Positions 1-64,000 of a DNA stretch of 64,000 nt are shown piece after piece. A model generated the notes under the pieces. It ran no database searches and was not told where the DNA came from. It was given only the letters and a program-made list of their open reading frames with translations. Numbering within the stretch: position 1 is the stretch's first letter; each line of letters begins with the position of its first letter. The stretch comes from Antedon mediterranea (Eukaryota > Echinodermata > Crinoidea > Comatulida > Antedonidae). The stretch lies in contig NC_092674.1 in NCBI RefSeq assembly GCF_964355755.1, forward strand, positions 26,028,001 to 26,092,000, given 5' to 3'. The position numbers and the translations under genes were made by a program.

Positions 1-385
1 ATAAGGTGTATAAAGTATACTGTACACCCCAAGCACTATTGTACTGAAAAACAGAAAAAACATATAATTGCTATTGTTCAGTTTTCTCTTAAACAAAATA
101 GGCTTTGCAGTTTTGTTGTTGATATTTAAATGTGATAGTGTGGAAGAGCATTATCAATTTACCATGTACAAAAATCACAAGTGAATATAAAACAAGCCTA
201 AATTCTTTTTTGTTTTGTTTATTTTTTTGTAGCAGTTCCCTATAACACACTACATAATTGTGTGTGTTATCTTTTTCCATCTTATTAATTAATACAGTAT
301 GTACATAATTAACATGTATCAATACCATAATAAAATAGTTGATTTTTTTTTATCGCTACAAAAACTCTCAAAGAATTGATATTTA

Positions 386-540
386 CAGTGGAACACTCCT
401 ATTAAGGAAACACGTAAGGGGACATCCCTATTGAAGGGATACCCCTATTGAAGGGATACCCCTATTGAAGGGACACCCTCTATAAGAGGACAGTTTGTTA
501 CGTCCTGAAGGTGTCCCCTTAATAGACGTTCTACTGTATT
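386..540. repeat. MITE-like element, 'CTATTAAGGGGACACC' family (M3)
   Basis: Ends are imperfect inverted copies of ACAGTAGAAC...CTATTAAGGGGACA. Inside, a 19-bp motif (CCCTATTGAAGGGATA) repeats three times. Related fragments lie near 2577-2665, 8460-8530 and 8745-8795 and at 15978-16155 and 16690-16825. It sits in the SLAIN gene past exon 7. Confidence 0.6.
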
Positions 541-632
541 TAAACTACGAGTTTAAAGAGTCAATCAAAATTAGAAAACAAAACACCGAATCAAAAGCAC
601 CGCCACCAAACATTTCATATATAATGTTCTAC

Positions 633-3600
633 CTTCTTCCTCATCAAAATCGTCGTCTACGTATACAGGTTCGTGAACCGGTATCGTGTTATGATGCGGA
701 TGCTCCGCCACGCTTGTTAATCCAGGTGCAAATGCTGTTAGAAGAGCAAGATTATTCAGAAAAGAAAAACAAAGAAATTAATTTCATATTAAAGAGCTGA
801 AATTTGTTGCAGAAAAAGAGTCATATTATTAGTTTAGAACAATTAAATTTAATTAAACTTGTTTACATTTAGATCAAGAATAACATATCATTTCTGATTC
901 TTAGTATGTGTAATAATCAAATACAGTAACATCTCAATGCAAATGCTCTATCTCATACCTTTCGTTCAATTCACAGGAAATTTCCCCTAAAGGCCAATTT
1001 ACACAGACCACCGGTAACAGTAAGCGGAAAAAAAAAATATAGAATCTATTTAATTTCTATGACAATTTTCACAAAACGCAGAGTGGTTGAGATACACATT
1101 CTATGTGTGAAAATCTCCATGGTTTTCTGCTTACCATTATCTGTGAAAATTGGCCTTTAATAGGGAATTCCCAAAGAAGGTGTTCTATTGTTATGTGTTT
1201 GTTCAGACAAAAGCATGTTGCGGTTGAGAGATGTAACTGTATACAGTATAGTCTACTCTCCCAATATCAGGCTTTTCTTGAGGCCCGAACAGTACCAAAT
1301 TCATGTTTACCATTAGAAACACATTCCGAATACCAGACTTTCCAGAAAATCTGACATATTGGGCCAGCCCAAAGGTGTCCGGTATTGAGAGAGTTGACTG
1401 TATTAAGCATTTTAACAAGTCCATGCTAAAGCCAAGCATTAAGTCCATGCTGAAGCCAAGCAATGGGTGTGAGTAGTAACAAGCATACATAAATCTAGAA
1501 AGATCACTGCACTGCATTGAAAAGAAATATCGACAAATTTAATCATTTAAATATCATCATTATGTCAATAAATATAAAAGTAAAATATCATTCTGTAAAC
1601 ATGATTATTCAACAGATTAAAATATTTAACGTCAAACACTAACAATTCTACCACAAATTGGAAAGACTCAGTGATAAAAACAAAAAGAAGTTGTAATTTT
1701 AAAAAAACAAATTCTAAAAAAAAACAAATTCAACATTCATATAAAATTAAAATTTTGAAAACTATTTGAAATGATATATACAGAAGAATGCATGATTTTA
1801 TTTGAATTTTGATTTGAATTTATTACAACATAAATTACTGACATTACAAATAATACATTTATAAAAGATTTTGGAGGATAGACCAAAAAGCTTATTAGCT
1901 TATTTCCATTGGGATCCTTAAGTTTGGATTTAATCAATGTAAATGAGTAAGAAATTAGTTTTAATAAAATAATTGGAAATTATTTAATAGTCCCTCCTCT
2001 CCCTCTCTTACACCCCAATACCTTACCCTAATCTCGCTGGACACAAGATGCACTTGTACAAAATAAAAAACTCATCAAACCATGCTATAACGACAAACAA
2101 GAAATCAAGACGTGTCAATCAATCGGGCGTGAAAATCATCAATAATCAATGCGCAACGAGCGATGACCGACCATGCACGACCAAACTTACCCAGTGCAAG
2201 CTTTTGCAAGTCGGACAAGCTAAGTCCTTCGCCGCCGTTATCAAAAGCTGAGAAATTCTGAACACGAGAACCGAAACTATACCTTCGAACATCACCTGTA
2301 TGGTTAAACATGCAGATGAGGTATTTACATGATTATGAATATGTATACATTTAAATGAGTTAGAACACTTTAGTACTGAATGAACCTGTTATTCTGTTTA
2401 CTTAAAAAAGGGGACAAATCAATTATGCACAGTTAGTTGATTAATCATCAAGTCACTTGGAGGAATTTTCACTTAATCAATTGAAATATTTTTATGTCTT
2501 GTAATATTGTATTTTTGTGAGGGTCCCTAATGATCAGCTTTGACTGGATGGACCAAAATATTGTTGAAAAATAAATAAATACATTTTTGGGTCCCAAAGA
2601 TGTCCCTTTAATAGGAGGTCTACCATACTTAAAAACACAACCGGATATTTTGGCCAGCCCAAGGGTGCTCAATTTTGGGTTTTAAAAGTTGTTCTTGGAT
2701 TTGTAACTTACTATGCTAATATAAAAATTTAAAAAACAATTTAAACTAAAGGAAATCCAGTTTGATTGTTAAAAAAAATTTCTGTCAAGTCAGATGATAA
2801 ATAATCTGAAGACAACTTAACCACTGATTAAAAAAAAATAAGGAAATGAAATTCTTTAAAATACACAAACCAACAGTGGTGTTGGTAGTCTATGAGTGCC
2901 GCTTACCTGGATAAACCAACATAAGCCTCTCTCTCCGACGAGAGGTAAACATTACGAAAAGAAGAACATTAATAACATTAATTTTTCCCCACCCCCGTCG
3001 GATAATGGATCAGTCCGCCACCAGTACGCCCTCAAGTGAGACACACCCACTTATCATCGTCATCATTTCTCAAGACCACCTGCCTGAGGGGACGGTAGGG
3101 AGGGCGTTTATCCAGGTAAGCGGCACTCATAGACTACCAACACCACTGTTGGTTTGTGTAGTCTATATCGTGCCTAGCTTACCTGGATAAACCAACATAA
3201 GCCAGTGTAGCACCGGACTAGAGTCTAGTCGGAGGCGGGAGGCAAGGTAAACATTGTCATACATACCTAGTGTCTGGGCTTCAAGATTGAAGCTGCCACC
3301 GTAGACTGGTTTGCGGAGGTATCCGACAGGTAGTGGGATGTGAAGGTGGACTGTGATCGCCACCATGCCGCTTGCAGGATGTCTGGAAGGGGCACCCCAG
3401 CAAACAGCGCCCATGAAGCGGCTATGCCACGCACTTGGTGCATATGTGCCGGAGGAGGCGTATTTGTGGAGTCGTAACCAGCCCGGATGGCTGCCACGAC
3501 CCAGTTTGCCAGCGTCGACCGAGCAGCCGGTCGGAAGGGTGCAACTGTCGATATGAACAGATGTGACGCTGAGACCCGAATGGACTCTGTGCGTTTGATG

Positions 3601-6600
3601 TAAAACTTTAGTGCCCGCACCGGGCACCAAAGTCTGTCTTCCTCAACCCCTGAATATGCAGCAATGGTGGGAATAAACACAGTCGGCGGCGAGAAGTTCA
3701 ATGTCTGAGATTTTGCAAGGAAATCTTTTCTAAAAACCAACCGCGCGCCACCCCGTTCAAACCTGATGTGCCCTGGCTCCAGAGAAAGAGCATGCAGTTC
3801 ACCTCTGCGCTTGCACGAGGCTAGTGCAATCAAAAAGGCAGTTTTGAGAGTCAGGTTGTAAAGTGATGCCCTACTCAGGGGCTCGAAGGGTGGACGCATA
3901 AGAGCGGCTAGGACGACATTGACGTCCCAACGTGGAATCAGGGCCTTAGTAGGAGGCCGTTCTCGAAACATCCCGCGAAGCAAACTGGAAATTGCAGGGG
4001 ATGAAGAGATGGTCGAGCCGTCTTTAAAATTCGGAATTACTGCAGCCAAGGCAGACCGATAGCCGGATACGGTGCGAACCTGCAGACCTGACTCAAACAG
4101 GTAATGTAGGAAAGCGCAGACCTGGCCCAAAGTCACTTTCATAGGGTCGGTCTTCTGGCGCTTGCACCATTCGAAAAAGTGTTTTAATCGGCTATTGTAG
4201 ACAGCAAGAGTGGATTCCCGTCGGGATTTCGCCGCGAGGGCGGCCGGACCATCTGGAATGCCTGAGTCTCTGAAACGATCCCTGACAATGGCCATACAGT
4301 CAGGTCGAGGGATATGAGGTTCGGTAGAGCAAACCGAGCTCGGCCCTGCGTCAGCAAGTCGTTCCGAATCGGAAGACGTAACGGCTGATCGTACAGAAGG
4401 CCTAGAAGCAGTGGAAACCACGGCTGCCTGGGCCAATACGGCGCTATTAGTAGGACTCGGCATTGATGGCGCTGAATGTGCGTCAGGACCAGTGGCAGTA
4501 TTGAAATCGGTGGAAAGGCATATGCCCAAAGGTTGTCCCATGGTATGGACAGGGCATCCACCGCCCACGCATGTGCATCCCGATATCGACTGCAGAACGT
4601 CGGGAGCTGCGTGTTGCCTGACGTCGCAAACAGATCTACATGGGGCCGCCCAAAGTGGTTGAAGATTTGGGTGGCGATTATTGGAAGGAGACGCCATTCC
4701 GTAGGACGTAGAAGTGGACGGGACAGTGCGTCCGCCACTATGTTCAGACGACCCGCAATGTGGGCCGCTGACAGTTGGATGTTGTGTCTTATACACCACA
4801 TTAGCAACGTCCACGTGTGGCAACATAGCGTGGGGGACCGTGTACCCCCTTGCCTGTTTATGTATGCCACGACGGTTGTGTTGTCGGAATTGACGAGAAC
4901 ATGGCGATTCGCCAGATGGGGAAGAAGAGCCTCCAACGAGCGCTCGACTGCCCAAAGTTCGAGCAGGTTGATGTGGGCGCGCGTCTCCTCGGGCGACCAG
5001 AGGCCGGAGACGCGAATGTCCGGAGACGGTATGTGACCGCCCCAGCCTACCTCGGATGCGTCCGTTTCCACACGGACATCCGGAATTGACCTTTGTATAG
5101 GTGTGCCCACAAGTAACCTGTCTTCCACGAGCCACCATTCGAGATGCGAGATAATGAACGCATTCGTTGGAACCACTTTGTGTAGAGAGTCCGATCTTGG
5201 GCGGTATGCTGCCAGAAGGTGCAGATGTAGAGGCCGCATCCTTAACCGGCAGAACGGAACGAGGGCGACGAAGCTGGCCAGTGACCCCAAGGTGCGTAGC
5301 CAGTCGTACGCCGTCGGAGCCTGAGCATTGATAAGATGCAGCACTGCAGTTCTTGCCTTGGCCACACGCTCGATGGATGGGCACGCACGGCCCGTAACCA
5401 AATTTATTTGGGCTCCGAGATACAGAGGGTTCTGAGAAGGGAGAAGACATGACTTCTCCTCGTTTATTATGAACCCTGCTTGTTCCGTCACGAGGCGGAC
5501 AAAAGATAAGCTGCTCAGCAGCTGGTCCCTGGACTGGGCCACGATCAACCAATCGTCTAAGTACATGAAAACTCTGATGCCGTGTTGATGAAAGAACGCC
5601 GCCAGGGTTCTCACTAGACGAGTAAACACTCGTGGGGCCGTTGAGAGGCCGAACGGCAGAGCTACGAATTGGTATACCTGATCGTGAATGCGGAAGCGCA
5701 GCCAACTCTGGTGTTCTTGCGCAATAGGCACGTGAAAGTACGCGTCTTTCAAGTCTATTGTGGCTGCCCAGTCCCCTCGTCTTAGCCCCAACAGGATAGA
5801 TGAGACAGTCTCCATCCTGAACCTGCGGGGCCGGATGTACCGCTTGTTCAGACTTTTGAGGTTTAGGATGGGTCGCCAATCGCCCGATTTTTTCTGGGCG
5901 AGGAAAACGGTGGATTCGTGTCCCGGGATCGTAAGTTGTTCTTTTTGAACATGCACCACAGCTCCTTTCTGGAGCAGTGCTTCGAGGCCCGTCATGAGCG
6001 CTTGACTCTTTTCCGGCTCTGACGGAATCCTCGTGTGCCGGGCACCTCCGCTCACCGGAGGGCTCGAGAATTCGATACGATACCCGTGTGTCACGGTGGA
6101 GAGAACCCATCTGTCTGTGGTCAGGGTCTCCCAAACCCGTGAAAACCGTTTCAAGCGACCCCCCACCTGCCCGCCCTCGCTTGGAGGGACGGGCGTCCCC
6201 GGGCCGTCACCGGCGCTTCACATTATAATACCGGCGACCACTTCTGTTGGTGGCGCCTTTGCCACCCCTATTTCGCATTCCGCGAGGGGGGTGTGAAGCC
6301 TGTCTTGATGTAGAAGCCTGACTTTGCATAGGCTGAGCCGGTGGCGGCGGGGGAGGCTGCATCTGCTGAGGAGCAGCAGGGACAGGCGGCGGTCGTGCGG
6401 CTGTCCTTGAGCGTGAATTGCTAGCTCGGCGTTTTTGCGGGAAGCGCGCTCTTGTCTCCCGACGAGCTTCCCTCTCACGAGCCCATTTATCCTCCTTCTG
6501 TGAGAAGGAGCCAAAGAACAAGTCCTGCGCCCCGAAGGAGTCAGACGTAGTAAACCTACGGAAATCGGTCGGTGCGATGTCAGTTGCACCCAAGACGTTA

Positions 6601-9600
6601 ACGCGACGGGCCGCGGCCGCAGATAATGAGATCGTTGCCTGTTGATCAACAACCAGGCCCATGATCTGCTGTAGTAGAGCTATCACGTCCGAATCGCCCT
6701 GAGGCGGATGTTCTGGATCAGCCAGAAAGGATAGCAAGTACCCGGCCATAGAGGCGGCTCTAAGCGTCTCGCGTGCGGCCCTGTCGACGGACGTAAGGAC
6801 ATCCTCTGTCCGGGATTCCGAAGGCTTCAAAAAATTAGTCCTGGACGGGTCCAGGTTCTGGTCCTCACGGACCCGTTCCTTCGCTGCCTCCGGGACGCTC
6901 GGCGCCGCGATGTACAGTTCGAATTGTTTCTGCGGCACCGGAAAAGCCGATGACAGGCTATAAGGCATAGGCCTACGAATCTTGGACTCCTTAGCGATCA
7001 GCTCCACACGTTCCACAAGTTCTGGATCGAGAGGCGTAACCGGGCACGAAGATACCTTCTTAAAGGGCGTGCGTACGCCAAAAGTGGAAAACCGCTTAGA
7101 CGAAGGAGTATGCTTAGGCTCTCGATACGTGAAATCGACGCCGAGAAAGGACAGCACCGCGGGGACCGTCCGCATAACTAGCGCCTGCAGACCTTCCTCC
7201 CCTGGCCCGGCCTGCTCCCGTAAGCTATCTCTATCATCGTCAGAGAGCGAGGCCATCGTCCTGTCACTATCGTAATCCCTTTGCCGGACGGACGAACCAT
7301 CGAAAAACGAGGTCTGCTGTGGGCCAACATCAATGTATGGAATATGGGGAGGAGGTCTAATCTGAGAGGGTACCTCAGGCTCATCCCTCGGCAGAGCTCT
7401 CACAGCTGCAACAATGGCTTGCAGTAACCCCGGAGAAATCTCATTCACCCCCGGAACCGCAGAGGCCGCAGCCGGTGCAGGCATATCTGGAAGGCTAACT
7501 TCCGGCGCGACGGCAGGAGGGCCTGCCGTATCGGCGGTACCCACCTCCGGAGGTGGTACAGCTTCCGTGCGCTCCTTAGGCTTAGGGAGCGATTTGAACT
7601 TGGACGGTGTCCAGCGGACACAAACATCGCACGGCGACAACTCGGTACACGTGCGGCAATGTATGCACTCCAAGTGGCGGTCCCACTTCACGGTAGAGCG
7701 GGGACCCCTACATTTAACACACTCCTGCTTAGGCATGGTGATCTAACAGACCTACTTCTACCCACTAGCCTAACGAACAACAAAGATCTTCCAGTATTTC
7801 TATCCAGGTGAAACACACTGGATAACGGCTTACAACGCTAAATTTTAACTCCTGGCAACTAGCCAAGGGTAACGATTCTAAACGTATCCAACCACAAGAT
7901 AACGATCTACTACACTTAGCTTCGTTTTCTTGCTCTATTCTTCTCTTCCAGTCTACAGTATAAAAGTCTTTATCGCAAATTCCTCAGGAATTCCAGGAAT
8001 GTGTTCAGAAAAAGACGTACGTACACAACGACGTTACGAAAAGAAATGATGACGATGATAAGTGGGTGTGTCTCACTTGAGGGCGTACTGGTGGCGGACT
8101 GATCCATTATCCGACGGGGGTGGGGAAAAATTAATGTTATTAATGTTCTTCTTTTCGTAATGTTTACCTCTCGTCGGAGAGAGAGGCTTATGTTGGTTTA
8201 TCCAGGTAAGCTAGGCACGATATAGACTGAAGGAAATAATTAGGATTATTAATGCCATTGGAAGTTAAACATCCTGTGTTTTATCGTGAACTCTGTTTTT
8301 TTAGAAAATTTATTGTAATTCATTGAGTGTAAAACTGTTGATTTCTGTATGACATTTAACATTAAACGGACTAAAATAAAGATTTTATGCCTTGGCAAAA
8401 ATTAAAAGTGCTAAATTATTTGAATTAGGACCACAAAAATTAAGGGCTTTTAAAATGACTTGCATGAGTGGGACATTTTTAGGACCCAACAAAGTATCCC
8501 TTTAGTGGTTGATCATAGTGTAAATAAACAATACACTTCCCTTTGTTCTGTCATATGAAAATGTCCTATTAATAAGGTTTATCGCAAATACCTCGATTTC
8601 GCGAGAAACGTCATTGCACAATGCATGATGGGAAGGGTTTGGGAGCAATAGAGCCACCGTATAATACAAACTTTATATACTGGTAATGGTGGCGTATTGC
8701 TCCCAAACCCTTCCCATTATGGATCGGTCACGCAATTTGCAATAAACCAGGGGTGTCCTCTTAATAGGGTGTCCCCTAAAGAGGGTGTAAACAATGCTAT
8801 TTTCTAATGTCATGGTCTCTCAATTTACAAATTAGTTTATTTAAAATTGTATCAAGTTAGTAACAGGTATGGGTGATTAAGATTTCCTAAATGTTTAGTC
8901 GGAAATGGGTGATAGCAAATACTAAGTACTTTGTACAAGCCCAAAATTAAAAGTAAAAATAAAATGAACAATTTCAAACTTCAGCAAATAATAAAGTAAA
9001 TTATTTTTTTGTTTGAAGGCCAACATTATTCCAAAATATGGCTATTAGTGTACACTAACAGTTAAAATAACATTTTAAATTTTGAACTTGAACAAATAAA
9101 AAATTACAAATTTACAATTTTAATTAAATTTGGAAATATAGTAAATAAAAATTTTAATCCATTTCCATAATAATACTTCAATAATGTTAGCCTTGGGAGT
9201 TTCAATGAATCGTATAATTACAGATTTGCATGAGCCATTAAATATCGCTTTATCAAACACGATCATAATTAACGTAAATTGGTAATTTGTCCGCTACAGA
9301 AGCTAGATAATTACCAGACAAGTGGTGTAACAAGTGTGAAAATATTATACACATAAACGAGTACTAAATACAGTAATTGATTATGTAAAAACAAAGCACA
9401 CACCCCATGTCTGACATTAGTGGGAGAAGTCTTTCTTAAAGATGTATTGTCACCGTGAAAAATAATTTTTACAATTTTTTTGGTTGAATATGCCATTTTA
9501 AATTAATGTCCTATAATAGTTATCCACTTTGACCAAAAATTTGATTAAAAAAAAAATTATTTATCTGAAAAACTATAATTTAAAGCAAAAAATAGTTGAA

Positions 9601-12600
9601 TTTGCTGCCAGCCCATGGGTTTTTGGTTGAAATTAACCGTTTGTTTTGTCATTTTATAAGTGAAAACAATTTCTTTTTCTATGGAAGTGATTAATTTTAT
9701 TAAAACTACAAAATAACCTATTCAAAGTCTGATTTAATTAATTTTCATTTTTCATGCTTTTGGGGGACAATACATCTTTAAGCTCTGTATACACTATCAA
9801 ACAAGTTGATATGCCAAAATATTCTAGTGATAAGCCAAAATATGGTAGTGATATGCCCAAATATGGTAGTACTATGCCAAAATATGGTAGTGATATGACA
9901 TGATCATGTCCATATATGGGCACATTACATCTTTTTGTCACATAAAGTTTGATAGTGTAGACAGATATTTTCAGATCTATGGGATTAGGCTTTCGTATCA
10001 TAAAACAAGGCCACATTCATTATAATAGCATGGTGTTCAGAGGTGTCATAGATCAGTGTGAACGTCTGGTACAATATGAAAGCATCTCTACATTAGGTCT
10101 GAACAGGACCTTACTTTACTTGGGCTGTTTGCCCAGATTGATGTTAGTATAAATATATAAATTCAGGATTTCGAAAAGCGAGATGAATAAATAAGTTATA
10201 CTACTTCAAAAATAAGCCCAACAAATAAGGTTATTATTATACCTATGACAAATAGTTCCCTTTTCACTAATTGCCATAAAAAAACAAATACATAAAGACT
10301 TTCTATTTGACATAACAAAACAATAATTGAAAGAAATCACTGATTTCCTGGCAAACAATTCCTTGTTTTGAACTTTTAACATTAAACCTGGCTCTGCTAT
10401 TGTCTAGTAACACTCCACCTGTTGCAAAAGAGAACTATACTAAAATATAAAGTACATTGCATACAGAGGGGTCAAGTAAAATAAAGCTTTGCCATTATAT
10501 GTTAATCCTCCACCTGTTGAACAAAATATAACTTGTGTTATAATACAGAAAAGCTAGCTACAAAATTAGGTGTAACCAAAGCAACAGGGCTTTGCTATAA
10601 GCTGCTATTACGCCACCTGTTATTGAAAAACTAAAGACGGTAAAAAAAACGATGCAAAGATACAGATAAATTAAATGATATTAATATAAAAATAATTTAG
10701 TTAGAACCCACAAACATATAAATTTATAATAAATAAATAAAAGAATAAATTTATGGTTCTTAAAATAATAACATATTAAAATGATACAAACCATCACACT
10801 TTCGAACTTTTTCTAATGAAGCTCGTCGCCGTAAAACAACTTTTCCCGATTCGTTTTCATATTCTGACCTATTTAGTTGCGTTTCACTACCAGATTTTGC
10901 ACGTGGCAAGGATACGAGTGAATTCTCTGATGACGCAGGAGATACCGACGTAGGACGCCTTGGTGTGTTGGCTGGAGAGTTTTGCGTTGCCTTTCGTAAA
11001 CCTGAATAAAATTATGAAATACAAACAACTTGAAAATAATGTTGAAAATTACAGTAAAATTATAGCGGTCAATGTTTCACTAAAGTTGGAATTGGTCAAT
11101 AAAGACTACGTCATTTTAGAAAAGAAAGAATGTAACATAGGATATTGGTTAAAACCATAATGTATATGTCGGAAATGAAACAGCAGTTTTTAGTGCCAAA
11201 AAAGGGTGTGGTTAAGGCGTGGCTGAAATGAGGTAAGGGTGTGGTTAGCCTGTTTATTTGAGCTATTTATAAGTGTGGTTTATACTTGTCAACCATACCA
11301 GTAACTCGAAATCTTAATTTCTTTGACATACTGTATTAAGGTGAAAATTTAAGTTGTAACAACTAGAGTTGTAAAAACCATACTACTCCACTCATTAAGC
11401 CTCAGTTTATCCAGGGAAGAGTGGTTTATCCATTCTGTAATTGGTGATTTGGTGTATGCATCGAAAATGAACTTTAACCTTGACAACTTACTATCTTCTT
11501 GCATTTTGGCCAATATTTGTACGTCTGTTACATCTTCTAACTTAGCCAGACCATCCTCACTTCTCCTCCTTTCTTCCATCCTACGATCTTCACTTCGTCT
11601 TCTTGGCGTGGTGTTTGCTGACGTACTAGGAGGGGACAAGGGGGGAGAGTTTCCCGTTGATGACTGTTCAGAATTTGCCGAATTACCTGTCAAAACAGTA
11701 TTAGTTTTCAAACAAATATGAATTCTTTCAGTGTAAAAACTATGTTTAAACAATAATCAAATGCAATTTTAACAAAAAGAAAAAGCACACAGTGGCATAT
11801 TCTGGATATGGGGGGGGGGGGTTTCAGGTGCAAAAGATTGTGAAATGTGTGAACTTAAACCTAATTTTCTAAATTTAGTCCTGGGCCGCTCTCCCATCCC
11901 TTGGACCCACCATATGGTCATTGTTGTGTTGGAACCTTAAATAAACAAAAGGCATACATACAATTGTCTAAATCTAATCCATTTGAATTTCTTCTTAAAG
12001 CGGACGGCCTACCGAAACTGTTCCTTTTAGCTGTAAAAAAGAAAAATACATATCAATGATAATTAACAAAGAGTTGTCCGACGGTCAACGCCTCAAATGA
12101 GACTCGAGCTCTGTCTACACTATCAAATTTTATGACAAAAAATGTGATGTGTGATGCACATCACACTTTTTTTGTCAAACTAATTTGATAGTTTAGACAG
12201 AGCTTTAGTGTCATTTCTTTTTTTAGCAGTTGTACAGTATACTAACATCCCATGATAATTGATCTTCAGGCAAATCAAATACTTTTTGTTAATTAATTAA
12301 TTATCTTAATTATTTGCATTTTGCCAAGTACTATATTTCAATTATTTTTGTGTGCTTTGTTTACTGATGAAAGCAGATTTACGTACCTCTAGAGACTTCA
12401 TCTAACTTTGCTTGTAAGGATTTCTTAGCCGATTCCATTTCTCTACTTGGATTATCGAAATCTTTGCGAACCCATTTTTCAGGACTTAGTAGTCGCTGTT
12501 CAGGTGTCGGTACCTTTACAGGAGACATATATAACCTACAAAATTTGAAAAAAAAAATATTAGGTAATATCATTTCTCTGAAATCTCACTCTCTTATTTC

Positions 12601-15600
12601 ATAAGGTAATTAGATTTTTTTTTTCCAAATTATATGAAAAATACTGATTTAAACATTTTAACTACAGTACAGTACAATACTGCTCAATAAATTGTACATT
12701 TTGACCTTTACATGTACATACATAAATACATAAACAAGTAAATAATTGTTTGTATCATCTATGTTAGTTGCAATGTATAGATAATTTATGTTGATACATA
12801 CAGTACTGTACAATCACTAATTGTTAAATACTATATTACAACAGAGAATATCATATTACATTGATCTAGGTGTTCACTGCCTTTAAGGCAACCATATTGT
12901 GTCACTCTTTGAATAACGCAAGTTTATCGTTTAAAGTGACAATCTAGTACAATGTCATCTATGAAAATATGACAAACTCTGAAACCACTTAGTCCTATGA
13001 CAGAGGTCTTTAATATCATGAATTTTAAAGCTCTGACTACACTATCAAACTTAGTTTGACAAAAAAAGTATGATTTTCCCAAATATGGTAGTGATATGCT
13101 TAAATATGGTAGTGATATGCTTAAATATGGTAGTTACAGATGACATCATCATGTCCATATATGGGCACATCACATTTTTTTTGTTACATAAAGTTTTATA
13201 GTGTAGACAGAGCTTAAAACAAACTGAACACCCAATAATACATCTTATAAAATAGTACAACTACAATCATCCAACCATTGAATGAAATGTGGGCAGGAAG
13301 GTATGTGATAGAATATGGCCTACTGTACCAGTATGGTGGCCTCAAAATACCTAAACAAAAACTATAAAATGAACGTACAAATTATCTTATACCTTTTTAT
13401 ATATACCTAGTATTGTATTTAAATTTAACTTACTATATAAGTAGTATAAATAGTATAGTGTAGTATTAGTAATGCATACATAAACAACCTGACCTATATT
13501 TAACCAATTGACACGGTACAATCCCTTTAATAATGTCAGCTATTGACAATTTGCGACAAGACAACATTAATTAAAAGGATGACTGAATGCTAAAGATTCT
13601 CAGTTATCTCATCATTCTGCTCCTGTGTTAATACACACTTAATAAAATATGCTTTTTTACTACTTTTCAGAATTTTAAGATTATTTGAATCTTTTTGATT
13701 AAGGACACTTTGGCATCAGTGTTGTTAGTTATAATTATCAAAATCAAAACTATTTTGTTTTACCTGGGCCACAGAAATGGGAGCTAATATAAAAAATAGT
13801 ATAGTAGCTTTTGCTAGGCCATCAACTCCATATGTGGCTCATCAACAGTAGCCATGATCAGCTGATGCTAGAGCATTTTGAATGTCCTATCATTCATGCA
13901 CTACGGGTACAGTATCTTCAGATCCATGGAGTTATGCTTTCGTATCGCAAGCAATGTCATATCATAATTAGCGTCGTAACAGCAAAGTGTTCAGATTTGC
14001 CTAGCTAACACTTTCGTTTCAAACTAATTGTCACCGATTTGGGTGAACATCTGGTATGCAGGAGTAAATTTGATTGGTTACAGGTCCACTAATCTTGTAC
14101 CTTGAGCTGTCGTAACGAACGAAAGAGTAGTGTCATACGAGGTGGCTTCCACTAAACTTTTCCTGGTTCAGACCTATGGAGTTGTACGCTGCGTACAATA
14201 CGAAAGCATAACTCCGTAGGTCTGAACAGGCCCTTAGTCTACAGTATCAATCAATCTCTTTTATTCATCTCATAAAAAAACAATACACATAACAAAAAAG
14301 GAGTAAATTCAAAACAAATTTAAAGATGAAAGGGAAGAAACCCCAAGGGGCTTGTGATATGAGGCCCACTAAAAAACTACAGTAGTTACATTAAGATAAA
14401 TAAATTAAATAAAAAGCATGCATAGACGAATAGATCATGCCATGTAATAATTAAGCAATCATATCTGTATTTCTTACTGTACAAATTTAGGGTTAACATA
14501 ATACATACAACATACTGTAGTTTTGCTAAAGACCAGTATTCATGCATACTGGTTAGTTGAAATAACCTATCATTATTTAAATACCTTTAAATAATCCTAA
14601 AAATGTGTATAATCATTTCTACAACCTTATTGTAGTTTCTGCTAGGCCCGTCAACTCCAGATGTGCCTCATCAATAGCCTTCAGGGCTGACGTGCCATTG
14701 GCCCATTTTAAATGTCCCATATCGTTCATGCCTAGCTTAATATCACTTGTTCGTCGTTCCAGCTTGCGAATCTTCTTCCTAATCTCCTCAACTTCGGATT
14801 TAACGCATTCGTTAACGATACACTGAATAGCAGACTGAAAAAGTCCTGAAAAATCATCCTGGATAAATTTTGTCATCACGGTCATCAGTTTGACCAGAAG
14901 ATTGTCCATCTTCTCGGCGTCCGAATCAAATATTTTTGCCAGTTCACCTCGAACGATCCAGGTCAGTTCCTCGGTGTTGGTCAAATTGTTACAGCATTGA
15001 CCATTACACGTGCAAATCGTGTGGTCTGTCTTGGTAACAGGCATCGGGAAAGTTTTAAATCGAAAACAAAATATTATCACTTCAAATGAATATAACTTGT
15101 TGCATTTACAAAAGTTAATGTTTTTATTTCAAAGGGTGTCAAATTCTTAGAACTAATCACAGGAAATCAACAATTTAAAATGTCAACTTGGCCCAAGTCA
15201 ATTTGAGATTTTAAAAATGCAGTGACCAAATCAGCCAATGAGCTAAGCCGTCAACAACACACGGATGAGGTTGGAATTCATCGGGTCAGTTGATAATCAC
15301 CAGTGCAAAGATTGTCGTTAGTGTTTAATGAAGCGTGAAACGAAATGTAACCGATCATGAAAGTGAATCCGAGTTTTTACAGGAAGCGGTTATTGTTTGA
15401 AATCTATGTGGTAGAAACGATTACGTCGTCCTGTTCGTATTAATCAATCCAGTTGCATCGTTGATGTCATCAACTTTGTGGTTGTGGTGCCAAGTTCAGT
15501 CTACTCCACTTATTGCTCAAATTAGTATGTAAAAATTGGGAATTTTGCCATTTATATACGATCAGTGCTTGATCAAAAATTCTTTCGAACTTGCACACTG

Positions 15601-18600
15601 TAAAGCTCTGTCTACACTATAAAAAAAGTTTGACAAAAAAAGTTTGATGTGTCTAAATATGGTAGTGATATTCCCAAATATGGTAGTGATATGACATCAT
15701 CATATATGGGCACATCACATTTTTTTGTCACATAAAGTTTGATAGTGTAGACAAGGCTTACTGTGTACGTGGTTGTAAACTACCAGCCACCATGCACAGT
15801 AACTGACATACTGTATGTTAAGGCAATGATTCCTCGAACTGTCATTATTAAAACGATAATAAATACAATAGATGTACAGTATTGTTACCAGGTACAGATC
15901 TTGTTATTATTCTCATTTTCAACAACCATTGTTAATGATAGGAACTGCATTGTGTACACAAAGCAATAACAGTAAGTAAAACTCCTATTAAGGGGACAAC
16001 TTGAGACCAGTCAAAAGTGTCCACTTTAACAGCACTGGGTGTCCAATCAATTGGTTGAACATAGCGCTCATGGACGAGGTTCTGTTTCATGGATAAGTGT
16101 TCATTTAACAGGGGTGTCCGTTGAATAAGGGTGTCCTAAAGGAGGTGTTCTACTGCATACAAAATCGACACTACACTGCACTTAAATGTGGCAAGGTGGT
16201 TTTCTTGGATATTAGGACAATACAATATCATTATCATCAAATGAAAAGTTACTGTATATCATTTACTGGATTTTAATAGAAAATTGTGAAACATGCTAAT
16301 TTTTTTTTAATTGTTTCTATAGAAATATTGTACAGTAGTCACACACATTCATAAAATAAAATTCCTGCGATTCAATCAATTGTTTATAGTTTTTAAATGA
16401 TGGGCAAACACACAGATATTAAACCTGTGTTACCTAAAGCATTATACGAGAACAATACAGAAGCTAGGCTTGATTGGGTTTCCAGGGGTAACAGCTGATG
16501 GTAAACAAAAGAAATCTCCTTGGGTACAAAAATGGATAAAATACATGTGTAGGCCTACTGTACAACATTCCTTAAAACAATATTGCATAAAAACTATGTC
16601 TATTTTTGTTTCAAGTTATTTAATAAATATTACCAATACTGTATAATAAAATGTCAATTAAAATGTCATTAATGAGATACTGTAGAACCAAACAAAGTGT
16701 CCCTTTAATAGGGGTACTCTATCTCCTGAATATAGAGATTAACTCTTGTATAAAAACATTGTCCATGTTAGTTCCACAGGAAAATGTCCCTTCATTAGGG
16801 GTGTCCCACATAGAGGTCCTACATTTAATAATATCATAATAATATAAACGGTTTTCATAATTATAAGATACTGTATATTTAAAATTCATAAATTATCAAA
16901 TTAGATTCAAGCTAGGCTACATGGGTTTTGAATTAGGCATAAACAGAAAACCTACCAGTATTTATCTAATGTTGACATAACAGAGGAAAACCAATTATGT
17001 ACTAATCCACATAGATAGAATACTGGACAACACATGTGCTGGCAGGGGATACAATTAATGACAAATATGTCAATCTGCATAATTTCCAATTAAATTATAT
17101 GGCAGTCATTTAAACATCTAAACAGCTTGACATATTTCAGTATTTCAAATATTAGATGTTATGATGTTATTAAACTCTGTCTACACTATCAAACTAGTGT
17201 GTTTGAAAACAAAAAAAAGTGATGTGCCCAAATATGGTAGTGATATAACCAAATATGGTAGTGATATGACATCATAATGTTCATATATAGGCACACATTT
17301 TTTTGTTACATAAAATTTGATAGTGTAGACTACAGTAGGTAGGCTATTCAATTAAAGACTCTTTCAACTGTGGTTGAATTACTGTAGATCCCAAAACAAA
17401 TGCTAAAGTAACTCTGTGATAAAACTATGAAACCGGTGCATATTAAAAAGGGGCGGATCCAGAATGTTGGGAGGGGCTGGACAGGTGCAAATAAGGGTAC
17501 AGTACTCTCTTCCAACAATTAAAAAGGGTGGGAGGGGCAGTTTTACTGTATCAAACATGCATAGAGTGTTACTGTATCCCTGACAATCTTTTTACATTTA
17601 TTTCAATGAATATATTAGTGATTTGAACTAGTATGTTATACTGTATGTCAGTAATATAGTAATAAGTATTATATTACTCTTTATTATTATTATTAGTATT
17701 ATTATTTAATTTAACAAGTTTTATACGTTATGATACTGTAGGTAAGTCAACAAAATATTATGATACAGTCCTTTCAAGCAGTTACATTTGCTTTATATAA
17801 TGGTAACCAGCTAACAACTTTAAAGTATTGAGAACAAATTTTAGGCCTAGACTTAATTTCAATACTAAAAGCTATGCCTAAAACTAACCAACTTGTTTAG
17901 CGTGCCTTGCCAAATAAGTTAATCATAAATGGAGTTTGTCCCAAGGCTATTCTAACATATATATACTGGTTTAACTAATTAGTTTGCCTCACCTCTACTC
18001 TACTACTATTAGTTGTACTGCTTTTTTAATGCCGGCCCAATATGAGACGGTATTGATTGGGCTGGTGGTAGGTATAGAATAGTACAAAAACATTGTGGTC
18101 CTTAATTAGGTTGTAATCGAACCCTGTAAAGATGAAGTATAGTTTGCCCAGAGAGAGTAGTAGGCCTGCCATAGCCTTCTTTATATAATAAATATGGATG
18201 CCAATAAATATAGGCCTAGGCTAGGCCTAGCCTATTTAATCTAAAAATAAAATGCAATTCAATAAAAACTTACCAACTATCTTCATCTTCTTCACAATCA
18301 ATAGGGTGTAAATGAAAGTCTATAGTCTTGACACTGTCCAAAGATGAATTTAAATCTACCTTTCCATTACTATTAGATGAATGTACAGGCGATCCCCCTA
18401 CAGGAGAAGAATTGTTTAGGCCTAGGCCTACGTGTGCATTTGTATCCGCATCGTTGATCAGCGAGGAGGAACCGTTTTTCCCCCGGCCAAGTTCGGGGGT
18501 CACGATAGAGTTTGCTTTACTCCTCAACAATTCGTTCTGTTTTTCGAGTTTTTTTACAAGATCCTGAAGTTTCTTGACTTCGATTTCAGGGTCAACATTA

Positions 18601-18620
18601 GCCCCCATTTTCTGGTTCAA
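633..18620 (-). CDS. SLAIN: SLAIN motif family protein (SLAIN1/2-like), 3' end outside window
   Basis: Exons, first to last on the minus strand: 18620-18274, 12535-12387, 12030-11962, 11686-11492, 11001-10792, 2295-2191, 734-633. Each has AG/GT borders and the phases join without a break. Exon 1 encodes an N-terminal coiled coil (KKLQDLVKKLEKQNELLRSK), very like the start of vertebrate SLAIN2. The exon 1/2 junction gives an acidic stretch followed by SWLYMSP, then AKKSLQAKLDEV; exon 4 has DVTDVQILAKMQED. All are SLAIN landmarks. Known role of the family: microtubule plus-end tracking, linking CLIP/EB proteins with the XMAP215/ch-TOG polymerase. Exons 5-7 are Ser/Arg-rich, then acidic, and match SLAIN only weakly; they are included on phase and splice sites. 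Start chosen at 18620; an in-frame Met at 18608 is the alternative. Introns hold a DIRS element and many MITEs. Exons 1-4 sure, 6-7 moderate. Confidence 0.85.
735..2190. other. SLAIN intron 6, with a MITE-like element at about 1238-1406
   Basis: AT-rich intron between exons 6 and 7. At about 1238-1406 the ends (ACAGTATAGTCTACTCTC... and its inverted copy ...GAGAGAGTTGACTGTATT) mark a short inverted-repeat element. Otherwise poly(A/T) tracts; no coding signal seen. Confidence 0.5.
2901..3070 (+). repeat. DIRS inverted terminal repeat, left copy
   Basis: 170 bp that reads as the reverse complement of 8042-8211 with no mismatch seen by eye. Outside it, at about 2862-2900, is the left-end-specific extension that recurs inverted in the internal complementary region. 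Confidence 0.93.
3107..3203 (+). repeat. DIRS internal complementary region
   Basis: Its left half (to about 3159) is the reverse complement of the left outer end (2862-2918); its right half (from about 3160) is the reverse complement of the right outer end (about 8187-8229). It therefore joins both termini back to back, as needed for the circular replication intermediate of DIRS elements. Confidence 0.9.
3267..6134 (-). CDS. DIRS element tyrosine recombinase (long overlapping ORF)
   Basis: A 955-codon open frame; only about the last 330 codons (roughly 4262-3267) look like a protein domain. There a phage-integrase-type fold shows an N-terminal SAM-like part (STLAVYNSRLKHF...) and a catalytic part with Arg at about 776/777 (KRRGELHAL), His899 and Arg902 (HQVRG) and the nucleophile Tyr935 (TSHYLSD). 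The R-H-R-Y set is complete. It would integrate the circular DNA form. The upstream 620 codons lie antiphase under the RT-RNase H ORF and resemble nothing known, being Ser/Arg/Pro-rich as expected of a shifted frame. The real start is therefore unclear: it may lie near 4300, or expression may use frameshifting or re-initiation. The C-terminus lies about 60 bp before the internal complementary region. Confidence 0.88.
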   Translation of the reverse strand: MGDPDHRQMGSLHRDTRVSYRILEPSGERRCPAHEDSVRAGKESSAHDGPRSTAPERSCGACSKRTTYDPGTRIHRFPRPEKIGRLATHPKPQKSEQAVHPAPQVQDGDCLIYPVGAKTRGLGSHNRLERRVLSRAYCARTPELAALPHSRSGIPIRSSAVRPLNGPTSVYSSSENPGGVLSSTRHQSFHVLRRLVDRGPVQGPAAEQLIFCPPRDGTSRVHNKRGEVMSSPFSEPSVSRSPNKFGYGPCVPIHRACGQGKNCSAASYQCSGSDGVRLATHLGVTGQLRRPRSVLPVKDAASTSAPSGSIPPKIGLSTQSGSNECVHYLASRMVARGRQVTCGHTYTKVNSGCPCGNGRIRGRLGRSHTVSGHSRLRPLVARGDARPHQPARTLGSRALVGGSSSPSGESPCSRQFRQHNRRGIHKQARGYTVPHAMLPHVDVANVVYKTQHPTVSGPHCGSSEHSGGRTVPSTSTSYGMASPSNNRHPNLQPLWAAPCRSVCDVRQHAAPDVLQSISGCTCVGGGCPVHTMGQPLGICLSTDFNTATGPDAHSAPSMPSPTNSAVLAQAAVVSTASRPSVRSAVTSSDSERLADAGPSSVCSTEPHIPRPDCMAIVRDRFRDSGIPDGPAALAAKSRRESTLAVYNSRLKHFFEWCKRQKTDPMKVTLGQVCAFLHYLFESGLQVRTVSGYRSALAAVIPNFKDGSTISSSPAISSLLRGMFRERPPTKALIPRWDVNVVLAALMRPPFEPLSRASLYNLTLKTAFLIALASCKRRGELHALSLEPGHIRFERGGARLVFRKDFLAKSQTLNFSPPTVFIPTIAAYSGVEEDRLWCPVRALKFYIKRTESIRVSASHLFISTVAPFRPAARSTLANWVVAAIRAGYDSTNTPPPAHMHQVRGIAASWALFAGVPLPDILQAAWWRSQSTFTSHYLSDTSANQSTVAASILKPRH
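4184..6166 (-). CDS. DIRS element reverse transcriptase-RNase H polyprotein
   Basis: A 660-residue ORF. The reverse transcriptase spans about residues 60-260, with the first catalytic Asp in TIDLKDAYFHVP (Asp138) and the YLDD box at 202-205. RNase H spans about 365-482, with acidic residues in VETDAS (Asp369), LLELWA (Glu403), NSDNT (Asp428) and VADALS (Asp479). All catalytic positions are present. A conserved-looking tail (about 500-600, with VDLFA, VDALS, YAFPP and APYWPRQPWFP) follows; in DIRS elements this region after RNase H has been described as methyltransferase-like, but I cannot confirm that fold here. The ORF overlaps the long recombinase frame over nearly its whole length, in a different frame. 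It copies the element RNA into DNA. Confidence 0.92.
   Translation of the reverse strand: MGGRLKRFSRVWETLTTDRWVLSTVTHGYRIEFSSPPVSGGARHTRIPSEPEKSQALMTGLEALLQKGAVVHVQKEQLTIPGHESTVFLAQKKSGDWRPILNLKSLNKRYIRPRRFRMETVSSILLGLRRGDWAATIDLKDAYFHVPIAQEHQSWLRFRIHDQVYQFVALPFGLSTAPRVFTRLVRTLAAFFHQHGIRVFMYLDDWLIVAQSRDQLLSSLSFVRLVTEQAGFIINEEKSCLLPSQNPLYLGAQINLVTGRACPSIERVAKARTAVLHLINAQAPTAYDWLRTLGSLASFVALVPFCRLRMRPLHLHLLAAYRPRSDSLHKVVPTNAFIISHLEWWLVEDRLLVGTPIQRSIPDVRVETDASEVGWGGHIPSPDIRVSGLWSPEETRAHINLLELWAVERSLEALLPHLANRHVLVNSDNTTVVAYINRQGGTRSPTLCCHTWTLLMWCIRHNIQLSAAHIAGRLNIVADALSRPLLRPTEWRLLPIIATQIFNHFGRPHVDLFATSGNTQLPTFCSRYRDAHAWAVDALSIPWDNLWAYAFPPISILPLVLTHIQRHQCRVLLIAPYWPRQPWFPLLLGLLYDQPLRLPIRNDLLTQGRARFALPNLISLDLTVWPLSGIVSETQAFQMVRPPSRRNPDGNPLLLSTIAD
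6207..7736 (-). CDS. DIRS element Gag-like protein (ORF1)
   Basis: A 509-residue ORF, first in the element. The N-terminus is Cys/His-rich (Cys6, Cys9, His21, Cys24, Cys27, Cys30, Cys36, Cys39), a likely zinc-binding module. The middle is acidic and Pro-rich. A helical-looking region lies around residues 280-400, and the C-terminus is strongly basic with Arg/Gly/Pro/Gln-rich stretches, fitting nucleic-acid binding. By position and composition it is the structural (Gag-like) protein of a DIRS element, which would package the RNA in a cytoplasmic particle; there is no conserved catalytic motif. It ends 41 bases before the RT frame begins and is in the same frame as the recombinase ORF. The start is the first Met (MPKQEC), just before the Cys cluster. 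Confidence 0.8.
   Translation of the reverse strand: MPKQECVKCRGPRSTVKWDRHLECIHCRTCTELSPCDVCVRWTPSKFKSLPKPKERTEAVPPPEVGTADTAGPPAVAPEVSLPDMPAPAAASAVPGVNEISPGLLQAIVAAVRALPRDEPEVPSQIRPPPHIPYIDVGPQQTSFFDGSSVRQRDYDSDRTMASLSDDDRDSLREQAGPGEEGLQALVMRTVPAVLSFLGVDFTYREPKHTPSSKRFSTFGVRTPFKKVSSCPVTPLDPELVERVELIAKESKIRRPMPYSLSSAFPVPQKQFELYIAAPSVPEAAKERVREDQNLDPSRTNFLKPSESRTEDVLTSVDRAARETLRAASMAGYLLSFLADPEHPPQGDSDVIALLQQIMGLVVDQQATISLSAAAARRVNVLGATDIAPTDFRRFTTSDSFGAQDLFFGSFSQKEDKWAREREARRETRARFPQKRRASNSRSRTAARPPPVPAAPQQMQPPPPPPAQPMQSQASTSRQASHPPRGMRNRGGKGATNRSGRRYYNVKRR
8042..8211 (-). repeat. DIRS inverted terminal repeat, right copy
   Basis: Reverse complement of 2901-3070. The right-specific extension (about 8212-8229) follows. 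As the 5' end of the minus-strand element, this repeat should carry the element promoter. Confidence 0.93.
8577..8737. repeat. Hairpin-forming inverted repeat (MITE-like)
   Basis: About 160 bp with long inverted arms: GGGAAGGGTTTGGGAGCAAT near 8630-8649 returns inverted near 8695-8714, with outer TTTATCGCAAAT / ATTTGCAATAAA ends. Lies in SLAIN intron 5 to the right of the DIRS element. Confidence 0.7.
9437..9779. repeat. MITE-like element, 'TTAAAGATGTATTGTCCCCC' family (M4)
   Basis: Terminal inverted repeats: CTTAAAGATGTATTGTCACC at the left, GGGGGACAATACATCTTTAAG at the right. Related copies: 36483-36781, 38335-38512 and 57881-58034. An M1 element starts exactly at its right end. Confidence 0.75.
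9780..9966. repeat. MITE-like element, 'CTCTGTCTACACTATCAAA' family (M1), copy 1
   Basis: Ends AGCTCTGTATACACTATCAAAC and GTTTGATAGTGTAGACAG; the inside repeats the word AAATATGGTAGTGATATG. It abuts the M4 element, so one inserted at or beside the terminus of the other. Confidence 0.75.
9968..10112. repeat. MITE-like element, 'CCTGTTCAGACCTACGGAG' family (M5)
   Basis: Left end CAGATCTATGGGATTAGGCTT and right end TAGGTCTGAACAGG are imperfect inverted copies. Related sequence: about 13913-14230, including a compact hairpin at 14162-14230. Confidence 0.55.
12106..12206. repeat. M1 MITE-like element, short hairpin copy
   Basis: About 100 bp, near-perfect palindrome: GAGCTCTGTCTACACTATCAAA ... 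TTTGATAGTTTAGACAGAGCTT around a GATGTGTGATGCACATC centre. In SLAIN intron 2/1 region, just left of exon 2. Confidence 0.8.
13029..13216. repeat. M1 MITE-like element
   Basis: Ends AGCTCTGACTACACTATCAAAC / GTTTTATAGTGTAGACAGAGCTT, with three TATGGTAGT units inside. In SLAIN intron 1. Confidence 0.78.
13913..14230. repeat. M5 element, composite copy with a hairpin at its right end
   Basis: Starts with TTCAGATCCATGGAGTTATGC and ends with ACTCCGTAGGTCTGAACAGG. The part at 14162-14230 is a self-contained hairpin, so a second copy may be nested. In SLAIN intron 1. Confidence 0.5.
14619..15044 (-). CDS. Unrecognised intronic ORF with coiled-coil character
   Basis: A 142-codon ORF from the Met at 15044 (153 codons if started at 15080) inside SLAIN intron 1, same strand. 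It begins with a Cys cluster (CTCNGQCC), then a mostly helical, charged region (DSDAEKMDNLL..., EVEEIRKKIRKLERR) that looks coiled-coil. I do not recognise the protein. A TATA-like run (GTATATAAATG on the minus strand, near 15554-15565) lies about 510 bp upstream. Downstream, about 14250-14400, minus-strand sequence ending GATGAATAAAAGAGATTGATTG resembles a retroelement 3' tail. It could be a gag/ORF1-like remnant of a non-LTR element, a nested gene, or an unused frame. No clear splice sites tie it to SLAIN. Confidence 0.35.
   Translation of the reverse strand: MPVTKTDHTICTCNGQCCNNLTNTEELTWIVRGELAKIFDSDAEKMDNLLVKLMTVMTKFIQDDFSGLFQSAIQCIVNECVKSEVEEIRKKIRKLERRTSDIKLGMNDMGHLKWANGTSALKAIDEAHLELTGLAETTIRL
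15603..15760. repeat. M1 MITE-like element
   Basis: AGCTCTGTCTACACTAT start, GTTTGATAGTGTAGACAAGGC end, two AAATATGGTAGTGATAT units inside. In SLAIN intron 1. Confidence 0.78.
15978..16155. repeat. M3 MITE-like element
   Basis: CTCCTATTAAGGGGACA at the left and an inverted GGTGTCCTAAAGGAGGTGTTCTACTGC at the right. SLAIN intron 1; a shorter relative is at about 16690-16825. Confidence 0.55.
17172..17332. repeat. M1 MITE-like element
   Basis: ACTCTGTCTACACTATCAAAC start and ATTTGATAGTGTAGAC end with two TATGGTAGTGATAT units. SLAIN intron 1. Confidence 0.75.
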
Positions 18621-19309
18621 ATAAATGATAGTGTCGCTCTTTTAAGAGCTAGTTGTACTTCCATAAATTTGTTATGTTGTCATTTTTCTGACTCACTCTT
18701 TTCTCTGATCCGCCTTCTCAAACTCCGCCATTGGTATAAACATAAAATGAGGGCGCTGTTTAAGTTTATGAAAAATAATTTTTTTTGCAAGCGACCAAAA
18801 CAATGAGAGCGCTATTTATTTTTAAAATTAGAGCCATATTATTATAAAAGGATCTGTTTTAGATTTAATTAATAATAATAAACTTTTTTTAAAAACTCCG
18901 AACAAGTAATGCCAACGCTCAGTTTGAAAAAAAAAACAAGACAGGTACTAATTAAAATCTACATTTCTTTGGAACTTTAATAACATAATGATGATCAAAA
19001 TTCAGAAAAGTAGAACGTTTGAACACATTTCATTATTTCTAATTTTGATAAATAAGTCTCCACCTGAATTGCGTAAAAAAAGATGTGTGCTATGCATTGC
19101 TCAATTTTTACTTTACGGTATATGGGGATAATAGATTGATTTGATTTGAACTTAGTATTATATTTTATTACTTTTAATCATTGATATAAATAAAATGTAT
19201 TGAGTTCCCGAGTGTATTTTTTCTCAAATAAATGATAAATAACTGTATGATAGAAAACCATGGCTTGATGGTGGACCATTAACATTAAAACATGGTTGTT
19301 GATCGATAT
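18621..19309. other. Region between the SLAIN start and the channel array
   Basis: Holds the presumed SLAIN 5'UTR and promoter (18621-18800 is the least AT-rich part) and, further right, DNA ending where the A/B duplication unit begins (about 19310). The plus-strand ORFs here are shadows. No TATA box I would defend. Confidence 0.4.
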
Positions 19310-19546
19310 TTGTTTTGGATTACTAAACACACTTAATATAAAAACATTATCATACAAAATATATTCACACATTCTACTATACTTCCTATACACATAATAT
19401 GGATGCAAATTTACATCTAAATACAAGTAAATACATTAACGAAATACTTCCAAGTTTCACTAAGCTAAACCTCAAACAAATACGTAATTCTCGTTCATTT
19501 CCATCGTCCCATCGGATAAAACGTTCACAAAGTCTTCACATATGCC

Positions 19547-19552
19547 TTTATT
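19547..19552 (-). terminator. Possible poly(A) signal of gene A
   Basis: AATAAA on the minus strand about 30 bases after the stop codon; the same word sits at the same distance after gene B (25541-25546). Confidence 0.4.
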
Positions 19553-19581
19553 GACGCATTGTTTACTTCGTAACGCGTTGC

Positions 19582-22500
19582 TTATTTAGTTGACGTAATG
19601 TCTACTGCGTTGTTGCTTTTGTTGCCGAATCTGAAATACCGAAAAATCGCAGCAAGGAATCCAAACTCCAAAAATTCGATAATTGTTATCAAACTCATTC
19701 CACACAGTAAACCCATGTTACCACCTATTTCAGCTTTAAAGCAAACAGAACAATAATAAGGTGAGATGCAGAGTGGTCTCAAGATAGAAAATGAAATACA
19801 TAACTGTAAGTAGGCTTAATTTATATATAGAAAACTCAAAGACTTTATAAAAAGCGTCGTCATCAAACCATAGAGGGTGTTTTTAAATATTATATATCCA
19901 AACGGTAGAGGAAACTATTTCAACAAAAATATAAAATGCAAGTACTAAATACATGCTCAAATGCCTTCTCGTTCACGTAAACAACATTTTTAAAGATAAC
20001 TTATCATCTACACACCAATGGTATAAGATAATTTGTATTACTTACATAGTAACTGTAGTTTTGAAAATGTTGGAACTTCGGTGACTACTTGAAAGTTCAT
20101 TTCTTCAAAATAAATTTGCAGTTGGAGTAGATTTTCTCTGTCATAAGTGTAAAAGAATATTTTTAAAACGGTAAAATAACACGGCATCTAATGCCTACTG
20201 CATGAAGAGCTATTCTTCCGACAAGTAAGCCTACATTATAAGCTAGTTTCGATTGTCACTGATTTTGGAACACTAAGACGATTATTGTAATAATGATATG
20301 ACAAATGAAGTGTTACCTGATGTCCTCTTTCGTCGTGTACCCAGTTTTGTCGAGATAGCCTCCCAAAGCATAATTTGCTGGCCAATAGCTTGTCGAAATC
20401 CGATTGTTGTAGAACGTCTGCTCGCATGCTATTGGACAATCACACTTTGTACCGGAGTTATAGAAATTTACTATTATGGAACATAATGATACAAGATTGA
20501 AATTAATTACGACATCAACAATCTTCATTATCTGCTAAAACAGATATGCATTCATTATTACGCCATTTTATGGTATACAAATAATGAATGTTTATGAGTG
20601 TAATGGTACAAATAATGATGGCATGAGGTTAATGATGCCTAGCCTAATACTAACACTTAACAGGCCTAGGCTTACTATCTAGGTACTAGGCCTAGGCGCT
20701 TGAAAGACAGCAATAAGAAACTTCGACAGACAACTGGAATTAATCCAAGCTAATTATGTTTTTCCAACAATTCTTCCCATTGCTTAATCAAAATCCTAAA
20801 AACGATCTAAAGCTAATTTAAAGGCCTTTTTGAATGAAATTAGTTCATATATCTCCAAACGGTACAAAAAAATCTGCTGCTGCATATCCCGGGTGGTGTT
20901 GACAATCGAAACTGAGGCCAGACGTCAGGTGGTCTGTTGTATTTCACAGTAATTTGTATAATATACATTTTTTTTCATCCGCGAAACGGGTTTTTTTTTT
21001 CGTACACAAAAATGTTTTAAAAAGTACTATTAAATGATCGTTTAATAGTGCGTACTATTGCATGCTATGTGATCCACATTCGTCCAATCAAATGACAGGA
21101 ATTTATATAGGTACAGTATTATATAATATGTTATAGGCTACCTTCTTCTTCGTACGCACACCTGATTGTTTCCTCAACCGTACAATCTCGGACATCGGCT
21201 GTAAAATGTAATCAAATCCTTTATTAAGACTTTGTAAATTTAATTTTCTACTTAGTATTTCCGATCTTCATCAACATCGTCGTCGTCCACCACATAACCC
21301 ATAATGCAGAGCCATAATAATTATATATATATATGGTTCTGCCTTGATTCTTGATGCAGAAAAATAATCGTATAAAATGGACAGATTTCACCAACCCTGC
21401 ATCCTGCATAAACCTATCTCCACTCTGGATCTAAATATTACGATCGCTTACTATGACTAGATTTGATCTCGTCGCTTTGACGAGTTAGAAACTGAGTGAA
21501 GTACTTGGCAAAATATTGCTACAGAGGACGCGTGTTGGTATTTCAGCCAATGTTAAAATAATACAAATTGTTCTATTTTTCATTTGTCAAGTTATTAGTA
21601 ACCGATTTTATTGAATTTCAATAGGCATGTTCTATAAATATATAGGCCTACCTATTTACACCGAAACATTCAGAACGATAACTTGAAAAACAGCCAAAGC
21701 AAGTAGGATACTGCTGTGTAACTGGCATATTATTTTGTCAAGTAATTAGATAATGACCAGATAACTCCACAGGGCGCCATATTTAAAAGGTCAATCGGAG
21801 AAAAAATTCCATCTAGGCTAGCGCGATGATGTACCGGTAAATTACATCATCCCGCAGGCCTCGGACTTTTTGTCCCGATTGGTGGCGCCCTTTGGAGTTA
21901 TCAAAGTCGCTTATTGTACCTGACATAGTTGGGTGTTTACATCCACATATTTTAGTGATATATCTGTACTTGCATTCGTTGATGCAATTCGTCTCGGTGT
22001 AAGCTTTCGTGTATTTTAGAGCCCTGCTTGTACAGTTAGATGGGTACGGATGTGCTAGGTTAACGACCTATAAGGAAAAAGGAGTTAAATGAATGAACAA
22101 GAATTATAACGACAATTTACCATCAATATTATGTTTAGTTCACACTAGAGACGCAACACAACGACGTAACGCAACGTAAGGGATTCACAAGCGATGGATA
22201 AAGCGTGGTTCCCACTAGCGACGCAACGCAAAGACATAACGCAACGCAATTGAATTGACCAATCACAAGCGATGGCTTATTCGCTTGTGATTGCTAACTG
22301 TCTATAACTTCGCTTGTCATTGGTTAAAACGCTTGCGTTGCGTTTACGTCCTTGCGTTACGTTCTAGTGGAAACCAAGCTTTCGCTTGCGTTGCGTCTAC
22401 GTCCTTACGTTGCGTCCAAGTGAGAACCAAGCTTAATTATTGCATCAGATCATTACGTCATTGTATATCAACATCATCTTGCAAATGTATCTTCGTAAAT

Positions 22501-24731
22501 GCTTATAGGCCTACCTGTTCACCAGTTAGTCCAACTTGCGTTTTAAAGCCAGGCGAAACAGAAAATCCAAAGGTACCAACTAAGGGATATTCATCTTGTT
22601 GATGTACCAATACCTATTCAACAATAAATATTATTTTTAAACTCATATATCATATTATATTATTGTCACAATTGGCGAAATACGTCTGATTGTACTGTAG
22701 GAAATATAGCAAGATTATGATGATGTTCGCCAATGATAATGAAGATGGAACTGATTTTTTTTTTACATTAGTGACACCTTTCTTACGTTGATCAATTTTA
22801 TACAAACATTTACGTCATTAGGCCTATTGTTACCAAAAAAGTACATTTATAACACGATTCCACGGAAAGCTGTTACCTTTAGTCCAGCTGCATTATTAAC
22901 AGAATATCCATACTCTGTTTGGTTAATGTCAATCTCCAAAATGAGTCCAGTTACATCTCCAGCATTTCGGGTAGTCAATGGATTACTACTATCACCATTA
23001 AACGTATAGCATACTCCAAAGTCGTATATTTTAGTAGAGAAATCATCCGGTCCACATGGCTGATACTGCCATGAACATTCTATAAGCATATCCTCTATCC
23101 GATGGCTAATTCGAAGCAACGTCACCGTAAAATTTATGTCATTATATGGAGTAAAATTAAAAGAGGGTTCCATATAATCCGAGAAAAAAAACGACTTTTC
23201 TCTTTCGGTCATTTCTGTTACACGGAACTGGTTGTAGTTACATAATGTGACAGCCGGAAAAGTGATAACATCGTTTGGAGAGGTGGTGATTGCTGATGAC
23301 GAGTTGTACTGGTAGTATTTGGTTATACTTGAATACACTGCAAAACCCAGCATTGACAATGACGACACCAGCAGTACAGTCCAAATACACCTTGAAGTAC
23401 AGTAAATTGTTTGTTATAAATACTAAGGCAATCTACCAACAGGATGCTGAGCTCGCCTTAAAGATAGAAACTTGTAACAGTCCTTTGTTCTTAAGATTGG
23501 CTGCGACAAATTCATACTAGTTGCGGTTACAGTACCAAGTACATTCTCCGATTTATGTTTAAGGCTTTATAGATGAGAGCCGAAACGTGTCGCAACCACA
23601 CATCAAACCTCTGATCTAATGGAACTCAGCATCCTGTTGTTAGATTGCCTTTTAAATACATATACTTATGTGGTATCATTATTAAGATAGTTCGAATAAT
23701 GTTTTGAATTTCTGAATAATTAAGATCTAACTTGATGGAATGTTTGAACATGATAACTGTGATAAGGATGAAGATTATGTTGATGAAAATGATATTTGTG
23801 GTAGTTGAGTTGGTGATCAAAATGATTAGAAGAAACTTGAAAGATTAGATAACGACAATACGATACGTGATTATCATTATTATTTATTCAACTTAATTTT
23901 ACAAGGGTAGATCTAATACCTGCTGTACTACAGCAGTATCTGACTTGAAGAGGCCCGCTTGAAACAACAAAAATATACAGACGACATCCAAACATAAAGA
24001 TACAAGGGGATTCATAAAGTTAAAATGTTCAATGAGAATAAAAATGATCATAATATATACAATAAAATGAGGATGATGAAGCTCCAAACAAATTTAATAA
24101 CAAAAATATTGTAATAAAATGAACAGATAAAACATTCATTTTCTAAGTGTAGCTCTATTTACACTTAATGTTTGATGGAATTAGTTCAGGCTTAGTGCCT
24201 ATTTGCTTCCATGTCTAGTCTTAAAAAATGTTTCGACTTTTCAATGTGTTGGCTGATGGGGGCTGAATAACTGTGACAGGCAGGGCATTCCAATACTTAA
24301 TTATTCTGATTGAAAAAAAAGTTATTTTTGCACAAGAGATTTGCTCTAAGTTTTGGACGATAAAGCTTCAGGCTGTGACCACTAGTTCTGTTGTTACGAG
24401 AGATGGTGAAGAAGTCGTCTGGGTTTATAGCCTATTTATGGTTACCTGGCAGTTTGGCACAACCATTACAATAACAAATTGAAGATGGAAAGGTTTGAAT
24501 GTCAAAAGATGATGGCTTCAACTATCGATAAGCATTCTTTAAAACCTCCAGGAATATGCACCTAATAGGCCTAAGTACCGCGCAGCCTACATTATACAAA
24601 ATGCACCTCTCTTACCTTCTTATTGTCGCAATGTCCTTATTTCCAACAAATCGGATCCCATGAAGAGAAGTTTCTCCAGTTAGCTGTTGGAAATCACCTA
24701 CATCTTTGACTTCATCGTGTGTTTGTGCCAT
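19582..24731 (-). CDS. DEG/ENaC sodium-channel subunit, paralogue A
   Basis: Eight exons: 24731-24616, 23390-22877, 22613-22515, 22067-21920, 21198-21142, 20470-20317, 20137-20046, 19733-19582; 443 residues. Order of landmarks: N-terminal HG gating motif (TSLHGIRF), TM1 at the start of exon 2, FPAVTLCNYNQFR, FGVCYTFNG, SPGFKTQVGL, Cys-rich exons with CDCPIACEQ, then TM2 with the filter G405-M406-S407. This is a two-TM, large-ectodomain cation channel subunit; family members form trimers in the plasma membrane. The start is the first in-frame Met that survives (MAQTH): the position of paralogue B's upstream ATG is ATA here, so the N-terminus may be 19 residues shorter. Introns hold a 555-bp insertion (20570-21125), a MITE (21761-21902), nested M2 elements (22135-22434) and a LINE scrap (24188-24435). 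Ligand unknown. Confidence 0.9.
20570..21125. mobile_element. Insertion in gene A, absent from the same intron of gene B
   Basis: About 555 bp between exons 6 and 5 of gene A, missing in B, where flanking intron sequence is continuous near 26566-26570. Its left end (AATGAATGTTTATGAGTGTAAT) and right part (GTTTAATAGTGCGTACTATTGC) recur at 51067-51690 in gene E. No coding potential seen; probably a nonautonomous DNA element. Confidence 0.65.
21761..21902. repeat. MITE-like element, 'TAACTCCAGAGGGCGCCAT' family (M6), gene A copy
   Basis: Ends ATAACTCCACAGGGCGCCAT and its inverse GGCGCCCTTTGGAGTTAT. The gene B copy (27155-27902) has the same ends but is split by a 500-bp inverted-repeat element. 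Confidence 0.75.
22135..22434. repeat. MITE-like elements, 'GACGCAACGCAAGGACGTAA' family (M2), nested pair
   Basis: An outer copy (CACACTAGAGACGCAACACA ... TTGCGTCCAAGTGAGAACC) seems to contain an inner copy at about 22200-22382. The centre has the palindromic words AATCACAAGCGAT / ATCGCTTGTGATT. Absent from gene B at the same intron site (about 28120). Confidence 0.75.
24188..24435 (-). mobile_element. LINE C-terminal fragment in intron 1 of gene A
   Basis: The minus strand encodes a decayed tail typical of CR1/L2-like LINEs (TSGHSLKL ... IIKYWNALPVTV). The equivalent piece is in gene B (29880-30090), so it was there before A and B duplicated. Confidence 0.6.
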
Positions 24732-24849
24732 TTTGAATGTTCTGTCGCCTTTCGTTATAGTGATATCTTTCGTTGTATGCACAGTTATAGCATTTAAAAT
24801 ATTATTTGTCCTTATAGCTTTTGCTGGTTATTTACAATTACTCAATCAC

Positions 24850-25040
24850 AACACAATGTTTCACGCATGAACAGTTATGAAGCGTGAATGCATTATATTC
24901 ATATTAACGCAAAATACTTCCTATCTTCTCATTAAGAAATAATTCGTTTAGTATTATTTTGTAATACCTGTAGTGTATTTAAATAGCAAACTTTGATGAG
25001 CGACATTAAGTGATAGTTATTGATATATATCGATTGATGG
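24850..25040 (-). promoter_or_regulatory. Conserved upstream block of gene A, with a TATA-like box
   Basis: Shares ordered words with blocks upstream of B, the relic and E: a CACGCATGAACAGTTATGAAG motif, ATTCATATTAACGC, then (minus strand) GCTATTTAAATACACTAC, which looks like a TATA box. It lies about 120-310 bp upstream of the start codon; conservation across diverged copies suggests function. Confidence 0.45.
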
Positions 25041-25540
25041 AACCGGAAGTTACAGTAATGAGTTTGTCTAACGGTGTCGTATTTGCTTTTAAACCACCGA
25101 TGGTAGTTATACACGTCAGTGGTGTAACAAGAGCCATGAGCGTTCTTTGGCTAAAACCAAGCCCCTGAGAAAAAACGGGTATTACAATATTCCCAGTTCC
25201 GTTTTTTTTTTCAAATTCCGTTGTTTTATTTCGAATCTTCCTTACGTCACTAAGGTTGCGATCGCGGTCATTATTTTTAGAATTATGAACAAATACCAGT
25301 TTTGTTTTTGGATTACTAAACACACTTAATATAAAAACATTATCATACTAATATATATATATTCACAAATTCTACTGTACTTCATATACACATATGGATG
25401 CAAATTTACATCTAAATACAAGTAAATACATTAACGAAATACTTTCAAGTTTCACTAAGCTAAACCTAAAAAAATACGTAATTCTCGTTCATTTCCATCG
25501 TCCCATCGGATAACACGTTCACAAAGTCTTCACATATGCC

Positions 25541-25546
25541 TTTATT
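25541..25546 (-). terminator. Possible poly(A) signal of gene B
   Basis: Minus-strand AATAAA about 30 bases after the stop codon, matching gene A. Confidence 0.4.
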
Positions 25547-25575
25547 GACGCATTGTTTACTTCGTAACGCGTTTC

Positions 25576-28500
25576 TTATTTAGTTGACGTAATGTCTACT
25601 GCGTTGTTGTTTTTGCCGAATCTGCAATACCGAAAAATCGCAGAAAGGAAGCCAAACTCCAAAAATTCGATAATTGTTATCAAACTCATTCCACACAGTA
25701 ACCCCATGTTACCACCTATTTCAGCTTTAAAGCAAACAGAACAATAATAAGGTGAGATGCAGAGAGGTCTCAAGGTAGAAAATGAAATACAGTACAGTAT
25801 ATAATTTATATATAGGAGACTCAAAGACTTTGGGGAGACTTTATAAAAAGCGTCGTCAAACCAAAGAAGGTGTTATGACTTTTTAATATTGTATATCCAA
25901 ACGGTAGAGGACGCTATTTCAACAAAAATATAAAATGCAAGTACTAAATACATGCTCAAATGCCCTGTTCTCGTTCACGTAAACAACATTTTTAAAGATA
26001 ACTTATTATCTACACATCACTATAAGATAATTTGTATTACTTACATAGTAACTGTAGTTTTGAAAATGTTGGAACTTCGGTGACTATTTGAAAGTTCATT
26101 TCTTCAAAATAAATTTGCAGTTGGAGTAGATTTTCTCTATCATAAAGTGTAAAAGAATATTTTTAAAACGGTAAAATAACACGGCATCTAAGGCCTACTG
26201 CATGAAGAGCTATTCTTCCGACAAGTAGGCCTACATTATAAGCTAGTTTCGATTGTCACTGATTTTGGAACACTAAGACGATTATTGTAATAATAATATG
26301 ACAAATGAAGTGTTACCTGATGTCCTCTTTCGTCGTGTACCCAGTTTTGTCTAGATAGTCTCCCAAAACATAATTTGCCGGCCAATAGCTTGTCGATATC
26401 CGATTGTTGTAGAACGTCTGCTCGCATGCTATTGGACAATCACACTTTGTACCGGAGTTATAGAAATTTACTAATATAGAAAATATGATACAAGATTGAA
26501 ATTAATTATGACATCAACAATCTTCATTATCTGCTAAAACAGATATGCATTCATTATTACGACATTTTTAATTATAGGCTATACCTTCTTCTTCGAACGC
26601 ACACCTGATCGATTCCTCAATGGTACAATCTCGGACATCGGCTGCAAAATTAAATCAAATACTTTAAGATTTTTTAAAGTTTAATTTCTACTTAGTATTT
26701 GTGATCATCATCAACATCGTCGTCGTCCACCACATAACCCATAATGCAGAGTCATAATAATTTATATATAGATGGTTCTGCCTTGATCCTTGATGAAGAA
26801 AAAAAATCGTATAAAGTGGACAGATTTCACCAACCCTGCATCTTGCATAACCCTCCCTCCACTCTGCATCTAAATATTACTATGACTAGATTTGAACTCG
26901 TCGCTTTGACAAGTTAGAAACTGAGTGAAGTACTTGGAAAAATATTGCCACAGAGGGCGCTTGTTGATATTTCGGCCAATGTTAAAATATTACAAATTGT
27001 TCTATTTTTCATTTGTGAAGTTATTAGTGACCGATTTTCTTGAATTTCAATAGGCATGTTCTGTAAGTAGGCCTACATACCTATTTACACCGAAACATTC
27101 AGAACGATAACTTGAAATAAATTCTATTTTGTCTAGTAATTTAATAATTACCAGTTAACTCCAGAGGGCGCCATATGTAAAGGTTAATCGAGAAAAAACA
27201 AGCACGAATTCGAACGAGTGCGATATTCGGGGAACAGCAAAAGAAGCTGTAATGACGTCATAAGGCGGGATGTAACGTCACATACACATCAATATCCTCG
27301 CTACCAAATACAGATATTTTTATTCGGGTTACCCGAGTCTAGGACTCGCTTATCTTCTCCTTCTCTTCCTCTTCCTCTTATATCTGGACACTATTGAGCC
27401 AACTTTCAAGTCCTACTACTTCTTTACGCGTTGTCTGACGGCTCTGAAACATGGCATGCATATACTAGGGTAATAGGTGAACAAAGCTATAGAGAAAAAA
27501 TTGTCGTACTTCTACCGCATGCAGAATTACGACAATACTACAACGAATAAAGAGAGTAGTAGTACTTTATAAATCGCACTTTTTTCGATTGGTACCATGT
27601 TTATGACGTCATAATTCTGCATCCGGCGGTTAAAGTACGAACATTTTCTCTCTATAGCTTTGTTCACCTATTACCCTAGTATATGCATGCCATGTTTCAG
27701 AGCCGCCAGACGAAGCGTAAAGAACTAGTAGGACTTGAAAGTTGGCTCAATAGTGTCCAGATGAAAGAGAAGATGAGAGTCCTAGACTCGGGTACCCCGA
27801 GAAAAAAATCTTCGATTATGTAAATTTACATCATCGTGCTGTCTCGAATTGGAACTTTTTGTCCCGATTGAACTTTTAAATATGGCGCTCTCTGGCGTTA
27901 TCGAAGTCGCTTATTGTACCTGACATAGTTGGGTGTTTACATTCACATATTTCAGTGATATATCTGTACTTGCACTCGTTGATGCAATTCGTCTCGGTGT
28001 AAGCTTTCGTGTATTTTAGAGCCCTGCTTGTACAGTTAGATGGGTACGGATGTGGTAGGTTTACGACCTATAAGGAAAAAAGAGTTAAATGAATGAATAT
28101 GAATAACGACAATTGATCGTCAATATAGTGCATCTCAGATCATTACGTCATTGTCTATCAACATCATGCAAATGTATCTTCGTAAATGTTTATAGGCCTA
28201 CTTGTGCACCAGTTAGTCCAACTTGCGTTTTAAAGCCAGGCGAAACAGAAAATCCAAAAGTAGCCACTAAGGGATATTCATCTTGTTGATGTACCAATAC
28301 CTATTCAACAATAAATATTACTTTTAAGCTCATTATCATTTAAGTGTCACAATTGGCGAAATACGGCTGATTGGAGGATATATATATATTATTATGATGA
28401 AGTTTGCCAATGATTCTGAAGACGTAACTGATGTGATGATTTATTTTACATTAGTATAGTGACATTTTCTTACGTTGATCAATTTTATACAAACATTTAG

Positions 28501-30398
28501 GCCATTATTGTTACCAAAAAAGTACATTTATAACACGATTCCACGGAAAGCTGTTACCTTTAGTCCAGCTGCCTTATTAGCAGAATATGCATACTCTGTT
28601 TGGTTAATGTCAATCTCCAAAATGAGTCCAGTCGTATCTCCAGCATTTCGGGTAGTCAATGGATTACTACTATCACCATTAAACGTATAGCATACTCCTA
28701 AGTCGTATGTTTTAGTAGAGAAATCATCGGGTCCACACGGCCGATACTGCCATGAACAGTTTATAAGCATGTCCTCTATCCGATGGCTAATTCGAAGCAA
28801 TGTCGCCGTAAAATTTATGTCATTATATGGAGTAAAATTAAAAGAGGGATCCATATAATCCGAGAAAAAAAACGAATTTTCTCTTTCCGTCATTTCTGAT
28901 ACACGGAACTGGTTGTAGTTACATAATGTGACAGCCGGAAAAGTGATAACATCGTTTGGAAAGGTGGTGATTGCTGATGACGAGTTGTACTGGTAGTATT
29001 TGGTTATACTTGAATACACTGCAAAACCCAGCATTGACAATGACGAGACCAGCAGTACAGTCCAAATACACCTTCAAGTACAGTAAATTGTTTGTTATAA
29101 ATACCAAGGCAATCTAACAACAGGATGCTGAACTCGCCTTGCAAAGATAGAAACTTGTAACAGTCCTTTGTTCTTAGGATTGGCTGCGACACATTCATAC
29201 TAGTTTCGGGTACAGTACCAAGTACATTATTTTTCAGCGGTTTATGTTTAGGGACTTTAGAAGAAATGATCGTGTCGCAACCACACATAAAACCTTTGAT
29301 CTAATGGAACTCAGCATCCTGTTGTTAGATTGCCTTGTGGTATCATTATTAAGATAGTTCGAATAATGCTTTGAAGCTCTGAATAACTAAGATCTAACTT
29401 GATGGAATGTTTGAACATGATAGCTGTGATAATGATGAGGATTGGATTATGTTGATAAAAATGATATTTGTGGTAGTTGAGTTGGTGATCAAAATGATTA
29501 GAAGAAACTTGAAAGATTAGATAACGACAATACGACACGTTATTATTATTATTTTTGTATTCAACTTTATTTTACAAGGGTAGATCTAATAGCTGCTGTG
29601 CTACAAGCAGAAGCTGACTTGAAGAAGCCCGCTTGAAACAACAAAAATATACAGACGACATCTAAAGGATACATAAGGATTCATAAAGTTAAAATTCTCA
29701 AACAGATTAAAAATGATCATATATATATAAAATAAATTGAGGATTATGAAGCTTCAAACAAATTTAATAACGAAAATATTGTAATAAAATAAACAAATAA
29801 AACATTCATTTTGTAATTGTAGCTCTATTTACACTTAATGTTTGATGGAATTAGTTCAGGCTTAGTGCCTATTTGCTTCCATGTCTAGTCTTAAAAATTT
29901 GTCTCGACTTTTAAATGTGTTGACTGAGGAGGATTGAATAACTGACTCGGGCAGGGTATTCCAATACTTAATTATTCTGATTAAGATTTGCTTTAAGTTT
30001 AGGACGATAAAGCTTCAGACTGTGACCACGAGTTATGTTGTTACGAGAGATGGTGAAGTCGTCGTCTGGGTTTATAGCCTACCGTATTTAATCCAAGACT
30101 CTTATTAAGGTTACCTGGCAGTTTGGAAACCATTACAATATAAAATCGAAGATGGAAGGGTTATATGCACCTAATAGGTCTAAGTACCCCACAGCCTACA
30201 TATAAAAAAAATGCACCTCTTTTACCTTCTTATTGTCGCAATGTCTTTATTTCCAACAAATCGGATCCCATGAAGAGAAGTTTCTCCAGTTAGCTGTTGG
30301 AAATCACCTACATCTTTGACTTCATCGTGTGTTTGTGCCATCTTGAATGTTCTGTCGCCTTTCGTTATAGTAATATCTTTCGTTATACGCACAGTCAT
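25576..30398 (-). CDS. DEG/ENaC sodium-channel subunit, paralogue B
   Basis: Eight exons: 30398-30226, 29071-28558, 28300-28202, 28067-27920, 26641-26585, 26470-26317, 26136-26045, 25724-25576; 461 residues. Very similar to A in every exon. Shows the HG motif (TSLHGIRF), TM1 (CIWTVLLVSSLSMLGFAVY), FPAVTLCNYNQFR, GVCYTFNG, Cys-rich exons, CDCPIACEQ, and TM2 with G424-M425-S426. The start (MTVRITK) lies about as far from the HG motif as the starts of C-F; the in-frame Met at 30341 is the alternative and the only one left in A. Exon 2 is 514 bp as in A, against 505 in C-F. The intron between exons 5 and 4 carries a 500-bp inverted-repeat element. All frames intact; ligand and partners unknown. 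Confidence 0.92.
27155..27902. repeat. M6 MITE-like element in gene B, interrupted
   Basis: The same outer ends as the gene A copy (TAACTCCAGAGGGCGCCAT ... GGCGCTCTCTGGCGTTA), with a younger inverted-repeat element inserted inside. Confidence 0.7.
27313..27811. mobile_element. Long inverted-repeat element (fold-back/MITE-like) in gene B
   Basis: Arms of about 170-190 bp, e.g. CCGAGTCTAGGACTC near 27333 and GAGTCCTAGACTCGG near 27777; also GAAACATGGCATGCATATAC against GTATATGCATGCCATGTTTC. The centre is not repeated. No coding capacity. It lies inside an M6 element and is absent from gene A. Confidence 0.8.
29880..30090 (-). mobile_element. LINE C-terminal fragment in intron 1 of gene B
   Basis: Counterpart of 24188-24435, shortened by a deletion around 29985, where A still has about 25 further bases. 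Confidence 0.55.
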
Positions 30399-30454
30399 AG
30401 CATTTACAATGTGTTCTTATAGCTTTTGCTGGTTATTAAATCTCAATTACTCAA

Positions 30455-30640
30455 TCACAAAACAATGTTTCACGCATGAACAGTCATGAAGCGTGAATGT
30501 CATTATATTCATATTAACGCGAAATACTATCTGTCTCCTCATTAAGAAATAATTCGTCTAGTATTATTTTTTAATACCTGTAGTGTATTTGAATAGCAAA
30601 CTTTGATGAGCGACATTAAGTGATAGTTATTGATATATTG
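30455..30640 (-). promoter_or_regulatory. Conserved upstream block of gene B
   Basis: Same motif order as in A: CACGCATGAACAGTCATGAAGCG, ATTCATATTAACGCG, and on the minus strand GCTATTCAAATACACTAC in the TATA-like position. Confidence 0.45.
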
Positions 30641-31506
30641 ATTGATGGAACCGGAAGTTACAGTAATGAGTTTTTCTAACGGTGCCTTATTGGATTTCAA
30701 ACCACCGTTGATAATAAGTACACGTCGTCAGTGGTGCAACAGCTATGAGCGCTCATTGGCTAAAACTAAACTATGTGAAACAATGCCATATACATGGCTG
30801 CTGCAGTCGCGTGCTCAAATTAGTTTTTACCGACCGACGAACCGACCGACATAGTGAGCTGTAGAGTAACGTTGTCGAAATGGCTTTTAAAAAAAAACAG
30901 CATTTGAGGGCCAGTCAGGGTTCCTAAACCAAGGGTTACGCCACTATTACACGTACGTTACAATACGTGTTTTCAGAACATTTCCCGTTCGTTTTTTAGG
31001 GGATTTTTTTCAAATTCCGTTGTTATATTTCGAATTTTCCTTGCGTCACTAAGGTTGCGATCGCGGTAATTATTTTTAGAATTATGAAAAAATACCACAG
31101 TCGTCACCCGAAGCCAGCTTTGTTTATTAAAGGTTGGGAGGGGATCATGTTTTCACAAAAGGAAAAACACCGTCATAAGCTATGCTAGGTAGGCAGATTT
31201 ACTATACGCCTAGAAAAGGGCACAGGTGATTTGTTAATGTTAAAATGTGGTGCAAAAATATTGATGTCTGTTGGCAGTATACAAACTTTTCAGGCACAAC
31301 AATTTAATTTCATTAATACGAATTATTATCAACATGTAAAATTATCTTCGTGGGTTATTGCTAGTCATAGATTAATACCCGTTTTACATAACTTTAATAA
31401 AAATTAGTAATACATTCTGAAACATTAAAAAGCTCAGTTAAACATTACAAATATTTTGTTATGCTTAGTATGCTGTTTGTTTTGTATTTCTGTTTTTTTG
31501 TAATCC

Positions 31507-31658
31507 CTTGTTCCCACTATAGTAGGACGTAACACAGGGACGTAATCGCAACGCCAGCGAGTTGACCAATGATGACGATAGTTCAAATAACTGTTTACGA
31601 TTGGTCAATTACTTGCGCTGCGATTATGTTCTTGCGTTGCGTCCTAGAGTGGAAATAC
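31507..31658. repeat. M2 MITE-like element between genes B and C
   Basis: TTCCCACTATAGTAGGACGTAA start and CTTGCGTTGCGTCCTAGAGTGGAA end around a GATTGGTCAA palindromic core. Confidence 0.65.
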
Positions 31659-31858
31659 GTTTTCTGAATTCAACTTTTCAAGGTATTAGGTGCAGAATTG
31701 ATTGTATTTAACGTTACGTCGTTATACGTTGCGTTGTAGTAGGATATTTTATCGTGGAAACCAAGCATAAGCAACATACATACGCCTACCCTTAACACAA
31801 AAAATATGTACAGGTGTATTAGGCCTATAGATTTTTCAATTATTGCGCGTTTGAGTTA

Positions 31859-34800
31859 TTACACTTTCTCTTTCATCAAAAGCTGTAGAATTGTGACGAA
31901 GACAAAGTCCAGCAATTCAACCACAGTAATCAAACTCATTCCACATATTAAACCCATGTTTCCACCAAGTTCAGCTGTAACAAAAAGAAAAAATCGAATG
32001 TCCTCTTAAGAAATGGCAAACACAATGTTTAGTGCGCTTATATTGCATATTGCATATTAAACTGACGGTTTGATTGTAGTGTGCCTCATTCAGCTCTAAC
32101 TACAAATTAATATAATAAAAGTATTAAATTGTAATAATCAGCAATCATAATTACATGTACTGTACTTGTGACAAGAATCATTTACTTACAAAGCAACTGT
32201 GTCACAGAGTATGACGGGACGAGTTCAACAACGGTCATGTCCAAATCTTCAAATGATATGCCAACCTGAAGAATGTTTTCCCTGAAAAACACACAATATC
32301 GTAGAGCATTTCTAAAGCTTGGTTCTCACTAGAACGTAACGCAAGGACGTAAACGCAACGCAAGCGTTTTAACCAACGACAAGCGAAGTTATAGACAGTT
32401 AGTAATCACAAGCAAATAAGCCATCGCTTGTGATTGGTCAATTCACTTGCGTTGCGTTACGTTCTTGTGTTGAGGCGCTAGTGGGAACCACGCTTAAGAG
32501 GCTATGACTATGTAAAATCAGTCTAAGTTCATTAAAGTTAAGCCAGGCCCTACCTTACGTATTCTTTTGTATATCCATAGTTGTTTTCAAACGATTGTAT
32601 CATCGCTGGATCCGGCCATAAGGTGCTGGATGTACGTGGTTCATATGTCAGCTGATCACATGCTAACGGACAATCACATGATGCCTTTTTATCAGTAACA
32701 AAAAGATCTGAAGATAAATTATTTTTAGGTTAAAATCAAACTCAAAAGCAAATAAGTAACCAAAGTACATAGACAGCCACCGTGTGAGTTTAAACATGAG
32801 AAATATAATCAATATAATGAAATTCGTCTAATTAAAAAATAACAAGAAATGCATTCTTGAAAATCGTAAATTTATTTTCTGTATATTGAGTATCATAGTG
32901 AGTTATAAAAATCAAACTAATCCACAATTCATATTTGTTTGTTTAGAATTTGAACAGTTTACAAACGATTTAACGAAGATACTATGTTATTGAAATTCAT
33001 ATACGATCTATTTAGACATTAAACTTACCATAGGCAACATTACCACAGTCAATGGACTGTTGAGCGGTACAAAGCGGGACATCACCTAAAAAAGACGATA
33101 TTTAGAGACATCAATGTCCGTCTGGACTAACAAACTGCTCAGAATTAGAAAATTTAAATTGTTAATGTGTGATGGCAACCACTGTTCTACAGTAGCCTAA
33201 TGTGCCTATCAATTGCTCTCCTTACGCTCAGTCCATTGTTTTTAACAAGTAATTTTTAACATATTTATTTACATATACAATTGTTTTCCTTCTAAAGGAT
33301 AAAAGAGAGGCCGAAACAAAAATGAGGTTTAGTGTAGTTCTGTAGTTAATTTATTTGATGTTTTTTATCCGTGTCTATTTTTAATCCGTGTCTATTTATA
33401 ATTGTTATTTTATATATTCACTCATAGGCCAACATTGGCTTGTAATTCTCAAGAATGTGATTAAATAAATAAATACAAAACAAAAAATATAAAACTAGAA
33501 ATACCATGATCAATAGAACATGAACCCATTCAGCCATTTTTTGTAATCATAACTGAAATTAGTAAAGAATATTTTGTTTACAGTACTATGATTTTGTGTC
33601 AACATAACTAATTAATTTCCTGTTTTGAGGGAAAAAGACAAAATGGAAAAAAAAATACTAATGTAAGAGATTAAACAGAAAGAAAAAGAAAGACAAATGA
33701 AAGAAAAGAAAGAAAAACACAGAAGGAAAGACAAAAGGAAAAAAATAAGTCAATATGACTAATTAATTTACTCTTTTGAAGGAAAAGAAAAAATGGAAAA
33801 AAAGAAAATATTAAAGTAAGAAATTAAAAAGAATGAAAAAAGAAAGAAAAAGTAAAGAACAAATAAAGGAAAGAAAAGAAAGAAAAACACAGGAGGAAAG
33901 AAAAAAAAATGTAGTCAATATGACTAATTCATTTACTCTTTTGAAGGAAAGGAAAAAAAGGGGAAAAAATAATAGTAAAAAATAAAGTAACAGAATAAAA
34001 AGAAGGAAACAAAGAAAAAAAAGGAAAGAACAAATAAAGGAAAGAAAAGAAAGAAAAACACAGAAGGAAAGAAAAAAAATGTAGTCAATATGACTAATTC
34101 ATTTACTCTTTTGAAGGAAAAGGAAAAAAATGGGAAAAAATAATAGTAACAAATAAAGTAACAGAATAAAAAGAAGGAAACAAAGAAAAAAAGGAAAGAA
34201 CAAATAAAGGAAAGAAAAGAAAGAAAACACAGAAGGAAAGAAAAAAAATGTAGTCAATATGATTAATTTTACTCATTTGAAGGAAAAGGAAAAACGGGGA
34301 AAAAATAATAGTAAAAAATAAAGTAACAGAATAAAAAGAAGGAAACAAAGAAAGAAAAAAAAATAAAGAGAAAAATCTGGAAAAAAAAGAAAAAACATAT
34401 AAAGATAATAAAGATAATAAGATAAAGTAAATGAAAAAAGAACAAATAAAGAAATATATTTAAAAATCTGTTTTATGATATTGTTATGGAAATTGAATAT
34501 ATGAACAATTATGAGTAACTTGTTTTCTTTAAGTTATTATCTTTAGTAAGCCTAATACAGTAGTTAGTAATAGTTTTCAATAGTTATGTTTGTGTTGAAG
34601 GAGATGGGCTGACGAGTCCGTTCAAACTGAAAACAAGTAAATGTAAACCGTGTGCTTTTACTTAAATTAAGTTTTAGACTAACCCATAAAATTTTGTAGT
34701 TGACATCCACATTTTTCGATGACGTAATCATATCGGCACTCATAAATACAAAGAGCTTTGGTATAAGTGCTTTTTCGTTGAAGCGCTTTCGCAGTACATT

Positions 34801-37407
34801 TTGATGAGTAAGGGTCTGGTAAAGACTTAGCCTAAAATACAAAGAAAATTCTTTTCCTCATAAGTTACATATTTTTAAACGTTGCTTCATCTCATACGTT
34901 ATCTTAAAAGCATATTACTTACTTGGAGTCCCTTTAAAGCAATCTCTGTATGGAAACCAGGGGAAACTGCAAACCCAAACGACCTTACGAGAGGATGTTC
35001 ATTCGAAGGATGTATCAACATCTGAAGAAAGCAAAGTCAGATTAGGTTGACATAATTATTCTCAAAGGTTTCACACTTTTATGTGTAATAGATGCGAGAC
35101 AGATTACATATGTTTAGGCCTAGCTTTTCAAACTTAATATGGATAAGGAAAGACCGGCGAGAAGAGTCCCTGAGAAGACAATGATAAAACGAATTGGCGT
35201 ACCTTAATTCCTTTAATGCCTTTTTCATGACCCGTATTTTCTGTATCATTGATATTAATCTGCAGGAATAAAGAACTTGAGACGCCAGCATGTGATACAT
35301 TACGCGTCGTCTTAAACGTGTAACACACCCCAAAATCAATGAGGTTAGTTGTAAAGTTTTCTGGTCCACAATCTTCTACACTCATCCATGTACACTCTGT
35401 AAGTAGATCTTTAATAGAGTGACTTGCTCTAAGGTAAAGCTCTGTAATGTTCCAATCGCTTATAGTAGAATAATTAGCAACATCTCCACTGTAGAATGCG
35501 CGAATTAACTCGAATTCTTCATCTGTTACCTGCGATTTACGTAACTGGTTGTAGTTGCAGAATGTAACGGCAGGAAACGCGATTTCGTCGTAGTGAGCAA
35601 TAGATATCTTAGTTGCAACTGGGTAAGACCTGTAGTTTTTAAGGGACGCTTGTAGTAAAATGAAGAGTGTGACTAATGCTACAGCAACAAGAATACACCA
35701 AATAAACCTGTAATATAATTTTTTTTTAAACACAATATATAAAACATATAAACACTAGGCCTATTTATGTGAATGATTTTATACACTTTTCTTTTTAAAT
35801 ATCTCGGATTTTGATACTGTATATAGGAAAAAACCGGAATTGAGATTTTGAACATATCAAGTCTACCTCATTAGATCAATGCAAATTGTTGTTGTCTCCA
35901 TTCAAATAGATCAAACGGCGTAATTAATATTACATTTCAACAAAATTAACGAATTATTGTTTGTTTATTGTTGACGCATAGAATATCAATCAATCAATCA
36001 ATCAATCCATCAATCAATCCTTCCATTTTTAAAGCGCCATTCCAACGAGGATTGCTCATAGAGCTGCCAAAAAGAATTTCTGATATTATGTAAAAGCAGA
36101 TTGTTTCAGAATCTAGGCCCAGCAGTGTACTGAATGTCCGATCTCCACCCATACGAGCTATGTTTTCTCCTTGATATTTGCAAGATAATTTAATTTCTCG
36201 ATCTCAGTTCTCTTTTTCTCACTAAAACTAGGCCAAAAAATAATGTGCAGTGATATAAGAAAGAATATATCCAGGCATATATTAGGCTTTAGAAATAATT
36301 TCAACAACTATTACACGAATTTCCTTATACTAAAATATAATTATTTACTATAGCATTGAATCGACCAGATGTGTTAATTACCAAGAGCTACATTCGACGT
36401 CAATCCGATTATCTCCAAACATTTTGTTTGGAAAAGAAAACTTCTTTTGTCATAAAACATTATTGATTGATTTTATTTATTAAAGATGTATTTTCCCTCA
36501 AAAAAGCATAACAAATGAAGATTAATTAAATCAGACTTTGAATAGGTTATTAATAAAGTTAATCACTTCCGTAGAAAAAAAACACAAAAAAATAATGTTT
36601 TCACTTATAAAATATCATATTAAATTGTTAAATCCAACCAAAAATCCATTGGATGGCAGCCAATTTGACCATTTTTGCTTTAAATTACAGTTTTTGTTCC
36701 TATTATGTGACATTAAAATGGCATATTCAACCAAACAAAATGTAAAACTAATGTTTCAGGGGGACAATACATCTTTAACCAAAGTTATCCAAAACAATAC
36801 TACACATTCAAAGTAATACAGGCAAAATCATTACAACAGTAAGATTTGATAACCAAATTTAAAACACCCATAATTCCAACAAACACATTTATCTTGTCAC
36901 TATACAGCAATAAATGCGATCATACATACTGGTCCCGATGGCGGAATTTAGCATTATGTAAAATGCATGTAAGTATTTAGGTCTACCGTATATTCTTTGA
37001 TTTACAAATCAAATTATTTTTTTGCTGCTGGTACTAGTCGTAAAGCTATAACAATTGTTATATAAATATGCCAAATGTATTTGAATTTCAAATTACTAAA
37101 TAATCGTTTTCATGTTTTCCTTTTGTGGAATAAGATTAAGCACTGGAACTGATATTGATGAATACATAGGTACCATGGTGTTATCAATTGAAACCGAGCC
37201 CCCATCAAGAATACAAATAGAAATGTCTTCAACGGTTACCTACCTTCTCGCAGCCCAGATTGATCGATTTCCGACGTAACGTATTCCGTGAAGAGACGTT
37301 TCGCCTGCAAACGTACACACTTCATCCGTTAAGCTGGATTTTGCACCAAGTGTATCCGCCTTCTCCCGACTGCTAATCGTAGACATCGGATATACCTTTT
37401 CATTCAT
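31859..37407 (-). CDS. DEG/ENaC sodium-channel subunit, paralogue C
   Basis: Eight exons: 37407-37244, 35707-35203, 35021-34923, 34831-34684, 33085-33029, 32707-32554, 32281-32190, 31974-31859; 444 residues, the shortest C-terminal tail of the array (ends LLMKEKV). HG motif in TSLHGIRYVG; TM1 FIWCILVAVALVTLFILL; FPAVTFCNYNQLRK; FGVCYTFKTT; SPGFHTEIALKG; CIYECRYDYVIEKCGC; CDCPLACDQ; filter G418-M419-S420. The donor after exon 4 is GTTAGT rather than GTAAGT, also in E. Exon 5 differs from its relatives (CTAQQSIDCG). The exon 5/4 intron carries purine-rich tandem repeats (33590-34400), and an M2 element lies between exons 7 and 6. The ATG is the first of two in-frame Mets, 54 codons before the exon end. 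Confidence 0.92.
32315..32496. repeat. M2 MITE-like element in gene C, between exons 7 and 6
   Basis: AAGCTTGGTTCTCACTAGAA start, GCGCTAGTGGGAACCACGCTT end. Genes D (42438-42640) and F (about 57220-57337) carry related elements in the same intron. Confidence 0.78.
33391..33480 (+). mobile_element. LINE 3' tail fragment
   Basis: CATAGGCCAACATTGGCTTG ... followed by GATTAAATAAATAAATAC, a form common at the 3' ends of non-LTR elements. In the exon 5/4 intron of gene C. Confidence 0.4.
33590..34400. repeat. Purine-rich tandem repeat, about 160-170 bp units
   Basis: The word GTCAATATGACTAATT (degenerate at 33596) starts successive units near 33751, 33913, 34084 and 34252, each followed by TTTACTCTTTTGAAGG and A/G-only tracts. 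About five units with slightly varying length. Entirely within an intron of gene C. Confidence 0.8.
35985..36110 (-). mobile_element. Retroelement 3' tail with (ATTG)n
   Basis: A run of ATCA units on the plus strand (35990-36020) followed by CGCCATTCCAACGAGG..., as at the tail of a minus-strand LINE or SINE. Intron 1 of gene C. Confidence 0.35.
36483..36781. repeat. M4 MITE-like element in intron 1 of gene C
   Basis: ATTAAAGATGTATTTTCCC start and GGGGGACAATACATCTTTAA end; the interior resembles the reverse complement of 9437-9779. Confidence 0.7.
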
Positions 37408-37499
37408 AATGTACACGTTTTAACTTTTTTTTAACGTTTAAACTTGGTATAATATCTTAAATCTGTGACAGTCCGTCAGATGACAAGCCTACTCTGTTG

Positions 37500-37840
37500 A
37501 TTAACAAATCTAAACTATTGATTTCTCAATAAATTACAATGTGGTCTTATGATTTCGACATGATGACGTATTATTAGATTCATTACCGTATACAATAATA
37601 TAAGGTTTAATCTATATGTACGTTAAGGGAAGATGTCAGTAAATCGCGCGTAATTTCTAAATGCTTTCTTAAATGGTATTGAAAGTTGGTAGGCCTACAT
37701 ACTTTGGTGTTAATTTTAGCCCACTTAATGAAATCTAGTTTGCTAATTAAATCGAGTTAGATAATTAGCTATTTACAATTAACAACGAACTTAGGTTAAA
37801 CCATTTGCTCAAATAGGGGGTTTCTATGGAATACACAGTC
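37500..37840 (-). promoter_or_regulatory. Upstream block of gene C shared with gene D
   Basis: Matches 48240-48610 upstream of D: CAGATGACAAGCCTACTCTGTTGATTAACA, GTCAGTAAATCGCGCGTAATTT and CTTAGGTTAAACCATTTG in the same order (each shown only in part). A different class from the A/B/relic/E block. Confidence 0.4.
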
Positions 37841-37849
37841 TATGATTGG

Positions 37850-39227
37850 TTGTAGAATTGTATCATTGCTTGATCCGGCCATAAGGTGCTGGATGTACGT
37901 GGTTGATATGTCAGTTGATCACATGCTACTGGACAATCGCATGACACATTTCTATCACTAACAAAACGATCTGAAGTAAAATTATTATTATTATTTAAAA
38001 AAACACCATTTTTGTTTGTTAGTAAGGTTATTTTTAATTCTTTACCTTTTAACCAATTGACACTAAAATATTGAACATTAATATCATATACTGAAATAAA
38101 ATATTAAACTTACATTTCGTCTGGAAAATCGTCACGAGTGAAAGTAAACAAAGATTTAAAACCATTAGTATGCATTATGCATAATGCTAATTAGGATTGT
38201 TTACAACTCGTCGCGGTTGAGAAGGTGTTTTCACACAGATCGCGAAGAAGTTCTATGATTATGCATACAGAGTAGCCAAACAAGTGCGTTGCATTTATGA
38301 GATATGTTTTGATCGAAAACTTTGACTGGAAGTCAATGTTATTTTTTGAACAAAAAAACGTCTGTATTTCGGTTAAATTATTATTTTTTCGACTAATTTT
38401 TGATGAAAGTTAATAACTATTATGATACTTCAAAATGACCCATTTTTTTTCAAAATATTAACATTTTTTTTTTGAATTAGTCAAAGACAATACATCTTTA
38501 AATTATAATTATAAAATGCACAGTACACGAAACATAATAATTAACTAGCGTCATGGGCACAACAATAATGTACAACACTTTTAAAAGTAAACCCAAAGGC
38601 AATTTACTGAAATGCTGTGGGTATCAGTGGCTGGATCTCAATGGAGAAGTTCAACACTTCTAGCCCTCTATATATACATATCGAGGTTTGTATTTTCAAT
38701 TCTTTTATAATTATAAAAGAATTTACCTTTTGATCATCGAATAAAATATGCAGTTTTTACTGAGAAAATAAGACACATTTTTCTGTCGAGTCTTTCTTTC
38801 GACAAACTGCGGAAAATGTTTAAAATGATGAATAGAGAAATTTACTTTATCCTTTAAATACACAAGCGTCTTAGACGCGAGAATAAAGATGATTTAAAGA
38901 TGATTTAAAGATGATTTAAATTACTAAATCACATTTAGTTTAATAGCCGCTGCAGTGATGTTTTGATATTCAGTAATAAAACAAAGGCCTCCGAGGCCCT
39001 ACCATGAAGTAAAAATAGAATCTTACATGGTTGCAGAATCGTGTAGGACTACCTACCTTCTGGCAGCCCAGATTGATTTCCTTCCGACGTAACGTATTCC
39101 GTGGAGACGTCTCGCCAGCAAACGTACATACTTCATCCGTCAAGCTGGATTTTTTACGTTGTTTTCCACCATTGGAATCTGTTTTGCTAATCGTAAACAT
39201 TGGATAAACTTTGCCGTTTTCATTCAT
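37850..39227 (-). pseudogene. Relic DEG/ENaC gene between C and D
   Basis: Only two exon pieces remain, in the right order for a minus-strand gene. 39227-39057 matches exon 1 (MNENGKVYPMF ..., SSLTDEVCTFAGET). It then loses two bases right after GAGACGTCTC, destroying the HG codons and shifting the frame to its still-present donor. 37970-37850 matches the start of exon 6 (CDCPVACDQLTYQPRTSSTLWPD), then diverges into a stop after about 40 codons. Exons 2-5, 7 and 8 are not found. Sequence is closest to the C-F subgroup. Upstream it keeps the conserved block seen before A, B and E, so it was once a full gene. It cannot encode a channel. Confidence 0.85.
38335..38512. repeat. M4-like element inside the relic
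   Basis: ACTTTGACTGGAAGTCAATG start and GACAATACATCTTTAA end; the same start/end pair recurs at 57881-58034. Inserted between the two relic exons. Confidence 0.5.
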
Positions 39228-40027
39228 AACGTAGGCTAATTATACGTTAGTGAATATTGCCTTGGTATTTTAAATCCGTAACAATCAGAAGACAAAACAA
39301 ATCTGATGATTAAGGTGTTGAGCTCGTCAACATAAATGGTTGATTCGCAATTCTAATCAATCGATCTTTTAGAATAAAATCTAATTTGTACATTAATGGC
39401 ATATTATTACCGAGTTACAGCAACAAATAAAGTGTAATATACTGTAATATCATGGTAATATGTATTTTTAGTGTGGTCGTGTGCCCATGATGGAAAAATC
39501 GTGTTGTCCGAAAATGGTAACTACAGTCAATATGGTAGCAGCTTTTCATATTTTTGACAGAAAGTTTACTTCCAGTAACGCTTCATTGCTTCCGAAAGGT
39601 CATGGTGTGTCTACAAAAAATGGCCTAAGACAACTTAGGCGTGTTTACGGCTTTCGCTCTCTGCCGGTAAAATCAATTATTGCAGGCGATGATTGTACAC
39701 ACTGCATAGTCCGTGGGAGGTCTTTTGTTATCCATTGGGAAGCTTTCTAACATATAGACTATGTTATGCAATAAATCTGCTCACAGCACTCACTTGCACT
39801 CTGCAATTTCTATCTTAGTATTAACATAGTTATATATTTGCTTTTGTATTTTGTACTTATCCGGTCTTCTTTATTTAATAACTGTACTGTGTAATCAGGT
39901 TTCACGATTATGTTTAATTCATACTTTTAACTCTTGTAGGCCTAAGGAAGACAATCAAAATGTATTAGGCCTATTTGTACATTATAACTTTTGCCTCTTA
40001 TCAAAACTCAATTTCAATTCATTGTTG

Positions 40028-40205
40028 TTTCACGCATGACCAGTTATGAAGTTTGGACGTCATAATATTAATATTAACGCGCGCATTGAATCAAACACTA
40101 CTGTAGATAAGAAATCATAGATTGGTGTTTTTTAATACTTATAGTCTGAGTATTTGAATAGCAAGCTCTGATGAGCGACAATAATTGATAGTTATTGGTT
40201 ATTGA
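40028..40205 (-). promoter_or_regulatory. Conserved upstream block of the relic gene
   Basis: CACGCATGACCAGTTATGAAG, TTAATATTAACGCGCGC and, on the minus strand, GCTATTCAAATACTCAGAC in the TATA-like position; also the TGATGAGCGACA word found beside A and B. Confidence 0.4.
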
Positions 40206-40326
40206 TTGATGAAGTAGTTGGAATTTAATTTGAAATCACTGCTGTTACTTGTATTATAAATAATACTAAATTTAGGGAGTCTTTAGGTATAATAATTAGT
40301 CAAACACTTACTTTTTTCTACTGGTT

Positions 40327-40935
40327 TTGGTTATATGGTTACAACAATATGTTAATAGTAAAGGTTTATTTTTGAGAGAATTTAAGTTGCGATTATGTGA
40401 TATTGAAAAACAAAAATGCATTCAAAAATTTAGTTCACATAATAAGTTAAGGCTCTTTTCTCTTTATAAAAAAGAAATATGTTTAAGTTATTACTTGACC
40501 AACATCAATAATTTTAAACTAAGAAGTTACGTTTAGGGATATTATAGCTAGAAATTGAAAAGGGCAGATGGGAGGGTGTAGAAAGGTATAAGAGAACGTG
40601 TAAATTATGTAAAAAGAACATTATTGAGGATGAATATCATTTTATTCTGCAATTTTATAATGATTTAAGAAAAAGTTTTATTCCAAGATTTATTCGTGCT
40701 TTTCCTTCTATTAATAAGCTATGTTTATTACTTTCCAACACAAATTTTACTTAAAATTTAGGAAAATACGTCTACTTTGCTTTTGAAAGAAGAAATCATT
40801 ATCTTAAGTTATAGTTATTTTTTATTTGTTTGTACTGTATTAGGGCCAAAGGCCAATATACATTGAACTAATAAATTCCCTGAAAAGGGAAAGAAGAATT
40901 AGATTCTATTATACTGTAATAATAAAAACACCATG
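40327..40935 (+). mobile_element. LINE 3' end with decayed C-terminal domain
   Basis: Plus strand encodes LRLFSLYKKEICLSYYLTNI... and a zinc-knuckle-like CKLCKKNIIEDEYHF, typical of the C-terminus of a non-LTR element family, with a stop and a frame change between. The end (GGGCCAAAGGCCAATATACA ... AATAAATTCCC) looks like its 3'UTR. 5'-truncated and inactive. Confidence 0.65.
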
Positions 40936-41189
40936 CATAACAAAAAATAATCATCGTAGAACATACATTTTAAACTATTAAACGCTATACAAATTAATGC
41001 TTGGTTCTTTAAAAAATAAGGTAACGTTTGAAGACAGAGCCGGTCGCATATTATAGAGTAGACTAAGTTTGAGCTTTTCGAAACTTTTCACACTTTGGTA
41101 GATTTTTTCTTTATTTTATTTACACATTATTTATTTTCTGTATTTCATTTATCATTATCATTGAGTGGTTTACGATTTCAATATACAAT

Positions 41190-41620
41190 AGCTACTTGGG
41201 CGTTTTAACACAAACGCAATTTCACCTGTAACCAACGCAGAAAAGCGTCTCATTTTTTGAGTGGTAACCAACACAACTAAATGGACGTAAAAAACAAAAC
41301 AAAAACGCAATTTCACCTGAACTAACGCAGTAAAACGCATTTCATTTCTTGAATGGTAACCAACACAGCTAAAGGGACGTAAACAACAAAACGCAATTTC
41401 ACCTGTAACCAACGCAGCATAAACGTATTTAATGTTTTCCAACACAGCTACAGGGACGTAAAAAACAATACGAAATTTCACCTGAACTAACGCGCACGCA
41501 GCAACAAAAAGCGTATCTTTTCTTGAGTGGTAACCAACACAGCTACAGGGACGTAAAATACAAACAAAAACGCAATTTCACCTGAACAAACGCAGCAAAA
41601 ACGCGTCACATTTGTTCTTG
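41190..41620. repeat. Minisatellite downstream of gene D
   Basis: About five imperfect units of roughly 80-105 bp built on CGCAATTTCACCTGAACTAACGCAG and GGTAACCAACACAGCTACAG (each a partial consensus). Related shorter arrays lie at matching positions downstream of E (50050-50210) and F (55985-56110). Confidence 0.8.
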
Positions 41621-41831
41621 CAACAAACAACTGTTGATGCAGAAAAAGAAATTGTATTTACATTAGGCCTACTTGTTCATATCACTATTTAATAAATTGT
41701 TGAATAATGTAGCCGCACTTCTGTGTTGTAGTAAAACCAAGTATATTTACGTGATATCACTTAGGTCTCTCTTTACTTAATGTAAACACTAACGTACACG
41801 TATGAATGCTTATACATGCTTTTCAAATCGA

Positions 41832-43515
41832 CTAGTTTTTTTTATTGACTTTCTTTTTCATCAAACGCTGTAAAGCTGTGGCAATAATAAAGTCCAACAA
41901 TTCAATAACAGTAATCAAACTCATTCCACATATTAAACCCATGTTTCCGCCAATTTCAGCTGTAAAATAAGAACCTTTTTTGATTATATCTTACACGCAA
42001 ACAAGATGCTTATAAAGATATGCCTATCTATCGGTACGTCTAGTAGTAGTTACACGCCTGGTGTTTAGAGTGCTTCGTATTGCAAACTGCATCTACTTTA
42101 GTCTTTGATTGCAGTGTTCAATTCTGTTCTATAACAATTAGTATTGTTATTATTAAATTGTAGGCCTAATAAATAGCAATAATTGTGATCAACTTACAAA
42201 GCAACTGTGTGGCAGAGTATGACGGGACGAGTTCAACAACGGTCATGTCCAAATCTTCAAATGATATGCTAACTTGAAGAATGTTTTCCCTGAAATATAC
42301 ACAATATCGTAGGCTAGTGCTATAGATAAATTCTGTGAGACTACAAAAAGATGAATAACTTGTTTTCCTTTGTTCTAACGTTAAGATACGGGTTGTTTTG
42401 TCAATTTACGCTAGCGCAACGCAAACGCGGGTAACTAAAACTTGGTTCTCACTAGCGACTAAACGTAACGCAACCCACGCAACGTAAGAAAATGCCATTT
42501 CAATAATTGTGTTTTCCACCACCTGCGTGAAATCAAACCTGCGATGTTTGCAGCACTATACGTCGTCGGTTTCCACTTACGCAATACAGCACTTTGCGTC
42601 AATGCGTCGTTGCGTTGCGTCGCTAGTGGGAACCACGCTTAATGATGTAAATTGCGCAAAATATGACTTCGACGCCCTAGTGTGAACCACTCTTAATCAT
42701 TTACCTTACGTATTCTTTGGTATATCCATAATCGTTTTCAAATAATTGTATCATCGCTGGATCCGGCCATAAGGTGCTGGATGTACGTGAATCATATGTC
42801 AGCTGACCACATGCTACTGGACAATCGCATGAAACATTTTCATCAGTAACAAAACGGTCTGAAGTGAAAGTATTTATAGTTTTAAAAAAGTTCAACATTT
42901 CTAAAAGTTACACTTTTTGAATGGTCAAAGAGCAGTACATTTTTGCACATCCCTGTTGGTGTAGAATAGATTTTACCGAAATAAAATTGCAGAAACATTT
43001 GAATTAAAAAACAACAGCATTTGTACATGTACAAGAAATACATGTTGGAAACCATAACATTTGTGTGTCGGTAGAAGCAAAAAAACATTCCCTTACTAAA
43101 GCTTGGTTCCCACTAGAACGTAACGCAAGGACGTAAACGCAACGCAAGCGTTTTAACCAATGACAAGCGAAGTTATAGACAGTTAGCAATCACAAGCGAA
43201 AAGGCCATGCCATCGCCTGTGATTGGTCAATTCACTTGCGTTGCGTTACGTCCTTGCGTTGCGTCACTAGTGGGAACCACGCTTAATGCTTGGTTGCCGC
43301 AACGCAGGAACGTAAGCGCAACGCAAATGATTTGACCAATCAGGAACGATGGATTCATTCATTCATTCAATTCACATTTATTTACTCATCGTTTATAAAT
43401 ACAGTTTCATAGCATAAATGATGGCAAGGATCCTGCATAGAGAAGTTTACACTTCTGTTTTCGCAGGACCCTTTTACATAAAAAACATAAAACAATAAAC
43501 ACAACATAATAGATA

Positions 43516-43547
<32 letters not shown>

Positions 43548-46500
43548 ATTTCCTATATACATTTTAGAGTTGTTCATCATCAAAAAGCGATACTCTTTTT
43601 CTAACATGATTATTTATACATTTTGTCTTAAAAAAGAAGATATTCAGTTTATTACTTCCAGTACATGTGGATTCTTTCTATATATATTATAGCAAAAATA
43701 TGAATACATATAATATAAAACAGGCTATGTGCGATTACTCGCATGTCGTTGACCAACTCTCTTGCAGTGAGTCTACGTCCTTGCGTTGCGTATCTATAAG
43801 TGGGAGCCAAGTTTTACAGAGTCTAAAGCTGTCTACACTATCAAACTTTATGTCTCATCACTACCATATTTTGGCATATAACTACCATATTTGAGTACAT
43901 CACACTTTTTTGTCAAACTAGTTTGATAGTGTAACCTAAATGCGGATAACCTAACTAAGTCCACAATGCTTCATTTGAATTATGAATACGTAGGTTTATT
44001 CTTCATCAGTTTTTACCGTCAAGCATTAAGTAGATCAGGAAAGACTCAAATATTTTTCTTTTTTTAAATAGATAGACATAACTTACTGTAAGCCGGATCA
44101 CCACAAGTAATGGTCTGTATAACAGTACATTCTGGAACATCACCTAAATGTAACAAAAAAAATCAATGTTAAAAAGTTGAAATTTGTGAAAAAAACAAAT
44201 ACAAAACTAATTTGATCTCTTTGTTTTGAAAGGGTCTACAAATTCGGAATATTATGGCCACTGATCACCACCGAAAAACAACAAGATGAACTGTCTGTAT
44301 TAAAAAAAATTGATTGAAAGAATAAAGCAAATATGTTTCTTGTTTTTTTCTCTTTATGTGCATTGCGCATGCTCAGTTGGTAATCTAAAAATCTAATAGA
44401 TTCTTGAAAATGGAGGGAGTTTGAAACATTGCGGATTGTGAAAACCTATCATTTATCTTGATCTATGGAAAATGGACCACCATAGAATGCAATCTTCGTC
44501 GATATTAAATTGAAATTAAACTACGTATCTTATAGATGATACAAAAAGTTAAGTAAGTTTTTTCAAGCTACTTTATTATACAAACTTCATTATTTAAAAC
44601 GTTCTATACGAACCCATCGTATTGGACAGTCTACAACCACATTTTTCAGTGACGTAATCAAATCGACATTCCTCAATACAAAGAGCTTTGGTATAGGTGT
44701 CTGTGTATTTAAGCGTTTTCCCAGTGCACTTTGATGAGTAAGGGTCTGGTAAAGACTTAGTCTAGCATGAAAATAACAATTAGTATATTTTCCATTTGGT
44801 TAAACGATATGTATGTTATAGTAGACGATAGTATAATAAACGACACATTTAATTTCTATATTTTATACAATTATACTATTATATTTTGTAAAGGTTAAAT
44901 ACTACTTACCTCGACTCCTTTTAAAGCAATCTCTGTATGAAAACCAGGAGATACTGAAAATCCAAACGACTTTACAAGAGGAAGTTCATCTGAAGAATGT
45001 ATCATCATCTGGAGGGAAAGATTAGATTATTCAATTCAAATAGACATGAGTTAGTAGTTCTTTTTGAAAAACTAAAAACCTGCTTGACAGTTTTTCTGTC
45101 ATGCTCGGACAGCTTCCTCATCAAAATAGAGATATTTCATTTTTTCATTCTGTTATACATTCTTTGTTAAATGTTTGCTATGTATTGTGATTTACTGATC
45201 TGCATTGATGATGGTGATGTTGATGATGATGATGATGATGAAGACGACGACGACGACAATCAAGTTGAAAGAAAGCGTAAACTATTTTAAAGGCGGTCTA
45301 ACAATTTTAAAACATTATGTTGCGTATACTGAAATGCATTGGCTTCCGAAAGCGTTTCACTAAACTTAAATAGAAGCCTACAAGTGAACTTATCAAACTT
45401 AACCGTGGTTTCCACTAGAGACGCGGCGCAAAAATGACGCAGACAAAATGACAGTTTGAAAAATGCATCGCTTGTGATTGGTCAAATCAATAACGTTGCA
45501 TTACGTTCTCTAATGGAAACGAAACCTTAGGGATAAATGTAGGTGATGATAAAATGAATTGGCGTACCTTAATTCCTTTAATGCCTTTTTCATGACCAGT
45601 ATGATCTGTATCATTGATATTAATCTGCAGGAATAGAGAACTTGAGACGCCAGCATGCGATACATTACGCGTCGTCTTAAACGTGTAACACACCCCAAAG
45701 TCAATTAAAGTTGTTGTAAAGTTTTCTGGTCCACAATCTTCTAAACTCATCCATGTACACTCCGTAAGGAGATCCTCAATAGAGTGACTTGCTCTTAGGT
45801 AAAGCTCTGTAAGGTTCCAATCGTTTATAGTAGAAAAATTTTCAAATTCTCCACTGTAGAATGAGCGAATGAACCTCAATTCTTCGTCGGATACCTGCGA
45901 CTGACGTAACTGGTTGTAGTTGCAGAATGTAACGGCTGGAAACGCGATTTCATCGTAGTGAGCAATGGATATCTTCGTTGCAACTGGGTAAGACCTGTAG
46001 TTGTCAAGGGACTCTTTCAATATGATAACGAGAGATGTTAATGCTATGAAAACCAGAACACACCAAATATATCTGTAATAGTATAAATAGAAAAAAAACA
46101 ATATATAAACATATAAACAATTCTATCAATAATTATTAATCAGCAAATAAAATATGCAGACAGTTTTTATTGTGGTAAAAGACGAAACTTGTATTTTCGA
46201 TAAACTCGGCACTGTGTTAAAAGTTTTAACTGGAGAAGTTAAAAATAATCATTAATCAAGGATATGACATTGTCCATGAAAATATGATTAACAAAAACAA
46301 AGCGGACATTTTCAAAATGTTAAGGCTACCTCTTTGGAGAACATGAAACATATCTATATTGTACTAATAAATTATTTTATTCCATTAAGATATATTAAAA
46401 GGCATATTTCAACATAATTATTATTTTTTAATGTGGACACTGGAAAAACATTTAAACTAAACATAAAGTCAAATAATACAATGTATATAGTAGGCCTATT

Positions 46501-48176
46501 TGAAATATTGTGACATTACTTGCACACGAATTTCTAAATGGAACAAGGTATTGACCAGATTAAAAAAAAAATTAAAACACTACCATTCGAATCTACACAA
46601 ATACCGAATATCTTTAATTGCCACCCAAACCCACTTTCTTTTAAAAGACAACTTTTTTTGTATTGATTGATTTATGTTTTTATTCATTTATTTATCAGAG
46701 TCACACAGTATAACAATACCGGTACAGTATACAATTTAAAACTTTTTTTTTAAATGACTCGAGTTAAATGGATATTTCAAAAAATAAAATACTTAATTCC
46801 AATTTTGTTTTTGTATTAATATAAATATGAAATAAAAATAATAATAATTATAATAGCAATCAGAAACTCCCCGTCAACTTAAAAAATGTTGTATTAATAT
46901 AAATATGAAATTAAAATAATAATAATTCCAATAGCAATCAGAAACTTCCCGTCAACTTAAAAAAAGTTGTATTAATATAAATATGAAATTAAAACAATAA
47001 TAATATAATAGCAATCAGAAACTCCCCGTCACCTTCAACAATTTCTTTATATAAAATTAACCACATTCACAACTAAAGCACATCTACCAAACAAATTTTA
47101 ACTAAAACCATCACTTTACAACCAGAAACTCGACTGTACCAATGCAATCTAACTGCCTTGATTCTACATACCAGTGGTTCCAAATGCGGAATCTGATTGA
47201 CACGTTCACAATTATGCAAAATGTATATATAAATATTGCTTGTAGATTTACAGATCAACATTATTTTTTGCTGGTAGAACTAAGTTTGAAGCTTACTTTC
47301 TCCGGCACAAAAATAATTGCTTTCTTTATTAATTTACCAAATGTGTGTATCACCTTTTGTGAAATAAATTGAATTTTAAATTACAATTTTATTTCATGTT
47401 TTCCTTTTGTCGAACAAACGCTGAAATTTATTTTGACGAATTCATTCATTCATTTCAAAATTTCACCAGGAATTAACAATACCTTCTTCCACAAAATGGT
47501 TCAATCTAAACTATCAATTTGCACCAAATGATTAAATATCCACCATAATTGTAGTTTGCCTAATCACATAAAGTGTCAAACTAAAATTGGAAATTTTAAA
47601 AAAGAAGTACAAAAACTATTAATTAATAAATGCTCACTCATGTAGAGTTTACTTTTCATTTCTATTTGATAGTTGTACTTTTATTGTTTTATTTGCTAAT
47701 TAGATATTATTTAAAGGGTAATGTGTTTAAGAGCTTCGGTTTGTTGCATAACCCATTTTGTAACAAATACCATGTTTTCCGTTCATTATGATTATTTAGA
47801 TTACACTTATAACAATATTGTTGTAAAAGAAATACTGTATATATATGCTGGTGATACAAAATAAATGGTACGTCTAGTACCGCGAAAAACAATAATAGTA
47901 ATAATAATAATAGGTTCTAACAGACAAGATAACTGAGGCCCAATCACAAATAAAAAATATAGAAGCATGTTCAATGGTTATATAATCATTTACCTACCTT
48001 CTGACAGCCCAGGTTGATTTGTTTCCGACGTAACGTATCCCGTGAAGAGACGTCTCGCCCGCAAACGTACATACTTCATCCGTTAGGCTGGATTTTTCAT
48101 ATTGTTTTTCTCCAAGTGTATTCGTTGTCTCCCGACTGCTAATCGTAGACATCGGATATACTTTCTTATCGTCCAT
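41832..48176 (-). CDS. DEG/ENaC sodium-channel subunit, paralogue D
   Basis: Eight exons: 48176-47998, 46072-45568, 45008-44910, 44761-44614, 44143-44087, 42858-42705, 42289-42198, 41959-41832; 453 residues. HG motif (TSLHGIRYVG), TM1 YIWCVLVFIALTSLVIIL, FPAVTFCNYNQLRQ, FGVCYTFKTT, CIEECRFDYVTEKCGC, CDCPVACGQ, TM2 with G423-M424-S425 and a basic tail (RLMKKKVNKKN). The donor after exon 4 is a weak GTTCGT. Exon 1 has NKSTWAVRR where others read NKSICAARR or close to it. Several N-glycosylation sites (NFS, NLT, NFT, NVS, NDT) lie in the exon 2 ectodomain. Intron 1 holds a 3 x 78-bp repeat; other introns hold M1, M2 and LINE-tail pieces. Frames open throughout. Confidence 0.92.
42438..42640. repeat. 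M2 MITE-like element in gene D, between exons 7 and 6
   Basis: AACTTGGTTCTCACTAGCGAC start, CGTCGCTAGTGGGAACCACG end. Confidence 0.75.
43098..43286. repeat. M2 MITE-like element in gene D, between exons 6 and 5
   Basis: AAGCTTGGTTCCCACTAGAA start and TCACTAGTGGGAACCACGCTT end; the interior is nearly the reverse complement of the inner gene A copy (22200-22382). A second partial copy starts at about 43288 and seems to resume at about 43755-43812, with a retroelement tail between. Confidence 0.8.
43345..43546 (-). mobile_element. LINE 3' tail splitting an M2 element
   Basis: Minus strand reads GGGTCCTGCGAAAACAGAAG ... AATAAATGTGAATTGAATGAATGAATG, a typical LINE 3' end with (GAAT)n. Its 5' side abuts a run of about 27 A/T bases (43520-43546). 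Confidence 0.5.
43825..43936. repeat. M1 MITE-like element in gene D
   Basis: AAAGCTGTCTACACTATCAAAC start, CTAGTTTGATAGTGTA end. The TATGGTAGT units run in the opposite sense to most other copies. Confidence 0.7.
45205..45257. repeat. Trinucleotide microsatellite (GAT)n/(GAC)n
   Basis: GATGATGGTGATG... passing into ACGACGACGACGAC; intron 2 of gene D. Confidence 0.8.
45402..45530. repeat. M2 MITE-like element in intron 2 of gene D
   Basis: ACCGTGGTTTCCACTAGAGACG start, CGTTCTCTAATGGAAACGA end; ends only about 40 bp from the exon 2 donor. Confidence 0.65.
46811..47040. repeat. Three 78-bp tandem units in intron 1 of gene D
   Basis: TTGTATTAATATAAATATGA starts units at 46811, 46889 and 46967; each ends with CAATCAGAAACTCCCCGTCA. 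Confidence 0.85.
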
Positions 48177-48239
48177 CCTTCATTCATGTACGCCTAATAA
48201 TACGTTTTAAAAACACCTTGGTATATCTTAAATCCGTGG

Positions 48240-48610
48240 CAATCAGTCAGATGACAAGCCTACTCTGTTGATTAACAATTCTATACTATCGATTTCTCAG
48301 TAAATTTATACTTTGGAAGTCTCATGATTTCTACATTGACGTATTATTATGAATATTTACCTTACAATAGAATCGTTAATCCATAAATTCACTTAAAGGA
48401 AATTGTCAGTAAATCGCGCGTAATTTATAAATGCTTTATTCAATGATATTGACAGTGGGTACATACTTTGGTGCTAATTGTTTATCCCCTATTGATGATG
48501 CAGTTTACTTATTAAATTGAGTTCGATAATTAGTTTAATTTGCAATTAAAACAAACTTAGGTTAAACCATTTGTCCAAATAGTGATGTTTTCTGTTGTAT
48601 ACACAGAAGA
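48240..48610 (-). promoter_or_regulatory. Upstream block of gene D shared with gene C
   Basis: Collinear with 37500-37840, including GTCAGTAAATCGCGCGTAAT and CTTAGGTTAAACCATTTG. It ends where a LINE fragment starts. Confidence 0.4.
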
Positions 48611-49320
48611 AAAACTCTAGAAACAGTCTATGGCATGGAAATCAACACGGAAAAACCCCCAAAAAAGCATGACCAAACAAGAGTGATGGTTTTACCAACA
48701 GCATCAAAGTGAAAATCACACTCTACAAGCACTCACAGGTTTTAAATACATTGGAAGAGCCATTATGAGAAATGATAAAGAAAGGAAGTGTTAGCAAGAA
48801 TATAGCGCAAGCTACATCAGCGCTAACAAAGCTAAAGAAAATATGGAGCAATAAGAAAATTAAACATAAGCATACAATTAGGCTACTCCGTGCGCTCTTT
48901 AGTTACATTAATCTTTCTATAATACTTGTGTGAAACACAGCCGAACTAGAGAGAAAAACCGAAGCCTTTGAGATGAGATGCTACATGAAGATTTTGGGTA
49001 TCACATACAAACACCGAATAACAAATGAAGAAGTCTGAAGCAGAGTAAGAGCAGCCATTGGAACAGATGATATTCTGTCCATTGTCAAAGGTGAGATGCT
49101 ACGGCCACATTATGAGATCATCCGAACAAAAATGCAAGGAACTATACAAAGTGGGAGGAAACGAGGAAGAACAAAGAAACACAAGAAAGACAACATCAAA
49201 GAAGAATGGACAAAGGTCAAAGTAAAGTTTGAAAAAACACATATGGTTGGACGGCTTATGCTGAAATATCCCCGCATACAATAATACAAGTTACAGATAC
49301 AATGCAACTTTTCTATTTAA
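48600..49320 (+). mobile_element. RTE-like LINE fragment, decayed
   Basis: Plus strand translates, with several frame changes and stops, into the C-terminal part of an RTE-type reverse transcriptase: GMEINTEK, FKYIGRAIMRND, TKLKKIWSN, FEMRCYMKILGITYKHRITNEEV, RVRAAIGTDDILSIVKG and GRKRGRTKK. The upstream enzyme core is missing. Confidence 0.75.
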
Positions 49321-50049
49321 AAAATAATGATGAAATAAAGGTTGAGGTTGACAGTATACAAGCAAACTTTATAGGCATAACAATTACTTTTATTAATATC
49401 AATAATTACTTTTATTAATATCAATAATTCAAATCATCAAACAATATAAATCAATTAATTACAAAATATTAAACCACTTTACACCTTAAAAATACTGGGA
49501 TTTTTTTTATTGGTCATACTAATCTACGCTCGGTAAGGTCCGATAAGCCCGGTAAGGTCCGGCGTTAGGTTCAGTAGGAACCTTTATCGCCCGGTAAGGT
49601 TTTACGATGCAAAATGATGTCAAGCAAATTATATTAACATGCTTTAGGGGTAAATTTAACTTAATGATATATTTTTCTTTCTAGAAACAAGTTAAAATCA
49701 GTAAAAATATTGTAACTTTTCAACGCGTCAACAACAAAACATCACTTATTACAGAGGGCGTTCTTCAGTTTCAAAATAAACCTAATCAGTATTTTTTACA
49801 TTAAAAATGTTGGGCCTATAAAACGTACAATTAAATATCACATAGAACTTTATACTTTTACATACAAGTTGCCGGACAGTTCGCCACCTGTAGCCTATCG
49901 AAGAAACAAGAACTTTCTACATTTTTGGGGAAGTGTAAGCATTCAAAAGTTCGTAGATTTTCTCATCTTAACTGTATACACATTTAGTTATTTTCTACAT
50001 TCATGTCACTATCGTTTGGTGATTTACAACATACAATTTCAGCAAACAT

Positions 50050-50210
50050 TACTGTATGTAGCTGCTGAGACGTACAAACGAAAACGCATTCACCGTGCAA
50101 CCAACAAAGAAACGCGTTTCATTTCATTGATTTCCAACACACACTAGCTGCTGGGATGCAATTTCACCTGAAACTAACGCAGAAACGCGTCCCATGTCTT
50201 GAGTGGCTAT
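50050..50210. repeat. Minisatellite downstream of gene E
   Basis: About two units with AACGCGTTTCATTTC, GATTTCCAACACACACTAGC and GCAATTTCACCTGAAACTAA, matching the array downstream of D. Confidence 0.65.
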
Positions 50211-50588
50211 AGTACTAGATATAAAAACATAACCAGAATAACTCAATTTCTGGTTTGATTAACGAAACTTCTGGTGTGGTTAACGCAAACGCTATGTTTT
50301 ATATATAGACTATCATTCTAAATATAGCTCACTGTTGCAATTAGACCACAATACGAACCATTTCAGAAATTCAGTAATTGTTTTTTCATTGTTTTATTTT
50401 ATAGAAATATTGATATTGTACTACGTATCAGTATACCCGTGTCCATATTATAGCAAAAATAATATGTTGAATAATGTAACAGCTATTTGTCGTAGTGTAA
50501 GCAGTTTTATTTACATGAAAGCAATTGTAATCAACGTACACAGTCATTCACTGATTGCGTTATTGCACATCGACTACTGCTTTTTTTT

Positions 50589-53500
50589 TCATTTACTCTG
50601 ATCGATTGTGCGCGTTTTAGTGAGTCTAAGCTCTTTCTTTTTCATCAAACGCTGTAGAATTAAGACAATTAAAAAGTCCAGCAATTCAACAATAGTAATC
50701 AAACTCATTCCACATATTAAACCCATGTTTCCACCAAGTTCGGCTGTAAGTAAGAACATGCATTTTATTTATAAGAAAACACAATCAAGACAATTAAATA
50801 AAGATAGGCCTATCGATGTAGTTAGCAAACTATTTTCAAGAGTGTTTGATTGCAGTGTCCTATTCTACCTAACTATAAGTTATTCTTTTACCAATATTTT
50901 ATCAAAATTGTATATGCCGTTAACATTTACTTACAAAATAACTGTGTCACAGAGTATGACGGGACGAGTTCAACAACGGTCATGTCCAAATCTTCAAATG
51001 ATATGCTAACTTGAAGAATGTTTTCCCTGAAAATACACAATATCACAGTATCTGCAGTTATACATATTGAATGTTTATGAGTGTTATGGTACAAATAATG
51101 GCATGAGGTGAATGATGAAAGGTTATATAATAACGAAGCGACAGTCGAGTTGATATATTAACCTTTCATCATTCACCAAATGCCATTATTTGTACAATTA
51201 CACGAATATAACACATTCATTATTAGTTTTTTATAACATCTAAATAGATTCCTGTCATTTGAATCAAATAGAAGGTAGGTCTAGGCCTACATTGGTTCAC
51301 ATTGATTAAAATAGTAACATTTGGTTTTTAATAATTATATTAAATATTATTATTTACATGGATTTTATAAATGTACCTACTGTGTGAGTGTGTGTTAATT
51401 ATGTAAAAAACGATCTATAGTTAATTTAAATGCATTTAATCTAAATTGGTACATATATCTTTCCAAAAATGTACTTCCATCGCTAAACCAGTCATAACAA
51501 TAACATTGGCTGGCGACGAAAGTACAAAATAGGTGGCGCTGTTGTATTTCAAAAGCAATAGAATAAAAAAAAATATTTTCCAAACACAGATTTTTTTTTT
51601 CGTACGATCGTTTAATAGTGCGTACTATTGCACGGCATGTGACCCACAATCGTCCAATTAAATGACAGGAACTTATTTAGGTGTTGTAATAAGAGTTCCT
51701 AATTAACTTAATAGTTGCGCTTGCGCCAGCCCATCTTGCACACAAAGACAAACGCCGTCTCTTAAGTACTCATTTATTGCACTCTTCTCTTTTGACCGGC
51801 CGTCTAATCTAATTAAGTTAAGTTAGCACGTCATTGTGCCCCACGTCTGATCCTGTCGGCCATACTAGCTTACCTTACGTATTCTTTTGTATAGCCATAA
51901 TTATTTTCAAATAATTGTATCATCGCTGGATCCGGCCATATTGTAGCGGATGTACGTGGTTGATATGACAGTTGGTCACATGCTACTGGACAATCACATG
52001 ACACATTTCTATCACTAACAAAACGATCTGAAGTAAAAGTATTTACAGTTTGAAATTAAACTAAAATAACAATATTTGAAACGTTCTCAAAAAATGCCTG
52101 GTTTTCCTTAATACGCGAATCTATCCGTTAGTTAGTTAAGTTGATGTTAAACTTACTATAATAATCAAAACCACAATTGATGGATTGTAGAACAGTACAA
52201 TCTGGAGCATCACCTAAAAAGAAACAAAAATCAATCAATAGAGCCTACTATCTGTCACTAGATAAAACTTAAATGACTATCGCAAGTCAGTTAGATACTA
52301 GTCTAGGAGGGCGTATCTAGTGAAAGTATTACTATCCGTCTGGTCTAACCGCGACTGATTTATAGCTGTTTCAAATTTGCATGTTCAATGGTAGTGTTAA
52401 GGATGATAGTATTCCATAATAGGCTAAATTGAGTTAAACAAATTTTGAAATATTGTGGAGTGACGTAAAATTTATAATGTTGTCTATGGAGATTGAACAT
52501 TTTTCAGTATAATATCGATGATATTGTTATTTTTAGATTCGAAAACTTTTCTCGGTTTCACAATAGTCACCAACCCTGCTTTGCGAGTTACAACACTCTC
52601 AAATTGTCACTGAAAGCTGAACGTGCATGTTAAATATAATGTTATATCAAGCTACATATACGTTTTAAAGTTTTATACGTTCTATACTAACCCATCGTAT
52701 TGGATAATTTACATCCACATTTTTCACTGACGTAATCAAATCTGCACTCCTCAATACAAAGAGCTTTAGTATAGGTTCCTGTGTATTGAAGACCTTTCTC
52801 TGTACAGTTTGATGAGTATGGGTGTGGTAAAGACTTAGTCTAGAATAAAACAAGAAATATTTTTCTAATGCTATGTTTTGTATGCCAATATAAAATACCT
52901 ATTATTTAATTACTTTATTTTATAGGCCTAAAATATTTCGTATTAAGTATGAAGTTGCATTAGGCTTACCTGAGCTCCCTTTAAAGCAATCTCTGTGTGA
53001 AAACCAGGGGATACTGAAAATCCAAACGATTTTATAAGAGGTCGTTCATCCGAAGGATGTATCAACATCTAAAAGTAAAAAAAGTTTGGCAACTTATGAA
53101 AATGTGAAATGAAGATGCATTAACTTGTACTGCTGTACAAAGTACCGACAATAAGTTATTTTCATTCAGAATCACAACAATGATAGAATGCTTGCTAACA
53201 AGAAGGCCTACATAAATAAACTAATCCACCGGTATCAGCAATGAACCATGGAAATCATGTCTACACTGATTTTATACCGTTATAATTACGTCATCGTTAT
53301 CAATTAATCATGCATAACGATGAGTAACTAGCGCCATCACACTATTATGAATGTTCGCAAGAGTGCTCCAAAGTCAATCTTACTTAAATACATTTTTACT
53401 TATATCTAACTTGCTTGTAACAGAATGTACTCAATGTAATTGCCGTCCAACAAATTAGAAGATAATGGAGAAAGGACAGATGAAATATAGATAAATTGGA

Positions 53501-55061
53501 TGTAAAATAGAGTACTAAAAACCAATGTTCCAAAACCAGTAACAGATACGTGAAATAGTAAAATACCTTAATTCCTTTAATGCCTTGTTCATGACCAGTA
53601 TTTTCTGTATCATTGATATTAATCTGCAAGAACAGAGAACTTGAGACGCCAGCATACGAAACATTACGCGTCGTCTTAAACGTGTAACACACCTCAAAAT
53701 CAACGAAATGGGTTGTAAAGTTTTCTGGCCCACAATCCTCTAAACTCATCCATGTACAATTCGTAAGTAGATCATCGATAGAGTGACTTGCTCTTAGGAA
53801 AAGCTCTGTAATGTTCCAATCGTTTATAGTAGAATAATTAGCAACATCTCCAATGTGGTATGCGTTAATGAACTCGAATTCTTCGTCTGTTACCTGCGAT
53901 TTACGTAACTGGTTGTAGTTGCAGAATGTAACGGCGGGAAACGCGATTTCGTCGTAGTGAGCAATGGATATCTTCGTTGCAATTGGGTAAGACCTGTAGT
54001 TTACAATGGACTCTTTCAATATGACAACGAGAGAGGCTAGCGCTATGAAAACCAGAGAACACCAAATTAACCTGTAAAAGTATATTATAATTAGAAAATC
54101 ACGTCACGAAATATATAAACTAGGCCTAGCATCATGTGAAATGTGCAAATACAATATATTTAAACATATATCTTCTAATACAATTATTAAATAAAGATTG
54201 TATCAATCATCAGCGAACAAAAAAGGCGGACAGTTTTTTTACTGGGAAAATGAGACTGATGCTAATGTTTCAAAATAGAGGAATCCATTTTATCCTTTAA
54301 AGCAGCTTTAAACAAACTCTGAAAATACCTAATTAGATCGACAATAGGGCCTACTCAGTACTAATTATCTTATCCATTGTAATGGAACCAGACGAATTAA
54401 TTCAGGTTTTTTAAGGTAAAGTTAGGTTGGGAAATAAAATAATGATTAAAGATATAATACAGAATATGCCTATTGAGATATTTAGGCCCTTCAACACTAG
54501 TTTCCATGGTTAGATAGGTCATTATTAGTATAATAATAACAATAAGTCCTTTTTAACAGAATACATGATTGAATGAATATTGGTGGTGATCAACAATATT
54601 TAAAACAATATTTTTGTCTAGGCTGGGGAAATAAGATTATTAAAATATAATAAAGAATATGCCTATTGGGATATTTAGGTACTTCAACACTAGTTTCCAT
54701 GGTTAGACAGATTCGTATTACACAAGTCATTTTTAACATAAAATACATGATTGTATAGTGGTGGTGAAGGCAAAATATATCAAATGATATAAAGCAGTGA
54801 AAACCACAACCCACTATAGTACTATATAAAATGTATACTATATGTTACTATGTTACTATATAAAATGTAACCGTTTACCCACCTTCTGGCAGCGCAGATT
54901 GATTTGTTTCCGACGTACCGTATTCCGTGAAGCGTTGTCTCGCCCGTAAACGTACACACTTCATCAGTTAAGCTGGATTTTTCAAGCTGTTTTCCATCAT
55001 TCGAATCCGTTGTCTCTCGACTAATCGTAAACATCGGATAAACTTTACCATTTTCATTCAT
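50589..55061 (-). CDS. DEG/ENaC sodium-channel subunit, paralogue E
   Basis: Eight exons: 55061-54883, 54071-53567, 53068-52970, 52839-52692, 52213-52157, 52027-51874, 51026-50935, 50743-50589; 462 residues. Landmarks: GETTLHGIRYVG, TM1 LIWCSLVFIALASLVVIL, FPAVTFCNYNQLRK, VCYTFKTT, SPGFHTEIALKG, CDCPVACDQ, filter G423-M424-S425, basic tail RLMKKKELRLTKTR. The usual FGVCYTF reads FEVCYTF here, and exon 6 has SATIWPDP in place of SSTLWPDP, small private changes. The start (MNENGKVYPMF) is aligned with the relic and F; a Met two codons upstream (55067) is possible. The exon 7/6 intron is long and holds a repeat related to the gene A insertion. Complete and uninterrupted. Confidence 0.93.
51067..51690. 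mobile_element. Repeat related to the gene A insertion, in gene E
   Basis: The left part (51067-51235) is an inverted repeat with ends AATGTTTATGAGTGTTATGG / AACACATTCATTATT. The right part (51407-51690) shares GTTTAATAGTGCGTACTATTGCA and AATGACAGGAA with 20800-21125. Confidence 0.6.
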
Positions 55062-55547
55062 AATCAAGCATTAATGGCGAATAATACCTTAGTGTATCTT
55101 ACATCCGTACCAATCAATCAGATGACAAAGCAACTCTGCTGATTAAGGTGCGGAACTCGGTAAACATTAAATGGTTGATTCCCAATTGCCGAACTCTCAG
55201 AATAAAAATTACACTGTATGGACTCACGATTTCTACATCGACAACAATGTATTATCACCGATGTACAGGATAATGTAAAGTTTAATATAATGTGATCTAA
55301 AGCACCCGTGTATTCATAATAGCAAAATTGTGGCCGAAGATGTAACTACAATCAATGATTTAATGACTGCTATATTGTTATAACTGACCTTGTCTGCATT
55401 TAATATGTGTATGTATAATCTGCGCTTATCTATTCAATCTGTACTTTTTACTTTTGTAAAGAATACAATTGTAATTTATGATTTTTACATTATAGATTTT
55501 TCTGTTTATTAAAACTCAATTACTGTTACTCAATCACAGCTCAATGT

Positions 55548-55735
55548 TCACGCATGAACAGTTATGAAGTGAGGACGTCATAATATTATATTCATATTAA
55601 CGCGCGCGTTGAATCGAACGATACTGTCTCTTGATAATATAAGAGGTCATTAGATTAGTTTTTTTTAATAATAGTAGTCTGTGTATTTCAATAGCAAGTT
55701 TTGGAAAGCGACAATAATTGATAATAATAATAATA
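55548..55735 (-). promoter_or_regulatory. Conserved upstream block of gene E
   Basis: TCACGCATGAACAGTTATGAAG, GACGTCATAATATT, ATTCATATTAACGCGCGC and, on the minus strand, GCTATTGAAATACACAGAC in the TATA-like position; about 500-670 bp upstream of the ATG. The GACGTCA word resembles a CRE site. Confidence 0.4.
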
Positions 55736-55984
55736 TTGATTATTGATTTATGAAACCGGGAGGCGGTTATTGAGCGGATGTAGTTGGGATTTAATTTGAA
55801 ATCACTATTGTGAGTCTTTATTAGGCATAATTAGATTTTATTAATACTGTAAAAATAAATAACGCCATGATGCATATCAGCATCTTTGGTTGCTAATAAT
55901 AGTATATACATAGTTTTAAAAAAATTATCAAATAATAGTGATAATTCAAAAACTTTAAAAAGCTATCACATTAAATAACCTTTT

Positions 55985-56110
55985 TAAACCAAAACGACAT
56001 TTCACCTGTATAAACAAAAACGAAATTTCACCTGTATAAACAAAACGAAATTTCACCTGTATAAAAAAACAAAATTTCACCTGTACAAACGCAGCAGAGA
56101 CGCGTTCCAT
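55985..56110. repeat. Minisatellite downstream of gene F
   Basis: Four short units around AACGAAATTTCACCTGTATA, the last followed by AACGCAGCAGAGACGCG as in the arrays by D and E. The unit has shrunk to about 27 bp. Confidence 0.75.
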
Positions 56111-56496
56111 TTCTTTAAGCTGTATAATACACCAGAAGTGCAGACAACCCAATTGTCTGCACTGTTTAACGAAAACCCGCTACATTGCTAAGTAGATCTC
56201 TGTTTTAAATAAAGCTAGCCTACTGTTCTAATTATAGACAGAAAACCATTTAAACTCTTATTATGGTTTCAGAAGTAATGGCTATTGTTTCATTTTTTTC
56301 AAGAAATATTGAACTTTATTTGTCTTACTTGTTTCCATATCATTATTCAATAAATTGTTGAATAATGTAGCCGCCTTTTTGTGTCGTAGTGAAAGCAATT
56401 TCATTTAAGTGAAATCACTTAGATGTCTCTTTACTTAATTGCAAACACTCACGTACACGTTTCAATGCATATACATTTCAAATCGACTATTTCTTT

Positions 56497-59400
56497 TCAT
56501 TTACTGATTGTGTGCGTTTTAGTGGGTCTAAACTCTTTCTTTTTCATCAAACGCTGTAGAATTGCGACAATAACGAAGTCCAACAATTCAACAATAGTAA
56601 TCAAACTCATTCCACATATTAAACCCATGTTTCCACCAAGTTCGGCTGTAAATAAAAATATTTTTGTTTACCTTTTAAGAAATTTTACAAATATAATATG
56701 CCTATCATTTAGTGCCCTTCATATTGCAAACTGTATTTACTTTAGTGTTTAATTGCAGTTTTCAATTTAAAAATTAGTATTGTTATTATTAAATTGTAGG
56801 CCTAATAAATAGCAACAATTGTGATCAACTTACAAAGCAACTGTGTCACAGAGTATGACGGGACAAGTTCAACAACGGTCATGTCCAAATCTTCAAATGA
56901 TATGCTAACTTGAAGAATGTTTTCCCTGAAACATACACAATATTAGAGTTAAGATCGTAAGATACATACTTTGGGACTGGGACACAAGGTACGAAAAGTT
57001 CTATAATCATATATTTGCTCAAGCTTTGGCTCTGGGAAGGGAATTTAGAAATGCTGCACATACGCCGTTAAACATTATGAAAGTGTACCAGCCCTTGTAG
57101 GCCTACTCGATGGCAAAAGATGGTTTCATTCAGTTGCACCTTCTCTTACACTTTTTACAAGCCATCTGATTATTCCAGCTACCATGCCATTTGATCCAAT
57201 TGTGTGTGGCCATACTTTCCATTATGACAAAACGTAACGACGCGTACGTAAGCGCAACGCAAGTATTTGTCATTAGGTTAGGACGTGATTGATCAAATTA
57301 TATTCGTTGCGTACTCGTCCTAGTTGAAACTAATCCTAACTTACCTTACGTAATCCTTTGTATATCCATCATTATTTTCAAATAATTGTATCGTCGCTGG
57401 ATCCGGCCATAAGGTGCTGGATGTACGTGGTTCATATGTCAGCTGATCACAAGCTACTGGACAATCGCATGAAACATTTCTATCACTAACAAAACGATCT
57501 GAAGTAAAAGTATTTACAGATTTTTTTAAAGTTAAAACATTTGAAAAGTTAAACACTTTTCAACATAACGGTCAGAGGACAATGAATGAATGTGTGCATA
57601 TCTCTGTTACAAATATACTGTACTAGATCACCGAAACAGAATTGTGAAAAAGCAGCAAACATCATTTTAGAAGAATACATTTTTCAAGGAAATATTTCCT
57701 CGTTTGTTTAAGCTTACAGAGGTTAAACCTAAATGATGCGGATAACCTAACGTCCACAATGCATAATTTTGGATTATGCATAGGCCTAGAGTGATTCCTG
57801 ATTTGTTTTTCCACCGTCAAGCATCAGTTAGACCTAGAAAGTCTAAAAAGGTAATTTAAAGAAAAAGTAGTCAAATTGACTGGAAGTCAATGGTTTATCA
57901 AATAGTATCTTTTTATTAGTGAAAACAGGTTTTTTTTCTGCTGATTAACTTTATTAAAACTGCAAAATGGCCTATTCAAATCGTTTTTATTATTCTTCAT
58001 TTTTCATGTTTTTGAGAGATATACATCTTTAACTTACTATAAGCCGCATCACCACAATTAATGGTCTGTAGAACAGTACATTCTGGAACATCACCTAAAT
58101 AAAAAAGAAAATCAATAAAATGGTTTTAATGGACATTTGTCGAATTGGTTCAAAGGGGCTGAACCAAACCTAACACCGATTTGAGGCTAATCTGGGCACT
58201 TTATTATATCATATTTAGGGCCTTTGATGATCACCAAAAACATCAAGATAAAATGTCGGTCCTTATTTTTTTACATCATCGAAAACGTATCTGGAAAATG
58301 AAGAAAGTTTGAAACTTTGCGGATTATGACAATCTTTCAATTATCTTGATTCATTAAGAATAGACCGCCATAGCATTCATTCTTTCAGTAAAATATCAAA
58401 CTCGAAATTATACCACGTATATATATGGATACAAACAGTTTTTTTTTCATATAGCTACCGATTTAGTGCTGAAGGAGACCAGACATGTAAATTGTGTGCT
58501 TTATGAGAAAATCAAGCTACTTTTTAAAAATAGGTTGCAAACTATACTTACCTATCATATTAGTTAGTTTACATCCACATTTTGCGACGACGTAATCAAA
58601 CCTGCACTCCTCAATACAAAGAGCCTTAGTATAGGTGCCTGTGTATTGAAGCTCTTTCCCAGTGCACTTTGATGAGTATGGGTGTGGTAAAGACTTAGTC
58701 TAAATTGAAAATAAAAATTAGTTTATTTTTCCAATCTGTTTAGCAAGTAAATGTGAAATATAAGACAAATTGTTATTAGTTTGTAAAGGCAGTACTACTT
58801 ACTTGGACTCCCTTTAAAGCAATCTCTGTATGAAAACCAGGAGATACTGAAAATCCAAACGACTTTACAAGAGGAAGTTCATCTGCAGGATGTATCATCA
58901 TCTGGAGGAAAAGGTTAATCTCTGTTTATAACATCAGACTAGTTTGACAAAAAAGGGTGATGTGCCCAAACATGGTAGTGACGTCATCGTCACATGTTTT
59001 TGTCGCAAACAGTTTGATAGTGTATAGAGCTTTAGATTACTATAAAATAGAGAATATTTTTTTTTTTAATCTGTTATACATTCTTTGTTAAAAGTTTGCT
59101 GTAGTGTGGTTAAATAAGCTGAAATTTCAAAAAATAATAAAAAATAATAAAACTTGAAAGTCGCAAATAAAAGTATATTGGTATAAATGTTAAAACGTTT
59201 GAATATGATTGAACTTATCCATCACTTAATAAAAGAAGTTAAGCATTTATTTACTTTTGATTAAAACCAGTCAACTGCATAATTAATCTTCCATCTGTAG
59301 TGAGGCTTTTTCAATTGTAAACTTTGTCATATTCATTTTGACGGTTGTTACCCATTATTTTTATGATATTTTAATGATCACGTTATCTATAATTGCAGTT

Positions 59401-61391
59401 GCATTTGTTCTTCTGTATAGTGTTTTATATTTAACCTTGCCATTCCATTTGTAAACTGAAAAGGAAATCATTTTTCTTTGTGACTAGAGATCGACACATA
59501 CCACTACGTATTGATCACCAACTAACCTGAGGTGAATTTAAAAACGTTTCAGAATATCAATATAAATCAGTGTTTCGTAAATAGTAGGGTGTGTCGAAAA
59601 TGAAATGTTTACATGTAGATCAAAGGTGACCATAGCAACCTGAACAAGTATTTCTTGTTGATGATGGTAACGATCAAGTTGAAACATACAAAAAGGGAAT
59701 GAGAAAAATAGTGAAAAAACGTGGTCCAACAAAAATCTTACATATCTACAATGCAATGTTTCTGGAGATGTTTCATTAAACATTAAATAGATGCCTGCAT
59801 GTGGAACTTCAGCGTGATAAGAGACGCAGCGCAATGCCATAGACGCAACGCAAGACGTAGACGCAACGCAAAGACGTAGACCAATGTCAAGCGACAGTTT
59901 CAATAATCGCTTGTGATTGGTCAAGTTACTTACGTTGCGCTCTATCTCACTGCGTTGTGTCTCTAGCGGGAACCATTAAATGGAGGCAATGGTAAAAACG
60001 AATTGGCGTACCTTAATTCCTTTAATGCCTTGTTCATGACCAGTATGATCTGTATCATTGATATTAATCTGCAGGAATAGAGAACTTGAGACGCCAGCAA
60101 CCGATACATTACGCGTCGTCTTAAACGTGTAACACACCCCAAAATCCATTATGTCAGTTGTAAAGTTTTCTGGCCCACAATCTTCTAAACTCATCCATGT
60201 ACACTTCGTAAGTAGGTCATTAATAGAGTGACTTGCTCTTAGGTAAAGCTCTGTAAGGTTCCAATTGTTTATATTAGAAAAATTGGCATAATTTCCACTG
60301 AAGAATGCGCGAATGTACTTTAATTCTTCGTCGGAGACCTGCGATTGACGCAACTGGTTGTAGTTGCAGAATGTAACGGCGGGAAACGCGATTTCGTCGT
60401 AGTGAGCAATGGATATCTTAGTTGCAACTGGGTAAGACCTGTAGTTTACAACGGACTCTTTCAATATGATAACAAGAAAGGCTAGCGCTATGAAAACCAG
60501 AATGCACCAAATATATCTGTAATAAATGTTTATTTAATTATTAATTCAAATTATAATAAATCAGGGTAACACAAATAAGCAGACAGTTTTTAGTGCGAGA
60601 GAAGAATACATTTTTGTTTATAGACTCGACACTATTGAAGAATGTGTTAAAGTTGATGATGAATAGGGAAAACTTTTAATCCATAAAAATATGAAGCGGA
60701 GATTTTATATTAATCCTACCTCATTGAGATTATAGAAAATACTACTATTGCACTAACGTTGTTTTTTCTCCATTAAAATAGATTAGATATTTCAACACAA
60801 TTAGTGTTTGTTCATTGTTGAGGATGGAATAACATTATTAAACAAAGATATATTGTATATAATTAAAACATTTGAATTACTAAATTCTATCGAATAAGCG
60901 CCCAGTTTAATAGCCTCTATGATGGTAAATTTACACACAAACCAATGACTAATACAAGTAGGCCTAAGCATAATTTCTTAAATGGTTATATAATCGTTTA
61001 TCATTGGCGTAACTGCTATGAGTGCTCACGGACTAAACTCAGAGGCCCCGGATCTTATGGGGGCTTCTTATATAGCAGTGTCCAGAGGAAAAAACAGGCA
61101 TTAAAATATGTCGAAAAGGGCTAAAAAAAACACCCGAGGACTCCAGCGTTAGAGGGCTCCTAAGCCTGCAGGGGCCTCATGCGTTACGCCACTGTCGTTT
61201 ACCTACCTTCTGGCAGCGCAAATTGATCGGTTTCCGACGTAACGTATTCCGTGAAGAGTTGTCTCGCCCGCAAACGTACACACTTCATCAGTTAAGCTGG
61301 ATTTTTCAGGCTGTTTTCCATCATTGGAATCCGTTCTCGTTTCCCGATGGCTAAACGTAAACATCGGATAAACTTTACCGTTGACATTCAT
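56497..61391 (-). CDS. DEG/ENaC sodium-channel subunit, paralogue F
   Basis: Eight exons: 61391-61207, 60516-60012, 58901-58803, 58699-58552, 58094-58038, 57498-57345, 56925-56834, 56645-56497; 462 residues. HG motif at 47-48, TM1 about 63-82, FPAVTFCNYNQ at 106-116, then FGVCYTFKTT, SPGFHTEIALKG, the Cys-rich exon with CIEECRFDYVVAKCGC, CDCPVACDQ, and TM2 with G425-M426-S427 followed by a basic tail. Total is shorter than many family members, mainly because of short cytosolic ends. All splice sites are canonical, including GTAAGT after exon 4. An M2 element lies between exons 3 and 2 and traces of one between 7 and 6; an M1 copy (about 58937-59033) lies just past exon 3. First gene of the array in transcription order; nothing channel-like is seen to its right. 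Confidence 0.94.
57220..57337. repeat. Degraded M2-like element in gene F, between exons 7 and 6
   Basis: Keeps AACGTAACGACGCGTACGTAAG and a GATTGATCAAAT core, with a weak right end. The same intron position is occupied in C and D. Confidence 0.5.
57881..58034. repeat. M4-like element in gene F, next to exon 5
   Basis: ATTGACTGGAAGTCAATGG start, GATATACATCTTTAA end; it ends at the exon 5 donor region, so it may supply part of the donor context. Confidence 0.5.
58937..59033. repeat. M1 MITE-like element in gene F, truncated at left
   Basis: CTAGTTTGACAAAAAAGGGTG start, AACAGTTTGATAGTGTATAGAGC end, one CATGGTAGTGA unit inside. Confidence 0.6.
59803..59976. repeat. M2 MITE-like element in intron 2 of gene F
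   Basis: Two to three internal GACGCAACGCAA units, a central AATCGCTTGTGATTGGTCAA and a CTCTAGCGGGAACC end; only about 35 bp from the exon 2 donor, like the D copy. Confidence 0.72.
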
Positions 61392-61920
61392 GATCGGACT
61401 AGGTTCGGACGTTACCAGAACTGGTGAATGATACCTCGGAGGCTAGGCCTATATATTACATCCGTAACTTTCAATCAGATGACTAGGCAACTCTGTTCAT
61501 TACGGAGTCGAGTTCGTCGATATAAATGGTTGGTTCCCAATTCTAATCAATCGATGTCCACGTAATTATGTGTTATTACCAATTTAAACATGAGTACAAT
61601 TCGAAGTGCAATAATACAATTTAAAGTACGCGTGCGTCCATGGCAACATCGTGTCCAAAAATGTAACTACAATCAATAAATGACTTGGATTTAGATTTTA
61701 TTTGAATTTTTTTTCCGGACTCATCGCGCTCATACAAAATCAATAGTAGATATTTTTAACAAACACTAACATATAAAATTAATTACAGATAAAGGGTAAA
61801 CCCTGTAGTTACACATTATCATATGCATTGACTGACATTATCTACGGACGTACAATAAAGATTGGCGATAGACAAATATACACTTTCCCACAGAAAACTA
61901 ACAGAAATTAAGACACCGTT
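61392..61920. other. Upstream region of gene F
   Basis: The first 170 bp share words with upstream DNA of the relic and E (CAATCAGATGAC, ATAAATGGTTG, CCCAATTCTAATCAATCGAT), so this is the third copy of that promoter-proximal type. The distal block seen in A, B, relic and E is not evident. Confidence 0.4.
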
Positions 61921-61924
61921 TTAT

Positions 61925-62235
61925 TTTATCTTTTTTTTTTTTTTATTTAATTTCCAGGTATACAAACAGAAAGAAATCAACATTATACAAACAAGCGTGG
62001 ATGGAGTACCATGAGGATTGCCAACAGTGCAAGCACTATCAAAGTGGCCCTCCAATACTCCAAACCACATTATACAAACAAGCGTGGATGTAGTACCATG
62101 AGAATTGCCAACAGTGCAAGCACTATCAAAGTGGCTCTCCAATACTCCAAACCACATTATACAAACAAGCGTGGATGGAGTACCATGAGAATTGCCAACA
62201 GTGCAAGCACTATCAAAGTGGCTCTCCATTTCCTA
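61925..62235 (-). repeat. 87-bp minisatellite with a poly(A)-like tail on the minus strand
   Basis: CATTATACAAACAAGCGTGG starts units at 61981, 62068 and 62155. The unit is 29 codons, so frames stay open on both strands. Left of it the minus strand reads CTGGAAATTAAATAAA into a run of A, like the 3' end of a retrotransposed transcript. Confidence 0.85.
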
Positions 62236-62466
62236 GAATCAGATGTTTCGATGAAATTTTGTTTCGCAAGTATAGGCTACAAACAATGAAGTCCCTTTCA
62301 GGAATGAATGAATCAATCAATCAATCAATCGTGTTATTATAATTATATCGCAAAGTGTGTACTTAATATTTTTTTAACACGTTTCATGAGGGTAGCCCAT
62401 CCAGCTGATCATTTGTGGCCCTCGAATACCTTTTTGTAGTGTGATTTTATAGTTTTTCCGGTCTTT

Positions 62467-62580
62467 TTAGTCGCGTGGACGCGACTCTATAGTTCACTAT
62501 GTCGGTCGGTCGGTCGGTCGGTGTGTCGGTCTGTCGGTCGGTCCGGTATCACTATGCGTTTAGCACGCGACTTATGGCTG
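62467..62580. repeat. TCGG-rich repeat element
   Basis: TAGTCGCGTGGACGCGACTC, then about ten TCGG units, then CACTATGCGTTTAGCACGCGAC. An inverted, decayed relative lies at about 30790-30870 (GTCGCGTGCTC ... CCGACCGACATAGTGAGC). Confidence 0.65.
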
Positions 62581-62899
62581 TTGGCCTTGTTTTTTTATAT
62601 ATTTAATATACATTGTATTCTGGTTTTACATTTCTATTCAACTAATAATTTAACTTTTCTAAGGAAGGAAATGGTAACGTCTTTCAGTATTCATTCATAG
62701 TCAAACACAGTAAAATGTGTACATGGTTTAAAATTAGTTCCGTTTGTTCAAAGTTAAGAATTTACATAAAATATAAAAATGAATTAAAAAGGTTACAATT
62801 TGGTAAAACAGAAATAAAACACAACGTTTAAAATATAGATAACATCGGTTAAAATACCAAATACAAATAAGATTGGTGTGTGTAAGGGTATAGCATAAA

Positions 62900-63440
62900 A
62901 TAATCAACGTTTCATTTTGATTGCCTTAACGTGTTTCTCATCATATTGGTTTTCCATCTTGAGAGTACACTAAACGCACTGACCTACTAAAGACAAGGTA
63001 ATGGTGGAGAGGGTGATACTCATCCGACATAATTAATTTAATTTGTTTTAATTATAGCACTGTAAACCATATCTTTAGCGTTCTTACTATCTTTAGCTCC
63101 AATTATTCGGTAAGCTGATTTTGTTATTTATCGAGGCTATAAAACCAAGCTATTGCTTGTTAAAACTGATCAAATTACTTGATAAAACAACCCCAAGATT
63201 CTATTGCAAACATGAAATTTCTTCATACTTCTTAAAAAATAAAGCCTCTGTTTACACCTAGGCCTATTTGGTAACACATGTTGATTTTTTTTTCCAGTTA
63301 AGTTTATCATCAATTATTGTACCTAAATATGTTACAATCTCAACCTCTGTATCATTCATTTTGATTCGCTTTAACTTTATTTTGTGTCTTTTATGTGTAA
63401 AGGGGTTGGATCAACCGGCTCAGCTACAATTCAATTAAGG
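62900..63440 (-). mobile_element. Decayed LINE C-terminal fragment
   Basis: The minus strand reads, with frame shifts, MNDTEVEIVTYLGTIIDDKL and NW, then LFFLRSMKKFH-like and AYRIIGAKD segments, the post-RT part of a LINE polyprotein. Stops throughout. Confidence 0.6.
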
Positions 63441-64000
63441 TTGACACTGGTCTTTCCAACTTGTTGTTATGTATATACTGAAATAGACCGAATAATAATG
63501 AAATGAAATTAAATAATTGTCAGCTCATTGTGGTTTTTATCTTTCTATAATATATATTGTTATAACATCTCTTACAGTGTTGCTCCACACGGCATTTGTT
63601 ATCAATCATTACCCACCTAGGTAAGTAGGCTTTAAGGCTTTCAGACTAGTTTTCTTTGATTAATATATGATCCCTGCAAAAATCGATCTTCGCTTGACGC
63701 ACCGGTAATTGCCATTTAAATAAGGTCTTTGGATTAGATTCCATTGTAAAAACATTTAATTTCATCATATCTAGTTAAATTATTACTTCAGTTCAACTTA
63801 ATAAGCAACAGTAGCGGTGTCATCAGCATTATATGAATTAAATGCATTTAGTTTGACTATAATGTATAAGTTCAGGCGGTGAAATAAATGTAATCACCGA
63901 GTCAACCTTCAACTATTTTCAATCTTGGAAATATCAATAAATCTTAATATTCTTAATCAGTCCTTAGGTCTAATCCTTTTTTTTTTCTAATATTAATAAA
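63441..64000. other. Right edge, nothing recognised
   Basis: AT-rich DNA without a convincing exon, repeat boundary or RNA gene. Confidence 0.4.

Follow-up and report, generated by a model that had tools for sequence, protein, structure and literature searches.

According to passages of PMC9822975, several groups of animals have multiplied their DEG/ENaC genes, and the stimulus to which the channels respond has changed repeatedly. Cnidarian HyNaCs and NeNaCs are clade A genes of this kind, multiplied by lineage, and the HyNaCs include neuropeptide-gated heteromers (PMC9822975; see also PMC4212090 and PMC7889164). In ASICs, H73 and K211 (rat numbering) are central to proton gating (passages of PMC10507113 and PMC9949801), yet NeNaC2 and TadNaC2 are proton-activated with both residues missing (the same portion of PMC10507113).

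We studied a 64,000-nucleotide stretch of the crinoid Antedon mediterranea genome (the window; NC_092674.1, positions 26,028,001 to 26,092,000), which carries a tandem array of DEG/ENaC genes. By description, the array resembles the multiplied cnidarian genes, as well as uncharacterised ambulacrarian groups that belong to the same clade A and probably to the same animal group (part of PMC10507113). Sequence markers of the genome also suggest an ambulacrarian: a hairpin of mir-2011, an ambulacrarian microRNA family, matched with E 2.3e-11 (57 bits, below the gathering score of 80). The genome has let-7 too, and searches brought up neither mitochondrial COX1 nor cellulose synthase, a gene that tunicates have, nor the protostome microRNAs mir-2 (60 of 131,623 candidates scored) and bantam (at most one mismatch allowed). 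We found no account of such an array among the papers listed by the literature searches. The suggestion of an earlier note on this DNA that the family may be undescribed could hold for the array itself, whereas its kind is known, since that part of PMC10507113 mentions such clade A groups.

Gene models in the window

Exon chaining by script on the minus strand recovered six complete head-to-tail genes (A–F) in positions 19582-61391 of the window; DNA comparison added a relic of a seventh gene. The features are as follows (window positions):

56497..61391, minus strand: gene F, 462 aa; exons 61207-61391, 60012-60516, 58803-58901, 58552-58699, 58038-58094, 57345-57498, 56834-56925, 56497-56645 (stop included); chaining and spliced alignment; Pfam ASC 1.4e-86
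50589..55061, minus strand: gene E, 462 aa; exons 54883-55061, 53567-54071, 52970-53068, 52692-52839, 52157-52213, 51874-52027, 50935-51026, 50589-50743; chaining
41832..48176, minus strand: gene D, 453 aa; exons 47998-48176, 45568-46072, 44910-45008, 44614-44761, 44087-44143, 42705-42858, 42198-42289, 41832-41959; chaining
37852..39227, minus strand: the relic, located between C and D; remnants of exon 1 (39056-39227) and, truncated, of exon 6 (37852-37971)
31859..37407, minus strand: gene C, 444 aa; exons 37244-37407, 35203-35707, 34923-35021, 34684-34831, 33029-33085, 32554-32707, 32190-32281, 31859-31974; chaining
25576..30398, minus strand: gene B, 461 aa; exons 30226-30398, 28558-29071, 28202-28300, 27920-28067, 26585-26641, 26317-26470, 26045-26136, 25576-25724; chaining, with exon 5 by similarity to A
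19582..24731, minus strand: gene A, 443 aa; exons 24616-24731, 22877-23390, 22515-22613, 21920-22067, 21142-21198, 20317-20470, 20046-20137, 19582-19733; chaining; Pfam ASC 4.1e-89

Each of the six genes has eight coding exons (48 in total, all with open frames), and all 42 introns are GT-AG, borders that the script imposed on exons 2-7. Exons 3-7 measure 99, 148, 57, 154 and 92 bp in every gene; because these lengths were imposed from the first reading, the chaining shows that such exons are possible and keep the frame, but did not discover them blindly. Exon 2 is 505 bp in C–F and 514 bp in A and B, exons 2-8 are entered in phases 2,0,0,1,1,2,1 in all six genes, exon 1 ranges from 116 to 185 bp and the proteins from 443 to 462 aa. 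The rebuilt models thus agree with the earlier note on the number, strand and exon count of the genes, on the lengths of exons 2-7 and the constant phases and, to the base, on the span (i.e., the stop of A ends at 19582 and the ATG of F begins at 61391). For gene F, spliced alignment with no lengths imposed recovered the same seven introns, using a profile that contained F. Chaining left 6 candidate chains for F, 2 for E, 12 for D, 3 for C, 18 for B and 5 for A, among which conserved motifs decided: for exon 5 of A and B the guide was a common DVRDCT stretch (B matches A at 52 of 57 bases), and for the exon 1 donor of E its resemblance to the remaining copies. The start codon of A is uncertain, as B carries an in-frame ATG farther upstream.

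Duplication, divergence and loss across the cluster

The array extends past the window into a cluster spanning C5:26.05-26.48 Mb, which holds five more gene models (one of them incomplete), two pseudogenes (K and L) and the relic inside the window, giving at least 11 recognisable gene models. Neither the relic nor the continuation of the cluster featured in the first reading. Exon 1 of the relic (39056-39227) has a frameshift ahead of the LHG motif, and DNA comparison within the window found no further exon remnants at E 1e-3.

The genes of the window split into two subfamilies, A/B and C–F. Identity to F is 85% for E, 84% for D and 79% for C, falling to 42-43% between F and B or A. A and B align in blocks of 91-97% identity (88.9% across 5,059 aligned bases; dN 0.029), by which they are evidently a recent duplicate pair. 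Upstream regions were compared over 400 bp: C and D are 83-85% identical there in 100-base pieces, against 57-74% at their intron ends, and the five other pairs within C–F reach 53-79%, near the shuffled background (mean 59%, maximum 72%). In the same shared-promoter comparison, the upstream region of the relic was about as similar. Mean dS by exon, viewed for gene conversion in C–F, ran from 0.10 (exon 7) up to 0.49 (exon 5).

Intron positions set the cluster apart from its relatives in the same genome. An intron near ASIC1 residue 248 (approximately 248/0) was found in all 11 mapped array genes and in none of six other clade A models, and ‘exon 2’, which introns divide in those six genes, contains none of these introns in any of the 11 (the mapping left out K, L, C2a and C2c). 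The uninterrupted exon 2 and the intron near 248 are a derived mark of the cluster, and the genes bearing them were, as the sequence shows, copied in place. The intron near 432/1 was also considered as array-only and ruled out, as longer loci show it to be shared beyond the array.

Pairwise dN/dS lies below 1 in all 15 pairs of A–F: close pairs give 0.34-0.44, and comparisons between subfamilies, where dS exceeds 2, give 0.22-0.26. The earlier note had named a dN/dS near 1 in most copies as evidence against its reading, and the range of 0.22-0.44 over the 15 pairs is well removed from this. Its proposal of a local expansion is borne out by the tandem copies, their common derived intron positions, the recent A/B pair, the relic and the two pseudogenes. 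Copying in place continues (A/B), as does loss (the relic, K and L). We consider it highly likely that a single clade A DEG/ENaC gene gave rise to the array by a tandem expansion that is probably lineage-specific.

Relation to ASIC and BASIC channels

Genes F and A, the two scanned, match Pfam ASC (PF00858) over their full length with 291.8 bits (E 1.4e-86) and 300.1 bits (4.1e-89), respectively, against a cut-off of 23.6, and A–F can be assigned to the DEG/ENaC superfamily through these two matches and the closeness of E, D and C to F and of B to A. The nearest solved structures are ASIC1 for F (7.3e-65; ASIC5 3.7e-46) and ASIC2 for A (8.2e-60; ASIC5 8.5e-46), with ENaC and FaNaC weaker (FaNaC 1.5e-26 for F and 4.2e-36 for A).

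In the tree, A–I and N form one clade (99/98) within clade A (100/100) and outside the ASIC clade (98/95). The clade A branch excludes three ENaC rows (alpha, beta and gamma) and eight of the genome’s own genes; the array does not group with ENaC (clade B). Model J fell inside the array in the first tree and outside it in the final one, and all 11 models as one clade is not rejected (p-AU 0.283). The final tree replaces the first, in which C2a, C2b, C8b, C11c, C11f and J were incomplete, and was built with the mis-predicted middle of C2a excised; K, L and C3a (partial) were out of both trees. As HyNaC, NeNaC, TadNaC, PPK and FaNaC rows and other ambulacrarians were left out, the term ‘lineage-specific’ rests on one genome. 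Overall, the array falls in clade A and seems to stand apart from ASIC.

The LHG motif is present in all six window genes and in 9 of the 11 array models (the models of I and J are missing their N-terminal part). At 13 of the 14 extracellular cysteine columns of chicken ASIC1, all six window genes have C; at the fourteenth, C291, the cysteine sits one residue off, as read from the alignment, and the count omits C276, which ASIC2 and ASIC5 lack. These features, together with the G-x-S filter and a match over most of the protein, are shared with ASIC1 and ASIC2, whereas the finger region is shorter and the two gating residues are replaced. The H73 column reads S, S, V, V, I, V in A–F, and H73 is missing in all 11 models; the K211 column, which lies in a variable, gapped region, reads N, N, H, H, Y, V, and K211 is missing in 10 of 11 models (N has K). 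Given NeNaC2 and TadNaC2, such losses are compatible with proton gating. The filter is GMS in A–H and N, in contrast to the GAS of ASIC1, ASIC2 and ASIC5. We rejected GMS as a mark of the whole array, as I and J have GAS and the clade B gene C9a also has GMS. On the tree the GMS origin takes two changes; a single clade of the nine GMS genes is not rejected (p-AU 0.181).

One alternative is that the array derives from the ASIC family proper (group B) as an offshoot that evolved fast and lost the proton-gating His and Lys. The structure matches of F and A, the retention of rat E411 in all six window genes and an AU test that does not reject joining the array with ASIC (p-AU 0.074) are in its favour, but in the free tree C8b/C11c/C11f and J join the array (95/92), and ASIC5 and C5x/C5y/C2c join ASIC (95/90). 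Moreover, the genome has a separate ASIC-like gene, C2b, which carries H73 and groups with ASIC1/2; it shares introns near 281/0, 350/1, 401/2 and 432/1 with the array, but its introns in the N-terminal half are placed differently. We regard this origin as rather unlikely. Somewhat less likely still are leak channels akin to BASIC/ASIC5, which would conduct at rest and be modulated by calcium, pH or amphipathic compounds (such as bile acids). ASIC5 is likewise a clade A channel in which H73 and K211 are missing, and the uncharacterised ambulacrarian groups are placed near BASIC and TadNaC in the cited part of PMC10507113. However, ASIC5 is less similar to the array than ASIC1 or ASIC2 (161 vs 223 bits for F, 160 vs 206 for A), and grouping the array with ASIC5, C5x, C5y and C2c gave p-AU 0.024, a constraint set that is itself no supported clade. 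The genes that score as the genome’s more ASIC5-like are C5x and C5y, with a weak tie to ASIC5 (81/61, first tree); in the final tree ASIC5 is a single long row whose position relative to C5x/C5y/C2c is unsupported.

It is also conceivable that most copies are non-functional, or that the locus is a single transcription unit with alternative exon cassettes, given the close spacing of the genes on one strand and the dead copies K, L and the relic. Against this, a first coding exon, a last coding exon and a stop codon are present separately in each of the six genes, and dN/dS is well under 1 in all 15 pairs. We consider this explanation highly improbable.

Proposed channel function and significance

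Under the favoured reading of a tandem expansion of one clade A gene, each copy would encode a subunit that spans the membrane with two helices and exposes a cysteine-rich domain to the outside. Such subunits would trimerise, perhaps across neighbouring paralogues too, into a Na+-permeable, amiloride-type channel of sensory or neural cells, presumably opened, or kept open, by a factor outside the cell and not via the canonical ASIC proton mechanism. As for the sensory or peptide gating put forward in the earlier note, the sequence points to no particular ligand. Our tentative preference for the gate is a small ligand acting from outside the cell, possibly a neuropeptide, as in the HyNaCs; next would come a leak, either constitutive or modulated by pH, of the BASIC or TadNaC6 type. 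A bolder and unlikely possibility is that the array represents a third family of clade A, next to ASIC and BASIC, ambulacrarian-specific and marked by the fused exon 2, the intron near 248 and mostly Met in G-x-S, whose tandem subunits would form varied heterotrimers opened directly by neuropeptides or environmental chemicals, as a deuterostome counterpart of HyNaCs.

The array does not overturn current views. It is compact, its members span identities from near-complete down to about 40%, its intron signature is clear, and the genome also contains a separate ASIC-like gene. It thereby offers a convenient natural series for studying how duplicates come to differ in gating and ion selection, and the change of the filter from GAS to GMS allows a direct test of selectivity.

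Six gene models and the continuation of the array

The six DEG/ENaC genes of the window (A to F; subfamilies A/B and C–F) were rebuilt by in-frame chaining of GT-AG exons, which recovered six complete minus-strand genes with the phases reported in the earlier note. The chaining script was supplied with exon lengths named beforehand, and several exon chains were open for each gene, the choice being made by conserved motifs; exon 5 of genes A and B was picked by likeness, and the start codon of A is uncertain. For F, the one gene treated in this way, a purpose-written spliced-alignment program returned the same introns without being given exon lengths. Two window genes, F and A, matched the Pfam ASC model across nearly its full length. 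Two exon remnants that are absent from the earlier note lie between C and D: one is a frameshifted exon 1, the other a truncated exon 6.

Genome-wide searches (354 Mb, 18 contigs) gave at least 90 exon-level matches to the ASC family among the best candidates, and 71 with protein F as query. On the contig of the window (C5), these matches extend to 26.48 Mb. We examined two match-bearing stretches there (C5:26092001-26117000 and C5:26432000-26488000) and modelled seven loci: G, H, I and N, whose models span most of the protein; J, partial at first and later improved; and two pseudogenes, K and L:

C5:26459300-26475200: pseudogenes K and L, matches 8,645 bp apart

In each pseudogene, exon 4 contains a stop and exon 2 is disrupted in its 5' half; the stop, the disruption and the first eight predicted intron lengths are identical between them, and K and L look like one dead gene that was itself recently duplicated. 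None of the matches listed in either search fell within the 315 kb separating the two stretches.

Other elements and genome-wide searches

Several further features were found in the window:

3267-7742, minus strand: retrotransposon with three open frames, labelled DIRS-type here
4184-6217, minus strand: its reverse transcriptase frame (RVT_1, 6e-23)
3267-6206, minus strand: overlapping frame; it weakly matches a tyrosine-recombinase N-terminal model (4.1e-4), just below the Pfam cut-off
6207-7742, minus strand: further frame of the element, no Pfam match
11349-18641, minus strand: open frames, possibly exons belonging to an adjacent gene
11349-11756, minus strand: open frame with a weak SLAIN-motif match (20.8 of 27 bits), under the Pfam cut-off
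14619-15128 and 18270-18641, minus strand: open frames, no Pfam match
33677-34359: tandem repeat of a purine-rich 171 bp unit (4.1 copies) within intron 4 of gene C
61980-62228: 87 bp unit repeated in tandem 2.9 times (97% matches), roughly 0.6 kb upstream of the gene F ATG

G+C content is 55% in the block holding the DIRS-type element and 32-38% in the flanking blocks; the length of the element's open frames suggests a fairly recent insertion.

Elsewhere in the genome, let-7 was present, and a long hairpin resembled a mir-2011 precursor:

C3:28281256-28281275, minus strand: mir-2011-like precursor

Its fold is stable (z -4.4 for a 111-base piece), and it matched Rfam with an E-value of 2.3e-11, yet under the gathering score. 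Bantam (at most one mismatch allowed), mir-2 (60 of 131,623 candidates scored) and cellulose synthase were not found. Together, let-7 and the hairpin suggest an ambulacrarian, mir-2011 being a microRNA family of that group; this is in keeping with an echinoderm but no proof of one.

Intron positions and selection

We mapped introns on an alignment of the 11 array proteins (A–J and N), ASIC1, ASIC2, ASIC5 and six other models of this genome from clade A (i.e., the DEG/ENaC side that includes ASIC and ASIC5/BASIC), leaving out K, L and two further genes, C2a and C2c. Positions are given as ASIC1 residue/phase. Introns near 281/0, 401/2 and 432/1 were present in all array genes, that near 350/1 in all except J, and that near 331/1 in the same column in 10 of 11 (shifted by two columns in J). 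Since some or most of the non-array genes mapped also carry these five, they are old. By contrast, the intron near 248/0 was found in 11/11 array genes and 0/6 other clade A models, while introns near 98-100, 124, 172-184 and 214-228, which interrupt the N-terminal half in those six, occurred in no array gene; their absence explains the long exon 2. Intron 44/2 (9 of 11 array genes) may not be specific to the array, as the models of three non-array genes (C8b, C11c and C11f) start at about this point. Given this pattern, the identical exon lengths that had been taken to indicate a local expansion are what tandem copying from one ancestral gene predicts.

Pairwise dN/dS, for which values near 1 would point to relaxed selection, was 0.44 for A-B, 0.34-0.44 among C–F and 0.22-0.26 between subfamilies, where dS is saturated (>2); all values thus lay at 0.22-0.44 (counting method, no significance test), which fits retained function in all six window genes.

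Place in the family and gating residues

The final tree (33 rows, LG+C20+F+G4; no HyNaC, NeNaC, TadNaC, PPK or FaNaC rows and no second ambulacrarian) recovered A–I and N as one clade (99/98), within a larger group that adds C8b, C11c, C11f and J (95/92). ASIC1 and ASIC2 clustered with the crinoid's own C2a and C2b (98/95), and these four joined ASIC5, C5x, C5y and C2c (95/90), in a branching order that the tree does not settle. Clade A (100/100) leaves out ENaC and eight of the genome's own genes. In AU tests, neither an array constrained with ASIC (p-AU 0.074) nor a single clade of all 11 array genes (p-AU 0.283) was rejected; constraining the array with ASIC5, C5x, C5y and C2c, a set that is itself no supported clade, gave p-AU 0.024.

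C5x (C5:29.99 Mb) and C2c (C2:15.40 Mb) are nearly identical over the modelled part despite lying on different chromosomes, with end branches of 0.049 and 0.0026, respectively (the C2c model covers the first half only); this reflects either a recent inter-chromosomal copy or an assembly issue.

Residues H73 and K211 (rat ASIC numbering) were both absent from all six window genes; array-wide, H73 was absent from 11/11 and K211 from 10/11. According to PMC10507113 and PMC9949801, H73 occurs in nearly all working ASICs and K211 in most, yet NeNaC2 and TadNaC2 are described as proton-activated despite having neither (PMC10507113; for NeNaC2 also PMC9822975). Judging from these residues, the canonical ASIC proton mechanism is therefore unlikely in the array channels, while some proton sensitivity is possible. 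C2b has the proton-gating histidine H73 (K211 is absent) and is thus a separate ASIC-type gene in the same genome. The selectivity filter is GMS in nine array genes (A–H and N); I and J have GAS, as do the remaining aligned rows apart from C5y (GGS) and C11f, whose model does not cover the site. GMS also occurs in C9a, a gene of clade B (ENaC).

No ambulacrarian DEG/ENaC array appeared among the literature matches listed, subscription papers being mostly beyond reach.

A second same-strand DEG/ENaC array lies at C8:4321598-4449049 (plus strand), with nine ASC matches starting from profile position 1 within 130 kb. Its sole modelled gene, C8a, fell outside clade A, on the ENaC subunit side of the final tree, so genes of both sides have been tandemly multiplied in this genome.
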